Positions 1 through 64,000 of a DNA stretch of 64,000 bases are shown one piece after another. The position numbers and the translations under genes are program-made. The first letter of the stretch is position 1. The number at the start of each line of letters is the position of its first letter. The stretch comes from Physcomitrium patens. Its lineage: Eukaryota > Streptophyta > Bryopsida > Funariales > Funariaceae. The DNA lies in the NCBI RefSeq assembly GCF_000002425.4, contig NC_037257.1, positions 15,634,708 to 15,698,707 of the forward strand, read 5' to 3'. The notes below the pieces were generated by a model. The model was not told the DNA's origin. It ran no database searches and saw only the letters and a list, made by a program, of their open reading frames with translations.

Positions 1-1700
1 ATAGTAGTAATAAATGGTTATAATAGTTTTGTAGTATTTAATATCATTAAATCTCCGTCTAATCTAGTCATTTTAGGTTTATCATGGTTAAAAAAATATA
101 ACCCTCAAATAGATTGGATTTCTTGAACTCTTACTTTCTATAAAAATATAACTACTAGTGTAGTTAATCAAGTAGAGAGTCATAAGTCTAGTTCAATTAA
201 ATCTATGTTTATAGGTGCAAAAGCTTTCTTGCATGCTGCTATGAAAAAATCACCATATATTATTTATGCCACACCTGTTCTTACTGGTGAAAAGACTTCA
301 AGTGGCATTCCAAGCCAATATCAAGAATTTCAAGATGTATTTGAAAAAAAGAATGCGAATATACTCTCAAAACATCGTCCCTATGATTGCTCAATAGATC
401 TTCAAGAAGGAGCACAACCGCCATTTGGACCAATCTACAGTTTATTATAAAATGAGTTGACTGAATTCAAAGAGTATATTGAAGAAAATCTAGCCAAGAA
501 TTTCATACGCCATTCTAAATCTTCGGCAGGAGTTCCAATTCTATTTGTGAAGAAAAAAGATGAATCATTGCAGATGTGTGTTGATTATCGAGGACTCAAC
601 AAGCTTACCATCAAGAACGGGTATCTACTACCTTTAATATGTGGACTTCTTGATCAGCTGAATCAAGCTAAGATCTATACAAAAATAGATCTCCGGAGAG
701 CATACAATTTAGTACGCATGAAAGAAGGAGATGAATGGAAGATTACGTTTCGAACTAGGTATGGACATTTTGAATACAACGTCATGCCTTTTGGACTTAT
801 AAATGCAGTAACAACTTTTCAACATTTAATGAATGATGGTTTTTGAGAGTATTTGGACGATTTTGTGGTCTATTATCTAAACAACATGTTGATCTATTCT
901 AAGAATCTAGAAGAACATGAACTTCATGTTCGTCATGTCTTACAAAAATTAAGAGATGCGAGACTCTATGCCAAGATAGAAAAGTGTGTATTCCACACTA
1001 TTCAAGTCAATTTCTTAGGTTACATCATTTCAAATGATGGAGTGATGATGGATCTTAAGAAAGTTCAAACTATTATAGATTAGAAGATCTCAAAAATGGT
1101 AAGAGATGTTCAATACTATTTGAGATTTATCAACTACTATCGGATCTTCATCAAAGACTTTTCTGATATTACAGCTCTACTCACACATTTGACTTGTAAA
1201 GACAAACTCCAATGGAATCAAGAAGCGGAAGTTGCTTTTGAATCTTTGAAGACAGCATTTATTTTTACACCAATCTTATATCGTGTTGATTTTTTCAAAG
1301 CGTTCTTTATAGAAACAAATGCATCAGACTTTGCGATGGATGCAGTTTTGTTACAAATGGAAACAGATGACAAACTTCATCCAATAGCCTTTCATTCAAG
1401 AAAATTCTCAGTAGTAGAAATCAATTATGAGATCTACGACAAAAAACTTCTTGTAATTGTGGATTCTTTTCAAGAATGGCATCATTATCTAGAAGGCGCT
1501 TCTAGTCTAGTCACTATGTATACGGATCACAAGAACCTCAAGTATTTCATGTCAACACGCGTATTAAATTGTCGTCAAGCTTGTTAGAGCATGTCTTTAT
1601 CAAGATTCGAGTTCATCATCACTTATCGGATAGAAAAATAATAAGGATTGTCTGATGCCTTGTTTAGACGTTCTTATCTTGCACCAAAAGAAGGAGATGT
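1..1700 (+). pseudogene. Ch1 pol: protease end, reverse transcriptase, RNase H (broken)
   Basis: Bases 1-204 encode the end of the retropepsin-like domain (ILGLSWLKKYNPQIDW), then a linker ending in GAQPPFGPIY. The reverse transcriptase runs from about 457: [20 protein letters not shown], then KIDLRRAYN with the first catalytic Asp, then MPFGLINA. The box that is normally YLDD reads YLNN (880-885), so both metal-binding aspartates are lost. RNase H follows from about 1290 (FFIETNASDFAMDAVLLQM, then YTDHKNLKYF). Stops: 124-126, 448-450, 844-846 (TGA), 1081-1083 and 1585-1587 (both TAG where Ch2 has TGG), and 1639-1644 (two TAA where Ch2 has CAA CAA). The product would have copied element RNA into DNA. 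It is non-functional as it stands. Confidence 0.92.
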
Positions 1701-1812
1701 AACTTTTGAGCAACAAAGAATGGTTCTCTTGAAGTTGGAGCAATTTCATCTTTGAGCAATAAAATCAACATTGACTGTTGATTTAACTTTTTACAAGCAA
1801 GTCTAGTTAAGT

Positions 1813-3000
1813 ATGTCTTCAGTCCCTCTTGTTCATGATATTAAGAATAATTCTTCTAAATCTCATAATCCCTCTAAATTCGAGTTCAAGAATAACCTAC
1901 TCTATTTCAAAGGATGCCTATATGTTCCAGAAGGTGAAGCATATTTACGTGTTCTTCAAGCTCGTTATGACTTTCCAGCAGTAGAACATTTTGGATAGAA
2001 TAGGACTTTGGAGCTGATATCTAGGGATTTTTGGTGGCGTCCAATGTGGAAGGCAGTCAAAGATTTTGTACAATCATGTGATGTTTGCTCAAGATCAAAA
2101 ACTCCTCGTCATTGATCTTTTGGACTTCTTCAGCCATTACCCATTCCAGAACAACCATGGTCTTTTGTTTCTATGGACTTTATCATGGATCTTCTAATGT
2201 TAAGTTCTTATGACTCTATATTTGTTATAGTAGATTATTTTACTAAGATGGTACATTTTGTACCATATAAAAAATCTATTACGGGTGAAGAAATAGCTAA
2301 GCTCTTTCTTAACAATATCTATCGCTATCATGGATTACCCAAAGATATTATATCAGATAGGAGAACTCAATTTGTATCAAGATTTTGGTGGACTCTTTTC
2401 AAGTTTCTAAAAGTGGATATAAAACTATTTTCGACATTCCATCCTCACATTGATGGACAAACGGAGTATGTTAATCAAGATTTGGAGCAATATTTAAGAT
2501 GTACTATTAACTACCAATAAGATGATTGGACAACTCTTTTGCCATTGTCAGAGTTTGCTTACAATAATATAGTACATTCTTCTATAAAACAAATACGTTT
2601 CTTTACTAATTATGGTTATCATCCATGACAAATATACTTTTGACTTTTCAAAAGTTGATAATCCCGCTGCAAAAGATTTGGCGATTCATTTATCAAAGCT
2701 ACATACAACGATGAAGGCGCAATTAAAAGAAGCTCAAGAACAATAAAAGGTCAATGCGGATGTCTATCGAAACGAACAACCACCATTCCACTTAGGTGAT
2801 AAGATGTGGCTACTTCATTGCAATATCAAGACCACTCATCCTTGTGATAAGTTGGACTATTGAAGGCTTGGACCATTTTCTATTTCTGCACAAATCAATC
2901 CAATTGCATATTGTTTATATCTATTGGAGTCAATGAAAATCCATCCAGTATTCCACGTGTCTTTTCTTAAACCATACAATACAATGGATATACCAAAAAG
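1813..3000 (+). pseudogene. Ch1 integrase (broken)
   Basis: The zinc-binding N-terminal domain is recognisable (CDVCSRSK, with a stop at 2113-2115). The catalytic core follows: MDFIMDLLMLSSYDSIFVIVDY gives the first Asp region, ISDRRTQFVSRFWW the second (normally SDRGTQF), and the HIDGQTEYVNQ segment carries the Glu. The C-terminal domain (DKLDY.RLGPFSISAQIN) reaches about 3000. Stops at 1996-1998, 2113-2115 and 2518-2520, with an indel near 2630. The role would be insertion of the cDNA into the genome. The sister copy in Ch2 lies at 49720-50765. Confidence 0.88.
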
Positions 3001-3039
3001 ATGACAAGCTCCACTTCCTTCTATAAAAGTGGACAATAA

Positions 3040-3215
3040 TTAAGAGTTTGAAGTAGAAGAAGTTTTAGATTCAAGGCGGCACCGAAATAAATTAGAATAT
3101 CTTATCCATTGGTGCAGACATGATATTAGTGAACGCACATGAGAGCCAATAAAAAATCTTGTAAATGCAGTAAAGGCGGTGGAGGCTTTTCATCGATGAC
3201 ATCTATCAAAATTAA
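3040..3215 (+). pseudogene. Ch1 chromodomain
   Basis: The [21 protein letters not shown] segment (given here only as a landmark) is followed by ISERT, a stop where Ch2 has W, EPIKNL and a helix AVEAFHR. This is the standard chromodomain layout: a beta barrel with aromatic cage residues, then a C-terminal helix. In chromoviruses this domain is fused to the end of integrase and steers insertion to particular chromatin. The Trp of the normal TWEP motif is replaced by TGA. Confidence 0.9.
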
Positions 3216-3314
3216 GATAAAAACCTTCTTTATAAAAGAAACAAGATCTAGGCAAGATATCATTCTACTTTCAATCCTTGTTTGTAGCTTCTTTGTTGTT
3301 GTGACGCTCAGGAG

Positions 3315-3737
3315 ATGGAGAATCAACAACTAGTGGATTTGACTCAAGAGCCTTTATTTGTTGACTTGCCAGATAAGACATTATAATTGTTACAACCTTC
3401 AAGACGACTCAATCGAGATGAAGATCTTCAAGAATGACATATTTTTCCTTGAATAGATGGCGAGATACAACGCTTTTAGTATCATGACTTGGGAAGGAAC
3501 TCCCGATGTTTGGTGATTTTACTAGAGGTAGGAACAACTCCTGATGGTATTCCAAATGTTCTATTCGAACGAAGTTATGAAGGCCTCAATAATGATCAAA
3601 TAATTGGGTGGTCTTCCCACCCTGGTATGGAACACTATTGATGGTTGAGAGGCCCTATCAATCATCTTCGAAGAGAACAAAGATCAAAGTATGTGGCAAA
3701 AATAATTTGTCACATCATAGATTTCCTCAACATATGA
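3315..3737 (+). pseudogene. Ch1 ORF2: extra ORF after the chromodomain
   Basis: A separate reading frame of 141 codons including the stop begins with an ATG (MENQQLVDLTQEP) after the chromodomain. It ends in ATATGA just before the polypurine tract. The copy in Ch2 (51076-51498) has exactly the same length. A diverged homologue occupies the same place in Ch3 (31052-31381). Conserved blocks are LSQPSRR, an acidic/basic stretch, and a C-terminal block around W..GPINHLRREQR. It is broken here by several stops, for example TAA where Ch2 has CGA. I recognise no known domain. Position alone recalls the env slot, but I see no signal peptide or membrane segment. Confidence 0.7.
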
Positions 3738-3765
3738 TGACCTCTCCTTGTGGAACTCGTTCCTA

Positions 3766-3778
3766 GAAGGGAGGGTAA
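3766..3778 (+). promoter_or_regulatory. Ch1 polypurine tract
   Basis: The purine run AGAAGGGAGGGTAA sits directly before the TG of the LTR. The same tract precedes the 3' LTR of Ch2 (about 51528-51539). It would prime plus-strand DNA synthesis. Confidence 0.8.
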
Positions 3779-4316
3779 TGTCACATACATACTCATTTAA
3801 GCCAGTAATTACATATACAAGTAGGTAAAAGTAAGTTAATTCTAAAGTATTTGATATGGAAGCTTTCTAGAAGCTTCATAGACATTGCTTTGACTTCATA
3901 GGTGTCTTTAATTGATTTTTTGGATTAGAAACGTGGTCAACAAGTTGGCCATGTACCACATATATTGTTAGCTTGAAGATCAAGCTAACTATGTGACCCA
4001 CACATAGAAAAACTTGCCTTGTAAGTCAAGGTATGTGTCCTACAAAGTCAACACATATTGGAGGTCCTATACAATGTTGCCATGTAGCCCCTAGTTAGAT
4101 AGTATATATAGAGATAAGAGTGAAGCCTTCTTCACTCTTGTCAACTCCATTCTTGCTTCCAGTCTAGTTTCAAGGGTCTCTAGTTTTCTTGTATTTTGGT
4201 AATAGCCATTCCAATTTCTTTTATAATATACATATCAAGTTATTTATATTTTGTCATCTTTCTTTGAAAGAATTTTTACTTGTTTATTTTTCTTTATTAT
4301 GTTCTTGTGCTTGACA
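3779..4316 (+). repeat. Ch1 3' LTR
   Basis: It begins TGTCACATACATA and ends CTTGACA, which gives the usual TG...CA ends. It aligns along its length with both Ch2 LTRs. Near 4110 a TATA box (AGTATATATAGAG) precedes ACTCTTGTCAA by about 31 nt. A three-unit heat-shock-like element (TTCTAGAAGCTTC) lies at 3865-3877. Confidence 0.92.
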
Positions 4317-4929
4317 TATAGAGATCATCATCCTAAACAAAGAATTAATTGACATATTAACTATAAGTATTTTTATTAGTTGGGAGGTCTTTAAGTAAAT
4401 GAGCTTGAGAAGATAAAATATACCTTCTTTCAATAAACTCAAAAACTTATTTCTACAAGAAGATGGAATGCAATTTAAAATTAAAGCAAAAGAAGACACC
4501 AAAGACATTCTAGCAGCACATCATGAAGTTCTATACATATCAAGGTTCAATTCCATCAATATTCATGGATAATTCAATAATCAATAATAATAATAAAAAA
4601 AAATTACTCAAATTAGTACTCAAACTATCTAAGTCAATAATCCAAACCACAATATAATTAATTTCAAAACTGTAATTTAAACTCTAATAAGTTTAAGAAA
4701 AGTACATGCAACAAATACAATAGTTAGTTTCAATGGACTAATAATTATAAGCTCAAACAACTTTGTAACAAGGTTAGAGAACTTAAAGCTAGATTAGAGT
4801 CTAGTGCATTACAATGGCATCAAAAAAATTCAAATAATTCGACAAAAGTTACTTTTTAGGAGCACCACAAATCATCTTACAATGATGCAACTCTAGACAA
4901 AGTATTAGAAATTTTTACAACAAAAGCTA

Positions 4930-5030
4930 TTAGGTTAAAATGCACTGAAGATTGAATAATAGACTAAAGAGCAAGCGCTCTTTTTAAAGGCAATATGCAT
5001 CTTTTAACGAACTTAATAGATGGACCTATT
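4930..5030 (+). pseudogene. Copia protease active-site region (broken)
   Basis: One frame reads ED, stop, IID, stop, RASALFKGNMHLLTNL. This matches the copia protease signature W-IIDSGAS followed by NLLTNL. The Trp codon is TGA and the Ser-Gly of the active site is TAA AGA, so it is inactive. It fixes the frame and clade of the surrounding remnant. Confidence 0.75.
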
Positions 5031-5249
5031 CTATTATAACTACTATATAAAGAATTTCTTTTTCAATTATTAGACAAAGAATTGTTAAACTAGAAAAAAA
5101 AAATCTTTTTATTAACTTTATTATGTATCTAGTATAATAAAAAATCTTTTATCAATTAGAAAATCAATTGATTTTGGATATTACATCTTTTTTGGACTTC
5201 AAAATTGCTTGATTTTTTCATTATGATATATAGGATTTACTTCTCATAT

Positions 5250-6215
5250 AGACAAATTGCCAATCTTGTATTTTAGAGAAACATCATTGCTATCCTATTC
5301 ATAATATAAGTCTTATATCAATAATTTAATTACTTAAATTATTATACTCTAATCTTTGTGGACCCTTTCCAAATAAATCTCTGATCAACTCTTGTTATTT
5401 CATTACTTTCATTGATATTTACTTAAGATGATCTTAGATATACTTTTTATCAAAAAAAAAAAAAAATTTAGTACTTTCAAATTTTTTAGAGTTATGATAA
5501 AAAATCAAACAAGCTTAAAAATATCATTTCTCAAAACAAATTACAAAGATAAATACTTCTATAAAAAATTTAAAATCTATTATTTAAATAATAAAATTTA
5601 AAGACAACTTACAACTACAAGAATGTCATAACAAAATAGATTAGTTGAATGCAAAAATTCGTACACATGAAAAAAATAAGAAATTTAATATTTAGAAAAA
5701 AAGTGCTAACTTATCTATGGAAAAAAGCCATTCAAACTACAAACTATATCTCCAATCAAATTCTACATTGGTATCTCTATTCTATTATTTTTTTAAAATT
5801 ATTCTTAAGTAAGAAACTTGACATCTCTCATCTTTAAATTTTTGGCTACTTATTGTACTTGCATCCAAAAAATAGATACAAACTACAACTTAAAGATTGA
5901 TATAACATATTAGTAGGATATGATGATGAATCAAAAGCCTACATGTGCTTTAACTATACGAACAACAAAATCTTGATCTCCAAAGATGTTTACTTTGATG
6001 AAGATGAAATTGAAATTTCTATAGTAGACAATTCTTACTTAGTTGATATTCTAAAAAAATTTCTTGATTTTCAAACTTATGTAAGTTTTACATCTTATCC
6101 ACTTTCTATCACTACTTTTGTACCTCAACTACCTATGATATCCTCTTTTATCTTACCAATAGATAATTTATGTCAATTAAACTCACATATACCTATGCAA
6201 GAGCCCACAAATTAG
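5250..6215 (+). pseudogene. Copia integrase (broken)
   Basis: The pre-integrase zinc region reads CQSCILEKHHCYP from 5258. It is followed by the core start LLYSNLCGPFPNKS, then YFITFIDIYLR, matching the family's HTDICGPM...YFLTFIDDYTR with the catalytic Asp position recognisable. The C-terminal part is at about 5880-6215: a VGYDDESKAY-like segment, then MCFNYTNNKILISKDVYFDE, which is typical of the copia integrase tail. Several stops and an A-run at 5452-5465 break the frame. Confidence 0.85.
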
Positions 6216-6399
6216 CAAGATAATAATCATGAACAAAATAATTCACTACAATAATTACTTTGAAGATGCTCTTTCCAATTTTGAAGACTAAATGTCACAC
6301 TTGATAGCTATTTCTTAAGTATTACTACAAAAGATTTCAATATATGCATGGCAAAAATAAAATATATAAAAAAAGACAATCTTTCTATTAAATTGTCTT

Positions 6400-7350
6400 A
6401 TAAAATTTCAATTAGCACATATCAATGATACAAGAACTAGAATCTATAGCTAAAAATAAAACTTGGAATCTGATAGCCTTTTTCTTTAAAAGGATGCATC
6501 ATTTGTGTCTAGTGGGTGTTTAAACTTAAACCTGGTATAAACGAACATCCTCCATGCTACAAAGTAAGACTTATTGTACGAGGATATGAACAAAAATATG
6601 ATGTGGATTTTGATGAATTTTTTGCACCAATGATAAAATGGTCAATTATTAAAACTCTTATAGCTATAACAACATCTAAACGACATTCTATCCATCACCT
6701 AGATGTTAAAATAGCCTTCTTTAATGGTCATTCCATAGACAAGATAGACATGAAATAAAATCTAGGTTTCTTACAATGAGAGAAAGATCATCTAATATGC
6801 AAATAAAAATTTGTCCTATATAGTCTAAAACAAAGTCCACTTGTGTAGTATGATTGCATAAATAATTTTTTACAATCATTTAGTATAACTTGCACTGTAA
6901 GCAATATCAATCTATATTATATTGACAAGGAAAACAACAACACTATAGTAGTTGTTTGTATAGACGACCTATTCTAAACAAGAAGAAATTTGAATACTAT
7001 ATCTTAGCTAAAATAAAAATTGCACAAGGAATTTGACATAACAAATCTATGATGTATTTTCAAATATTTTAGTGCAAAATTCATGTATTTTTCCTCAAGC
7101 ATCTTTATATCACAATACCAATATTCTTTTGATATCATAAATAAATTTGGTATGAATAAATCAAAAAAGAAATATATATCCTTACTTCCAAGCTTAATAT
7201 TTTTCACAAATATTGGATCTCCATCAATAACCCACCAAATCTTACCTCATATTTGCAATAAACAAAATATTAAGATTTTTGTCAAAACCTCAAAATCTCC
7301 ATCTAGAAGCAATTTGATACATCTTAAGATACACCAAAATTATAGTTGAT
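6400..7350 (+). pseudogene. Copia reverse transcriptase (broken)
   Basis: Bases 6516-6758 encode FKLKPGINEHPPCYKVRLIVRGYEQ and then DFDEFFAPMIKWSIIKTLIA and HHLDVKIAFFNG, the opening of a copia reverse transcriptase. The catalytic box reads VCIDDLF with both aspartates kept (6963-6968), where YVDD is usual. Stops flank both blocks, for example directly after DLF. The domain is close to full length but fragmented. Confidence 0.88.
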
Positions 7351-7669
7351 TTTGGCCTATTCTATCAATACAATACTTCTTATAACATACATGGCTACAT
7401 GAACTTAAATTGTTCCTCATGTCCACAAAGAAGAAAAACTACATATAGATATTGCTATATATTACGTTGAGTAGTTAATCCTTAGCAAAGTAAAAGACAA
7501 TAGACTATTGCAAAGCCTTCTACTAAATCAAAATACATGAACCCTTCTACAAAGACATTTAAGGCAATATGGCTTAAGAGATTACTTACCAAAATTAGAT
7601 TGCTACATGAATTTTCTCTTTCATTATTCCTTAACAATAATAGTAAAGACATTAAATTAGATATGCAAA

Positions 7670-7910
7670 ATCATTACTCCCTATTCTTACAATGTGATGA
7701 ATAGTTAGCAATTAAACTAGTTTAAATCTTATATGACATGCAAGAACAAAGACATAGAAGTATACCATCATTTTATAAGAGAAATAGTAACATCTAAAGA
7801 AATTAATTTAGATTATATTCCTACATATTCTCTATCCAAAAATATTTTTACAAAAACTCTCTTTGAAACAAAATTTGTACAACATAAAGCAAAATTAAGT
7901 TTCATCAATT
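7670..7910 (+). pseudogene. Copia RNase H end (broken)
   Basis: The frame gives KDIEVYHHFIREIVTSKEINLDYIPTYS, then NIFTKTLFETKF. This matches the end of copia pol (KHIDV.YHFIRE...YIPTEDQ.ADI.TK). The start is interrupted by stops at 7701-7723. It is the last recognisable copia coding segment. Confidence 0.85.
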
Positions 7911-8794
7911 CTTCTAGCACTTTCTATTCAAAAGTATATATTATAGCTATCATTGCCAGTCGTAGTATAAGAACTAATTTTTCTTCATTCAAAAGTATGT
8001 CCAAATCAATAATAGATTCTTCCACTCAAAATCTATCTTGGAAAGTAAAATTCCACATCCAGCTCATAATTACCTCACTTTATTTTTCACCTATCTTAGC
8101 GCTTTTGCATAATGCTTTATCTTTCCAGAGACTAAATAATTCTTTGATACAATCTAAAGCTTTTATGTTTTGCTCTTCAAAATCCTTTTATTACATATTC
8201 ACAATCTTCTTATTTATAATATATTCCAAGCTTTATTCATTTTTTTACTATATAAAATTTTGAATTCTCTATCTTCAACCTTTCAATAGCCTCACTCAAC
8301 TTAAAAAGATCAGAACAAATCAAATATACATCCTACCAACTTGAATCCTTTCCTCCTCCAATAAATAAAACTAAGTCCACCTCTATATTTTGACTACTAT
8401 GTCTTTCCTTTTGGTAGACATGTTAATCCTAACATGACCTTATATATATTATTAAACCTTGCAAAATTTATAAAATTTTAATCCATAAAGGTTATAAATT
8501 AAGCAAGGTTCATTCATATTTTTTTTCTATTTTTTTAGTATTATTTTTGGTTTATTAAATTTAGACTTTTCTTCCAAAAATATTGTTAGATTCTTAAAAT
8601 TTAAGATATTGCAACATATTTCTTCTTATTAAAGAATATGAAAAAGTTAAAAACACTAATAGAATATAGTATATTCAATCAAAAAATGAATTTAATAATA
8701 TGCATTCAATTTTATAAATTATAAAAGTAAAAATTTATAATAATTCATAGTATTGTAGAAATTAGATATAAAATAAAATTTTGATACAAAGAAA

Positions 8795-8798
<4 letters not shown>

Positions 8799-8827
<29 letters not shown>
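8799..8827. repeat. (TA)n microsatellite
   Basis: Uninterrupted TA dinucleotide tract of about 28 bp in the AT-rich flank of the gene island. Confidence 0.95.
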
Positions 8828-8957
8828 ATCTTTAAAAACAAGATAAAATTTATAATCAATTTAAGATTATTATTATTTATAGTTAATATTTATATTTATT
8901 AGATTGTTTTTATTTATTTCACATATCTTATAAAATATATTACCTAAATTTGATGCC

Positions 8958-8958
<1 letters not shown>

Positions 8959-8982
<24 letters not shown>
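8959..8982. repeat. (TA)n microsatellite
   Basis: TA dinucleotide tract of about 24 bp, continued by a short ATGTATGTAT run. Confidence 0.95.
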
Positions 8983-8990
<8 letters not shown>

Positions 8991-9051
8991 TTATTACAAA
9001 AAAATATTATATATTAACATTTTTAATTTAAATTCTTTTATAAATGATGGA

Positions 9052-9053
<2 letters not shown>

Positions 9054-9087
<34 letters not shown>
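9054..9087. repeat. (TA)n microsatellite
   Basis: TA dinucleotide tract of about 33 bp. Confidence 0.95.
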
Positions 9088-9088
<1 letters not shown>

Positions 9089-9451
9089 GGTATACTTAAA
9101 TAAACTAAAAAATTGTGATTATAAAAGCCTTTTGAATATTTATACTTTTTATAAATTTGAAAGACGAAATTAGTAAAAAAATAGATTTTTAGTTACATTA
9201 AATAGTTATATTAAAAAAAATAAGACTAGAAAGTAATAGAAATGGTTAGATTTTATAATAATTTATTATAATCTAATATAAAATTTTTATTATATAATTT
9301 AATAAATATATAACAATTATTTTTTAAAAAATTCAATAAGATAATTTTTATTTATTCTAACATCTTACTTAAGAATATTAATAATGTGCTTTAATATTAG
9401 TTACGGAAATATTATTGATATTCTAGAGATTTTTTTAATAAAATTTAAGAT

Positions 9452-9458
<7 letters not shown>

Positions 9459-9486
<28 letters not shown>
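9459..9486. repeat. (TA)n microsatellite
   Basis: TA dinucleotide tract of about 27 bp, continued by TGTATATATG. Confidence 0.95.
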
Positions 9487-9494
<8 letters not shown>

Positions 9495-10139
9495 GTAATT
9501 AAATCATATTTAAGTAATAATATATTATTGAACTTACTTTAAAAAACATAATTATAAGCTATTTAATTTGTTTTTTTAAAAAACTTCTACAATTGAATTG
9601 AACTTATCTTTAGACTTGAATAACATAGATATTTTTTTGCTAAAGCTAATAATGTTTTGTAGAATAAAAGTGTCGAAGTCATAAGAAAAAATTGACAATA
9701 ATTATATCTCTAATCTTACATTACAAATTTTATTTTGGATTTACAAAATTATTTTGATAAATACAAGAGTTCTAATTATTATTTTGCTAAACAAAATTAT
9801 AAAATTAATGAAGAAGTACACTCAAAAGATTATAAGCCCTAATATTAGTTATACTATATTATTGCAACTTCTTAAAAGTTCTTTTTTTATATATACAGAC
9901 AAATAGAATACATTATTTACAATCTTTAGCAATATACTTCTTTACTTTACTTAAGATAAGTACCACATCCATGCTTAGAAATGACAAATATTTACAATTG
10001 ATTGCCAAATAAGTTTTAAAAATTTACATATTTAATTTTTTTGATATAAAATAAAACATTCAAGATTTTTACATTTCTTAGATTGATGTGATAGCCTCAA
10101 ACATCCCTTCACTTTGACCTTCAACCACGCTCACAACAT

Positions 10140-13100
10140 TCACAGTTTTGTCGCCGCTTGTGCTGCTGCCAACCTGGCTATAGGCACCCTGCCAGCAAAT
10201 CAAACATTTCCTCCGTGGAATGAATATGGTTTATCCAAGACTAGCTGACATAGGCGGTGATTTCCATACTAAAAACGATAGAAGTGACAATGGTCTTCGA
10301 ATGACTCCGTTGCGAAACCAACAAAATGAGTGGGTGTTGCACATAACGAGTTACCTGAATGGAGAGCAGGATACATAGTCTAGCCCAATCTTGGCGAAAA
10401 ACTCCACAGATAGCGGTTCACCTCCATGCTCACCACAAACTCCGACCTTCAAGTAAGAAAATATATTCAGGTCTAAACTTAGGGCTACATCTTCTGGTGA
10501 AATGCTCTAACCTTAACCGTAAGTTTGAAGTTTGAGTGATGCCACTCGATACTATTGTACTCACAAGGATTCAGAAAATCAGGAATGTCTATGTCGATGA
10601 TTGATCATAAACTTGAAGTAGGAAATTTCTGTCTATATATCCTCTTGAAACACCTTCCTCGTTCGTTCAACAAAGTATCCTACGCCATTCCACTTCAGAC
10701 TAATGAACTAATCAGTGTAGTGTTTACCTTCAGGTCTGGCCGTGATTGACGACCTCGGTCCTTGGCTATGACGATCAGTTGTCCAACGCCCCGTTGATCC
10801 AGCACCTAATATGCCCAAAGAGTGTTGTGCTTTTACTACGTGAAGCAAAATGTTTGCAGGATTATGTGCAATCGAACAAATGCAGAGTCGAACAAGAGAA
10901 AGTCGTCCTGATCGAGGATGTAGAAGAGAAGACTCTAGATTACCCAATTACAAGACAGCGGAGTGTCAAACCTGTGTAGTCTCAAAGGAGAGAGCTGCGA
11001 AGAAAGTATAAATATGTTTATGGTCTAGTTTGCTTAAGATGAGGTGGAGCCAGAAGAGGGGTACCTCGAACGGGTCATGCTGGAGAATACCCTTCGCTAT
11101 ATACGAAGGAAGGAACTTGCTTACATCATCCCGGCTGTAGCCGAAGGTCATCTGTGTCAAGTCGTTTGTTCCAAACGAAAAGAAGTCGGCGTGTTCGGCA
11201 ATCTGAACCCAAAAACACCAGAAACTGCCTCAGACATTTCCATTCACATCGTCTTTAATTAAATTCCAAAGCTATGCGCCAGAGAAGTTTTACAGCTAGA
11301 ATTTACTTAAATATGTCTGACTCAGGATGCCTCTTCTAGAAATGACACTTATGTTTCACTGACGTGAAATTTCACAGCGCTTATTGACAAGCACATTAGA
11401 TGTCCCTGTTCCGAATTATATTCCTGTTACCTGAAAGAATCGAACTTCATGAAACAACAGGACATACCTCATCTGCCACAAGAGCTGCTCTAGGAATCTC
11501 AATCATGGTTCCAACTTTGTATTTTACAGTCATTCCTGTCTCGGCGAAGACTTGCATGGCCACGTCGTGGATCAAGTCAACCTGATGTTTCAGCTCCTGC
11601 AATGATAACATGCCACAAGTTAATCCTTCATATAAAAATATCAGGGCATTTTTCACAGCATCATAGTGCATTTTGATTGCTTACTCTCATACAACAATGC
11701 ATTGTTACCTGGGGCGTTCCAACAAGAGGAACCATGATTTCTGGTATGACCTTGATGCCCTGATTTGCCATTGCTGTGGCTGCCTGAAATATTGCTCTAG
11801 CTTGCATCTGTGACAACTCAGGATACGATATTCCCAACCTACAGATCAACAGAAATGAGATGAATTGGTGCTCATTCTCCCATCCAGATAAGGCCATAAA
11901 ATATTTCAGTGAATGCAACGAGATCAAATAAGTACGCTAATTCTCTTTCCTGTTGAAATACTACACATGTTTTGATCCAGGCTACAAGAGTATCTTAAAC
12001 TCTTTGTTGTAGAGGGTGATATACGTTAATATCCATTACACACAATTTTTTTTTTTTTTTTCTCTCACCGACATCCGCGGAAGCCAAGCATTGGATTAAC
12101 TTCAGAAAGCTTCTCAATTCGAGAATAAACGTCGTCCTCCGATGCTCCGGTCGCTTCTGCAAGCTGTTCGACGATTTCTTCCACATTGCCCTCGGGTAGA
12201 AACTCATGTAGAGGAGGGTCCAACAAACGGATTGTCACGGGAAGTCCTGTACACGTTGCAGGAGTTAGATTTATCGCTGATTTTTCAGTGTGTTGGCGGT
12301 CATGTTGTGAACCTATGCGTTGATGCGTCTACAATAAACCTTCACCATTATGGACGAAAATTAGTTACTAAGTTCTCAGCGTTCTCGACAATAAAAATCT
12401 GCCAACTTACCATCCATCACACGAAAAATGCCCTCAAAATCAGATCTCTGATAGGGTAATAGCTTATCAAGAGCCACTTGACGTTGCGGAGTGGTTGAAG
12501 CCATGATCATTTGCCGCACTGCTTTGATCCTCTCGTCAGAGGCAAAAAACTGATAATACACCCACGGCTGGACTTAGTTTTGGCATTTGTTGCAAAATTC
12601 GAGTATAAAAAGTATGTATATCGAGAATCAAAATAATATAATATAATATGAGCGCAGTAGGGATCTCGGAACCAGTACCATGTGCTCTGTCCTGCAAAGC
12701 CCAATTCCCTCCGCTCCATTTTTCCGAGCAGCCAAAGCATCCTCCGGTGTGTCGGCGTTTGCCATCACCTGTAATCCATCCACCAATTTATCAGCTCCCA
12801 CTTCAGTCAACTAGTTGTACGAGGGTATGACTTTGGATTCAATGACACATATAGATTCAATTCAACCCAATTCAAAAGTGGCCTAAAAGCGATGTAGCAC
12901 TCATGACAAACCATGACTCAGAGTTTCAATGTGACAATTGCTCTTGTTTGCACCTTCAATCTTCGAAATTCATCAACCCAACTCATAAAGATTTCGAGAT
13001 TCCCACTTATTGCTGGAGGCGCCAGTGGCTGCTTGCCCATTATGACCTCTCCTGTAGATCCATTTAGTGATATCCAATCGCCCTCGTACAACGTTTGGCC

Positions 13101-16100
13101 GTTTACGCGTACATTCTGAACAATAAGCCCGAAAACACGAATTTCAGACTTGATAAGTACTACTAGATCACATGACTGATTGACTTGGCATTTGAATCTT
13201 GTTTGCATAATGCTATCCTGACGTGATAGATAAAGAAGTGCAAGGACGACGAACCTTGTTCGCCTCGTCGACACGAATTTCAGAGCAGCCAGAGACGCAA
13301 CACTTGCCCCAGCCTCGAGCAACAACGGCTGCGTGAGAAGTCATCCCCCCACGTGCTGTCAAGATTCCAGCAGCAGCGTGCATACCGCCCACATCTTCTG
13401 GGCTAGTTTCATTGCGTACCTACAGTGGCGACAGAAGATAGAGAAAAAAAATATATAAATAAACTGCTTAATGGTCCAAATCCATGAACAACGATTCAAG
13501 TCTCAGAATTGGTTTAAACAACGAAGTCTTCGTACACAAAAAAAAAAAACTAAACAAACAAGCCTGAGGAGATTAGGTAGGCCAATTCAAAACAAAACAC
13601 GAAAAAAAATCTCTCAATGGGTTAGAAAGGTTCAAGAATATCCAAATTCTGTACCAGGATAACCACTTTGCCCTGCAAATGCCAAGCCTCTGCATCCTCC
13701 GCAGAAAAGACAAGTTGGCCGACAGCAGCTCCAGGAGACGCAGGTAATCCCGTGGCGATTACTTTACTTTTGTAGAGTACTGGATTTTCAAACTGCCTCA
13801 TTGCCACACAAATTCAAGTTTAGCGCTGTGCTTAGGAATCTCCATGTCATGAAAGTGGCTATGAGAATGAAGCAGATGACCAGTGCTGGCAAAATTCAAC
13901 AAGTCAGCGAAGAATGCATTCTACACCTGCGGATGTAGGAGCTGGTCCAGATGTTGAGGTTCTACTCTGTTAACAGCCGTCGGTTTATCTATCAATCCTT
14001 CATTTACCATATCTACGGCAATTTTCACAGCCCCGGCTCCTGTGCGCTTCCCCGTACGACATTGCAGCATCCAGAGCCTGCCCTCTTGTACTGTAAACTC
14101 AATATCCTACAACCAAGCACACATGGGTTTTAGGTTAGGCAATTAATCTTGCGATTTGAGTGAGAACAAGACACAACAGGCATGGGACAGGTTTAATGAC
14201 TTAGAGGAAGTACCATCATCTCCTTGTAGTGAGCCTCCAATATATCACAATTCTCAAAAAGCTCCTTGTAGGCATCTGGAAGTACTTGTTTCATCGTGTC
14301 AATGTCTTCGGGAGTCCGAATGCCTGCCACTACATCCTCACCCTGCACGCTCATAACAACGAATCCAAATTGGTCCGTAGGGCCACATTGAGCAAACAAT
14401 TTGCAGTGGTTGAGCAAATGATCACGGAGAATCGAAACGTCATACTGGTAATAAGTCAAAGCATACTAGTATGTGATCCACGGAATCTGAGCTGTTAGGA
14501 ATTGCGTTACAAGTAACAGGCACCACCAAGATAGAGCACGTAACCAACCTGGGCATTGATGAGATATTCTCCGTATAGTTTCTTCTCTCCGGTGCTCGGA
14601 TTGCGAGTGAAGAGAACACCTGTACCTGAGTCAGCTCCCATGTTTCCGAACACCATGGCTTGGACATTTACAGCTGTGCCGTTGAGGTCTGTGATCTGGT
14701 TGATGCTTCGGTACTTCACAGCTCGTGAGCTGTTCCATGATTCAAAAACAGCGATAACAGCTAGTCGCAACTGCTCAACAGGATCTGTTTAAAAACAAAA
14801 ATCCCTTCTAAGATTTGGGAAACCTTTCAAAAGATGCACAATTCTGCTGCCATTGCAACACTAACCTCCACCCGCTCTCTCGTCTCTTGTTTGGCGCTTA
14901 ACTGAACCGCAACTTACTAAAACACCAGAAAAGAAAAATTATACCAGTAGGAAAATCTTTGCCAATGGCGTTGCGGTAGACGCTTTTATACTTCTGCACA
15001 AGCTCCTTCAGATCCTGGGTCGTTAGGTCTGTGTCATTATGCACTCCACGTGCAGTTTTCAGGCTTTCCAGCTCGTGCTCAAAAAGGGAGTGGGAGACAC
15101 CCATCACCTGTAGACGCAGCAAAAGTGGAACAAGATAATTCTTCGATAAATCCTCATGCTGATCCAAACCACTGCTTTGAGGAATCCAATTCAATCGAAT
15201 GCAATAACAACACTGACACCTAATTTTTATCCAGATTCTATAGCAAGGATCGACACTCACCACGCCTCCAAACATATCAATGAAGCGTCGATACGAATCA
15301 TAAGCGAATCGTTCTCCACTACGAGCGGAAAGGCCATCAACCACCTCGTCGTTCAATCCCAAGTTCAGCACCGTGTCCATCATCCCAGGCATTGAAATCT
15401 GTAAAGCGTCAAATAAGAAGTGAAAAGACTGATCTCCAAATCTCGTCGGAATTAATCAACTGCATAAAATCAAGCTTCGACAAGTAGTTTCTGATGAAGA
15501 GTGTTACTTACAGCGGCCCCTGAGCGGACGGAAACGAGAAGGGGTTTGGAAGGATCTCCCAGAGTGGCACTTATGTCCTCTTCAACAGCCCGCAAGCCCT
15601 CCAGCACCTCCTCCCACAGACCGTCCGGTAGCTTATTTCCATTCAAGTTGTACTCACGACAGGTTTCGGTGGTGATTGTGAAGCCTGGTGGCACAGAGAG
15701 CCCTATGCTTGACATTTCAGCAAGATTTGCGCCCTTGCCACCCAGCTGACATCTCGATGCGATGGTGAAGTTAGATTTCAAGATGACAATGTCACATCCA
15801 AGAAACCCCCAAAAACAAACACTGAAAAGGGGGAGTAGAAAGCTCCAACAAAATGCACAACTCGAAAACTCACCAATTTCTTCATACCCATGTTCCCTTC
15901 ACCTCGGCCCTTCCCGAATGTGAAAACTCTCTGCAAAATTGCATCTCTAAGTCAACACATCCATCATAGATCGCCAAAGCATCCTCACAGAAAACGGAAC
16001 GTACTAAGTTCAGTGTTCGTCGATAGGCATTTAAGCAAGAATTTAGAAGCAAAAGGGTGAAATGTCGACAAAGTAGTAGCAGTATGAGACTACCTGTGTA

Positions 16101-16387
16101 GTTTGTGTTGGAGGAGACGCCAAGCTCTGACTTCGAATTGCGACGTCACAGGGACGGCGCACGGATTCGCTCCAGCAAACTTCACCAACTCGAAGCGCGT
16201 CTCCATGGCACCAACCGCTGTGCCGACTTGCTAGGGACAAGCTACGAGGAGGTGCATAGTGAGCTGCGACATGGGTGAAACATGCAGAGCCCCTGCCAAT
16301 TCTAGTTCTGTCCACAACAAGGTTTCGAGCTCCCATTTCCAAGTGCAAACCGCCTGCCGCCTTCATCATGTGTGCCTCGATCGGCAT
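10140..16387 (-). CDS. PPDK: Pyruvate,phosphate dikinase, plastid form, 20 exons
   Basis: Interconverts pyruvate + ATP + Pi with phosphoenolpyruvate + AMP + PPi in plastid stroma. Exons, 5' to 3' on the minus strand: 16387-16094, 15930-15874, 15745-15512, 15398-15261, 15107-14945, 14784-14549, 14342-14214, 14106-13927, 13792-13655, 13419-13255, 13115-12954, 12768-12679, 12549-12411, 12246-12069, 11838-11709, 11596-11468, 11202-11065, 10805-10728, 10446-10355, 10188-10140. All introns are GT-AG. They join to one frame of 2919 nt, 972 aa, with no internal stop. Residues 1-98 are rich in Arg, Ser and Ala and low in acidic residues, as in a transit peptide. The ATP-binding domain starts at FTFGKG (exon 2) and [11 protein letters not shown] (exon 3). 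The central [15 protein letters not shown] carries the phosphorylated His (552) and the regulatory Thr (550) two residues before it. CGEHGGEP has the PEP-site Cys (930). The start is ambiguous because the frame stays open upstream to 16609; alternative ATGs are at 16369 and 16366. Confidence 0.96.
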
Positions 16388-17831
16388 TCGCCTCGCGCTC
16401 GACCAGCCTTGTCTGATTAGGAACCTACCAAGATCCTTCAAGCTCCTCAAAATTGCGCAAATGGCCGGCACACAGGCAATTAGTACACAGAGCCTCCCAC
16501 ACCTCCGGCCCGTACGCTTGTCAGTCCCTCCACCTCCGAACTCACCCCTGTTAACAAACAAAATTTGAACGATAATCCGCCAATTTCCACACAAATAAAG
16601 TTCAAACATAAATTAATCTTAGCAGAGATCCATGTCTAATCGCCGCGTTTAAAGCACTGACACAATCTGAAGCTAATCACTTAAAAATTGAATGATCTTG
16701 GGAGGTTGCAAGTTCTCCCTAATGCAGGAAATACTCGCCAACCAATTTATCTTGTTAAACAAAGCTGACTGTGACCTTCAAAAGATTTATAGATCGATAC
16801 CTTCTGTCAACAAATTCGTGACCACAGCGACCTCCTAATTCCTTCAAATTGTCCTCTGATTCCTACAACCCACTTCTACACAATCAGCACTATCTCGAAT
16901 CTGTATATGCCCTCGATGTGGCCAGTCCCTGAAACTACAGTCCCTAAAATTACTGTGCTGGTACTGGGAAATTGCGTGGTCACGAGGTTGGAAGAGTACG
17001 CAACAAGAAATCCAGATGAGAGCCCATCCTATCGTTAAAAATCTATTTTTCGTGAAATAGAAAGGTACTATTCCATCTCAGAGGCTCAGGATTTGTGCCC
17101 ATGACGACGATGCTGAAAAGAATGGCTGAACTGAAGTGTCACCAGAAACTTCTTCCAGAACTGCTTCTGATATTTCAATCTGTGCATGAGAACTATTTGG
17201 GTGGAGTGGGACCATGAGCTCTTTCACTCTTTCTTTGCATCTGATTTTCATCTGTCCGTCCATTCATAAAATCGCAAACCAGGAGACTACTCGCTCACTC
17301 ACGGTGATGTGGACAGTGCGATTTGCATTCTACCAATTTGTGGCCTCAAGTTTCTCCCGCTTTGTAATTTTCCTTTACACAGAACGCGTGTCACCAAAGG
17401 CAACCATGGCAAATCATTGGAGAGCCACTGAAGTCTGCGAGTTATGAATTTGAGTGTAGAACTTTTATACGAAACATCCAGAGACTCCTTTAATATGCGT
17501 CAAAGTAGGGATCGTTCCAAAACCCGGTCGGAGGCAGACGATACCACGACCAATCAACTCTGGTGAAATCCAATTTTGGTGGAATTTTCCTTATTATTCA
17601 CAAAATGTGAAAACCTTACTCAGGCTGTTTACATAAAAGCGTTATTGCAATCAATACTTTACGAGGGGCCCTCACCCCCGTAAGCTCAGATGAGAGGGAA
17701 ATGCCAAGGGCGTGGCGTAACTCAAACCTCAAACAAATCAGTCCTCTCTTGACATGTTTCTCACTGATGTGCCGCTGAGACATTCTGCTCGCAGCTGCAC
17801 GTTCTTGATCCTCGCCCTAACAAGCAATCAC
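16388..17831. other. Intergenic region with PPDK 5' UTR and promoter
   Basis: No gene seen. The base composition is more balanced than in the retroelement regions. The PPDK transcript must start here, reading leftward, but I cannot place the start site. The open frame upstream of the PPDK ATG (to 16609) lacks transit-peptide character and is more likely leader. The 3' UTR of the dirigent gene enters from the right near 17831. Confidence 0.6.
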
Positions 17832-18510
17832 TTAAAAATGCTTGGTGAGGTGAAAATTCCACTTGTACACGAACAGAGGAGGCACCGTAGTCGAATTCTC
17901 TGGCGCTGACAGTCCGTAGCCCGAGAATCCCCGGAAGTATCCAGTTCCGCCGATAACGATCAATTCCCAGGGAGCCGGGCCATAAGACAAGGTGCCCACC
18001 AAAGTGAAGCTGGAGCCAGGATACTTCGATCCCTCACCGAACCAAAACTTGCTCGTCACCTGTACACCTCCGGTTGGAAGTCCTCCGATGGTGGTCAGTG
18101 CTCCGGATCCCGTGATTCTGCCCAATAGCTTGCTGTCCGCAGCCGCTCCTTCCTTCAACCTGTTGTCAAACACCATGAAACTACCCCATCCAAGCGCGCT
18201 GAAGTTGCCTTGCCCCGTTCCGGCAGCAGGCAAGAGAGTCGCATTCGGTCCTCCACGGGTCTCGTGTGCGTAGAATGTCAATTTCAACGTCTCTGGCCCG
18301 GCTGCCCACCCACACCAATCGACGGTGAGGATATTAACCACAATAAACATTTCGCAATCCAACTCAAAGAAAATGGCTGGATGCATACCACAATACTAAA
18401 CCTTGACATGGGGGAGCGATGAATAGGTAATTACCCCCAGCAACCAGCAACTGCAAGCTGCATATGCAAAGCACCACCGTCAAGGTGTACGCCGCTGCGG
18501 AGATCGCCAT
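17832..18510 (-). CDS. Dirigent-domain protein, secreted
   Basis: Dirigent proteins are apoplastic beta-barrel proteins. Known members set the stereochemistry of phenoxy-radical coupling, for example in lignan formation. Exon 1 is 18510-18435 and exon 2 is 18301-17832. The donor is GGGG|GTAATT and the acceptor GGGCAG|CCGGG, with phases agreeing (G|CC codes Ala), giving 181 aa. Residues 1-25 are a clear signal peptide (a hydrophobic run TLTVVLCICSLQLLVAG). The mature part opens LKLTFYAHET, as dirigent domains do. It continues with GSFMVFDN and LLGRITGSG, and ends with the GGTGYFRGFSGYG signature. Asn-Ala-Thr and Asn-Ser-Thr are possible glycosylation sites. Length is usual for the family. Substrate cannot be told from sequence. 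Confidence 0.88.
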
Positions 18511-19578
18511 CGCTGCTCAACCTGTTACCCCCACAAATCCACCGTACCACCACATCGGTCAATTCTGTCACCGCATTTTGGTCATGAATACAATCGAATG
18601 GACTATCGACAGTGCCGATGATCAATCGTCAAATAGCACCTCAAAAATCTGTGATACCTCCGACAACTCTATCTAAGGACGCACTTCCATCATGTTTCAT
18701 GTTACTCGTGACTGAAGGAATTGAAGCGGGAGAGGAACAAGGACCCAATCTGGAACGTAGGCATTTGAGTCCAACTTGATGAAAGACGACTTGAAAACTA
18801 CGTAGGAAATGTCGATGATCAGATTAGGAGAGGAAATCATACCTTCCAAACACTCTCTCCCGGACAAATCACAAAGATCTAAGAGATTGCTAGTCACCGC
18901 GCAATATTGATTGATGCGCTAGCTGTGAGCTTGAAAGAGCAATGTAAATGGGCACAAGTTAGCAGCGTACTTATACTCCGCTGAATCGATCACTATTTCT
19001 TGGGTTCAATTTGAAGTCATTCGGCTGTAAAACCTTATTTTAGTCGAGCTGCAATCCAACGGCATGAGTCCTCGTCATGGATCACGTCCTCTCGATTTGT
19101 AGTACATGTGACGCTTGCTTATCATTCTCATTTTGACTTCACAATAGTGCCAACAGTACGCAAAGGTTGAAGGTTTCAATGTCAACGACAACTGTTTGAG
19201 CAATTAGTCAGAAGAGTCACATCCAAGCTGGGGATCATCGAGCAGGAGGGGTGGCTTGGGAGAAGCGGTAGAAATGGGTAGCTGCCCATCTTGCGCAGTT
19301 CTCCATGAGTTGGTGTAAGAACCATGTTTCTAGTGAAGATTGCCATCCCGACTAGAACCTTCCTGGTCCAGTCGATGGATTCTTACCAGATCAGAAATCC
19401 ACAGTAGAGAAGACTAGGGAGTAACCGTGTCACCGTCATCAGGGAGCAACCACTTTTTTCTTATTTTTAATTACTCCGAAGTCTAATCCAAGGTCAACCC
19501 CGTTGACATAATCTGCCCAACGTCAAACCTTTAGCATCAACATTTTCAAACTTTCAACCCTTAATTTCCGAAAGAACG
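18511..19578. other. Intergenic region upstream of the dirigent gene
   Basis: Probably holds the dirigent promoter (transcribed leftward). No TATA box or coding frame could be placed with confidence. Short open frames on both strands lack codon or motif support. Confidence 0.5.
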
Positions 19579-20073
19579 ATGCTCAAATTATTGATACCGA
19601 CAATGTCGTGGTCCAGCAAGGACTACGCTTTCAATGCGAGGTACAGGATTACCTCTGGACTAGAACCAGTTTATCGAGGAGCTGGGTACCTACTCCGCTA
19701 CGGCCTCAAACACCCCGGGATCCAGTTGGCAGCACCCCAATTAGCAAATCCTCCAGAACCGACCCTGCATAGAATGCTTCAACAAACAGATGCTGCATTC
19801 ATGATTTGTGAGCGTTGTAGCTTACGAAGATTCCTCAACTCTAGTCCCAATAATAGAGTTCTGAAACAGCGACCAAATTCATGGGATCAGTCCACGCTAT
19901 CCACGGTGGATGATTGCTGGACTAAGCCGTTGCGGTGGGGATTACCACGAATTTGTTCACTGAACCAGCCTCGCGACGTCATCGCTGCCGTTGCGCTCTC
20001 GCCTGGATTAGGATTTCGGTACCGACAACCACGACACGCGTGCTTATTGCACCCTATTGTTGTTTTTTCTTAA
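19579..20073 (+). CDS. Hypothetical ORF, 164 aa, doubtful
   Basis: An uninterrupted frame of 164 codons from MLKLLIPTMSW to VVFS with a TAA stop. It is Arg-, Leu- and Pro-rich (for example LANPPEPTLHRMLQQ and ICERCSLRRFL). I recognise no domain, signal peptide or homologue. It sits at the GC-richer edge of the gene island, where long frames can occur by chance. It could also be one exon of a larger gene or an old transposon piece. Confidence 0.2.
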   Translation: MLKLLIPTMSWSSKDYAFNARYRITSGLEPVYRGAGYLLRYGLKHPGIQLAAPQLANPPEPTLHRMLQQTDAAFMICERCSLRRFLNSSPNNRVLKQRPNSWDQSTLSTVDDCWTKPLRWGLPRICSLNQPRDVIAAVALSPGLGFRYRQPRHACLLHPIVVFS

Positions 20074-20849
20074 GATTATTTAACGGTGAGATGAGGCATT
20101 TTGGAGAATGACTGAGCAGGTTCGAAAGACTGGGTTGGGCTACCTCCACAATAAACTAATTGTGTGCTCACTGATTGTGGTTTACCGCTGCATTAACCCA
20201 TGCCATGTATATCCAAGTTGGACAAATTTTTTATTCAAAAATAAATAAATAAATACATAAAATAAATAAAAATCAAGGTATACTGAATGAGAAAAACATA
20301 ACATGTAAGATATCTTGATTCCAAGATCTCTTATGAATGCGAGCTTAAGAACGGAATGTATGATATGTGGTGATATATAAGCTATCTCCCTATATTTCAC
20401 ATGTTAAGTGAACAATGAGGCCATTTTGCTCCAAAAAATTGTTTTTTCTTCTTACGTAGACATAAATTTTTGTTTTCAAACATTAATCTGTTCAATATCT
20501 CTAGCCATGGTGTCCTCTTCTTACTTGAAAGTATAATTTTTCATACATTTTACATAGGTCTATATTCCAAAATTATACAAAAATACAAAACTATTTACAT
20601 ATATTATATATGTATTAATAAAATTCGAAATAATATTTTATAGATCTTGAAGTTGGATTAGGATATATGTTGTTAAAAATTTCAAATAATTAAATAAAAA
20701 ACTACAAAAGCATAGTTTATATTTATTTTTTTATTTAAAAAATAAATAAATGTACTATAAAAAATATGTGTTTTATTTTGTATAATTTTACCATTATAAT
20801 TATTAATAGATATTATAATGTATCAAATTTAATTAAGATATTATTGATA

Positions 20850-20890
<41 letters not shown>

Positions 20891-21642
20891 ATATATATAA
20901 TATTTATTACAAAAATTTAGTTTTAGTCATTTATTTTTTTAAATAAGATAATAAATACATAATACATTATATTTTTAAGAATTTTAAATTATGATTTAAT
21001 CAATTTTATGATAACCTTATTTTATAAAGATTATGATTTTTGCAATATTCTATATTTTTATTTCTAATGATTTCAAGTAAAATTTTAAGTATAATCACTT
21101 TAATAAGAAATAAAAAATTTAAACTAAAAAATGCTACAAGTAAATGTAAATTATATGATTTTCAAAGTTTTTTCTATTTTTTAAAATATTAAAGAATATA
21201 ATTTTTTAAAAATAAAATATTATTAAATAATAATTTTATAAATTAATTCATTGATATATTATCTTTTAATATTATAAAAATTTAAATAAAAACTATATAT
21301 AATAAAAATATATATATTAAAATTATTATTTTTTTAATTAAATAATTATTATAATAAAAAAATATAAGTAATTAAAAACTTAAATATATTGAGTAAGTGA
21401 ATTATATTTATTAAAACCATGAATTAAATGCAAAAATAACTATTATAAGTAAAAATTAAAAATTACTATAATTATTCTAAAAAATATCTATAATATAATA
21501 TAAAACAAAAAAATATATTTTTGTAATATTTCAATAGTTTATAAATTTTTATATCTTGATTATTAAATTTTGATGTACTATTTTGTACAAGATTGCATTT
21601 CATTAAAAATCTAATTAAATGCATAGCTTTTCATATACCTAT
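20074..21642. other. AT-rich non-coding stretch
   Basis: Very AT-rich from about 20200 onward. I see no gene and no recognisable transposon coding. It forms the right edge of the gene island. Confidence 0.7.
20853..20886. repeat. (TA)n microsatellite
   Basis: TA dinucleotide tract of about 33 bp, mirroring those on the other side of the gene island. Confidence 0.95.
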
Positions 21643-22172
21643 TATTAAGGATATGAATTGCAAATAATAAAATCTTCAAATACACTCTTGTATCATTAGA
21701 AAAGAATATATATTTATTCACAGATAGTATAGTATTAGGTGTAGATTGGCTATTGCTAAAGACAAGAGGATTAAAAAATCTTAAAATAAGACTAAAGACA
21801 AAAAAGGCATTGATAAGAATGAAGAAGGCTTCACTCTTGTTTTGATATATACTATCTAACTAAAAGCCACATGGCAAGGTTCTAAAGGACTTGTAACATA
21901 TGTTCAACTTGTAAAACATATGTATAATTTATATGACAAGTTTCCTATAAGTATATCATATGGCTAATTTGTACTACAAGTCACCAATATGTATGATACG
22001 TACTCAATTTATTAGTCTAGTTTCTAACCTATCAAGTAACTATAATATGCATAAATCCAAATTTGTGTTTATGAAGCTTGTAAAAATACCCTCTATAAGA
22101 TACTAATAATTCTACTTCTATTTATTCTCTATCTAATATTTTTTATCTAGGTAATTATATATATCAATGACA
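21643..22172 (-). repeat. Decayed chromovirus LTR
   Basis: Aligns along its length with the Ch4 LTR at 57930-58477 in the same (minus) orientation. In window order it runs from TATTAAGGATATGAAT (for TGTCAAGGACATGAAT) to ATCAATGACA. A pyrimidine run TTACCTCTTC follows, which is the polypurine tract on the minus strand, so this is a 3' LTR. Confidence 0.8.
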
Positions 22173-22280
22173 TTACCTCTTCTTTTAGAAATAAATTTTA
22201 TAAAGAGAGATGATTGCATATTGACAAAATTAAAGATGCAACAAATTATATTTGTTACATTCTTTAATCTTTGTTTTCTT
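22173..22280 (-). pseudogene. Fragment of chromovirus ORF2 (3' end)
   Basis: About 108 bp between two LTRs. It matches the region just upstream of the polypurine tract in Ch4 (24449-24540), where the last codons of the post-chromodomain ORF lie. Too decayed to translate. Confidence 0.5.
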
Positions 22281-22807
22281 TGTCTTAAGGACATCAAACT
22301 TAGAGAACTAAAAGATCAATACACTCTTGTGCCACTTGAATAGACTAAAGAATCACTCAAAGATGGTATAATATTAAATTAAAATAGATGTTGCTGAAGA
22401 CAAAAATATAGACTCTTGAAATTAGATTAAGAACAAGGAAAACATTGACAAAAGTAAAGAAGGCTTCATTCTTTCTTCCATATATACTATCTAATTAGGA
22501 ACTACATAGCAATATTCTATAGGACCTTCAATACATGTTGACTTTGCAAGATACATATCTTAACTTGCAAGGCAAGTTTTTTAATTTGTGTGCCATATAG
22601 TTAGTTTCTTCTACAAGGTACTAATACGTGTGACACATGGCTAACTTGTTGACTAAGTTTCTAACCTACTTATCAACTACAAATACATATAAAGTCAAAA
22701 TTGCATCTATAAAGCTTCACTAAAAGATATTATAAAAATAATCTACTTTTATCTACTTCTATCTTATCATATAGGTAATTATTGGAATAAATATGTATGT
22801 CCATAAT
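22281..22807 (-). repeat. Second decayed chromovirus LTR
   Basis: Runs from TGTCTTAAGGACATC to a TATGTCCATAAT end and aligns with the Ch4 LTR. The next bases (TTACTCCTTCTT) are the minus-strand polypurine tract of the element to the right, so this too is a 3' LTR. Confidence 0.8.
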
Positions 22808-23570
22808 ATTACTCCTTCTTGTAAGAATAAGTTCCGTGAAAAGAAATCTTCATTTTTTAATGGATCTTACATTTTTTCATCTTGGTTTTAATAGATGTTG
22901 TCAATGAAAAGCATCAATCTTTTTTATTGTATTTATAAGATTCTTGGTTAGCTCTCATGTGCATTCACTAATATTATATTTGTATCAATGAACAATATAT
23001 TCCAATCTATTTTGGCATTGCTTTGAATCTAAGACTTCTTCTAACTCAAACTATTAATTATCATCCACTTCTATAAGAGGAGGTAGCATTTGTCTTCTTT
23101 GAGAGATATTTATTATCTTATATGGCTCAAAAAGAGATATATGGAATACAAGATGGATCTTCATAAATTTTGATAGATATAATTGATAAGCATTTGAATT
23201 AATTTATTTTTAAATAAGAAATGGTTTAAGCCTATGATAATCTAACTTGTCACAAAGACGGCTAGTGTTAATATTCTAACAAAATAACCATACCTTGTTG
23301 CCAATGTGGAATTGAGGTTGATCCTTGTGATAGCCATATGCATTGGTCTTTTATCATTCTTGAACTTCTTTTAATTGTGCCTTTATTGTTGTATAGAACT
23401 TAGATAAATTATTCATCAAAACTTTTGTCACAAGATTATCAATTTTTAAGAGATCAAAAGCATCAAATCATGAATGATAATTATAATTTGTAAAAAAATG
23501 TATTTGTTGTATAAAAGAATTCACTATATTATTATAAATAAACTTTGCTTGTAGCAAAATTATTATCCAA
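22808..23570 (-). pseudogene. Chromovirus integrase C-terminus and chromodomain (decayed)
   Basis: The minus strand between about 23050 and 22880 reads a chromodomain with the order EEVLDSK, RLEYIVH, ISECT, ELTKNLIN, interrupted by stops. The integrase C-terminal region lies to its right and matches 58490-58900 of Ch5. ORF2 is missing between the chromodomain and the LTR at 22807, so the 3' end is internally deleted. Confidence 0.75.
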
Positions 23571-23579
23571 TCATCTTAT

Positions 23580-24020
23580 TGATAATTGATGATCCTTTTA
23601 TATTTGAATTTAAAAATAATTTATTTTATTTTGAGAGACAATAATGTATTCCAAAAGTCAAAAGATAATTACATGTTTTCTAAACTATTCTTGACTTTTC
23701 AACAATTAGATATTTTAGATACAACAAGACTTTGGAGCTAATATCAAGAGATTTTTGGTGGCTTCAAATGTAGAAGGTAGTTAAAGACTTTGTATAATCA
23801 TGTATCATTTATTCAAAATCAAAAATTCCTTGTCATTGACCTTATAGACTTCTTTTACTATTACCTATTTAAGAACAATCATAATCTTTTGTTTCTATGG
23901 ATTTTATTATAGATTTTTCAATCTTTAGTTTGTATGATTTTATATTTGTGATAGTAGATTATATACCATATATAAAATCTATATTTTCCTAAATATATTG
24001 TATATGATACAAAATCTATA
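23580..24020 (+). pseudogene. Chromovirus integrase fragment, opposite orientation
   Basis: The plus strand reads KTLELISRDFWWLQM, stop, KVVKDFV, stop, SC, then SMDFIIDFSIFSLYDFIFVIVDY, which is the integrase zinc region and the first catalytic Asp. It resembles Ch1 1850-2250 and carries the same TGA after CH (23837-23839). It abuts the minus-strand integrase fragment to its left, so two fragments meet head to head. Confidence 0.8.
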
Positions 24021-24048
24021 TTGTTCCTACATATATTTAGGAATAATA

Positions 24049-24448
24049 TAGATTGTTGAAATAAGACTAAAGACGAAAAAAGCATTGATAAGAGTGAAGA
24101 AGGCTTCACTCTTCTTTCCACACATACTCTTAATTAGGAATTATGTGGCAATGTTCTATAAGACCTTTAAAATATGTTGATTTTATAAGACACATATATC
24201 AACTTGTAAGACAAATTTTCTATATGTGTGCCATATAGTAGCTTATTCTACAAGCTACCAATATATGGTTAATTTATTGACCAAGTTTCTAACCTATCAA
24301 TTAAATAAAAATATACATAAAATCAAAATAATGTCTATAAAGCTTCTAAAAAGTTTTTCTAGAAAATATTATGAAATAAATTTACTTTTATCTACTTCTA
24401 TTTAATAATATAGGTAAATATTAGAATAAATATATATGTTCATGATAT
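24049..24448 (-). repeat. Ch4 3' LTR, truncated
   Basis: Matches 58090-58477 in order. About 150 bp at the window-left side, which is the LTR's own 3' end, are missing. Its right edge ends TATGTTCATGATA, followed by the pyrimidine-rich complement of the polypurine tract. Confidence 0.8.
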
Positions 24449-24488
24449 TACCTTCTCTTTTAGGAAGAAGTTCTATAAGGAGCAGTCA

Positions 24489-24852
24489 TCATATGTTGAA
24501 AAAATCAAAGATGTGACAAATTATGTTTGCTACATATTTTGATCTTTTTTCTCTTCAAAGATGATTAATAGGTCCTCTTCGCCATTGATAGTGTCTTATA
24601 TCAAAGCAAAAAGACTACCTTATTATTTGATTGTTGTTGAGGCCTTTGTAACTTTCTTCAAATAAAATATTTAAAATATTATTATGAATTATTCTCACTT
24701 CTAATAAAATCACCAAATATTGGAAGCCTCTTCCTAGGTTGTGATATCAAATACATTGTATCTCGCCATCTATTTGAAGGACATATTATTCTTGAAGATC
24801 TTCATGTTGATTATGTCATCTTAAAATTTGTGACAATTGTAATATCTTATTA
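24489..24852 (-). pseudogene. Ch4 ORF2 remnant
   Basis: The minus strand ends in AACATATGA as in Ch1 and Ch2. Further upstream it keeps GATGACATAATCAACATG and a segment matching GATGAAGATCTTCAAGAA of Ch1. The first part of the ORF is lost at the breakpoint near 24852, where protease-linker sequence is joined directly. Many stops. Confidence 0.7.
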
Positions 24853-24897
24853 TTGTAATGTACTTAATTTAAGTGCATTCTTCTTTTAAAAAACATC

Positions 24898-25317
24898 TTA
24901 GAATTCTTGATATTGCTTAGAAATACCACTCAACATTGTTTCACCATTAGAAATGGGTGTAGCATATACAGCAAAAGATGATCCTTTTTTTGCAGCATGC
25001 ATGAAAGCTTTTGCACTTATTAGTAAAGATTTGGACGTACTAGACTTACATACTTCTACTTTGTTAATACGATCTTTGATTATACTATCAAGAAAGTTAA
25101 GGTTACAAGAAATCCAATCTATTTGAGGGTTATATTTTTCTAGCCATGATAATCCTAAAATAATCAAATTAGAGGGAGATTTTATTACATTAAATACTAC
25201 TATACAATTATGATCTTTAATTACTATATTTAAAGGAATATTTTCATGGGTAATATTTTTAGAAGATAACAAACGACTATCTATGACTTCTACATGTATG
25301 GATTTAACTTTCTTCAT
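24898..25317 (-). pseudogene. Ch4 protease and linker (remnant)
   Basis: An open frame of 139 codons reads VKSIHVEVIDSRLLSS, then HNCIVVFNVIKSPSNLIILGLSWLEKYNPQIDW. Next come SAKAFMHAA and YATPISNGE, and it ends at KQYQEF. This is the second half of a chromovirus aspartic protease plus the linker before reverse transcriptase. The active-site Asp part is missing on the right, next to the Gy-D LTR, and reverse transcriptase is missing on the left. Confidence 0.85.
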
Positions 25318-25319
25318 TA

Positions 25320-26871
25320 AAGTTATTTTTAAATTTTTAAATTTTGAATTTTTAAATTTTTAAATCCTAACCCTAGATAGCGAGCTTTGGGAAGCTGTAA
25401 TTCTCAATCTAACAGTCTGATTGTTGTAAAAATTCTACTACTAGTGTCTTTACAAGTCTTCTAAATTTTTAAAAAGTTTCAATCCAATCTAACTTACAGA
25501 TTGCAAGAAAATATCATAAATCCACACTGATGTCCCTTGATCACTGCCTAGAAAGTTGATGACGAATCTTGATTTGTAATTTCTCCTTTTCAAACTTTTA
25601 ATTCTCATTCAAACCTTATGTGTAGCTCCGCCTTTAAGCCCTCGACTTACCACATCAAAATTCACCTTATTCTAGCTGATAGATCTCCAGATATTACAGA
25701 AACCCTAAACAACCGCAATATGCCGACTTCTGATACCTCTTTACACTAATGATCAAATATCCTCTATCTATACCATTAGATTAACACAAATTTTTGCATG
25801 TGCTTGGCATACTCAACTATCTAGACATCTCTAAAATTTCAACTACAGATGTTTTTTCAATTTCACAAAACAGTCAAGAGTACTAGCCTTAAGTTTATTG
25901 CAAAAAAAACCCAATTTACCAATACAAACATTGAATTTGAGCAACGATTGCAAAGTCCTATCAAATCCTATGAAATCAAGTCCTACACCTTTTGAAGGAG
26001 CTTGAAGCTAGCTCTCTGACCCCAAAATTTTGATATCCAAATGCCTTCTTCTTTTTCCTCTCTTTTCTTTTAACTATATGAGGTCCCCTTATTCTCCTGC
26101 CTTTGACTCGAAATTGGAACAGCTTGAAATGGAACCGAAGCCTCCGTAATCAGGACCTCATTGGGTTGCTCAACCAAATCAGGTCTCATACTAGATAAGA
26201 GGCCCGTAACAGGACCTGGATTGGATGTCCTCGTAATTAGGTCAAATTGGCCCTTTGCATCAGACTCACCCAAATGTTGAATTGGTCTTTTCCTCTTTTA
26301 TAGACTCCTAGTAAGAACGGCTTAGACACATTCCACCTGATTTACTGGAATATCTTGAAGACCTTGATTTATCTCCTCAATTTTTCTTTGGCTTTGGATC
26401 TGCTAATCTCGATTATTGAAATTGAACAAAACATTACATTGTTGATAAGTATGCCCGAACTGTTTGCAATTCCCACACACTAGCATGTAATCATCACTAG
26501 CTTTGGGATTGAGACATTTACTAGCATAATGATCAATCTGTCTGTAATGGAAATAACAAAGTAGTCTTCTTGCACCCCCATCAGGCATATTGGGTGTCTC
26601 CACTAGTATATACCTACTAGGCTTGTTCCATGTAGGGTTAGAAAATGATCCTAGTTGTCCCGTTGCTACAAAGGGTACTTGGTTTGATGACGTCGGTGGA
26701 GCATATTGCTGATATAATATATGGAAGTATAGCTTGTAATGGGGTGACATTAACTGGCCCTTGCATATTGGCATTGGAATTGGCCATTGTTCCTAACATC
26801 CAAGATGACTAAATATTAATAAAAATTTTTTTATTTATATTTTCACCATATAGTCATGTTACAACACAACA
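25320..26871 (-). repeat. Gy-D 3' LTR (outer end missing)
   Basis: Inner edge on the minus strand reads GGGGGTGGA|TGTTGTGTTGTAAC, that is polypurine tract then LTR start. It aligns with the 5' LTR at 53522-57074 once the 1706-bp solo LTR there is removed. The intact LTR is about 1843 bp; this copy stops at an AT-rich break near 25320. Confidence 0.85.
26070..26787 (-). pseudogene. LTR-encoded zinc-knuckle reading frame (3' LTR copy)
   Basis: Lies wholly inside the LTR. An ATG opens MANSNANMQGPVNVTPLQAI. After one frame change the frame gives QQYAPPTSSNQVPFVATGQ, then VETPNMPDGGARR. Two cysteine-histidine knuckles follow: CYFHYRQIDHYASKC (first type CX2CX5HX4C, with the second Cys replaced by His here) and CGNCKQFGHTYQQC (canonical CX2CX4HX4C). 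After a stop the frame continues HLGESDAKGQFDLI, GLLSSMRPDLVEQPNE and ends QENKGTSYS. The 5' LTR copy (56273-56990) spans exactly the same 718 bp. Such knuckles bind RNA or single-stranded DNA in Gag proteins. Function here is unknown. Confidence 0.6.
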
Positions 26872-26991
26872 TCCACCCCCTCTAAACTTCTGCATCCTCT
26901 GGTATGTACCAAATAACCTAGTTATTGTTTGATTTATAATACGTTCTCTAAGTCTTCGTTCAAATCCTCTTAATCACTTTTGCTATCCAAG

Positions 26992-28250
26992 TCAAATTTC
27001 ATCTTCCTGTCGAGGAATATCTATGTCTTCATCAAGGTCTTCTATATTTATTTCTATGTATCTTTGTTTAAATATTTTTACTCGCTTCCCTGTAATTGGT
27101 ATTTTTAACCTTGTTCTATCTAACTTTCGCAATGAGTAAGTTGCATTATCATGAATAGTTATTACCACATACGGTCCAAACCATTGTTTAGAAAACTTCT
27201 TTAAAGTACTATGTTGATTGTCCAAGCTACTATCATATCCCAAAATCCAATCTCCTTCTTCAATTGCTTTAGGCTTCAATCGATGCTGCTTATCAAATCA
27301 TGCCTTATTTTGTAACCTCGTTCTTTTTAACCTTTCTAATGCTATTTGCACATCTTTCAATCTTTGCTATAATTATTGAATTCTAATAGCTAGAAGTTCT
27401 TCTCTTATTAATCCATCTTCTCATGGTAGCACATTCCAAGTAAGTACTTTTTCTTCACTTGGCATAATTGGTTTTTGACCTGCCATAAGCTCAATAGGCA
27501 TATATTCCGTTATTGAGCTAAGAGTTATTCGATCAGCTTATAATACAAATGACAAAAGTCGTGGCCATTCTCTAACCTTCCCATTACAAGCTTTAACTAA
27601 TGCTTTCACAATCAGTGGATGACCACATTCACTTTTTGTATTTCTTTTAGGATTGTAAGCATTAGTCAGTGATAGTTTAATTCCACATCTTTCAAAGAAT
27701 TCACGAGCTTTTCGTGCATTTAATTCTCTATGATCTGCAGCAATTTTTTCTATACATCCATAGTAGCAAATAACATCTTCAAGCAAAAATCTACAAATTC
27801 CTTCCATAGATTTTATTCTCAATACTCTTCCTTCTACTTAATTTGATAAATCTTTACGAGCTAAGACCAAATATCTCATTTTCCATAATCCGATTGGCAT
27901 AACAACCAAATCAACAACCTATTTGAAATGAATAGCTAAAAGATATGTAGGATGAAGACCATCTCGATGTCGTATATTACAATACTCTTAACAAATTTTA
28001 CATGACTCTACAAATAAAAATACATCTTGATATATATTTTTCCACCAATATCCTTCCTTAAGTTTAGCAAAAGTAGTCCAAATTCCTCTATGTCCTGCCC
28101 ATAAACTATCATGAAACCCCTTTAATAATTTTTGTTTCTCTTCCTTATTGCCTATCACTCTTTGTGGCATTCCAATTCCTTTCTTTGGTCTCTTCCATAA
28201 GAATCTTTCTTGAAACAAAAATCCATATGCTTTTTTTCTTATTTGTTTAA
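26992..28250 (-). pseudogene. Gy-D integrase (broken)
   Basis: The zinc-binding domain at 28218-27988 reads HDSLWAGHRGIWTTFAKL, then SCKIC. The catalytic core at 27822-27538 has ADHRELNARKAREFF, with the second Asp replaced or shifted, and NAYNPKRNTKSECGH with the Glu region. The C-terminal GPY/F domain (WFGPYVVITIHDNATYSLRKL) is at 27279-26992 and ends the protein. No chromodomain follows; the polypurine tract comes about 110 bp later. Short gaps between the open pieces are stops. Confidence 0.87.
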
Positions 28251-28358
28251 AATTTTTTTGCAGACCAATTTTCTTGCTTAGTGAAGGTATTCAAGTAATG
28301 ACTATATTCCAATAATTCTCCTTCATAAAATTCTTCAAAAAATAGCTTATCTTTTTTT

Positions 28359-29570
28359 TTAAGATATTGAATAGAATTTTGATCCAACATCATCAATGTC
28401 TTCAACCATTTTGTCTTCTCTATCATATCTTGCTTGAGATAGCATGTCTTCTATTAAATTGTCTTTTCCAGCAACACGCTTAAATTCTGGTTTTAATGAC
28501 TTAATATAAGCAATCCATCTTAACATTGCAATGTCTAGTGTTGAACAATTAGTAATCATTCCAAATAATAGCAAGCAATCTATTTCAATTACTACTGCTA
28601 CATCAATCAAATAATCCCTTTCAGCTTTCATAGCTGAAACAACTCCTCAAAGTTCTCTTTTGACTTGCAAATATGCACGTTGACGAGTACTTAAAACTTT
28701 AGCTCCATATCAAACTGTAAATCTGTTTCCACTTGAATCATCTTGACCCACAGCCCATCCAATAGCAACAGGACTAGTATTCACAATAAGAATTACTTGT
28801 CTATTACAGTCATAATCAATTTTTCTTAAAATTGGAGGTGTCACGAATAACACCTTTAGCTTCTGCATTGCTTTAGTATGCTTTCTTTTCCATTTAAATT
28901 GATAATCCTTACATAATAATTCATACAATGGATCCGCTATATGAGCATAATGAGGAATCCATATACGATAAAATACACAAGCTCCTAAAAACTTACGTAC
29001 TTTTGTTAAAAAGTCACATAAATCCTTTATTCTTCCAATTACATCAACTTTGCTTGGATCTGGCTTTCTCCTATAAAATCCACATAAATGTCCAACAATA
29101 AGAACTTCTTGCACTCCAAATGTAGATTTTGCTCCTGAAAGTGTAAGATGAACCTCTTCAAATTGAGTTAAAATCTTTTCACAATCTTGTATATGATCAA
29201 CAATATATTTGCGATGCCCTCTCTCATCTAAAGTTTCATCTTTTTCTCCTTCTTTACATCTTTTGATAGGAACATCATCTAAAAAAGGCATAGTTTTTTC
29301 AAGAATGAAGTCTCTTAATACCTTGTTCATTCCATTCATTATATGTGCAACTAAGTTAGTAGCACCTTGAAGGAGAGTATACATTTTAAGTAACCCAAGT
29401 GGCGTTCTCATAGTTGTTAGATCTCTACTCACATGCGCAAGTTGAAATTGATCATAACCCAAATATAAATCACCCATTGAATAAATTACCCTTTTCGCAA
29501 ACGCTTCTGCAAACTCATCTACTAAAGGTCCTTTACATGCATTTTTTATAGTTACTGCATTCATTGGCTA
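28359..29570 (-). pseudogene. Gy-D reverse transcriptase and RNase H (broken)
   Basis: Bases 29564-28710 give an open frame of 284 aa. It starts in the fingers/palm region (MNAVTIKNA), has MRTPLGLLKMYTLLQGATN, and keeps the catalytic box as MPFLDDVPIK with both aspartates (29291-29274 area). It continues through the thumb/connection (FLGACVFYRIWIPHYA) into the RNase H start VILIVNTSPVAIGWAVGQDD, where the first Asp is Asn. RNase H ends at 28631-28359 (EIDCLLLFGMI, then LRWIAYIKSLKPEFKRVAGKDN). Two stops separate the halves. Confidence 0.9.
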
Positions 29571-29734
29571 CATATCTTGAATAAGACGTAACAGTCTATT
29601 TTTTTAGGCATCATAAACCAACGACTAGAATATGGAGCAAAAGAAGGTTCTAAAATTTTCATTCACATCTTTTCTTTCAATAATTCCACCAATTTAGATA
29701 AATGTGCCCTCGGCACGGAAATTGGCCTTAAGTT

Positions 29735-30349
29735 CTAAGGCACATGAGGTACTGTAAAGATAACCATAGGAGCAATAACATTAGGATCTATACATCCTAT
29801 TTCACTAGACAAAAAGATTAATGATTCACCTCGTTTTGCAAGCATTTTTTTAAAATATTCAATTTCTATTAGAAATAAAGAACCATCACATCCAATCTTC
29901 AATTCTTCAAAAGTCTCCTTTGTAAACTGATGTCCAATCTTCTTTGGATTTCTTAAACTCTCTTTTTTTGATGCTTCTTCCATTTGTTCTTTAGAATCTT
30001 CTCATAAAGGTTCGGCAATAGGTTTTACCTTTTTATTTACTATTTTATATTTTATCTCTATAATAACTTCTGGTGCTTAAAAATATTCAAATATAGTATA
30101 AACCTCCTTCGAATGAATTTCTACAATCTTATCATTATCTCCTAACTCAATAGATGTAATTAATTCCAAAGAATCTTCCAATCTATTTTCTTCATAAATA
30201 CCTAAAATCATCTCATTATCTTCTAATGTCCCTAACTTGTATAATTCCCTTTCAATACTATATAATCTTTTTTTTTCTTTTTCTTTTAAAATCATGAATT
30301 TTCTTATATATAATATTTCCATTCTCAAAAATATCAATAAAACTCGCAT
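29735..30349 (-). pseudogene. Gy-D pol, region between protease and reverse transcriptase
   Basis: Two open pieces (30349-30077, 29983-29735) with LDD-like acidic linkers and ELKIGCDGSLFLIEIEYFKKMLAKR, followed by the approach to reverse transcriptase. I recognise this only by position. The piece is cut at 30477 by Ch3 and resumes at 36798. Confidence 0.6.
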
Positions 30350-30472
30350 TTAAGGCACCTACATCTCGCGAGAGTACCTCCTCTTTTGTACCTCCATAAT
30401 TTCGCTTTATAGTGGTACTTCTCTAAAATCCTTAAATTCTTCAACAACACTTGGCAATGGTTTCTCCCTCAA

Positions 30473-30477
30473 CCTAT
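30473..30477. repeat. Target-site duplication of Ch3, left
   Basis: CCTAT, repeated at 36793-36797 on the other side of Ch3. Confidence 0.95.
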
Positions 30478-30974
30478 TGTCATGGATACTGAAATACAGA
30501 CTCGAGATCTAACAAGAAGTTCAAGAAGAACTAGCAAGAACTAGATTAATCAGATGAATACAAGAACAACACCAGAGAGGTGAGCTAGAGCTCCAAGAGA
30601 TGTATTGTTGAGATTGAAGAACTCTTCAGCCTTGATTCCAATATATACTCCTATTTAAGAAGCTTCTTAAGCAACTTCTACCAACTAGGAATCTTTTAAG
30701 GTTCCAGAGACTTGCTTCTAAAAGATTCTAGAAACTTGTCTCTAAAAGGTTCTAAGGACTATGTCCCTAATATCATCTACCAACTAAGAAGCTTCTAGAA
30801 GGTTCTAGAGACTTGCTTCTAGAAGGTTTTAGAAACTTATCTCTAGAAGGTTCTAAAGACTATGTTCCTAACATCTTCTATTAACTAAAAAGCTTCTAGA
30901 AGGTTCCAGAGACTTGCTTCTAGAAGGTTCTAGAAACTTTTCTTTAGAATGTTCTAAGGACTATGTCCCTAAAA
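30478..30974 (-). repeat. Ch3 3' LTR with heat-shock-element repeats
   Basis: 497 bp. Outer end TGTCATGG and inner end CCCTAAAA (CCCTAACA in the other LTR). It contains three degenerate tandem units of about 130 bp, each with alternating GAA/TTC triplets at 2-bp spacing (for example TTCTAGAAGGTTCTAGAA near 30917-30940). The polypurine tract AAGGGGTGA lies immediately inside it. Confidence 0.93.
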
Positions 30975-31051
30975 TCACCCCTTCATTTAGCTTTGAGGTC
31001 TCTGAGAAGCAATGTTGTTGTTAATCAGTACGAATGCAAGAAAATGAAGAT

Positions 31052-31381
31052 CTATCGCATAATGTCTGCTATGAATTCCAACTGTTGTTCACGAGGCAAA
31101 TGGTTCATTGGTCCTTGATGCCAACAGTAGTAGCCCACTCCTTTGACTTCTGACCAAGCATGAACTTCCGTGTCTTCATTGTGAAATTGTCCTGCAAACA
31201 CGCCTTCTAGCTGACCATTGCAAGCAGACTCGAACTCAAATACAATCACTAGTGATCGGTTACTGGATATTCTCCGTCGTCATCGTCATGGTGTAGGCAG
31301 TTCTTTATCTCGGGGTCGCCTTCGTGAGCTAATCGGTTGAGATAATCTGACTGACATAGTATCTATCTCTTGGCTATTCAT
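31052..31381 (-). pseudogene. Ch3 ORF2: extra ORF after the chromodomain
   Basis: 110 codons from ATG (MNSQEIDTMSVRLSQP) to TAG, about 170 bp downstream of the chromodomain. Two TGA codons interrupt an Arg-rich tract. Aligned with Ch2 ORF2, shared blocks are a start M-N-Q-E, then RLSQP, an Arg-rich tract, a beta-rich centre, and the end W..GPMNHLPREQQLEFIADI against W..DPINHLRREQRSEYVANI. Intervening sequence is very different, so the match reflects selection rather than recent copying. No known domain recognised. Confidence 0.7.
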
Positions 31382-31559
31382 ATTAGAAGACCAAACTATG
31401 GCTACTGAAAAAATTCTACTTTATCTTGGAGAAAATAACTACATCAACTATGAATTTTGGTGATGCTCTCCCCCTTTCTTATATTCTTGTGTGAACAAGC
31501 TTCAGAAAGAAGCTATCGTCGAATCGGCTTAGGTTTATGAGGATGTTGTTGATGAAACT

Positions 31560-31700
31560 TCTGTATCTTTTACGGCGCATTGGCAAGATTTTTAGCTGGC
31601 TCCCATGTTCGCTCATTAATATCGTAGCCGCACCAATGAACAAGATACTCTAACTTGTCCCACCTTCGCTATGAATCTAGTACCTTTTCAACCTCGTATT
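31560..31700 (-). pseudogene. Ch3 chromodomain
   Basis: The minus strand reads YEVEKVLDS, stop, RRWDKLEYLVHWCGYDINERTWEP and a helix AKNLANA. The aromatic residues and the TWEP motif of chromodomains are kept. One TAG interrupts the first strand. It is fused to the integrase C-terminus at its right. Confidence 0.92.
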
Positions 31701-31854
31701 CCTCGTGGTTCTCAATCTCAATACTAGGTAGCAAACATTGCATTCTTCTAGGAAAAGACGACTCTCGATAAGGCTCCAACAGAGAAACATGAAAGACTGG
31801 ATGTACCTTCATAGAAGCCGATAATTCCAAATGGTATGCCACTGGATTAATTTG

Positions 31855-32859
31855 CTACTGGATGATAAATGGTCCCAATCTTCGATAGTCCAACTTATGA
31901 CATGGTCGCTTGGTCTTGATATTTCGTCGAAGAAGCCATGCTTTATCTCCAATTTTGAAAGTAGGTGCTTGATTTTGAAATCTATCTGTAGACGCCTTGT
32001 AGGATTTTTGAGCGGAATGTAATTGAAGCTTCAATGTATTTTGAAGCTCTGATAGTTGTTTCGCAAATCCTTCAACTGCTGGATTGTTATTTGTTGACGG
32101 ACTCAATAAGTCAAGCTTCAGATGATACCTATAGTTGAGAAAGAATGGTGTGTATTGAGTCAACGCATGGAGGTTATTGTTATATGCAAACTCGGCTAGC
32201 GGCAAATATGTGGTCCAATCGTCTTACTGATAGTTGATGCTGCATCGTAAGTATTGTTCCAAGACTTAGTTCACCCGTTCCGTTTGGCCGTCAGTTTGAG
32301 GATGAAAAGCCGAAGAAAGCTTGATATCCACTTTCAGTATCTCAAAGAGAGATCTCCAAAACTTTGATACAAACTGGGTTCCTCGATCTAATACGATATC
32401 ATCTAGTAGTCCATGATACCGATACACATTATCGAGAAAGAGCCTTGCTGTGACTTTATTGGACGATGTCTTCTTACAAAGGACAAAGTGTGCCAACTTT
32501 GTAAGCCGATCTACCACGACAAAGATGTTGTCAAATGAGTTCGATGATGGCAGGTACGTGATGAAGTCCATGGAAATTGAAGACCATGGTCGACATAGAA
32601 TCGGCAATGGTTTTAGGAGTCCATAAGGGCGATGCCGAGGATTCTTAGATCTTGAACAGTTGTCGCAGGAGAGGACAAAATCTTTCACATCCTTCTTCAT
32701 TTGGGGCCACCAAAAATCTTGAGAAATAAGCTCTAAGGTCTTGTTGAATCCAAAATATCCCGCAGTTGGAAAATCGTGGCGAGATTGAAGAACTCGGAGT
32801 CGTGCTGGTCCTTTTGGGATATACAACTGCTCCTCAAAGTATAAAAGATCTCCATCCAC
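31855..32859 (-). pseudogene. Ch3 integrase
   Basis: Bases 32859-32266 are open for 197 codons: RVLQSRHDFPTAGYFGFNKTL with a Tyr where the second zinc-binding His is expected (AG-H-FG in the family), CDNCSRSK, MDFITYLPSS, VVVDRLTK (first Asp), LDRGTQFVSKFW (second Asp), and DGQTERVN (Glu). Bases 32205-31855 give the rest: MPLAEFAYNN, then DKLDYRRLGPF. One short gap with a stop separates them. The three acidic catalytic residues are present. Confidence 0.92.
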
Positions 32860-33002
32860 CTTGAACTTGTTGTCATTAGCACACTACTTGATATCAATGG
32901 CTACTGAATCTTCAATCGTCATGGTACGTACCTAATTCAGGAAGTCAATATCAATTGGCACAATAGTAGCACAAAGCCAAAATTGCTCTGGCTTCAACAA
33001 CG

Positions 33003-34091
33003 TCATACATTGTTGATCAATTGTGCTTCTTCAGCCTTTGGTACAAGATACGATCTCCTCGATAAGGCATCAGATAGTCCTTGTTGCTTTCCACGTCGAT
33101 AAGTGATAACAAAATTGAACCTAGATAGCGACATACTCCACCAAGCTTGACGTCGATTTAGAACTTGAGGCGACATGAAATACTCCAAATTCTTGTGATT
33201 TGTGTATATGGTCATTGGGTGTGCAGCTCCTTCAAGAAAGTGACGCCATTCTTGGAAAGAATCCACTATAGTAAGAAGTTTCTTATCGTGGATCTCATAA
33301 TTGATTTCAGCAGCAGAGAACTTTCGAGAATAGAATGCAATCGGATGGAGCTTCTTGTCTTCTCCCATTGGTAAAAGTACAACTCCCAAAGTAAAATTCG
33401 AAGCACCATTTTCTAAATAAAAGACCTTTGTAAAGTCTGGATGTACCAAGATTGGAGGCGTAGTAAATGCAATCTTCAAGTCTTGAAACGCCTTCTTCGC
33501 TAGAGGTTCCCATTCCAGCTTATCCTTGCATGTCAACCGAGTGAGAGGAGCAGCAACTTCAGAGTAATTCTTAATGAAGATCCGATAGAAGTTAGAAAAA
33601 CTAAGAAAGCATTGTACATCTCTAACCGTCTTTGGAACCTCCCAGGATACGATTGCTTCCACCTTCTTGGAGTCCATCTTCAAGCCTTCAGTAATTGCAA
33701 CAAACTCCAAAAATTCCATCTCTATTTGGTGAAATAAATACTTCTCCAACTTGGCATATAGTCCTCGCTCGCGTAGTTTCTTCAAAACCAAACAAACGTG
33801 CTTTTCATGCTCTTCCTCGTTTTTGGAGAATATCAGAATATCTTTCAAATAGATGACAACAAAATCGTCAAGGTGCTCTCGAAAAATGTCATTCATCATA
33901 TGTTGAAAGACCGCTGGAGCATTGGTAAGACCAAAGGGTATGACATTATACTCAAAATGGCCATACCTTGTATGGAACGCTGTTTTCCACTCATCTCCTT
34001 CCTTGATTCGTACGAGATTGTAAGCTCCACTTAGATCAATTTTTGTAAAGATCCTTGCATGTCCAAGTTGTTGTAAGAGACCAGAAATCAA
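33003..34091 (-). CDS. Ch3 reverse transcriptase and RNase H, open 362 codons
   Basis: Open throughout. KIDLSGAYN carries the first catalytic Asp (residue 19) and PFGLTNAPAVFQ the usual contact region. The catalytic box at residues 81-84 reads YLKD instead of YLDD, which removes one of two essential aspartates. The connection (SFSNFYRIFIKNYSEVAAPLT) leads to RNase H. There FYLENGASNFTLGVVL has Asn-Gly in place of the usual Asp near the first active-site position, followed by IHDKKLLTIV and YTNHKNLEYF. The N-terminal fingers are encoded by the upstream frame ending at 34122; one stop separates the two. So it is a nearly intact protein with its chemistry lost. Confidence 0.93.
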   Translation of the reverse strand: MISGLLQQLGHARIFTKIDLSGAYNLVRIKEGDEWKTAFHTRYGHFEYNVIPFGLTNAPAVFQHMMNDIFREHLDDFVVIYLKDILIFSKNEEEHEKHVCLVLKKLRERGLYAKLEKYLFHQIEMEFLEFVAITEGLKMDSKKVEAIVSWEVPKTVRDVQCFLSFSNFYRIFIKNYSEVAAPLTRLTCKDKLEWEPLAKKAFQDLKIAFTTPPILVHPDFTKVFYLENGASNFTLGVVLLPMGEDKKLHPIAFYSRKFSAAEINYEIHDKKLLTIVDSFQEWRHFLEGAAHPMTIYTNHKNLEYFMSPQVLNRRQAWWSMSLSRFNFVITYRRGKQQGLSDALSRRSYLVPKAEEAQLINNV

Positions 34092-34121
34092 GGGTAATGG
34101 ATAACGATTCTTCTTTGTTAC

Positions 34122-34904
34122 CTAGTTGAGGCTTAGATAGTCCACGCACATTTGCAACGAGCCAACTTTCTTCTTCAAAAATAAGATGGGTGCTCCAGTT
34201 GATGATTTTGAATGATGGATGAAATTCTTGGCTAGATTCTCGTCGATGTACTTCTGCAACTCTTCCAAATTCGTTTGTGATAGATTGTAGATTGGGCCAA
34301 AAGGTGGTTGTGCTCCTTCTTGCAAGTCTATGGCGCAATCATATGATCGGTGTTCCAGTAGCATGTCGGCACTCTTCTTTTGAAACACGTCTTTAAAATC
34401 CTTATATTGCTCAAGTATACTTGCTGTCGAGATCTTTTCTTCGATAGTTGGAGCCGTATAAATGACAAATGGTGTGCCTTCCTTGGACGATCTTATAAAT
34501 GCTCTTGCTCCAATGAATAAGGATTTCTCTATTTGGATTTTTTTACTAGGCTTATTCTTGGGTGGTTTTGTGGGAAAGGTCATCTTCCGCAACCTCCAAT
34601 CTATGGATGGGTTATGCTTTTCCAACCAAGAAAGACCAAGAATAACAGGATTTGATGGAGTTCTAATAATATTGAAAATAATATGACTACTATGGCCCTT
34701 TAATGTCACTTCTATAGGTTCTGATTCATAGGTAATACTACCAAACAATAAAGGTCGCCCATCTATGACCTCAACGTGAACAGGTTTGGATTTTTGTACT
34801 AAAGGGATCTTACGATGCTTTGTAAATTCTTTATCTAAGAAACAAGCAAATGCTCCTGAATCTAATAATGCTAAGGTTCTCAATTTTTGAGGGCCAATAA
34901 GCAA
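34122..34904 (-). CDS. Ch3 protease and start of reverse transcriptase, open 260 codons
   Basis: The protease active site reads LALLDSGAFACFLD (residues 10-23), an Asp-Ser-Gly-Ala form. The flap and core follow (VEVIDGRPLLF, then NPVILGLSWLEKHNPSIDW). A linker leads to GAQPPFGPIYNLSQTNLEEL, the start of reverse transcriptase, and [20 protein letters not shown], where the family has R of YRGLN changed to L-S. It belongs to the pol frame continued at 34091. Confidence 0.92.
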   Translation of the reverse strand: MLIGPQKLRTLALLDSGAFACFLDKEFTKHRKIPLVQKSKPVHVEVIDGRPLLFGSITYESEPIEVTLKGHSSHIIFNIIRTPSNPVILGLSWLEKHNPSIDWRLRKMTFPTKPPKNKPSKKIQIEKSLFIGARAFIRSSKEGTPFVIYTAPTIEEKISTASILEQYKDFKDVFQKKSADMLLEHRSYDCAIDLQEGAQPPFGPIYNLSQTNLEELQKYIDENLAKNFIHHSKSSTGAPILFLKKKVGSLQMCVDYLSLN

Positions 34905-34990
34905 AGGGATTGTAAAGCAAAGAGCAGGTTGAGCGAAAAGAAAGGAACCTGGTTGTTATTGCGATATTTCATTGTCCAGTTGCACGGTTC

Positions 34991-36016
34991 TTATTGTGGC
35001 TTTGCATCCTCGTTTTCCTGAACAAACGTATCTCTAGTCCTGACAATACGTTGATTTTGCTTCTTGGAATAGTTTCCAACTTTGTAGCCTTCTTCATCGC
35101 AATACAAGCATAGACCTTCCTCCATACGTCGCTTTTTTTCTTCTAGAGGAAGGGATTTGACACGTACTGCATCAATTTGCATGTCTTTTATCTCTGAATG
35201 TGAATTCACACTGCTTGTCGACATAGTTGGGGCGTAGCAAACCGTATGTTGTCTTGAACGTTGGTCTTGGCGACGTTGAAATAGGCGATTATCGTACTTC
35301 ACAGCTTGGCTAATAGCTTCGTTGAGCGTTTGTGGATGAGAACGAGTTAACAGCAAATCCTTCACATCGTCCCTTAAATCCCAATAGAATTGACTCATCA
35401 ACGCTTCTTCGTCCCAATTGATGTCGCATGCTTATTACCTGAAGTCCGATGCATAGACTGATGTAGAGCGCATCCCTTGTCGTAGTAATCAGATCTTTAT
35501 TGTAGTCCATCGAACCTTGTTGTGTTTACCAAATGCTTCCGCAAACACCTCCAAAAAGGTTTCAAAGTTGTTTAGTATGGACGATTGTTTCTCAAAGAAA
35601 GGAGCAAACCATGATAGAGCTTGCCCTGTAAGTAAGGTTTCAACAAGCCCAACACGTGACTCCTCCGTTGGATAGCATTCGGGCTGTAAAACTGTTATCA
35701 ATCTAATTTGATTGATGAATCCTCGAAACTTGGAATGCGTACCATTGAACTTGTCTAGAAGGCTAACTCGGGGCTCCTTATGTTGTAGAACCAGCGGTGC
35801 TTGTCGAACCTGAGGCAAAGTTGCTTCTCTAAGTGCAGAAGTTTGAGGCTGATGCAACCTAGATTGTGCCATCTCAGATGCTCCATCATTATGAAGCCTT
35901 GCCATGACTCCTTCAATCTCTACAGTTCTTTGCGATAACGTAGCGAGGACATTCATGATATCATCCAACTTGGACTTCGAACTTTTCGTTATACTAATGT
36001 CTTGGCCTCCGGCCAT
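34991..36016 (-). pseudogene. Ch3 gag (two open halves)
   Basis: The N-terminal half, 36016-35489 (175 codons), starts MAGGQDISITK, has a coiled-coil-like stretch (LATLSQRTVEIEGVMARL), then the capsid homology FRGFINQIRLI..., LLTGQALSWFAPFF. The C-terminal half, 35401-34991, has FYWDLRDDVKDLLL, an Arg/Gln-rich segment and the zinc knuckle CLYCDEEGYKVGNYSKK, where the His is Tyr and the last Cys is Tyr. A frameshift and stops between 35489 and 35401 break it. The start ATG is the first after the hairpin leader. Confidence 0.9.
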
Positions 36017-36060
36017 TCTAAGAGAAGGACAAAAATGACTCTACAAGAAGACAATATTGG

Positions 36061-36243
36061 TTTAGAGGAGGGTACTCCGCATCCTCTAAAATGCCTTAAG
36101 AGCTTCAAGAAAAGGGGTAATCTATTCTCTCCAAGAAGAATAAGACTTCAATATTGTAACAAAAAAAGTACCAATTTAGAGGAGGGTAATCTGCAACCTC
36201 TAAAATACTAATACACTTCCAAGTATAGGGGTAATTCACACTC
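36061..36243 (-). promoter_or_regulatory. Ch3 leader: four stem-loops
   Basis: Between the primer site and gag are four inverted repeats. 36061-36090: TTTAGAGG/CCTCTAAA. 36108-36130: AGAAAA/TTCTCT with one wobble. 36175-36204: TTTAGAGG/CCTCTAAA. 36221-36243: 7 bp with wobbles. Their loops share a GATTACCC-like core in the sense of the element. Similar loops on other arms occur in Ch4 and Ch2. Confidence 0.75.
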
Positions 36244-36260
36244 TAATGAGGAAGAAACTA

Positions 36261-36294
36261 GCTCTGATATCTGAGGTGAGTGAAGTCGACAAAC
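36261..36294 (-). promoter_or_regulatory. Ch3 primer-binding region (self-priming site; tRNA-like motif downstream)
   Basis: In the sense of the element the LTR end GTGACA is followed by GT and then TTGTCGACT (36292-36284). This is the reverse complement of AGTC[TT]GACAA found at the predicted transcript start in the same LTR (36432-36422), with a 2-nt deletion. A further 14-23 nt downstream is ATATCAGAGC (36270-36261), a match to part of the initiator-tRNA-Met primer site. Confidence 0.6.
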
Positions 36295-36792
36295 TGTCAC
36301 GGACAGAGAAATACAGATTCGAGATCTAAGAAGAAGTTCAAGAAGAACTAGCAAGAACTAGATTAATCAGATGAATACAAGAACAATACCAGAGAGGTGA
36401 GCTAGAGCTCCAAGAGATGTGTTGTCAAGACTGAAGAACTCTTCAGCCTTGATTCCAATATATACTCCTATTTAGGAAGCTTTTTAAGTAACTTCTACCA
36501 ACTAGGAAGCTTTTAAAGGTTCCAGAGACTTGTTTCTAGAAGATTCTAGAAACTTGTCTCTAAAAGATTCTAAGGACTATGTCCCTAATATCATCTACCA
36601 ACTAAGAAGCTTCTAGAAGGTTCCAGAGACTTACTTCTAGAAGGTTCTAGAAACTTGTCTCTAGAAGGTTCTAAAGACTATGTCCCTAACATCTTCTACC
36701 AATTAAAAAGCTTCTAGAAGGTTCCAGAGACTTGCTTCTAGAAGGTTCTAAAAACTTGTCTTTAGAATGTTCTAAGGACTATGTCCCTAACA
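36295..36792 (-). repeat. Ch3 5' LTR with heat-shock-element arrays
   Basis: 498 bp. Perfect alternating TTC/GAA arrays at 2-bp spacing: 36534-36551 (four units), 36606-36623 (four), 36635-36652 (four), 36712-36724 (three), 36736-36748 (three), in three tandem units of about 130 bp. The TATA box in element sense (TATATATTGG) starts at 36464, and the likely transcript start is near 36432. All the arrays lie upstream of the TATA box in the sense of the element. Confidence 0.94.
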
Positions 36793-36797
36793 CCTAT
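36793..36797. repeat. Target-site duplication of Ch3, right
   Basis: CCTAT, identical to 30473-30477. Confidence 0.95.
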
Positions 36798-37300
36798 TTT
36801 GATTTCGTTAATGATTAGGAGGTATTATTAGAAATTATATAGCTTTCCTTCCTCTTCACTACGTACCCTTATATAAGTAGAACCATCATCAAGTACTTTT
36901 GTTTCCATCCGTATTACTGTAATGTATGGTTGTCCTAAAATCAATGGATAAGACATTGTATCTTAAAAAAAAAAATGTTGTTATGTCACAACATCTCCAA
37001 TCCAAATTTTGACATCTGGACAAGCTCTATATAATTTGCCTCATGTATTATTAACTACTTGTATTGCCCATCCATATTCCATATCAATTGGCCATTTCCA
37101 CTTTTTTTAAAGATCCTTAGACATAAGATTTATTTTAGAACCATGATCGGCTAAAGCAACAATTCGTTCTTCTATATCTCTTACTATCACCAATACTTCA
37201 GTAGTTGCCCTTGTCCAATGCTTTCGAGTATAATAGCTTGAAGCTTCCATTTTCTTATCACTATAATCTTCAAAAGGTATTCGTTAAATATACCCATTCT
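36798..37300 (-). pseudogene. Gy-D protease (broken)
   Basis: The minus strand reads RIVALADHGSKINLMSKDL, then WKWPIDMEYGWAIQVVNNT. The active-site motif is Asp-His-Gly-Ser rather than Asp-Ser/Thr-Gly. The homologous site in Gy-B (about 45090-45105) is YHGSEINLMSK, so His in place of Ser/Thr is shared by two copies. Several stops follow. Confidence 0.75.
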
Positions 37301-37313
37301 TTTCATTTGTTAA

Positions 37314-37763
37314 TTACTTGTAACCATTATCAACCTCTTCTTTATTTTTATATAATCTTATATCAATAGCATGACTCATTCCAACTTTGCCCATTAATTG
37401 CCTCTTTTGCTTAATGTTGTCAATAATAACATCATGAAACTCCTTCTTTGCAATTCTCAAAGTTTCTTTCAATGTGAATTTCAACTTAGCATTTAATATA
37501 CGTTCTTCTAACACCCTTTTTAAATTTATTGTGACTTCAATATCAGAAACTGGCTTATAAGTAATTGATTTATCCTTATCTTTTATCTCCTTTGTTTTTT
37601 CTTCCAATGATGCTAAAGTATCCTTTATAAGCAATTCTTGTGAAGGGGCCTCACGAGCCTTGTCTCCTCAAGTTTGCCTCTTAGAAGAATTTCCTTCTCT
37701 TGTATCATCAAAATTTCCTCGTCTCTTTTCTTACATCAAAGCTTCATATTGGCTCTTAGCTAT
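37314..37763 (-). pseudogene. Gy-D gag, C-terminal part
   Basis: Open for 106 codons (37634-37314): SLEEKTKEIKDKDKSITYKPVSDI, then LKRVLEERILNAKLKFTLKE and RIAKKEFHDVII. It is nearly the same as Gy-B gag 44506-44847. The frame runs rightward in the window to the Ch2 insertion at 37763 and continues at 52106. It lies after the zinc knuckle and before the protease. Confidence 0.85.
37759..37763. repeat. Target-site duplication of Ch2, left
   Basis: GCTAT, repeated at 52101-52105. Confidence 0.95.
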
Positions 37764-38325
37764 TGTCACGGACATACTCATGTAAGCTAGTAATTACATA
37801 TACAAATAGGTAGAAGTAAGTAAAAGTAGGTAAAAGTAAGTTAATTCTATAGTATTTAATATGGTAGCTTCTTAAAAGCTTCATAGACACTGCTTTGACT
37901 TTATAGGTGTCTTTAATTGACTTTTTGGATTAGAAACGTGGTCAACAAGTTGGCCATGTGCCACACATGTTGTTAGCTTGAAAAATCAAGCTAACTATGT
38001 GGCCCACACATAGAAAAACTTGCCTTGTAAGTCAAGGCATGTGTCCTACAAAGTCAACACATATTGGAGGTCCTATAAAATGTTGCCACATAGTCCCTAG
38101 TTAGATAGTATATATAGAGACAAGAGTGAAGCCTTCTTCACTCATGTCAACTCCTTTCTTGCTTCTAATCTAGTTTCAAGGGTCTCTAGTCTTCTTGTCT
38201 TTTGGCAATAGCCATTCTTGTTTCTCTTTCAATATACATAATTATTTATTTATATTTTTTTATCTTTTTTTGAGTGAAGGCTCACTTGTTTGGATTATTT
38301 TTTCATCGAGTTCTTGTCCTTGACA
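37764..38325 (+). repeat. Ch2 5' LTR
   Basis: 562 bp, TGTCACGGACATA to CTTGACA. TATATATAG starts at 38109. The 11-mer ACTCATGTCAA at 38140-38150 marks the predicted transcript start 31 nt downstream. Confidence 0.95.
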
Positions 38326-38327
38326 GA

Positions 38328-38338
38328 TTGACAAGAGT
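38328..38338 (+). promoter_or_regulatory. Ch2 primer-binding site, probably self-priming
   Basis: TTGACAAGAGT, 2 nt after the LTR end, is the exact reverse complement of ACTCTTGTCAA in the Ch2 3' LTR (51915-51925). It differs by one base from the same site in the 5' LTR. ATATCAGAGC, resembling part of the initiator-tRNA-Met primer site, lies at 38348-38357, too far from the LTR for a normal primer site. Confidence 0.7.
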
Positions 38339-38371
38339 ACATCTACAATATCAGAGCTTTGTCTAATCTTG

Positions 38372-38443
38372 ATTAAGAGTGGATTATTCCTTTTTCTTGA
38401 TAAAATATAAGCATATTAGAAGTTGCGTATTACCCTCTTCTAA
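38372..38443 (+). promoter_or_regulatory. Ch2 leader stem-loops
   Basis: 38416-38443 is TTAGAAG, loop TTGCGTATTACCCT, CTTCTAA: a perfect 7-bp stem with the same loop as Ch3 and Ch4 but other arm bases. A weaker one (AAGAGTGG...CCTTTTTCTT) lies at 38372-38400. Confidence 0.7.
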
Positions 38444-38537
38444 ACTGATATTGTCTTTAGTATTTTCTTTGTTCTCAAGTCCTCTCTTTTATTTGTCTTG
38501 AGCAATATTAGAATTCTTCTCTTTTTTAAGTGTTATC

Positions 38538-39545
38538 ATGGCAAAACTTGTTGAAATGAAGAATGCAATGGCACAAATACAAGAGCAATTGATGGAATTA
38601 ATGCTTGCGATGCATCAATTCAATTTACCACCACAAGGAGCAATAAGATTGGCAGGAAGTGAAGATATAGATATGGTTGGAGCTGCTTCAACATCTGTAC
38701 CAAACCATGTCCTTTCTCCTATGGTGGAACGCCCTTCCAGTGTTAGAGAATCAAGAATTATCCTACCCGAAAAGTTTGATGGCACTAGATCCAAGTTTCG
38801 AGGATTTATCAATCAAGTGTAACTTATGATTGAACTTCAACCCCAAAGCTATCCAACTCTAGGATCGCAAGTTAGATTCATTGGTACACTTCTTTCAGGT
38901 TCAGCACTATCGTGGTTTTCATCTTTTCTTGAACGATGAGATCCAATATTAGATAATCTAGAGGTTTTTTTGGTGGAGTTTCGATCCATATATGGAGAAC
39001 ATGATATAATTTGTGTTGCAACCAATAAGATCCGTATTTTATAACAAGGCAATCGATTAGTAACGTTGTATGCTTCATAATTTTAATAACTTACAACTGA
39101 TATCAAGTGGAATGATGATGCACTTATTAGCCAATTTCTCTATGGATTACAATATGAGGTAAAAAAATTAATGCTCAACTTACCTGATCGTCAAACATTG
39201 AGTCAAGCAATTGACTTTGCTATGAAGTGCAACAATTACCTTTTTGAATTTCGATCTCAGAATCGTACAAGTGGACTTCAACGTTACCATAATTCAATAG
39301 CAACACCAATACCTCTTCAACACATACATTCGGAAGTAGAGGATATGCAAATTGATGCAGTATATTTCAAACCTCTTATTGAGCAAGAAAAGACTCGTCG
39401 TCATCAAGAAAGATTATGTTTATATTGTGGAGAACCAAAACACACTGCTCAACATTGTCCAAAGAAATGTCGTAATCACAAAATGAGGAGTATAGCTATG
39501 AAAGAAGACAATATGTCAGTAAACGAGTTTGTCCAACTACAATAG
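38538..39545 (+). pseudogene. Ch2 gag (broken)
   Basis: Starts MAKLVEMKNAMAQIQEQLMEL, a short coiled-coil-like segment. The capsid homology follows: ILPEKFDGTRSKFRGFINQV, a TAA where CAA is expected, then TLLSGSALSWFSSFL. After more stops it reopens at 39171 with LNLPDRQTLSQAIDFAM and ends with an intact zinc knuckle CLYCGEPKHTAQHCPKK (CX2CX4HX4C). Stops at about 38820, 38938 and 39042. Gag packages element RNA. Confidence 0.92.
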
Positions 39546-39601
39546 GAACCATATAGTTGGAACCTTGCACAATATCTAGTAAAGGTCCTATTCTCTTTTG
39601 A

Positions 39602-39991
39602 GTGCCCTCTCCTTGTTTTACATTAAATATTATTTTAGTACCTAAACATTATAAAGTCTCTGATTTGTTAGATTTGGGAGCCTTAGCATGTTTTTTAGAT
39701 GAAGAATTTACTAAAAGATATAGCATATCTTTAGTAAAGAAAACTAAACCTGTTCATGTAGAAGTCATAGATAGTCGTCGATTGTCTTCTGAAGATATTA
39801 CTCACAAAACCCTTCCTATAGAAGTAATAATCAATGGTCATAATAGTTTTGTAGTATTTAATATCATTAGATCTTCTTCTAATCCAATCATTTTAGGTTT
39901 ATTATGGTTAGAAAAATACAACCCTCAAATAGATTGGATTTTTCGAACTTTTACTTTCTCTAAAAGTATAACTAACAGTGTAGTTAATTAA
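39602..39991 (+). pseudogene. Ch2 protease
   Basis: The active-site stretch reads SDLLDLGALACFLDEEF, so the usual Asp-Ser-Gly is Asp-Leu-Gly. It ends NPIILGLLWLEKYNPQIDW. The frame is open for 129 codons and then meets a TAA. The loss of Ser suggests it is inactive. Confidence 0.85.
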
Positions 39992-40017
39992 ATAGAGAGT
40001 CATAAGTCCAGTTCAAT

Positions 40018-41337
40018 TAAATCCATATTTATAGGTGCAAAAGCTTTCTTACATGCTGCTATGAAAGAATCACCATATATTATTTATGCCACACCTGTTC
40101 CTATTGGTGAAAAGACTTCAAGTGGCATTCCAAGCTAATATCAAGAATTTCAAGATATATTTGAAAAAAAGAATGCACATACACTCCCAGAACATCGTCC
40201 CTATGATTGCTCAATTGACCTTCAAGAAGGAGCACAACCGCCATTCAGACCAATCTACAGTTTATCTCAAAATGAGTTGACTGAATTCAAGGAGTATATT
40301 GAAGAAAATCTAGCCAAGAATTTCATACGCCATTCTAAATCTTCGGCAGGAGCTCCAATTCTATTTGTGAAGAAAAAAGATGAATCATTGCAGATGTGTG
40401 TTGATTATCGAGGACTCAACAAGCTTACCATCAAGAACGGGTATCTACTACCTTTAATATGTAGACTTCTTGATCAGCTGAATCAAGCTAAGATCTATAC
40501 AAAAATAGATCTCCGGAGAGCATACAATCTAGTACGCATGAAAGAAGGAGATGAATGGAAGATTACGTTTCGAACTAGGTATGGATATTTTGAATACAAC
40601 GTCATGCCTTTTGAACTTATAAATGCACTAACAACTTTTCAACATCTAATGAATGATGGTTTTTGAGAGTATTTGGACGATTTGTGGTCTATTATCTAAA
40701 CAACATCTTGATCTATTCTAAGAATATAAAAGAACATGAACTTCATGTTCGTCATGTCTTACAAAAATTAAGAGATGCGAGACTCTATGCCAAGATAGAA
40801 AAGTGTGTATTCCACACTATTCAAGTCGATTTCTTAGGTTACATCATTTCAAATGATGGACTTATGATGGATCTTAAGAAAATTCAAACTATTATAGATT
40901 GGAAGATCCCAAAAATGATAAGAGATGTCCAATATTTTTTGAAATTTGCCAACTACTATTGGATCTTCATCAAAGACTTCTCTCGAGTTGCAACTCCACT
41001 TACACATTTGACTTGTAAAGACAAACTCCAATGGAATCAAGAAGAAGAAGTTGCTTTTGAATCTTTAAAGATAGTATTTATTTTCTACACCAATCTTGTA
41101 TTGTGTTGACTTTTCCAAAGCATTCTTTATGAAAACATATGCATCAGACTTTGCTCTGGGTGCCGTGTTATCAAAAATGGGAATAGATAACAAACTTCAT
41201 CCAATAGTCTTTCATTCAAAAAAATTCTCAGCAGCAGAAATCAATTATGAGATCCACGACAAAGAATTTCTTGCAATCATGGATTCTTTTTAAGATTGGC
41301 ATCATTATCTAGGAGGCGCTTCCAGTCCAGTCACCGT
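40018..41337 (+). pseudogene. Ch2 reverse transcriptase and RNase H start (broken)
   Basis: After the linker ([20 protein letters not shown]) it reads [33 protein letters not shown] and [20 protein letters not shown]. It shares with Ch1 the TGA at 40664-40666 and the YLNN box (40699-40704). A one-base deletion just before the box shifts the frame. RNase H starts at 41096 (FFMKTYASDFALGAVLSKM) and reads up to the solo LTR at 41338. The rest of RNase H is between 41712 and 41752 and after 49325. Confidence 0.92.
41334..41337. repeat. 4-bp target duplication of solo LTR, left
   Basis: CCGT, repeated at 41708-41711. Confidence 0.85.
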
Positions 41338-41707
41338 TGTCATATTACGTGCTTTCCTGCTCGAGAACGCACCGGGCGTCTAGCTGTAGAAGGTAGTATG
41401 GAGATTCGCAAATAGTCAAGTAGTCTATCAGTTTTTGACTGTTGGAATATAAACGACTGCAAGAATACACCGTAAATCTAATTCACCTTTCGTGTGAATT
41501 GGTCCTTTCCCTTTCTGCTGACTCCCGTTATTGGAATCGAACGGAGCATTTCAATATGCCCCAGCTGACTGTAACGGGGTGACTAACCCTGGCCTCCCAG
41601 TATTTGCACTAGAATTGGTCGTTGCTCCCAATATTCGAGGTAACTAAACATTAATAAAAGTCCTCTTTCTTTATATTTTCACAGTATACTCGTGTTACAA
41701 CACGACA
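41338..41707 (-). repeat. Internally deleted solo LTR of the Gy-C type
   Basis: 370 bp with perfect ends (TGTCATATTACGTG... to ...CAACACGACA) in Ch2 RNase H. The right part matches the start and the left part the end of a Gy-C LTR. About 1 kb in the middle, present at 45169-46163, is absent. It was probably formed by LTR-LTR recombination plus a deletion. Confidence 0.88.
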
Positions 41708-41752
41708 CCGTGTATATAGATCACAAGAACCTTGAATATTTTATGTCAGCAA

Positions 41753-41756
41753 GCGT
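41753..41756. repeat. 4-bp target duplication of Gy-B, left
   Basis: GCGT, against GCAT at 49321-49324. The single difference is a G-to-A at a CpG. Confidence 0.85.
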
Positions 41757-43078
41757 TGTTGTGTTGTCACACCACTATATGGTGAAAATATGACAAAAAA
41801 ATGATATTTTAATTAATATTCTATTATCATGGTTCAACAAGCATTCAATATATTTTACAAGGCTTTTATAAAAGCCTCTAATCCTATTTTCTTCACTTAA
41901 TAGCTAGTAGATAAAAACTAGGTAGTAATTTTACCTTCTAGGCTGTAGTAACTTTTTTATTGCCTTAGAAAGGCCATAAAATGGTAAAAAAAGGATAAAA
42001 AGGATAATTTATTAGCATGGTTGATACTAGGGTTAAGTTGAGGGTAGGATCGGGCTATAAAACCACTAGGATAGATTAGATTGATATCCGGGGGTCGGCC
42101 GGATAAGAGACAGGGTCGAAATCCGACCTCCAGCCACTAAAACGGCCACCTAGGGCAAAATACGGGGTTTTTTTTCAGATCGGGTTTTTGGATCGAAGAG
42201 CTAGCTTCAAGCTCTTTTCAAGGTCACTAGTTTGGTTTCATTAGGGTTGTGAGGGGAGAGCAATCGCTACTCAAAGTCAGTGTTTATTTTGGTGTTTTGG
42301 ATTTTATATAAAACATTGATGGTTTGCATTCTTAATCGGTTTGTGCAAGTCGTGTAGCATCTATGGATCAAAATTTGGTATTGTTTGGATAGTTGGGTGT
42401 GCTAAGTGTATACAAAAATTTGTATTAATCTAACAATGAAATTAAGAGATATCTGGGTTTTAGTACAAAGGATTATCGGAAGTTGGCAGTCTAGGATTGG
42501 ATAGGGTTTCTGTGATATCTGAAGATCTACTAGTTGGATCGACGTAATTTTTGGCTTGGTAATAGAAGATTTGGAGATCAAGCAGTTATTCAATTTTGAG
42601 CTGGAGTTAACGGTTGACAAAGGAGAAATCACTTTTGGAGTTTTTACATCAAATTTCAAGGTTGCGGCCGAGTGTCATCAGTGCGGTTTTTGGGCGTTTT
42701 CTTGCAATCTGTAAGTTGGGTTGGGCTGAAATTTTCTCAGCATATAGAAGGCTTCTACTGGTATTTGGGTGCAAAATTTCACACTAAGTGGACGGTTGGA
42801 TCAAAAGTTACAGCTTATCAAAGCTCACTGGCTAGTATTAGGGCTTGTTAAGAAAAACAAAAATAACTTAATTATAAAAGAAATAAAGCAATTGGAATAT
42901 TGTATGGTTAAAATGACTATGAGAAGTGTTTTTAAATACTTGGAAATTGATATTTCAATTATATTCTTCATACATGGATAAAATCTATTAGGATTTTTTT
43001 GTTATTTGCAAAAATAACTATACATTCCACAACGAGATACCCAGTGTATTCCCGAACAAGACAACACGTAATACGACA
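41757..43078 (+). repeat. Gy-B 5' LTR
   Basis: TGTTGTGTTGTCACACC to AACACGTAATACGACA. The right 900 bp (from about 42176) are shared almost unchanged with the solo LTR at 55100-56002. The left 420 bp are specific to Gy-B. Short open frames seen here recur in all three copies only because the LTR is repeated. Confidence 0.95.
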
Positions 43079-43081
43079 AAA

Positions 43082-43100
43082 GTGGTGAATCCGACGTGAA
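43082..43100 (+). promoter_or_regulatory. Gy-B primer-binding site
   Basis: GTGGTGAATCCGACGTGAA begins 3 nt after the LTR. The same site with small changes follows the Gy-C LTR (46167-46185) and the Gy-D LTR (53518-53500, minus). TGGT fits a tRNA CCA end, but I could not name the tRNA. Confidence 0.7.
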
Positions 43101-43147
43101 AGCTTGAGGTGAAGGTATTGGATTTTAGTTGATTTTATCTTTATTTT

Positions 43148-45168
43148 ATGGAAATCGAAAATAAAAATTTTGAAGGATTTTTGGGAGGAATTTTTGGTGG
43201 GGGTTCTTCTAAAAGACAAGGTATGCACATGGATCCATCTATTGCTAATATGTTTCAAGCCTTCTCATTATCAATGCAGCAACAGCAAAGCAATGATCGA
43301 AAGGAAGCTTTAGCAACCAAAGCATTATAAGCAGTGGTTAATAAAATTGATCAATTTGATGGAAGGAATATTTGAAGGTATTTAAGATGTTATGTTCTTG
43401 AAATGGAATTAAATCGAGTTTTTGAGAAGAAAATGGTTGAATTATTTGGACTTGCCATGATACCGGAGATAAAAGACCATATTACATCGATTATGGATTG
43501 TTATGGGAATTCATGGGAGGTTTTGCACATGCATTGAAAGACAAATATTTCTTGGAAGATGCTTATCGCGTTACTAAGAAGTTATTTCTGGAATGGATTG
43601 AACGGCCCAATAAGAATTTGCAAGCAACAGAGCTACTAAGGGAATTTGAGAGGCAGTTATCTCAATTATCGAAGGTAGAAAAATTAACATTGGAGCCGAA
43701 CAAAGTTGATCTATTTCTTCAAGCTGCTGATGGAGAATTGTAAGGGAAATTAGAACTCCTTCTTGAAGACAAAGAAGAAGATGAAGGATTGACAACAAAG
43801 TGGAAGAACGTTGAAGATGCGGTGGAGTTGCTTACAAAAAGAGAAAGGAGGAAGGATAGGAGCAATATTCCAAAAATAGTACAAGCATACAAAGCTCCAG
43901 TACGTACAACACCACCAACAATGCCTACAGTTCAACCTTCGACATCCTTATCAAAGAAAGCAGATATGGAGATGAAAGAAATTATATGAGGAATGCGAGA
44001 TCTTGAAATCAAATTAGGAAGAGTTGAAGAGAATACTTCTACAAACAATTCGAAGAATGTTTCAAAACAAAGATATGTACAAAGATGCATTTGGTGTGAT
44101 GACGCTTCACACACTAGAAAAGATTGCAATGAATTTAATAATATGATACGACAGAGAATTATTTGCTGGAAAGATGGGAAGATAGCATTAAAAGATAGGG
44201 AGGATCTTCTTCAAACCAATTTTGGCAAGGGAAGAATGAGAGCATTGGTTCAAGATTACCTAAAAGAGCATGAAACAAGAGCATGAGAAAGTGCAAGTTA
44301 TGGTGCTAGAGTAGATGATGAAATTAGTGAAAGTACGAAAACTAGTGAGTTTTGGGCTTCTGCCGTTTCTACAATGCAAGAAGGGAAATTACCTCGAGAA
44401 GCGTTATTGAGGACTGCAGCTACAATACGAGGTAGAACAGGTTGAGGGGATCCTGTTGAGTCTCTTTCAGTTCATGCATATATTGCTAAGAGCCAACATG
44501 AAGCTTTGATGGAAGAAAAGAGACGAGGAAATTTTGATGATACGAGAGAAGGAAATTCTTCTAAGAGGCAAACTCGAGGAGACAAGGCTCGGGAGGTAGC
44601 TTCACAAGAATTGCCTGTAAAGGATACCTCAGCATCATTGGAAGAAAAAACAAGGGAGACAAAAGATAAGGGCAAATCAATTGCTTATAAGCTACTTTCT
44701 GACATTGAAGCAGCAACAAATTTGAAAGGGGTGTTGGAAGAACGTATATTAAACGCTAAGGTGGAATTCACATTGAAAGAAGTTTTGGAAATTGCAAAGA
44801 AGGAGTTTCATGATGTTATCATTGACAGCATTAAGCGAAAGAGGTAATTAATGGACAAAACTGGAATGAGTCATGTTATTGATCCAAGAATATATAAAGA
44901 TGAAGAAGAGGTTGATATTGGTTACAAGCAACCAACAAATGAAAAAAATGGGTATAATCAACGAGTACGTTTCGAAGATTATAGTAATAAGGAAATTGAA
45001 GCTTTGAGCCATTATACTCGAAAGCATTAGGCGAGGGTAACTACTGAGGTATTCGTGAAAGTAGGAGATATAGAAGAACCAATTGTTGCTTTAGTCTACC
45101 ATGGTTCTGAAATAAATCTTATGTCTAAAGATCTTTATAAGAAACAAAAATGGTCAATTGATATGGAA
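43148..45168 (+). pseudogene. Gy-B gag, first (Gy-D type), with protease start
   Basis: Starts MEIENKNFEGFLGGIFGGG, a Gly-rich head, then SIANMFQAFSLSMQQQQ. The capsid-like part reads NKIDQFDGRNI, YVLEMELN and LFGLAMIPEIKDHITSI; after a frame change it gives VTKKLFLEWIERPNKNLQATELL. A zinc knuckle CIWCDDASHTRKDC (CX2CX4HX4C) lies at about 44090-44132. The tail runs TREGNSSKRQTRGDKAREV, LEERILNAKVEFTLKEVLEIAKKEF, ending at about 44847. A protease start (VYHGSEINLMSKDLY) follows and is cut at 45169. Stops at 43328, 43374, 43741, 43987 and 44284. Confidence 0.88.
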
Positions 45169-46163
45169 TAGGGATGGGCAATCCAATGAAGTCTAATTAC
45201 GAAAAAATCCAGGTCTTACTACGTGCCTCAGCCAATCTGACGTGAAGGACCAATTTGATCCAATTACGGGAACATCTGGGTCTTACTACTGGACTGTTAG
45301 CCAATATGAGACCTGAATTGGTCAGGCGACTCAATGTGGTCCCAATTACGGGGTTTCGATTCTGTTTCAGACTGTCCTGTTCTCTGTGCCGTTTCAGGGA
45401 ATGTTTTTTTTGGTAAAAGGATCTCTTAAAGGTAAAAACGGAGGAGAAAGCTCTGACGGTGAGAGCCAATTTTGGATCCAAGCTCTGCCGGTGGGAGCCA
45501 ATTCCGGATCGAAGACGGAGGATTGAAGAAATTCAGAATTAAAGTTAAGAAATGAGAGGGGAGAGAATAAGTTTTGGGGGGGGGGAGAAGTTTTTTTTGG
45601 AGGAGGTTTTTGAAGGATCAGAGAGCTAGCTTCATGCTTCGGAGCAGGGAAAAAAGACAGAGAATTGGGTTTTTTTTCTTCTTCGTAGGATTTTGGGAAG
45701 ACTGAGGCAATTGTTGCTGAAGTCAGTGTTGTAATGGTGAATTGGAATTTTTAATGAAGTGGGTTTGATTATTCTTGACTGTTTTGTGAAATCGAGTTAC
45801 ATCTGTCATGAAGAATTAAAAGGATGTCTATATGATTGAGTATGCAGAGTGAATGAAATTTATTGGGTTAATCTAACAAGACAGTCAGTGGATACAAGAT
45901 CGTGAGTATAAAGCGGTATCGGAGATTAGGAGATTGGGTTGTTTGGGGTTCTCTGTAACGTCTAGAGACCTACCGGCTGGGGCAAAAAGGACTTCGGCGA
46001 GTAGTCAAAGGGCATCTATATAGATTTACGGTGTATTCTTGCAGTCGTTTATATTCCAACAGTCAAAAACTGATAGACTGCTTGACTATTGGTGAATCTT
46101 CATACTACCTTCTACAACTAGACGCCCGGCGCGTTCTCGAGCAGGAAAGCACGTAATACGACA
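45169..46163 (+). repeat. Gy-C LTR fragment inside Gy-B
   Basis: Begins abruptly within the LTR (GGGATGGGCAATCCAATG corresponds to position 54609 of the solo LTR) and runs to its true end GTAATACGACA, followed by the primer site. About 310 bp of LTR start are missing. Its centre keeps a decayed reading frame matching the LTR-encoded ORF of Gy-D (GLLANMRPELVRRLN against GLLSSMRPDLVEQPN). Confidence 0.85.
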
Positions 46164-46439
46164 CAAGTGGTGAACCCGACATGAACGTTTGGATTTTGTA
46201 TGTGGTTATTTGGATTGTTGGTGCAAGATGACAAGGTTGATTTTAGAGTTTTTGGAAGACTTGGAGCTGTGGAGGATATTTTGAAAAGCAATGGTGATAT
46301 TTGGATTATTATGGAGTATATTATGGCTTTATAGACATCTTGGGGCATTTTGAGGTATCATAAGTTATTTATTAGAGCATTTCAAGGGATATTTTTTTAA
46401 CATTGTGGAAGAAAATAGAAGATATTTCAATGTAGTCTT

Positions 46440-47670
46440 TGGATAGGTTGAATACTTTGGATGGACCAAATGTTAAAGAGTTTTTTTTGAGGCTTTTTGT
46501 ATATTCATGAAAGAACAACAAAAGATACAAGGAATTGAAAGGGATATCACAAAGGCATTACAAGGAATTTTCAACAAATTTGGGAGGTTTAACGGATGCA
46601 AGATCACTAAGTTTTTATAAGTTTATACATGTGAGATGGAGACATGCCAAATCCCTGAGGCAAAGATGATTTGAAGCTTTTATTTGGCTATTGAACTTGA
46701 GATTCATAAAAAGGTGAAGACATTATTTGAAAGGGGTATGGAGACATGGTCAAAATTTCAAGAACTTTTGAAGAAAGAATTTATTGATGCAAATGAAGAT
46801 AAGATTACCCAGCGACAGTTTTTGGATTAGATAGAATTACAACTAGATGAGTCTACGGAGAGTGGTTATACTAACAATTGGAAAGAGTTGAAAGAAGCAA
46901 CAATTCTTTTAGCAAAGCAACAAAGATCACAAGCTAAAGGAGTTGGAGTATGGTCTAAGAAATCTTCTACTTTGGCTTCTATATCATCTTTATCAATACA
47001 AGGGATTAATCTTGAAAAAAGAGAAATGGAACAGCAACTGGAGGACTTCAAAGGAGGAGCCAATTTTTTGCAAATGAAAGAAAGTGGATCTTTTATCAAA
47101 GATGGTGAAGGAAAGAACAAAGACTTTGATCAAATTATTACTATGGAAGGTCAAAATATCAAAAAAATTGAAGGCAATATGGAACTCAAGGATTTAGAAA
47201 TTAATGACAATAAGGATGAAAATTATGGCTATTCTACATTGAATATGTTTATGCAAGTGGATGATGGCAATTTCGATGGAACATCTCATGGTGGTAAAAA
47301 AGATTATGGTAAAAGTTACAAGATTTTTCAAGAACATGAGGTTTCACAAGGCTATGAAATTTTTCAATATTATGAAGTAATACAACATATTGAGATAACA
47401 CAAGGTTATGATGTTTCACAAGGATACATTCAAGAAGAAATGAAGGACGTTTTACAAGGATACATTCAAGAAGAAATGATAGATATTTTACAAGATAATG
47501 TGGCAAAAGAAGATTATGGAATCAAAGGTAAAGGTACTAAATCAATGGCTTTAATCAAGTTAATTGTGAGTACTAATCTTTTGGACCAAGATCAAGGTTA
47601 CATGGATAATGCACATGTATTGGGGGCACGATTGGATTTTGATAAGAAAAAGATTCATCATGAAGTGTGA
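46440..47670 (+). pseudogene. Gy-C type gag with repeat-rich tail (broken at the start)
   Basis: The first half has stops but reads KEQQKIQGIERDITKALQGI, GRFNGCKITKFL, TLFERGMETWSKFQELLKKEF, then KITQRQFLD. This matches the capsid-like part of the gag at 63189-64000. From 46888 it is open for 260 codons. This tail is acidic with QGYE, QHIE, QGYD and QGYI units, including a duplicated GYIQEEM block about 14 residues apart. No zinc knuckle, protease or pol follows. A spacer and the polypurine tract AAGGGGTGGA (47989-47998) come next. Confidence 0.75.
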
Positions 47671-47998
47671 AATTCAAAGGTTAAAATTCTAAAAATCTTC
47701 AAATATAAAGACATGGGCAATGGATTTAAGGATTATATGGACGTCTTAAATCAAGCATGGAATCAAAGGAACAAGAAAAAAAATGCAAGCAAGATGTATG
47801 TGGCCATAAGGAAGAAGTTTCAATTAAATCTTTCCATTTCAAAATTTGTACCTCGCCAATGGTTTGGTCAAGTACAAAGTTGGATGTTTCTAATTTACTT
47901 GTACAAGATGGATACATGGATTTTTGGTATTTGATAAAGAATAATGGTGTATTGAATTTGGCACATATCGGAGGATATGCACGTTAAGAAGGGGTGGA

Positions 47999-49320
47999 TG
48001 TTGTGTTGTGACACGACTATATGGTGAAAATATGACAAAAAAATGATATTTTAATTAATATTCTATTATCATGGTTCAACAAGCATTCAATATATTTTAC
48101 AAGGCTTTTATAAAAGCCTCTAATCCTATTTTCTTCACTTAATAGCTAGTAGATAAAAACTAGGTAGTAATTTTACCTTCTAGGCTGTAGTAACTTTTTT
48201 ATTGCCTTAGAAAGGCCATAAAATGGTAAAAAAAGGATAAAAAGGATAATTTATTAGCATGGTTGATACTAGGGTTAAGTTGAGGGTAGGATCGGGCTAT
48301 AAAACCACTAGGATAGATTAGATTGATATCCGGGGGTCGGCCGGATAAGAGACAGGGTCGAAATCCGACCTCCAGCCACTAAAACGGCCACCTAGGGCAA
48401 AATACGGGGTTTTTTTTCAGATCGGGTTTTTGGATCGAAGAGCTAGCTTCAAGCTCTTTTCAAGGTCACTAGTTTGGTTTCATTAGGGTTGTGAGGGGAG
48501 AGCAATCGCTACTCAAAGTCAGTGTTTATTTTGGTGTTTTGGATTTTATATAAAACATTGATGGTTTGCATTCTTAATCGGTTTGTGCAAGTCGTGTAGC
48601 ATCTATGGATCAAAATTTGGTATTGTTTGGATAGTTGGGTGTGCTAAGTGTATACAAAAATTTGTATTAATCTAACAATGAAATTAAGAGATATCTGGGT
48701 TTTAGTACAAAGGATTATCGGAAGTTGGCAGTCTAGGATTGGATAGGGTTGCTGTGATATCTGAAGATCTACTAGTTGGATCGACGTAATTTTTGGCTTG
48801 GTAATAGAAGATTTGGAGATCAAGCGGTTATTCAATTTTGAGCTGGAATTAACGGTTGACAAAGGAGAAATCACTTTTGGAGTTTTTACATCAAATTTCA
48901 AGGTTGCGGCCGAGTGTCATCAGTGCGGTTTTTGGGCGTTTTCTTGCAATCTGTAAGTTGGGTTGGGCTGAAATTTTCTAAGCATATAGAAGGCTTCTAC
49001 TGGTATTTGGATGCAAAATTTCACACTAAGTGGACGGTTGGATCAAAAGTTACAGCTTATCAAAGCTCACTGGCTAGTATTAGGGCTTGTTAAGAAAAAC
49101 AAAAATAACTTAATTATAAAAGAAATAAAGCAATTGGAATATTGTATGGTTAAAATGACTATGAGGAGTATTTTTAAATACTTGGAAATTGATATTTCAA
49201 TTATATTCTTCATACATGGATAAAATCTATTAGGGTTTCTTTCTTATTTGCAAAAACAACTATACCTTCCACAACGAGATACCCAACGTATTCTCGAACA
49301 AGACAACACGTAATACGACA
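47999..49320 (+). repeat. Gy-B 3' LTR
   Basis: 1322 bp, TGTTGTGTTGTGACACG to GTAATACGACA, followed by target duplication GCAT (49321-49324). Confidence 0.95.
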
Positions 49321-50765
49321 GCATATTAAATTGTCGTCAAACTTGTTGGAGCATGTCTTTATCAAGATTCGAGTTCATCATCACTTATCGGCTAAAAAAA
49401 CAACAAGGTTTGTCCGATATCTTATCTAGACGTTCTTATCTTGTACCAAAAGAAGGAGATACAACTTTTGAGCAACAAAGAACGGTGCTCTTGAAGTCGG
49501 AGCAATTTCATCTTCGAGTAATAAAATTAACATTGACTATTGATTTAACTTTTCTTAAGCAAGTCCAGTTAAGTATGTCTTCAGACCCTCTTGTTCATGA
49601 TATTAAGAATAATTCTTCTAAATCTCATGATCCCTCTAAATTTGATTTTAAGAATAACCTACTCTATTTCGAAGGATGCCTATATGTTCCAGAAGGAGAA
49701 GCACGTTAACGTATTCTTCAAGCTCATCATGACTTCTCAGCAGCAGGACATTTTGGATATAATAAGACTTTGGAGCTGATATCTAGGGATTTTTGGTGGC
49801 TTCAAATGTGAAAGGCAGTCAAAGATTTTGTACAATCATGTGATGTTTGCTCAAGATCAAAAACTCCTCGTCATTGACTTTTTGGACTTCTTCAGCTATT
49901 ATCCATTCCAGAACAACCATGGTCTTCTGTTTCTATGGACTTCATTATGGATCTTCCAATCTCAGATACTTATGATTCTATATTCGTGATAGTAGATCAT
50001 TTTACCAAGATGGCATATTTTGTACCATGTACAAAAACTATCACATGTGAAGAAATAGCTAACCTCTTTCTTGACAATATCTATGACTATCATGGATTAC
50101 CCAAGGATATTATATCAGATAAGAAAACTCAATTTGTATCAAGATTTTGGTAGACTCTTTTCAAGATTCTAAAAGTGGACATAAAATAATCTTCGGCATT
50201 CCATCCTCAAACTAATGGATAAATGGAGCGTGTTAATCAAGTTTTGGAGCAATATTTAAGATGTACTATTAACTACCAACAAGATGATTGGACAACTCTT
50301 TTGCCATTGGCAGAGTTTGCTTACAATAACACGGTACATTCTTCTATAAAACAAACACCTTTCTTTGTTAATTATGGTTATCATCCACGAATTGATACTT
50401 TTGACATTTCAAAAGTTGATAATCATGCTGCAAAAGACTTGGCGATTCATTTATCAGAGCTACATGCAATGATGAAGGCACAGTTAAAAGAGGCCCAAGA
50501 ACAACAAAAGGTCAATGTGGATGTGTATCGAAAGAAACAACCACCATTCCTCTTAGGTGATAAGATATGGCTACTTCATCACAATTTCAAGACCACTCGT
50601 CCTTATGACAAGTTGGACAATCAAAGGTTGGGACCATTTTCTATTTCTGCACAAATCAATTCAGTTGAATATGATTTACATCTACCAAAGTCAATGAAAA
50701 TCCATCCAGTATTCCACGTGTCTCTTCTTGAACAATACAAGATAGTGGACATACCAAGAAGATAA
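49321..50765 (+). pseudogene. Ch2 RNase H end and integrase (broken)
   Basis: Resumes Ch2 after Gy-B: SMSLSRFEFIITYRLKKQQGLSD, the end of RNase H, where Ch1 has stops. Integrase: HHDFSAAGHFGYNKTLELIS with the zinc His pair intact, CDVCSRSK, a TGA shared with Ch1 (49875-49877), MDFIMDLPIS, VIVDHFTKM (first Asp), ISDKKTQFVSRFW (second Asp), a TAG, then ERVNQVLEQYL after a TAA in DGQ-ER. The C-terminal domain ([30 protein letters not shown]) is open to 50765. Confidence 0.92.
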
Positions 50766-50799
50766 CAAGTTCTACCTCCTCTTATAGAAGTGGACAATA

Positions 50800-50970
50800 A
50801 TGAAGAGTTTGAAGTAGAAGAAGTCTTAGATTCAAGGCGACGCCGAAATAAATTAGAATATCTTATCCATTGGCACGGATATGGTATTAGTGAACGCACA
50901 TGGGAGCCAATAAAGAATCTTACAAATGCAGCAAAGGCGGTGGAGGCTTTTTATCAACGACATCTATAAA
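50800..50970 (+). pseudogene. Ch2 chromodomain
   Basis: [20 protein letters not shown], then [20 protein letters not shown] and a helix [13 protein letters not shown]. All elements of a chromodomain are intact in this copy; only the link to integrase is broken by the TAA at 50763-50765. Confidence 0.95.
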
Positions 50971-51075
50971 AATCAAGATGAAAACCTTCTTTATAAAAGA
51001 AACAACATCTAGGCAAGATAACATTCTACTTTCAATCTTTGTTCGTAGCTTCTTTGTAGTTGTGACGTTCAAGAG

Positions 51076-51498
51076 ATGGAGAACCAAGAACTAGTGGATT
51101 CGACTCAAGAGCCTTCATTTGCTGACCTGCCGGACAAGACATTACGATTGTCACAACCTTCAAGACGATGCAATCGAGATGAAGATCTTCGAGAACGACA
51201 TGTTCTTCCTCAAATAGATGGCAAGATACAACACATTTGGTATCACGATTTAGGAAGGGACTCCTGATGTTTGGTGATTTTGCTAGAGGTAGGAACAACT
51301 CCTGATGGCATTCTAAATGTTCTATTCGAAGGAAGTTATGAAGGCCTCAACATTGATCAAATAACTGGGTAGTCTTCTCGCCCTAGTATAGGACACTACC
51401 GATGGTTGACAGACCCTATCAATCATCTTCGAAGAGAACAAAGATCAGAGTATGTAGCAAATATAATTTGTCGCATCACAGATTTTTTCAACATATGA
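51076..51498 (+). pseudogene. Ch2 ORF2: extra ORF after the chromodomain
   Basis: 141 codons including the stop. Opens MENQELVDSTQEPSFADLPD, then LRLSQPSRRCNRDEDLRER, then IWYHDLGRDS and a TGA, then VILLEVGTTPDG, LFEGSYEGL, a TAG where Trp is expected (Ch1 has W), and HYRWLTDPINHLRREQRSEYVANIICRITDFFNI. It starts about 100 bp after the chromodomain in its own frame, so it needs reinitiation, a subgenomic RNA or readthrough. The same length is conserved in Ch1. No known fold recognised. Confidence 0.72.
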
Positions 51499-51539
51499 TG
51501 ATCGCTCCTCGTGGAACTCGTCCCTAGAAGGGAGGGTAA

Positions 51540-52100
51540 TGTCATGGATATATTCATGTAAGCTAGTAATTATATATATAAATAGGTAGAAATAAGTAAA
51601 AGTAGGTAAAAGTAAGTTTATTCTATACTATTTAATATGGAAGCTTCTAAGAAGCTTCATAGATGCTGCTTTGACTTTATAGGTGTCTTTAATTGACTTT
51701 TTGGATTAGAAACGTGGTCAACAAGTTGGCCATGTGCTACACATGTTGTTAGCTTGAAGATCAAGCTAACTATGTGGCCCACACGTAAAAAAACTTGCCT
51801 TGTAAGTCACAGCATGTGTCCTACAAAGTCAATACATATTGGAGGTCCTATAGAACGTCGCCACGTAGCCCCTAGTTAGATAGTATATATAGAGAGAAGA
51901 GTGAAGCCTTCTTCACTCTTGTCAACTCCTTTCTTGCTTCTAGTCTAGTTTCAAAGGTCTCTAGTCTTCTTGTCTTTTGGCAATAGCCATTCTAGTTTCT
52001 CTTTCAATATACATAATTATTTATTTATATTTTGTTACTTTTCTTTGAGTGAAGGCTCACTTGTCTGGATTATTTTTTCATCGAGTTTTTGTCCTTGATA
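51540..52100 (+). repeat. Ch2 3' LTR
   Basis: 561 bp, TGTCATGGATATA to CTTGATA, preceded by the polypurine tract AGAAGGGAGGGTAA. TATATATAG starts at 51884 and ACTCTTGTCAA is at 51915-51925. Confidence 0.95.
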
Positions 52101-52105
52101 GCTAT
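52101..52105. repeat. Target-site duplication of Ch2, right
   Basis: GCTAT, identical to 37759-37763. Confidence 0.95.
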
Positions 52106-53460
52106 ATATGCATGAACTGAAAGAGACTCAATGGAATCTTCTAACCTATTGCACCTCGTATTGTAGCTATAGTCCTCAATAATGCTTCTCGAGGTATTTT
52201 TTCTTTTTGTATTGTAGAAATAGCAGTAGTCCAAAATTCACCAGTTTTTATACTTCTACCAAAGTCATCATCTACTCTAGCACCATAACTTGCACTTTCT
52301 CAAGTTGCTATTCCATTTTCTATTAAATAATCTTGAATCAATGTTCTCATACATCTTTTGCCAAAATTGGTTTGAAGGCGATCCTTTGTATCTTTTAATG
52401 CAATCTTTCCATCTTTTCAGTAAATAACTCCTCGCTGTACCATATTATTAAATTCATTACAATCCTTTCTAGCATGTGAAGCATCATCACACCAGATACA
52501 TCTTTGTATAGACTCTTGTTTTGAAACATTCTTCAATTTTTTTGTAGAAGTATTTTCTTTAAGTCTTGCCAATTTGATTTGAAGATCTCGCATTCCACAT
52601 ATAATTTCTTTAATCCCCATATCTCCTTTTTTTGATAAAGATGTTGAAGGTTGAACAGTAGGCATTGTTGGTTGTGTTGTATGTATTAGAATTTTAGGTG
52701 CTTGTACTGCTTTTGGAATATTACTCCTATCCTTCTTCCTTTCTCTTTTTGCAAGCAAATCCATTGCATTTTCAACATTTTTCTACTTTATTGTCAATCC
52801 TTCATCTTCTTCTTTGTCTTCAAGAAGCAACTCCAATTTCTCTTGTAATTCTCTATCAGTAGCTTGAAGAAATAATTCAACCTTGTTCGGCTCTAATGTC
52901 AATTTTTCTACCTTCAATAATTGAGAATACTGCCTCACAAATTCCCTTACTAGCTCTGTTGCTTGTAAATTCTTATTAGGCCGCTCAATCCATTCTAGAA
53001 ATAGTTTCTTAGTAACATTATGAGTGTCTCCCAAGAAATATTCATCTTTTAATGTATGTAAAAAAATCTCCCATGAATTTCCATAATGCTCCATAATTGA
53101 TGTAATATGCTCTCTTATTTTTAGTATCATGGCAAGTCCAAATAAGTCAACCATCTTTTTTTTAAAAATCTGATTTAATTCCATTTCCCGAACATAACAT
53201 CTTAAATACTTTGAAATATTCCTTCCATAAAATTGATCAATTTTATTGACCACTGCTTGCAATGCTTTGGTTGCTAAAACTTCTTTGTGATCATTGCTTT
53301 GCTATTGCTACATAGATAATGATAAGGCTTGAAACATACTAGCAATGGATGGATCCATGTACATACCTTGTCCTTTAGAAAAAACTCCACCAGAAACTCC
53401 ACTTGAAGCTCCTTCCAAAGCTCCTTCAAAATTTTTGTTCTCGTTCTCTATAAAATAAAA
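52106..53460 (-). pseudogene. Gy-D gag, N-terminal and central part
   Basis: The N-terminus near 53460 is Gly- and Gln-containing, like Gy-B gag. 53262-52783 is open for 159 codons: AVVNKIDQFYGRNISKYLRCYV, LFGLAMILKIREHITSI, then VTKKLFLEWIERPNKNLQAT. 52764-52417 carries LLAKRERKKDRSNIPKAVQAP and the zinc knuckle CIWCDDASHARKDC. The frame then runs into Ch2 at 52105 and resumes at 37763. It resembles the first gag of Gy-B closely. Confidence 0.9.
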
Positions 53461-53499
53461 ATAAAAATAAATGAATTTTAATACCTCTCACCTCAAGCT

Positions 53500-53518
53500 T
53501 TCACGTCGAGTTCACCAC
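53500..53518 (-). promoter_or_regulatory. Gy-D primer-binding site
   Basis: On the minus strand GTGGTGAACTCGACGTGAA follows the LTR end ACGACA after a 3-nt spacer (TAA). Confidence 0.7.
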
Positions 53519-53744
53519 TTATGTCGTATTACATGCTATCTTGCTTGAAAACACACCGAACAACTTATTGTGGAAGATAAAATGATGTTTTGTAAGTATC
53601 CAAGTAGTCTAGTGGGTTTCAACCATCTAAATACAAACTATTTCGGATTTCAATGTAAAAGCTTAATCCCAATACAAAGTGCTTAGAAACACTATTTCTA
53701 ATAACTTCAAGATATTATAAGCACAAATCTCTTTGTTATTTTAT

Positions 53745-53835
53745 AATTTTATTTTATTTTATTTTATTTATTATTTATTATTTTATTATTTTATTATTTT
53801 ATTATTTTATTTTATTTATTTATTTATTTTTTAAT
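53745..53835. repeat. (ATTTT)n / (ATTT)n microsatellite in Gy-D LTR
   Basis: About 90 bp of mixed TTTTA and TTTA units. It is absent or much shorter in the other Gy-D LTR, which breaks off near the same place. Confidence 0.9.
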
Positions 53836-54296
53836 TTTTATTTTTTTAATTTTTAAACCCTAATCCTAGACAACAAGCTTCGGCAAGCTATAATTTTCAA
53901 TCTAACCGTCTGATTGTTGTAAAAATTCTACCACTAGTATCTTTACAAATCTTTTAAATGCTCAAGAAGTTTCAATCCAATCTAACTTACAGATTGCAAG
54001 AAAACGTCGTAAATCCACACTGATGTTCCTTGACCGCTGCCTAGAAAGTTGAAGACGAACCTCGACTTGTAATTTCTCCTTTTCCAACTGTTAATTCTCA
54101 TTCAAACCTTGTGTGTAGCTACGCCTTTAAGTCTTCGACTTATCACATCAAAATTCATCTTATTCTAGCTGATAGATCTCCAGATATTACAGAAACCCTA
54201 AACAACCTCAATATGCCGACTTCTGATACCTCTTTACACTAATGATCAAATATCCTCTATCTATACCATTAGATTAACACAAATTTTTACATGCGC

Positions 54297-56002
54297 TGTC
54301 GTGTTGTAACACGAGTATACTGTGAAAATATAAAGAGAGAGGACTTTTATTAATGTTCAGTTACCTCGAATATTGGGAGCAACGACCAATTCCAGTGCAA
54401 ATACTGAGAGGCTAGGTTCAGTCACCCCGTTACAGTCAACCGGGGCTTACTGAAATGCTCCGTTCGATTCCAATAACGGGAGTCAGTAGAAAGGGAAAGG
54501 ACCAATTCAACGACGGGTGAGTCTGGTTCGAAGAGCAAATTGGATCCAATTTCAAGACATCCAATCCAGGTCCTCTTACCCAATATGAGAACTGAATTGG
54601 TCGGGTAGCCCAATGCGGTCTAATTGTGGGAACATCTAGGTCTTACTACGGGCCTCTTATCCAATATGAGACCTGAATTGGTCGGGCGATTCAATGTTGT
54701 CCCGATTACGGGGCTCTGATTCCGTTTCAGGCTGTTCCGTCTTTTGTGCTGTTCTGGAGACGTCTTTTCGGTAAAAAGATCTCTTAAAGGTAAAAACGGA
54801 GGAGAAAGCTTTGACGACGGAGCCAATACTGAATCCAAGACAGAAGGAGCCAATTCCAGATCCAAGACGGAAGGAGCCAAGTCCGGATCCAAGACAAAAG
54901 GAGCCAATTTCGGATCCAAGACAAAAGGAGCCAATTCCAGATCCAAGATGGAAGGAGCCAATTTCGGATCCAAGACGGAAGGAGCCAATTCCGGATCCAA
55001 GACGAAAAATTGAAGAAATTCAGAGACTAGGGTTTGAAAGAGGGGAGAATTAGGGTTAAAGGGGAGGAAGGTTAAGAAATAAGGGGGGGGGTTTTTTTCA
55101 GATTGGGTTTTTTGGATCAAAGTGCTAGCTTCAAGCTCTTTTCAAGGTCACTAGTTTGGTTTCATTAGGGTTGTGAGGGGAGAGCAATCGCTACTCAAAG
55201 TCAGTGTTTATTTTGGTGTTTCGGATTTTATATAAAACATTGATGGTTTGTATCCTCAATCGGTTTGTGCAAGTCGTGTAGCATCTATAAATCAAAATTT
55301 GGTATTGTTTGGATAGTTGGGTGTGCTAAGTGTATACAAAAATTTGTATTAATCTAACAATGCAATCAAGAGATATCTGGGTTTTAGTACAAAGGATTGT
55401 CAAAAGTTGGCAGTCTAGGGTTGGATAGGGTTTCTGTGATATCTGAAGATCTACTAGTTGGATCGACGTAATTTTTGGCTTGGTAATAGAAGATTTGGAG
55501 ATCAAGCGGCTATTCAATTTTGAGCTGGAGTTAACGGTTGACAAAGGAGAAATCACTTTTGGAGTTTCTACATCAAATTTCAAGGTTGCGGCCGAGTGTC
55601 ATCAGTGCGGTTTTTGGGCGTTTTCTTGCAATCTGTAAGTTGGATTGGGCTGAAATTTTCTAAGCATATAGAAGGCTTCTACTGGTATTTGGGTGCAAAA
55701 TTTCACACTAAGTGGACGGTTGGATCAAAAGTTACAGCTTATCAAAGCTCACTGGCTAGTATTAGGGCTTGTTAAGAAAAACAAAAATAACTTAATTATA
55801 AAAGAAATAAAACAATTGGAATATTGTATGGTTAAAATGACTATGAGGAGTGTTTTTAAATACTTGGAAATTGATATTTAAATTATATTCTTCATACATG
55901 GATAAAATCTATTAGGGTTTCTTTCTTATTTGCAAAAATAACTATACATTCCACAACGAGATACCCAGTGTATTCCCGAACAAGACAACACGTAATACGA
56001 CA
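54297..56002 (+). repeat. Solo LTR, recombinant Gy-C / Gy-B type
   Basis: 1706 bp, TGTCGTGTTGTAACACG to AACACGTAATACGACA, flanked by GCGC (54293-54296) and GTGC (56003-56006), which differ by a C-to-T at a CpG. The unoccupied site is seen in the other Gy-D LTR at about 25796-25806. Left of about 55085 it matches the Gy-C LTR; right of it, it matches the Gy-B LTR almost perfectly. The switch lies in a G/T homopolymer tract. Confidence 0.92.
54819..55007. repeat. 27-bp tandem repeat, seven units
   Basis: Seven consecutive 27-bp units, each starting GGAGCCAA and containing GATCCAAGA, with small differences. The related LTR at 45455-45510 has about two irregular units. Because 27 is divisible by 3, both strands give repetitive open frames. 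Confidence 0.97.
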
Positions 56003-56272
56003 GTGCTTGGCATACTCAACTATCTAGACATCTCTAAAATTTCAACTACAGATGTTTTTCTAATTTCACAAAACAGTCAAGAGTACTAGCCTTAACTTTA
56101 CTGCAAAAAAAATCCAATTTATCAATACAAACATTGACTTTGAGCAACGATTGCAAAGTCCTCCCAAATCCTATGAAATCAAGTCCTATACCTTTTGAAG
56201 GAGCTTGAAGCTAGCTCTCTGACCCCAAAATTTTGATATCCAAATGCCCTCTTCTTTTTCCTCTCTTTTCCT

Positions 56273-56990
56273 TTAACTATGTGAGGTCCCCTTATTCTCC
56301 TGCCTTGGACTCGGAATTGGAACACCTTGAAATAGAACCGAAGCCTCCGTAATCGAAACCTCATTGGGTTGCCCAACCAAGTCAGGTCTCATACTGGATA
56401 AGAGGCCCATAACAGGACTTGGATTGGATGTCCCCATAATTGGGTCAAATTGGCGCTTTACATCAAACTCACCCAAATGTTGAATTGGTCCTTTCCTCTT
56501 TTGCAGACTCCTAGTAAGAACAGCTTAGATACATTCCACCTGATTTATTGGAGTATCTTAAGGACCTTGATTTATCTCTTCAATTTTTTCTTGGCTTTGG
56601 ATCTACTGATCTCGATTATTGAAATTGAACGAAGCATTATATTGTTGATAAGTATGCCCCGACTGTTTGCAATTCCCACACACTGGCATTTAATCGTCAC
56701 TAGCTTTAGGATTGGGATATTTACTAGTATAATGACCAACCTGACTGCGACAAAAACAACAAAGTGGTCTTCTTGCACCCCCATCAGGCATATTAGGTGT
56801 CTCCACCGATATATACCTATTAGACTTGTTCCATGTAGGGTTAGAAAATGATCATAATTTTTCCATTGCTACAAAAGGTACTTGGTTTGATGACATCAAT
56901 GGAGCATATTGCTCATGTCACATATGGTGGTATAGCTTACAATGGGGTGACATTAACTGGCCCTTGAGTATTGGCACTGGAATTAGCCAT
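56273..56990 (-). pseudogene. LTR-encoded zinc-knuckle reading frame (5' LTR copy)
   Basis: Same 718-bp span as 26070-26787. ATG gives MANSSANTQGPVNVTPL, stop. The second frame gives SFSNPTWNK, ETPNMPDGGARRPLCCFCRSQVGHYTSKY (a landmark only; last Cys is Tyr), a stop, then MPVCGNCKQSGHTYQQY, in which the final Cys is Tyr. The tail reads HLGEFDVKRQFDPI, GLLSSMRPDLVGQPNE and ends in a stop at 56273. Decay differs from the other copy, so together they show the original residues, but the frame change between start and knuckles is common to both. Confidence 0.6.
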
Positions 56991-57074
56991 TGTTCCTAAC
57001 ATCCAAGATGACTAAATATTAATAAAATCTTTTTTATTTATATTTTCATCATATATTCATATTACAATACGACA

Positions 57075-57700
57075 TCATTCCAGTCCACATCGCAAGCAAG
57101 ATTTTGGAATTTGGCAGTATATGTAGTGGTTGATCGTGATCCTTGTCATAAGGATAGAAGCTTAGTTTCTGCTATTCGTTCTTCATCATTTTTTCCAAAT
57201 GTGGCTGTAAATACTTCTAAAAATAAATTCAAATCATAGAAGAGTCATGAATCTTTTTTCATTAAAGGTACATATAAAGAGAGAGCACTTCCTGATAGTA
57301 GTGTGCATATATATCCAACTTGGATAAATCCATCAGGATATTGGAAAAGCTGCAACCTTAGATAGAGCTTGATTTGTTGCAAAAACCCTCAAAATTTTGA
57401 TCTTGTTCCATCAAACTTCTCAGGCATAGTAATCCTTGTCCTTGTCATACTTGTAGAAGTAAAACTCCCTGGATTTGGTTGTGACCATAATCTACTTGTT
57501 TCTTTAAACTGCACAACTTTTTATCGCAGACTTTGAACTTCTTCTATAGGCTTAGGCATAGTGCTTCCATGATTCACGTTAGAAATACGTGAGATTTCTA
57601 CTCTTAGAGTTGACAAGCTCATGAAGATCTACTATAGTTACAAATCTATTCTCACTTCCTTTGAGAGTAGCATCCATAATCGTTCCTTCCATAGATAACT
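57075..57700 (-). pseudogene. Ch4 gag, N-terminal part (decayed)
   Basis: The minus strand matches Ch2 gag 38538-39130: a start region near 57680, the ILPEKFDGT-like segment near 57425, and AKFQNLAFDVDWN near 57075-57110, where the Gy-D LTR begins. Many stops. Confidence 0.75.
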
Positions 57701-57721
57701 CAAATGAATTCAAAAGTTAAA

Positions 57722-57888
57722 TTAGAGGAGGATAATCCGCAACCTCTAAAAACAAATCCCATAAAGAGGGATAATCCACTCTCTTTAAAGAAAAGATTAG
57801 TATTAGAAAATAAGTTTTTTTATTTAAAGGTGGGTAGTTCGCAACCTTTAAAAAATAATAATAGAAGTGGGGTAATCCATTCACTTCT
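57722..57888 (-). promoter_or_regulatory. Ch4 leader: four perfect stem-loops
   Basis: 57722-57749 TTAGAGG/CCTCTAA. 57763-57786 AAAGAG/CTCTTT. 57823-57852 TTTAAAGG/CCTTTAAA. 57863-57888 AGAAGTG/CACTTCT. Each stem is perfect although the arms differ. The loops keep GGATAATCC, GGGTAGTTC or GGGTAATCC (window strand). Confidence 0.8.
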
Positions 57889-57916
57889 AGAATAAGACAA
57901 AAGAAATATATTAGTA

Positions 57917-57927
57917 CTCTTGTCAAA
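57917..57927 (-). promoter_or_regulatory. Ch4 primer-binding site, probably self-priming
   Basis: On the minus strand TTGACAAGAGT follows the LTR after 2 nt (GT), as in Ch2. It pairs with 10 of 11 bases of ACTCTTTTCAA at 58105-58095, 31 nt downstream of the TATA box of the same LTR. Confidence 0.7.
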
Positions 57928-57929
57928 CT

Positions 57930-58477
57930 GTCAAGGACATGAATCTCGAAGAAAGGAAATCTTCAATACACTCTTCAATCATTGAAGAGAATTAGAAAGT
58001 CACTCAAAAGGTGATGTAATATTAACTAGAATGGCTATTGCCAAAAAACATGAAGACTAGAAAGTCTTGAAACAAGACTAAGACTCAAAAGGCATTGAAA
58101 AGAGTGAAGAAGGCTTCACTCTTGCCTCCATATATACTATCTAACTAAGAGCCACATGGCAATGTCCTATAGGACCTCCAACATGTGTTGACTTTGCTAG
58201 TCACATGTCTTATCTTGTAAGGTAAGTTACCTATGTATACACTACGTAGTTGGCTTGTTCCACAAGCTATTATATGGAGGTAACTTATTCCACAAGCTAT
58301 CAATACATGGTTAGCTTTTTGGCCAAGTTTCTAATCTACGAACATATCTAAAATCAAAACCGTGTCTATAAAGCTTCTAGGAAGCTTCTCTAGAAGACTT
58401 TATGAAATTATTCTATTTTATCTACTTCTACTTAATCATATAAATAACTATTGAGGTAAATATATATGTCCGTGATA
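57930..58477 (-). repeat. Ch4 5' LTR
   Basis: 548 bp, TGTCAAGGACATGAA (inner) to TATGTCCGTGATA (outer). TATA box (minus) starts at 58136. The next element, Ch5, starts directly at its outer edge without a visible target duplication. Confidence 0.88.
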
Positions 58478-58479
58478 CC

Positions 58480-59560
58480 TATATGGCTTAAGAAGAGATA
58501 TATAAAATACAAGATAGATCTTCATAGACTTTGGTAGATATAATTAATAAGCAATAGGATTGACATGTCTACAAATAGGAAAAGATCTATGCCTACAATA
58601 GTTCAATTTGTCACAAAGACAAGCAATCTTAATATTGTAATGAAGTAGCTATACCTTGTTATCTACAATAAATTGTGGTTATTTTTTATAATAGACATCC
58701 ACATTAATCTTTTGTTGTTCTTGATCTTCTTTTAATTGTGTCTTTATTATTGCATATAACTCTAATAAATAATTTGCTAAATCTTTTGTTATAGGATTAT
58801 CAAATTTTGAAAAGTCAAAAGTATTAAATCATGGATGATAACCATAATTGGCAAAAAAAGATGTTTATTGGCTAGAAGTATATATCAAATTATTGTATGT
58901 AAATTCTACTTATGGCAAAAAAGTTGTCCAATAATCTTAATAATAGTTGATCATACACGTCAAATATTGTTCTAAAACTTAATTCACCTATTTTTTTTGC
59001 CCATCAATTTAAAGATGAAAAGCCAATTTTTTTTATATCCACTTTTAGAATTTTAAAAAAGATTTTGTAGAATCTTGATACAAATTAAGTCCTCCTATCT
59101 AATATAATATCTTTGAGTTTCCATAATAACAATAGATATTGTCAAGAAATAATTTAGCCATTTTTTTACCTACAATAGATTTTTTATATGATACAAAATG
59201 TGACATTTTGATAAAAAAAATCTACTATCACAAATATAGAATCATATAAATCTGAGATTGAAAGCTTAGTCATAAAATCCATAGAAACAAAAAACAATGG
59301 TTGTTCCGCAATAGGTAATGGCTGAAAAAGTTCATAGAGTTGATGATGAAGAGTTTTTAATCTCAAAAAAAACATAATATGATTGTACAAATTCATTAAT
59401 TTCCTTTTACATTTGAAGCAACCAAAAATCTCTTGATATTAATTCCAAAGTCTTATTGTATCCAAAATATTTGGTTGTTAAAAAATCATAATAAATTTGA
59501 AGAATATATAATTATATTTTATCTTCTCAAATATGTAATTGTTTCTTGAAATAAAATAGA
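58480..59560 (-). pseudogene. Ch5 integrase (decayed)
   Basis: 59396-59184 is open: PLPIAEQPLFFVSMDFMTKLSISDLYDSIFVIVDFFYQ, with MDF and the first catalytic Asp region (VIVD). Further left, fragments match the SDRGTQF and DGQ.E regions (about 59100 and 58990) and the C-terminal domain. Stops and homopolymer indels are frequent. Confidence 0.8.
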
Positions 59561-59862
59561 TTATTCTTAAACTTAAACTTGAAATTAGTATAAGACTTAA
59601 GAAAATTATTCTTGATATCATGAACAAAAAAATTAGAAGATATATTTAATTAAATTTTCTTAAAAAAGATTGAATTAAAAATCAATGTTAATTTTATTCT
59701 TCAAAGATAAAAATATTCTATTTTAAGAGATTTTTTTTGTTGATAAAAAGCTTTTGGCACAAAATAAGAACTTCTAAAAAAGATGTCTAACAAACCTTAT
59801 TATTTTTCAGATTGATAAGTAATCTTAAAATCAAATCTTGATAAAAACATACTCTAATAAGC

Positions 59863-60192
59863 TTAGTGATGATTCAAAACATGTGTTGACATAAAATACT
59901 CAAGGTTCTTGTGATTTGTATATACAATGCTTGGACTAGAAGCGTCTTTTAGATAATGATACCATTCTTGAAAAGAATCCATAATTACAAGTTTTTGATT
60001 ATGGATTTCATAGTTGATCTTTGTTGCTAAAACGTTCTTGGAATAGAAAGCTACTAGATGAAGTTTTTCATCTACTTCCATTTGTAATAAAACAACATCT
60101 AAAGCATTGTTTGATGAATTTTTTTCTTTTAAAGAACACCTTTGAAAGTTGACACGATACAAGATTAATGCAAAAATAAATATTATCTTCAA
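59863..60192 (-). pseudogene. Ch5 RNase H (fragment)
   Basis: An open frame of 109 codons: VDEKLHLVAFYSKNV, KINYEIHNQKLVIMDSFQEW, then YTNHKNLEYFMSTHVLN. This corresponds to Ch1 1370-1570. The first active-site Asp region reads EKNSSNNALDVVL, so acidic residues are replaced by Asn. Confidence 0.82.
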
Positions 60193-60479
60193 GGCTTCAA
60201 AAGATGCTTCAGCTTTTTTGTTCCACTCAAGTTTATCTTTACATATTAAGTGTATAAAAAGAACTACAACTTGAAAAAAAAATTAATGAAGATTTAATAA
60301 TAATTAACAAATTTAAAACATATTACATATCTTTGACTATTTTTGATATTTTTCAATCTATGATAGTTTGGATCTTCTAAGATCCTTCAAAAGACTATTT
60401 TTTAAAATGATGTATCATAAGAAGTAAACTTGAATAGTATGAAATACACACTTTTTATCTTGGCATATAATCTTATATC

Positions 60480-61100
60480 TCTTAATTTTTTTAACATTCA
60501 ACAAACATAAATTTTATATTCTTATAAGTTCTTAGAATAGGTCAAGATATTGTTTAAATAAAAAAATGATAAAATTTTCAAGAAACACATAAAGATATCA
60601 TTCATTGGATATTAAAAAGTAGCTAGCATATTTGTGAGTCTACAAAATATGATATTATATTTAAAATATCCATATTTGATTTAAAATATCTATATTTGAT
60701 TTAAAATATCCATATTTGATTTAAAATATAATTTTTTTATTAATCTTCTTTTTTAATGTATACCAAATTATATGCTCTTCATAGATCTATTTTTATATAG
60801 ATCTTTTCTTGATTCAATTGATTAAAAAGTCCAAAAATCAAGGATAGAGGATATCTATTTTTGATGGTGATCTTATTGAGTCTTTGATAGTCTACACATA
60901 TTTGCAAAGATCCATCTTTTTTCTTTACAAATAAATTAAGAACCTTGGTTGGAGATTTAGAATCATTTATAAAGTTCTTTGCCAAATTTTCATCAATGTA
61001 CTCTTTGAGTACATCAAACTTATTTTATAATATGCAATATATTAGTTTGAATGGTGGTTGAGCTTTTTCTTAAAGATTGATGGAATAATCATAAAGATAA
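60480..61100 (-). pseudogene. Ch5 reverse transcriptase (decayed)
   Basis: 60985-60779 is open: MAKNFINDSKSPTKVLNLFVKKKDGSLQICVDYQRLNK (landmark) to IYIKIDL with the first Asp. The rest of the palm is lost or scrambled around a 20-bp tandem repeat (60661-60720). Confidence 0.82.
60661..60720. repeat. 20-bp tandem repeat, three units
   Basis: Three units of TTAAAATATCCATATTTGAT with one C/T difference, starting again at 60721. They lie within decayed Ch5 reverse transcriptase. Confidence 0.95.
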
Positions 61101-61379
61101 TATTTTAGAAGAATATTTCCATTTTTTTTACAAAGACATCTTAACAATCTTAATATTGGTTTGGAATGCCACTTGAAATCTTTTTTTTTTATCAACAATA
61201 GATATGGGGTATATAACAAAAATTGATCTTTCTTTTGCTGCATGCATGAAAGTTTTCACACTTATCAATAATAGTTTTAATGTATCAGTCTTATAGAATT
61301 CTACTTGCCTAGAAAATCTTCGACTAAACTATAAAAAAAATTAAGATTGTAAGAAATCTAATCTATTTGAGGATTACAT

Positions 61380-61690
61380 TTTTTTAGCCATAATAATCCT
61401 AAAATGATTCAGTAAGAAAGAGATCTAATCACATGAAATATTATTAAATTTTTATTATCACTAATTACTATTTTTATAAGAATAGTTTCATATATAATAT
61501 TCATAGAAGATAATGAATAAACATCTATTGTTTTTACATGCACAAGTTTGATTTTCTTAACTAAAGATATATCTTGTTTTTTGACAAAGTCTTTATCTAT
61601 GAAACAGACTAAGGCTTTTGAATCCAACAAGGCTAAGACTTTAAGATTTTTTGATCCTAAAAAAACTTCTATTATAATATAAGATGAGGT
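61380..61690 (-). pseudogene. Ch5 protease (decayed)
   Basis: LDSKALVCFIDKDFVKKQDIS gives the Asp-Ser active-site region with the Gly replaced by Lys, then VHVKTIDVYSLSSMNI. It matches the Ch2 protease at 39655-39890. Confidence 0.8.
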
Positions 61691-61890
61691 ATTTAAATAG
61701 AAAATAGGACCTTTATTAAAAATTACATAAGTTTTCAGTTGTATGATTCTTATTGTAGGTGAAGAAACTTGATTTTCAACATAATATCTTCTTTAACAAC
61801 CATATTCATTATTTTATAATTGTCTCACTTCTTTAAATAATATTAAGTAGTGTGCATGGATTCTCCATAATATAAGCACAAATCTTTTTA

Positions 61891-63188
61891 ACAACGATGT
61901 TATATTGTAATTATTTATAATATGTAAAAATTAACTAAATGATATAATATTTTCATAAATATTGATATATATTAGAGTAGTAATAGATTAATTTAAAGAA
62001 AGTTGATATAAAAAAATTATTTTAAGATTTACCTATTTTGATTATAGTATTTAAATTATATAGAATTTAGATATTTAATAAAAAAATTAAAGAAAATATT
62101 GGAGCTCAAAGATGAAGATCCAAACCTATAAAAAAATATTTTTGAAAGGATGAAAGAAAAATATGGATGGATGAAGGTAAAGAATGAAGATCTTCATTTT
62201 TATTAATTGAAAGCCATGCCCAATAAGCTCTCAAGAGGTGATTCGCAACTATAATAAAGATTTTGGCGACTTTGAAAGAAACATTTGAAAATCAAAATCA
62301 AGGATCATAAGATTTAGAATTTGGACTATAATTTGTATACAAATTTTAGAGGGATTGAAGTTAGGGTGATGAACTTGTTTGAAGATAAGGTATCTTTTTA
62401 AGATATATTATTTTTTTTTTGAAAATACAAGGAATTAAATAATAGCTTTTAGTAATTAAAAGATACGGTAGCAAATGTGATTTTAAGATCTATATCTTTT
62501 GTGAAAGAATTTCTACGTTTGAAATTCGTATGAAGAAGTTATAAAGCATTGAAGACATCACATGTAATTCATAGGTAATAAGTGAGTCGTTTTGTTGATA
62601 GTAATAGCTGGAGCTATATCTTAAATTTTTGAACAAATATTTTATTCGAAATTTTAAAAAACATAAGTTATTAGGTTAAGAAGCTATATATCAAAATTTT
62701 ATGATATTTAAAAATTTAATTTGTGAGATATAAAGAAAATTATATGTTGGTGTATGTAAGTAAGGATTTGAAGCTATTACTAGGATTTTGGCAACATCTG
62801 AAGATTCATAACAAATTTGTAATTGAAATTTTTTTGATAGTTATTTAATATACATCAATATTTCATGTTAAATTTTAGTTTATTTAGATGGTCCAATTGT
62901 AAGATATGAGCTATTGAAGTTTGGAAAAAATTCATCTTAAGAATATATAATAGTTTAGAATATTTTTATCATATTTTAGATGGTCTTTGGTACTTAAGGC
63001 TTATATATTGATATAATTAACTTTATAAGAATAATTTTATATACAAAATTGATACTTTCTTATCTTAAGACTTGATTGAGCAATTAGTAATAGCTAAAAG
63101 TCAAATACTTTTTTGACGCAATTCTTTCTATTCTAAAATATTGATACTTCTACTAAAAGATTCTTAAGGTACTAAAATTTTCAACTAA
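61891..63188. other. AT-rich stretch, possibly the LTR of the next element
   Basis: No gene seen. Its position before a gag, and some segments recalling Gy LTRs, suggest an LTR and leader. I could not find TG/CA ends or the GTGGTGAA primer site. Confidence 0.35.
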
Positions 63189-64000
63189 TGAAGATGGAAG
63201 ATCAAAATCCAAAGTTTGCATTATCAAATGGAATAGGTAACTATGATTTATTCAAGGTATTTGTTGAATTTATGGAAGAGAGGCAATAGGAGCATAAAAA
63301 AGATAAAAACACCACCAAAGCTTTACAAGTACTTATAAATAAGATTAGAAAGTTTGATGGAAGAAACATCACTAATTTCCTAAGGATTTAAAACGGATGT
63401 ACATCAAATTTCAAAAATGAAAATGATTACTACCTTTGATTTGGCAATGATACCAAAATTTAGAAAGAAAGTGCAATAGTTGCATATTAAGGCCGTATCA
63501 TGGAAGAAATTTGAAGAATTCTTGAAAGTTGAATTTTTTGAAGAAGATTCAAAGAGAATGACAAAATCGATCTTTTTGAAGTAAATTGAATAAAGGCTAG
63601 GAAATCAAATGGCTTCAAATAAACTATTCAAGAAATTTGAGACTAAATTTGGATAATTGCTATGACAAAAGAGATAGCTCTTAAAAATAAAAAAATTAAA
63701 TTATTCTTATATGCAACTAATAAATACTTAGAAGATAATCTATTCTTTTATTTAGCAAATAAGACATTTAAAAGTGGTTTTATTAATAATATTAGAGGCT
63801 AATAAAAGAGACAATGGAGCTTTTGGCTAAGCAACTAAAGACTAAGACTCGTAGTTTAATATCAAGGCTAGAGCTAGTGCTTACATTAAAAAATCTAATG
63901 CTACCTCAAAAAATAATGAAGACTGTCAAGAATGACACTTTTTAAGAATTAATCAAAAACATACAAGATTTGATAGTAAAAATGATTGAATTGAAGAAAT
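63189..64000 (+). pseudogene. Gy-C type gag, 5' part (runs off the window)
   Basis: Opens MKMEDQNPKFALSNGIGNYD, then FKVFVEFMEERQ, a TAG, KALQVLINKIRKFDGRNITNFL. After a frame change it reads TTFDLAMIPKFRKKV, WKKFEEFLKVEFFEEDSKRMTKSIFLK. The match to the second gag of Gy-B (46440-46880: KALQGIFNKFGRFNGCKITKF, ELLKKEFIDANEDKITQRQFL) is clear. Several stops. It probably starts another plus-strand gypsy element to the right. Confidence 0.75.

Follow-up and report, generated by a model that had tools for sequence, protein, structure and literature searches.

How reverse transcription is primed in three LTR retrotransposons, Ch2, Ch3 and Ch4, is the question raised by a 64,000-nucleotide stretch of Physcomitrium patens DNA (NC_037257.1, positions 15,634,708 to 15,698,707; the window). 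A sequence-only reading had proposed that the 5' end of each transcript is its own primer, as in Tf1 of Schizosaccharomyces pombe, whose RNA is cut by RNase H between nt 11 and 12 (PMC7175516), and that such priming would be new in a plant. The proposal itself is supported by the geometry of the elements, by compensated changes, by relatives outside Physcomitrium and by the lack of TGG beside the LTRs, but the claim of newness falls, because Neumann et al. 2019 (PMC6317226) had already predicted that 12% of the LTR elements in their plant sample are self-primed. These predictions, based on a motif search, include the TAR copia lineage and the majority of the Tcn1-clade chromoviruses, which are moss and club-moss elements. 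The explanation that we favour as a whole, with a probability of roughly 0.8, is that these are self-primed Ty3/gypsy elements of the Tf1/sushi-Tcn1 kind with a U3 hairpin that may guard the primer.

The predicted transcript start is complementary to a site beyond the 5' LTR

We confirmed the complementarity in Ch2, Ch3 and Ch4: the 11 nt at the predicted start, placed by the distance from the TATA box (31 nt in Ch2 and Ch4, 32 nt in Ch3) and by a pyrimidine-A step, have their complement 2 nt past the 5' LTR. The relevant features are:

37759-37763 and 52101-52105, Ch2 target duplication of 5 bp, GCTAT (flanks by eye)
37764..38325, plus strand, Ch2 5' LTR (TG..CA; LTR pair 93.1% identical; ends by eye)
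38109..38117, plus strand, Ch2 TATA box TATATATAG, with the predicted +1 31 nt on
38140..38150, plus strand, Ch2 predicted self-primer, +1 to +11, ACTCATGTCAA (one mismatch with the site)
38328..38338, plus strand, Ch2 predicted primer-binding site TTGACAAGAGT, 2 nt past the LTR
51540..52100, plus strand, Ch2 3' LTR (terminal CA mutated to TA)
51915..51925, plus strand, primer copy in the Ch2 3' LTR, ACTCTTGTCAA (read directly)
57929..58477, minus strand, Ch4 5' LTR (about 73-78% identical to Ch2 over aligned LTR stretches)
58095..58105, minus strand, Ch4 predicted self-primer ACTCTTTTCAA (10/11 complementary to the site)
57916..57926, minus strand, Ch4 predicted primer-binding site TTGACAAGAGT (read directly)
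36295..36792, minus strand, Ch3 5' LTR (LTR pair 94.2% identical; ends by eye)
Both sides of Ch3, target duplication ATAGG; the Ch3 3' LTR ends at 30478
36422..36432, minus strand, Ch3 predicted self-primer AGTCTTGACAA (AGTCTCGACAA in most parsed family copies)
36284..36292, minus strand, Ch3 predicted primer-binding site TTGTCGACT, 9 nt (TTGTCGAGACT in most parsed family copies)

The Ch2 primer copy, its mismatched 5' counterpart and the site all read directly where the sequence-only reading had put them. Its Ch4 primer also stands, but the Ch4 site, given as 57927-57917, was one base off and pairs with one primer mismatch; similarly, the Ch3 primer and its TATA offset are right, while the gapped Ch3 site is the 9-nt TTGTCGACT, which comparison with other parsed copies identifies as a 2-nt deletion form of TTGTCGAGACT. 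Thus, with mismatches in Ch2 and Ch4 and the deletion in Ch3, no window element has a perfect primer/site pair at its 5' LTR.

Complementarity of this kind could arise by chance or from composition in AT-rich LTRs and, indeed, window Ch3 alone scores 6/11 ungapped, which is the background level; the case for Ch3 rests on its family copies, not on its own ungapped score. For Ch2 and Ch4, however, the 11-mer at +1 reached at least 10/11 with frequencies of 5e-5 and 1.5e-4, respectively, in 20,000 dinucleotide shuffles of R-U5, and any R-U5 11-mer at all reached 10/11 in 0.0035 of 2,000 shuffles for each element. In neither element does any other stretch from U3 (-60) to the end of the LTR complement the site as well as the real 11-mer at +1. 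Since the layout also recurs with four or more different primer sequences, and the family comparison likewise speaks against chance, we give this explanation almost no weight.

The site TTGACAAGAGT has 20,479 matches genome-wide, compared to 123 for the reversed control. Elements with this site (Ch2 and Ch4) are probably members of RLG1, an assignment made by abundance only: RLG1 is described as the most abundant LTR family of P. patens, with 5,092 complete copies and a chromodomain (PMC7466625), a copy number of the same order. Ch3 belongs to a family related to that of Ch2 and Ch4. Among the 40 genomic segments that best match the Ch3 window segment, we parsed 30 copies besides the window copy (one Ch3-type locus, L051, did not parse and is outside this count). 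The site lies 140 nt downstream of +1 in 30/30, and the primer/site match is 11/11 in 16 copies, 10/11 in 12, 9/11 in one and 8/11 in one.

Between families, the site changes with the primer

If primer and site are functional partners, differences in one should be met by differences in the other. This had been claimed for the base changes between the window families, and it holds in every family pair that we compared, with 3/3, 7/7, 6/6, 5/5 and 1/1 primer differences compensated in the site. Within the Ch3 family the outcome is different: the primer has a C-to-T change in 8/30 copies, the site has the matching G-to-A change in 4/30 and two copies have both, with about one expected, which fits independent CpG decay.

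The same layout is found outside Physcomitrium. In six of 33 contigs scanned for relatives, from contaminated bacterial bins, a TATA box is followed at 31-33 nt by a primer with a perfect 11- or 12-nt complement, and in 6/6 the site lies 2 nt past an LTR-like end in ..ACA (contigs were scanned irrespective of a 5' LTR, and the ends are putative LTR ends). The first base 3' of the primer is C in L010, L030, L061-L064, L067 and L098, and T in window Ch4 and L009.

A tRNA might prime instead, for example initiator tRNA-Met at a downstream TATCAGAGC, with the complementarity at the LTR edge having some other role. TATCAGAGC, which belongs to the common plant initiator site TGGTATCAGAGC, occurs 10-14 nt past the self-priming site in 53/58 Physcomitrium junctions (one mismatch allowed, overlapping loci retained). 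However, the three bases that precede it are not TGG in the leaders read, so that the 3' CCA of the tRNA would not pair, and TATCAGAGC is missing both from window Ch4, as read by eye, and from all six relatives outside Physcomitrium that we examined. Moreover, a clean tRNA primer site beside the LTR was sought, and no TGG, the complement of the tRNA CCA, occurs in the first 49 nt past the Ch2, Ch3 and Ch4 LTRs. Priming by tRNA is thus very improbable, and Tf1-like self-priming is very probably the best explanation for the layout of all three elements.

U3 contains a second partner for the primer

Directly upstream of +1, U3 pairs with primer nt 1-8/9 in a predicted hairpin of 12-13 bp with a tetraloop. 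The sequence-only reading did not include this U3 partner, and our literature searches found no published description of a second partner for a self-primer. The features in the window are:

38119..38148, plus strand, Ch2 5' LTR U3/R inverted repeat (13-nt arms, 4-nt loop CCTT; 12/13 pairs here)
51894..51923, plus strand, Ch2 3' LTR U3/R hairpin (predicted fold -16.7 kcal/mol, z -4.1)
58097..58126, minus strand, Ch4 U3/R inverted repeat (fold z -2.3)
36425..36453, minus strand, Ch3 U3/R inverted repeat, loop AGTT

In RNA, 51894..51923 is predicted to be the 3' primer copy paired with U3. Fold z scores are -6.7 for the RLG1-type locus L010 and -5.8 and -6.6 for Ch3-type copies, and the hairpin recurs in relatives (L061 -6.4, L063 -7.6, L064 -6.0, L067 -5.0, L098 -7.9) whose primers differ at up to 7/11 positions. 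The U3 arm is compensated like the site in every family pair compared. A TATA box with such a hairpin is not diagnostic by itself, as the combination was found in 9 places compared to 6 in reversed controls.

The repeat might act in DNA, as a promoter dyad at the start site, factor-bound or extruded, that covers the primer only by virtue of its position. Families with the repeat carry it between the TATA box and +1; the relative L062 is self-primed by layout without a U3 hairpin (z -0.1); and worn copies show no general excess in the stem of G-U over A-C (14 versus 15 in RLG1-type and 13 versus 10 in Ch3-type copies, leaving aside fixed or common G-U pairs). A sequence-specific site, however, would not be expected to keep its geometry while its sequence is replaced, as between RLG1 and L063, in which 7/11 primer positions differ and all are compensated in both the site and the U3 arm. 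Two departures from perfect symmetry that are fixed or common read as G-U pairs in the sense RNA, at pair 7 in 34/34 Ch3-type copies and at pair 12 in 13/49 RLG1-type copies, which argues weakly, from two positions, in the same direction. We consider the dyad unlikely, although it is the strongest of the competitors.

A second possibility is that the three-way agreement arises without selection, as a copying artefact in which template switching by reverse transcriptase within the inverted repeat corrects one arm against the other. Template switching is known to correct imperfect palindromes, and primer and site would be expected to be copied from each other in each cycle. Such copying accounts for maintenance but not for origin, and leaves unexplained why the loop size (4 nt) and the stem position of +1 hardly differ between two separated groups; the RLG1-type G-U at pair 12 also leans against it. 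We rate this explanation as somewhat less likely again than the dyad.

Returning to a hairpin that acts in the RNA, we examined predicted pairing in 46 junctions, chosen for at least 10/11 complementarity and a hairpin-core motif. Since these (and a set of 31) were selected for both properties, they are no gauge of how often either is lost; for these cofolds, and for the folds of relatives, the U3-R of the 5' LTR was used in place of that of the 3' LTR. With native U3, the predicted probability that the 3' primer copy pairs with the site stays below 0.1 in 46/46 junctions; without U3, it exceeds 0.5 in 31/46 (mean 0.57). Part of this effect is non-specific, since shuffled U3 also lowers the mean, to 0.30. 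With the real 3' LTR of L010, the probability is 0.00 with U3 and 0.94 without.

The evidence for a fold-back of the primer is the complementarity itself, joined in most copies, though not in all, by predicted folding. In the leader alone, primer and site pair at P>0.5 in 17/19 RLG1-type and 16/27 Ch3-type copies, with no such pairing predicted in the other 11/27; when the U3-R strand is added, pairing is predicted in 16/19 and 6/27, respectively, and falls to 0.06 in L061. Whole leaders fold no better than shuffled sequences (z -1.7 to +0.8, 8 leaders). For the three-duplex 'pretzel' of Tf1, the primer:site duplex is predicted in the numbers just given and an inner helix in some leaders, while the second flanking duplex was not recognised in the 8 leaders folded.

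Proposed mechanism

Transcription would begin 31-32 nt beyond the TATA box, and the first 11 nt of the RNA would fold back onto the site 2 nt past the 5' LTR. By analogy with Tf1, the RNase H of the element would cut after nt 11, and the released piece would prime minus-strand DNA. Primer and site would change together because the primer is presumably copied into a new site in every round.

In a self-primed RNA both R regions contain the primer sequence, a problem from which tRNA-primed elements are free. Provided that transcripts begin at +1, U3 borders the 3' primer copy alone, so that the hairpin would form solely in the part of the RNA that comes from the 3' LTR. While the U3-primer pairing is seen in the sequence, its role may be to keep the wrong primer copy out of the way: the hairpin would hold the 3' copy off the site, and likewise transcripts begun too far upstream, and as a result the authentic 5' end alone would prime. 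The hairpin offers a concrete account, open to testing, of how the wrong copy might be kept out. A bolder reading, which we hold to be less likely than not, is that the hairpin is an extra built-in part of self-primed LTR retrotransposons, replaced in sequence while its shape and pairing with the primer are kept, which locks all primer copies except the true 5' end; the element would in this way proofread its transcript start and stop the 3' R copy from blocking the site.

Relationship to known elements

Three reading frames bear on the class of the elements:

50223..50765, plus strand, Ch2 integrase C-terminal piece, Tf2-1-like SH3 domain (Pfam SH3_Tf2-1, 7.8e-18)
33003..34121, minus strand, Ch3 open frame of 372 aa for reverse transcriptase and RNase H (Pfam RVT_1, RT_RNaseH, RT_RNaseH_2)
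32266..32883, minus strand, Ch3 integrase, zinc-binding and core domains (Pfam Integrase_H2C2, rve)

The Ch3 frames follow in the order RVP_2, RVT_1/RNase H, then Integrase_H2C2/rve, which is the Ty3/gypsy order, and this RNase H is the enzyme that would be expected to release the primer. No chromodomain match was obtained in the 19 frames scanned with Pfam, which include the Ch2 SH3_Tf2-1 piece. The few named proteins among the best 120 of thousands of matches are mostly fungal, the rest being vertebrate, amoeboid and from one bacterial bin, with no seed-plant protein among them. In a reverse transcriptase tree, built without seed-plant or REXdb references, RLG1, Ch3 and L061 share a clade with Absidia (0.978) that is surrounded by proteins of fungi and vertebrates. 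The earlier yardstick had been seed-plant chromoviruses.

In Tf1, and by description also in Tf2, Tj1 and Tosmo1-3, the RNA begins, as is predicted here, with 11 nt that can pair with a site past the 5' LTR. Tf1 shares the Ty3/gypsy order, and Ch2 has the Tf2-1-like domain as well, but the host here is a moss, and the flanking 'pretzel' duplexes are those of Tf1 and are not established here; the published descriptions of Tf1 and its kin that we compared do not mention a U3/R hairpin. Self-priming has also been proposed for Tcn1 of Cryptococcus neoformans (PMC7175516), a fungal element compared by description rather than sequence, and predicted for TAR-lineage Ty1/copia elements of plants (Houba, Osr-1; PMC6317226), which are of the copia and not the Ty3/gypsy order. 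A further comparison is with the plant Tcn1-clade chromoviruses (Neumann et al. 2019; Novikova et al. 2010; SM-Tcn1), which also have moss hosts and are mostly predicted to be self-primed, although for SM-Tcn1 neither tRNA priming nor self-priming was found (PMC2864245). In the portions of these sources available to us, the descriptions give no TATA/+1 geometry, compensated changes or U3 partner, all three of which are present here; plant self-priming, as previously predicted from motifs, here gains a test by compensated changes. RLG1 may itself be among the elements in the supplementary tables of Neumann et al. 2019. RLG1 is reported to be transcribed in protonema (PMC7466625), and since the family is apparently dominant and its host is a laboratory moss, examination at the bench is possible.

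Complementarity between the predicted transcript start and the primer site

From sequence alone, it had been proposed that LTR elements in the window (Ch2, Ch3 and Ch4) prime reverse transcription like Tf1, whose mechanism is self-priming through the 11-nt 5′ end of its RNA. All of the strings named in that proposal are present in the window, with one coordinate wrong by one. The elements, and one gene whose match to Physcomitrium patens served to assign the window to that host, are:

37764-52100, plus strand: Ch2, LTR element with 5-bp duplication GCTAT
57929-58477, minus strand: 5′ LTR of Ch4
30478-36792, minus strand: Ch3, LTR element with duplication ATAGG
17832-18395, minus strand: dirigent gene, dirigent-domain match

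We find that in both Ch2 and Ch4 the 11-mer at the predicted transcript start (+1, placed by its distance from the TATA) is the top complement of the post-LTR site over the whole stretch from U3 −60 to the end of the LTR, matching at 10/11 positions in each; shuffles reached 10/11 at +1 at frequencies of 5e-5 (Ch2) and 1.5e-4 (Ch4). The Ch4 family is represented by the window copy and by copies encountered by chance at other loci. The site of window Ch3 is gapped, with an ungapped score of 6/11, and the question was settled by parsed copies from its family. From the 40 best genome matches to the window Ch3 leader, 12 loci, including the window copy, were obtained first and a further 20 were then retrieved, such that 30 copies were parsed besides that of the window (11 from the first loci and 19 of the 20 retrieved). 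The site is at +140 in 30/30, and the primer matches it at 11/11 in 16 copies, 10/11 in 12, 9/11 in one and 8/11 in one. Most parsed copies read AGTCTCGACAA at +1 and TTGTCGAGACT past the LTR; thus, the window Ch3 site has lost two bases.

The Ch2-like family is very abundant: TTGACAAGAGT has 20,479 matches genome-wide, compared to 123 for the reversed string. At about three copies per element, the 5,092 complete RLG1 elements reported in Physcomitrium patens (accessible text of PMC7466625) would give a total of this order, and we identify the TTGACAAGAGT elements as RLG1 through abundance only.

Despite otherwise differing sequence, the primer ends with CAA, followed by C, in two Physcomitrium copies (L010 and L030) and in six loci from bacterial bins (L061-L064, L067 and L098); in window Ch4 and in locus L009, T rather than C follows the primer. 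The CAA-then-C may mark the RNase H cut.

Relatives outside Physcomitrium

An RT-alignment scan of bacterial and archaeal assemblies yielded 40 loci (L061-L100), which from their content look like eukaryotic contamination; examples of Ty3/gypsy-bearing bin contigs are CAKZGI010000361.1, CADCWO010000091.1 and JAPYPR010000053.1. In 6 of the 33 contigs scanned upstream of the RT, a TATA is followed after 31–33 nt by a primer whose complement, perfect over 11 or 12 nt, lies 2 nt past an LTR-like sequence that would be the end of the 5′ LTR. The six are L061, from cyanobacterial bin AVDCRST_MAG81, and five loci of a single ‘Trichormus’ bin (L062, L063, L064, L067 and L098), the host of which we guess to be a fern such as Azolla. 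The primers are AGTCTCGACAA in L061, ACTCTTGATCAA in L062 (a 12-nt complement), AAGGCGAACAA in L063, L064 and L098, and AAGGTGAACAA in L067. Three further loci (L084, L094 and L097) scored 10/11 under the same layout rule and were judged unrelated. Relatives were also sought in viral contigs, and none was confirmed.

A tree of RT pieces, rooted at its midpoint, groups RLG1, Ch3, L061 and P0001 (0.857) inside a clade that also holds a protein of the fungus Absidia (0.978). L063-L067 and L079 cluster separately, and L062 is closer to RLG1. Membership of the RLG1- and Ch3-type elements in Tcn1 is inferred from the literature and from neighbors in this tree, which is without a seed-plant reference.

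A second partner of the primer in U3

The primer is also complementary to the U3 stretch between the TATA and +1, forming a U3/R hairpin. Among 83 distinct LTR copies (49 RLG1-type and 34 Ch3-type), chosen via a loose match to the hairpin region itself, standard or G-U pairs occupy 605/637 stem positions in the RLG1-type and 394/442 in the Ch3-type, in most copies of which the outermost position is unpaired. The same arrangement is present in L061, L063, L064, L067 and L098, and in L066 and L079 it is found downstream of the RT, presumably within the 3′ LTRs. Stems are 12–13 bp with a 4-nt loop (L067 has one internal mismatch) and include primer nucleotides 1–8 or 1–9 (2–10 in L067). Folding z scores range from −5.0 to −7.9, with values of −2.3 for window Ch4 and −4.1 for the window Ch2 3′ LTR.

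The pairings of the primer with both site and U3 change in a coupled manner. Each primer difference between families has a matching change in the site and another in the U3 arm: at 3/3 positions between RLG1 and Ch3, 7/7 between RLG1 and L063, 6/6 between RLG1 and L067, 6/6 between Ch3 and L063, 5/5 between Ch3 and L067, and 1/1 between L063 and L067. Covariation within the Ch3 family was also examined and set aside as support: the double change in two Ch3-type copies (L039 and L045) equals the expectation from two independent CpG decays.

The hairpin is dispensable, since L062 has the self-primer layout but folds no U3/R hairpin (z −0.1). As a stand-alone detector, TATA plus hairpin was not diagnostic (9 places in the 40 outside contigs versus 6 in reversed controls). 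Two fixed or common departures from hairpin symmetry are G-U pairs on the sense RNA, weakly favoring a role at the RNA rather than the DNA level; apart from these, worn copies had no excess of G-U over A-C (14 to 15; 13 to 10).

A proposed mechanism and folding tests

In the mechanism we propose, transcription would start at +1, RNase H would free the primer after nucleotide 11, the position of release described for Tf1 (PMC7175516, accessible text), and the freed 11-nt primer would start reverse transcription and be copied into the site at each round. The RNA would have the primer sequence twice, first at its 5′ terminus and again within the 3′ R, with U3 preceding the 3′ copy only; U3 would guard this 3′ copy, holding it off the site.

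Cofolding covered 46 junctions, chosen for a complementarity of 10/11 or better. With native U3 present, the 3′ copy was predicted to stay away from the site in 46/46; without U3 it was predicted to pair at P>0.5 in 31/46 (mean 0.57). The mean with shuffled U3 was 0.30, and thus some of the effect arises from any U3 sequence. Similarly, for L010 with its real 3′ LTR, predicted pairing of the 3′ copy with the site was 0.00 with U3 and 0.94 without. These predictions suggest a guard role for the hairpin. Other predictions fit the mechanism less well. Pairing of the 5′ primer with the site was predicted in only 16/27 Ch3-type leaders alone and 6/27 with the second strand, compared to 16/19 RLG1-type leaders with the second strand present, and in L061 it fell from 0.94 alone to 0.06 with the second strand. 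Whole-leader stability showed no excess over shuffles in the 8 leaders folded.

Priming by a tRNA

If these elements were instead primed by a tRNA, the candidate is TATCAGAGC, a portion of the initiator-tRNA site typical of plants. It occurs at window position 38349-38357 and in the L010 and L030 leaders, and follows the self-primer site at a distance of 10 or 14 nt, or 13 nt in one case, in 53 of 58 Physcomitrium junctions; TGG is absent before it in the leaders read. TATCAGAGC was found neither in window Ch4 nor in any of the six non-Physcomitrium relatives read, and given this distribution we set aside the idea that it is an initiator-tRNA site in a displaced position. It may be left over from tRNA priming, or may have a structural function. 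An intended tRNA-primed control, TGGTATCAGAGC (≤1 mismatch), had 3 matches in the 556,874 bases fetched, none LTR-edge-like.

Comparison with known systems

We put the probability of self-priming, the mechanism favored in the sequence-only reading, at roughly 80%. Its novelty in plants does not stand, since Neumann et al. 2019, in the accessible text (PMC6317226), had already predicted self-priming for most moss and club-moss Tcn1 chromoviruses and TAR copia elements, using as the criterion a complement of 10 bp or more that begins 0–5 bp past the LTR. For SM-Tcn1, neither a tRNA nor a self-priming mode was found, according to the accessible text of Novikova et al. 2010 (PMC2864245). What is added here is the support from coupled changes and the U3 hairpin. 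The less secure and more interesting aspect of the finding is the hairpin; no published description of it was found in the open-access literature searched, accessible in part and with incomplete coverage of Tf1.

Other features of the window

In Ch3, pieces of the protease, RT-RNase H and integrase remain open and follow the Ty3/gypsy order; Ch2 retains a Tf2-1-like SH3 piece. The U3 of both Ch3 LTRs has ∼3 tandem copies of a ∼101 bp unit (36492-36795 and 30677-30976), possibly repeated promoter elements. Within Ch2, a pair of 1,322-bp direct repeats (41757-43078 and 47999-49320, 98.7% identical) suggests a nested LTR element; a 916-bp piece at 55087-56002 is related, and an ORF between the repeats (46831-47670) had no match in the Pfam scan. 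Rfam (gathering scores) and ARAGORN gave no matches over the window. The dirigent frame at 17832-18395 is identical to Physcomitrium patens dirigent protein 11 at 158 of 172 aligned residues; all 14 mismatches precede residue 32, from which point identity is complete.
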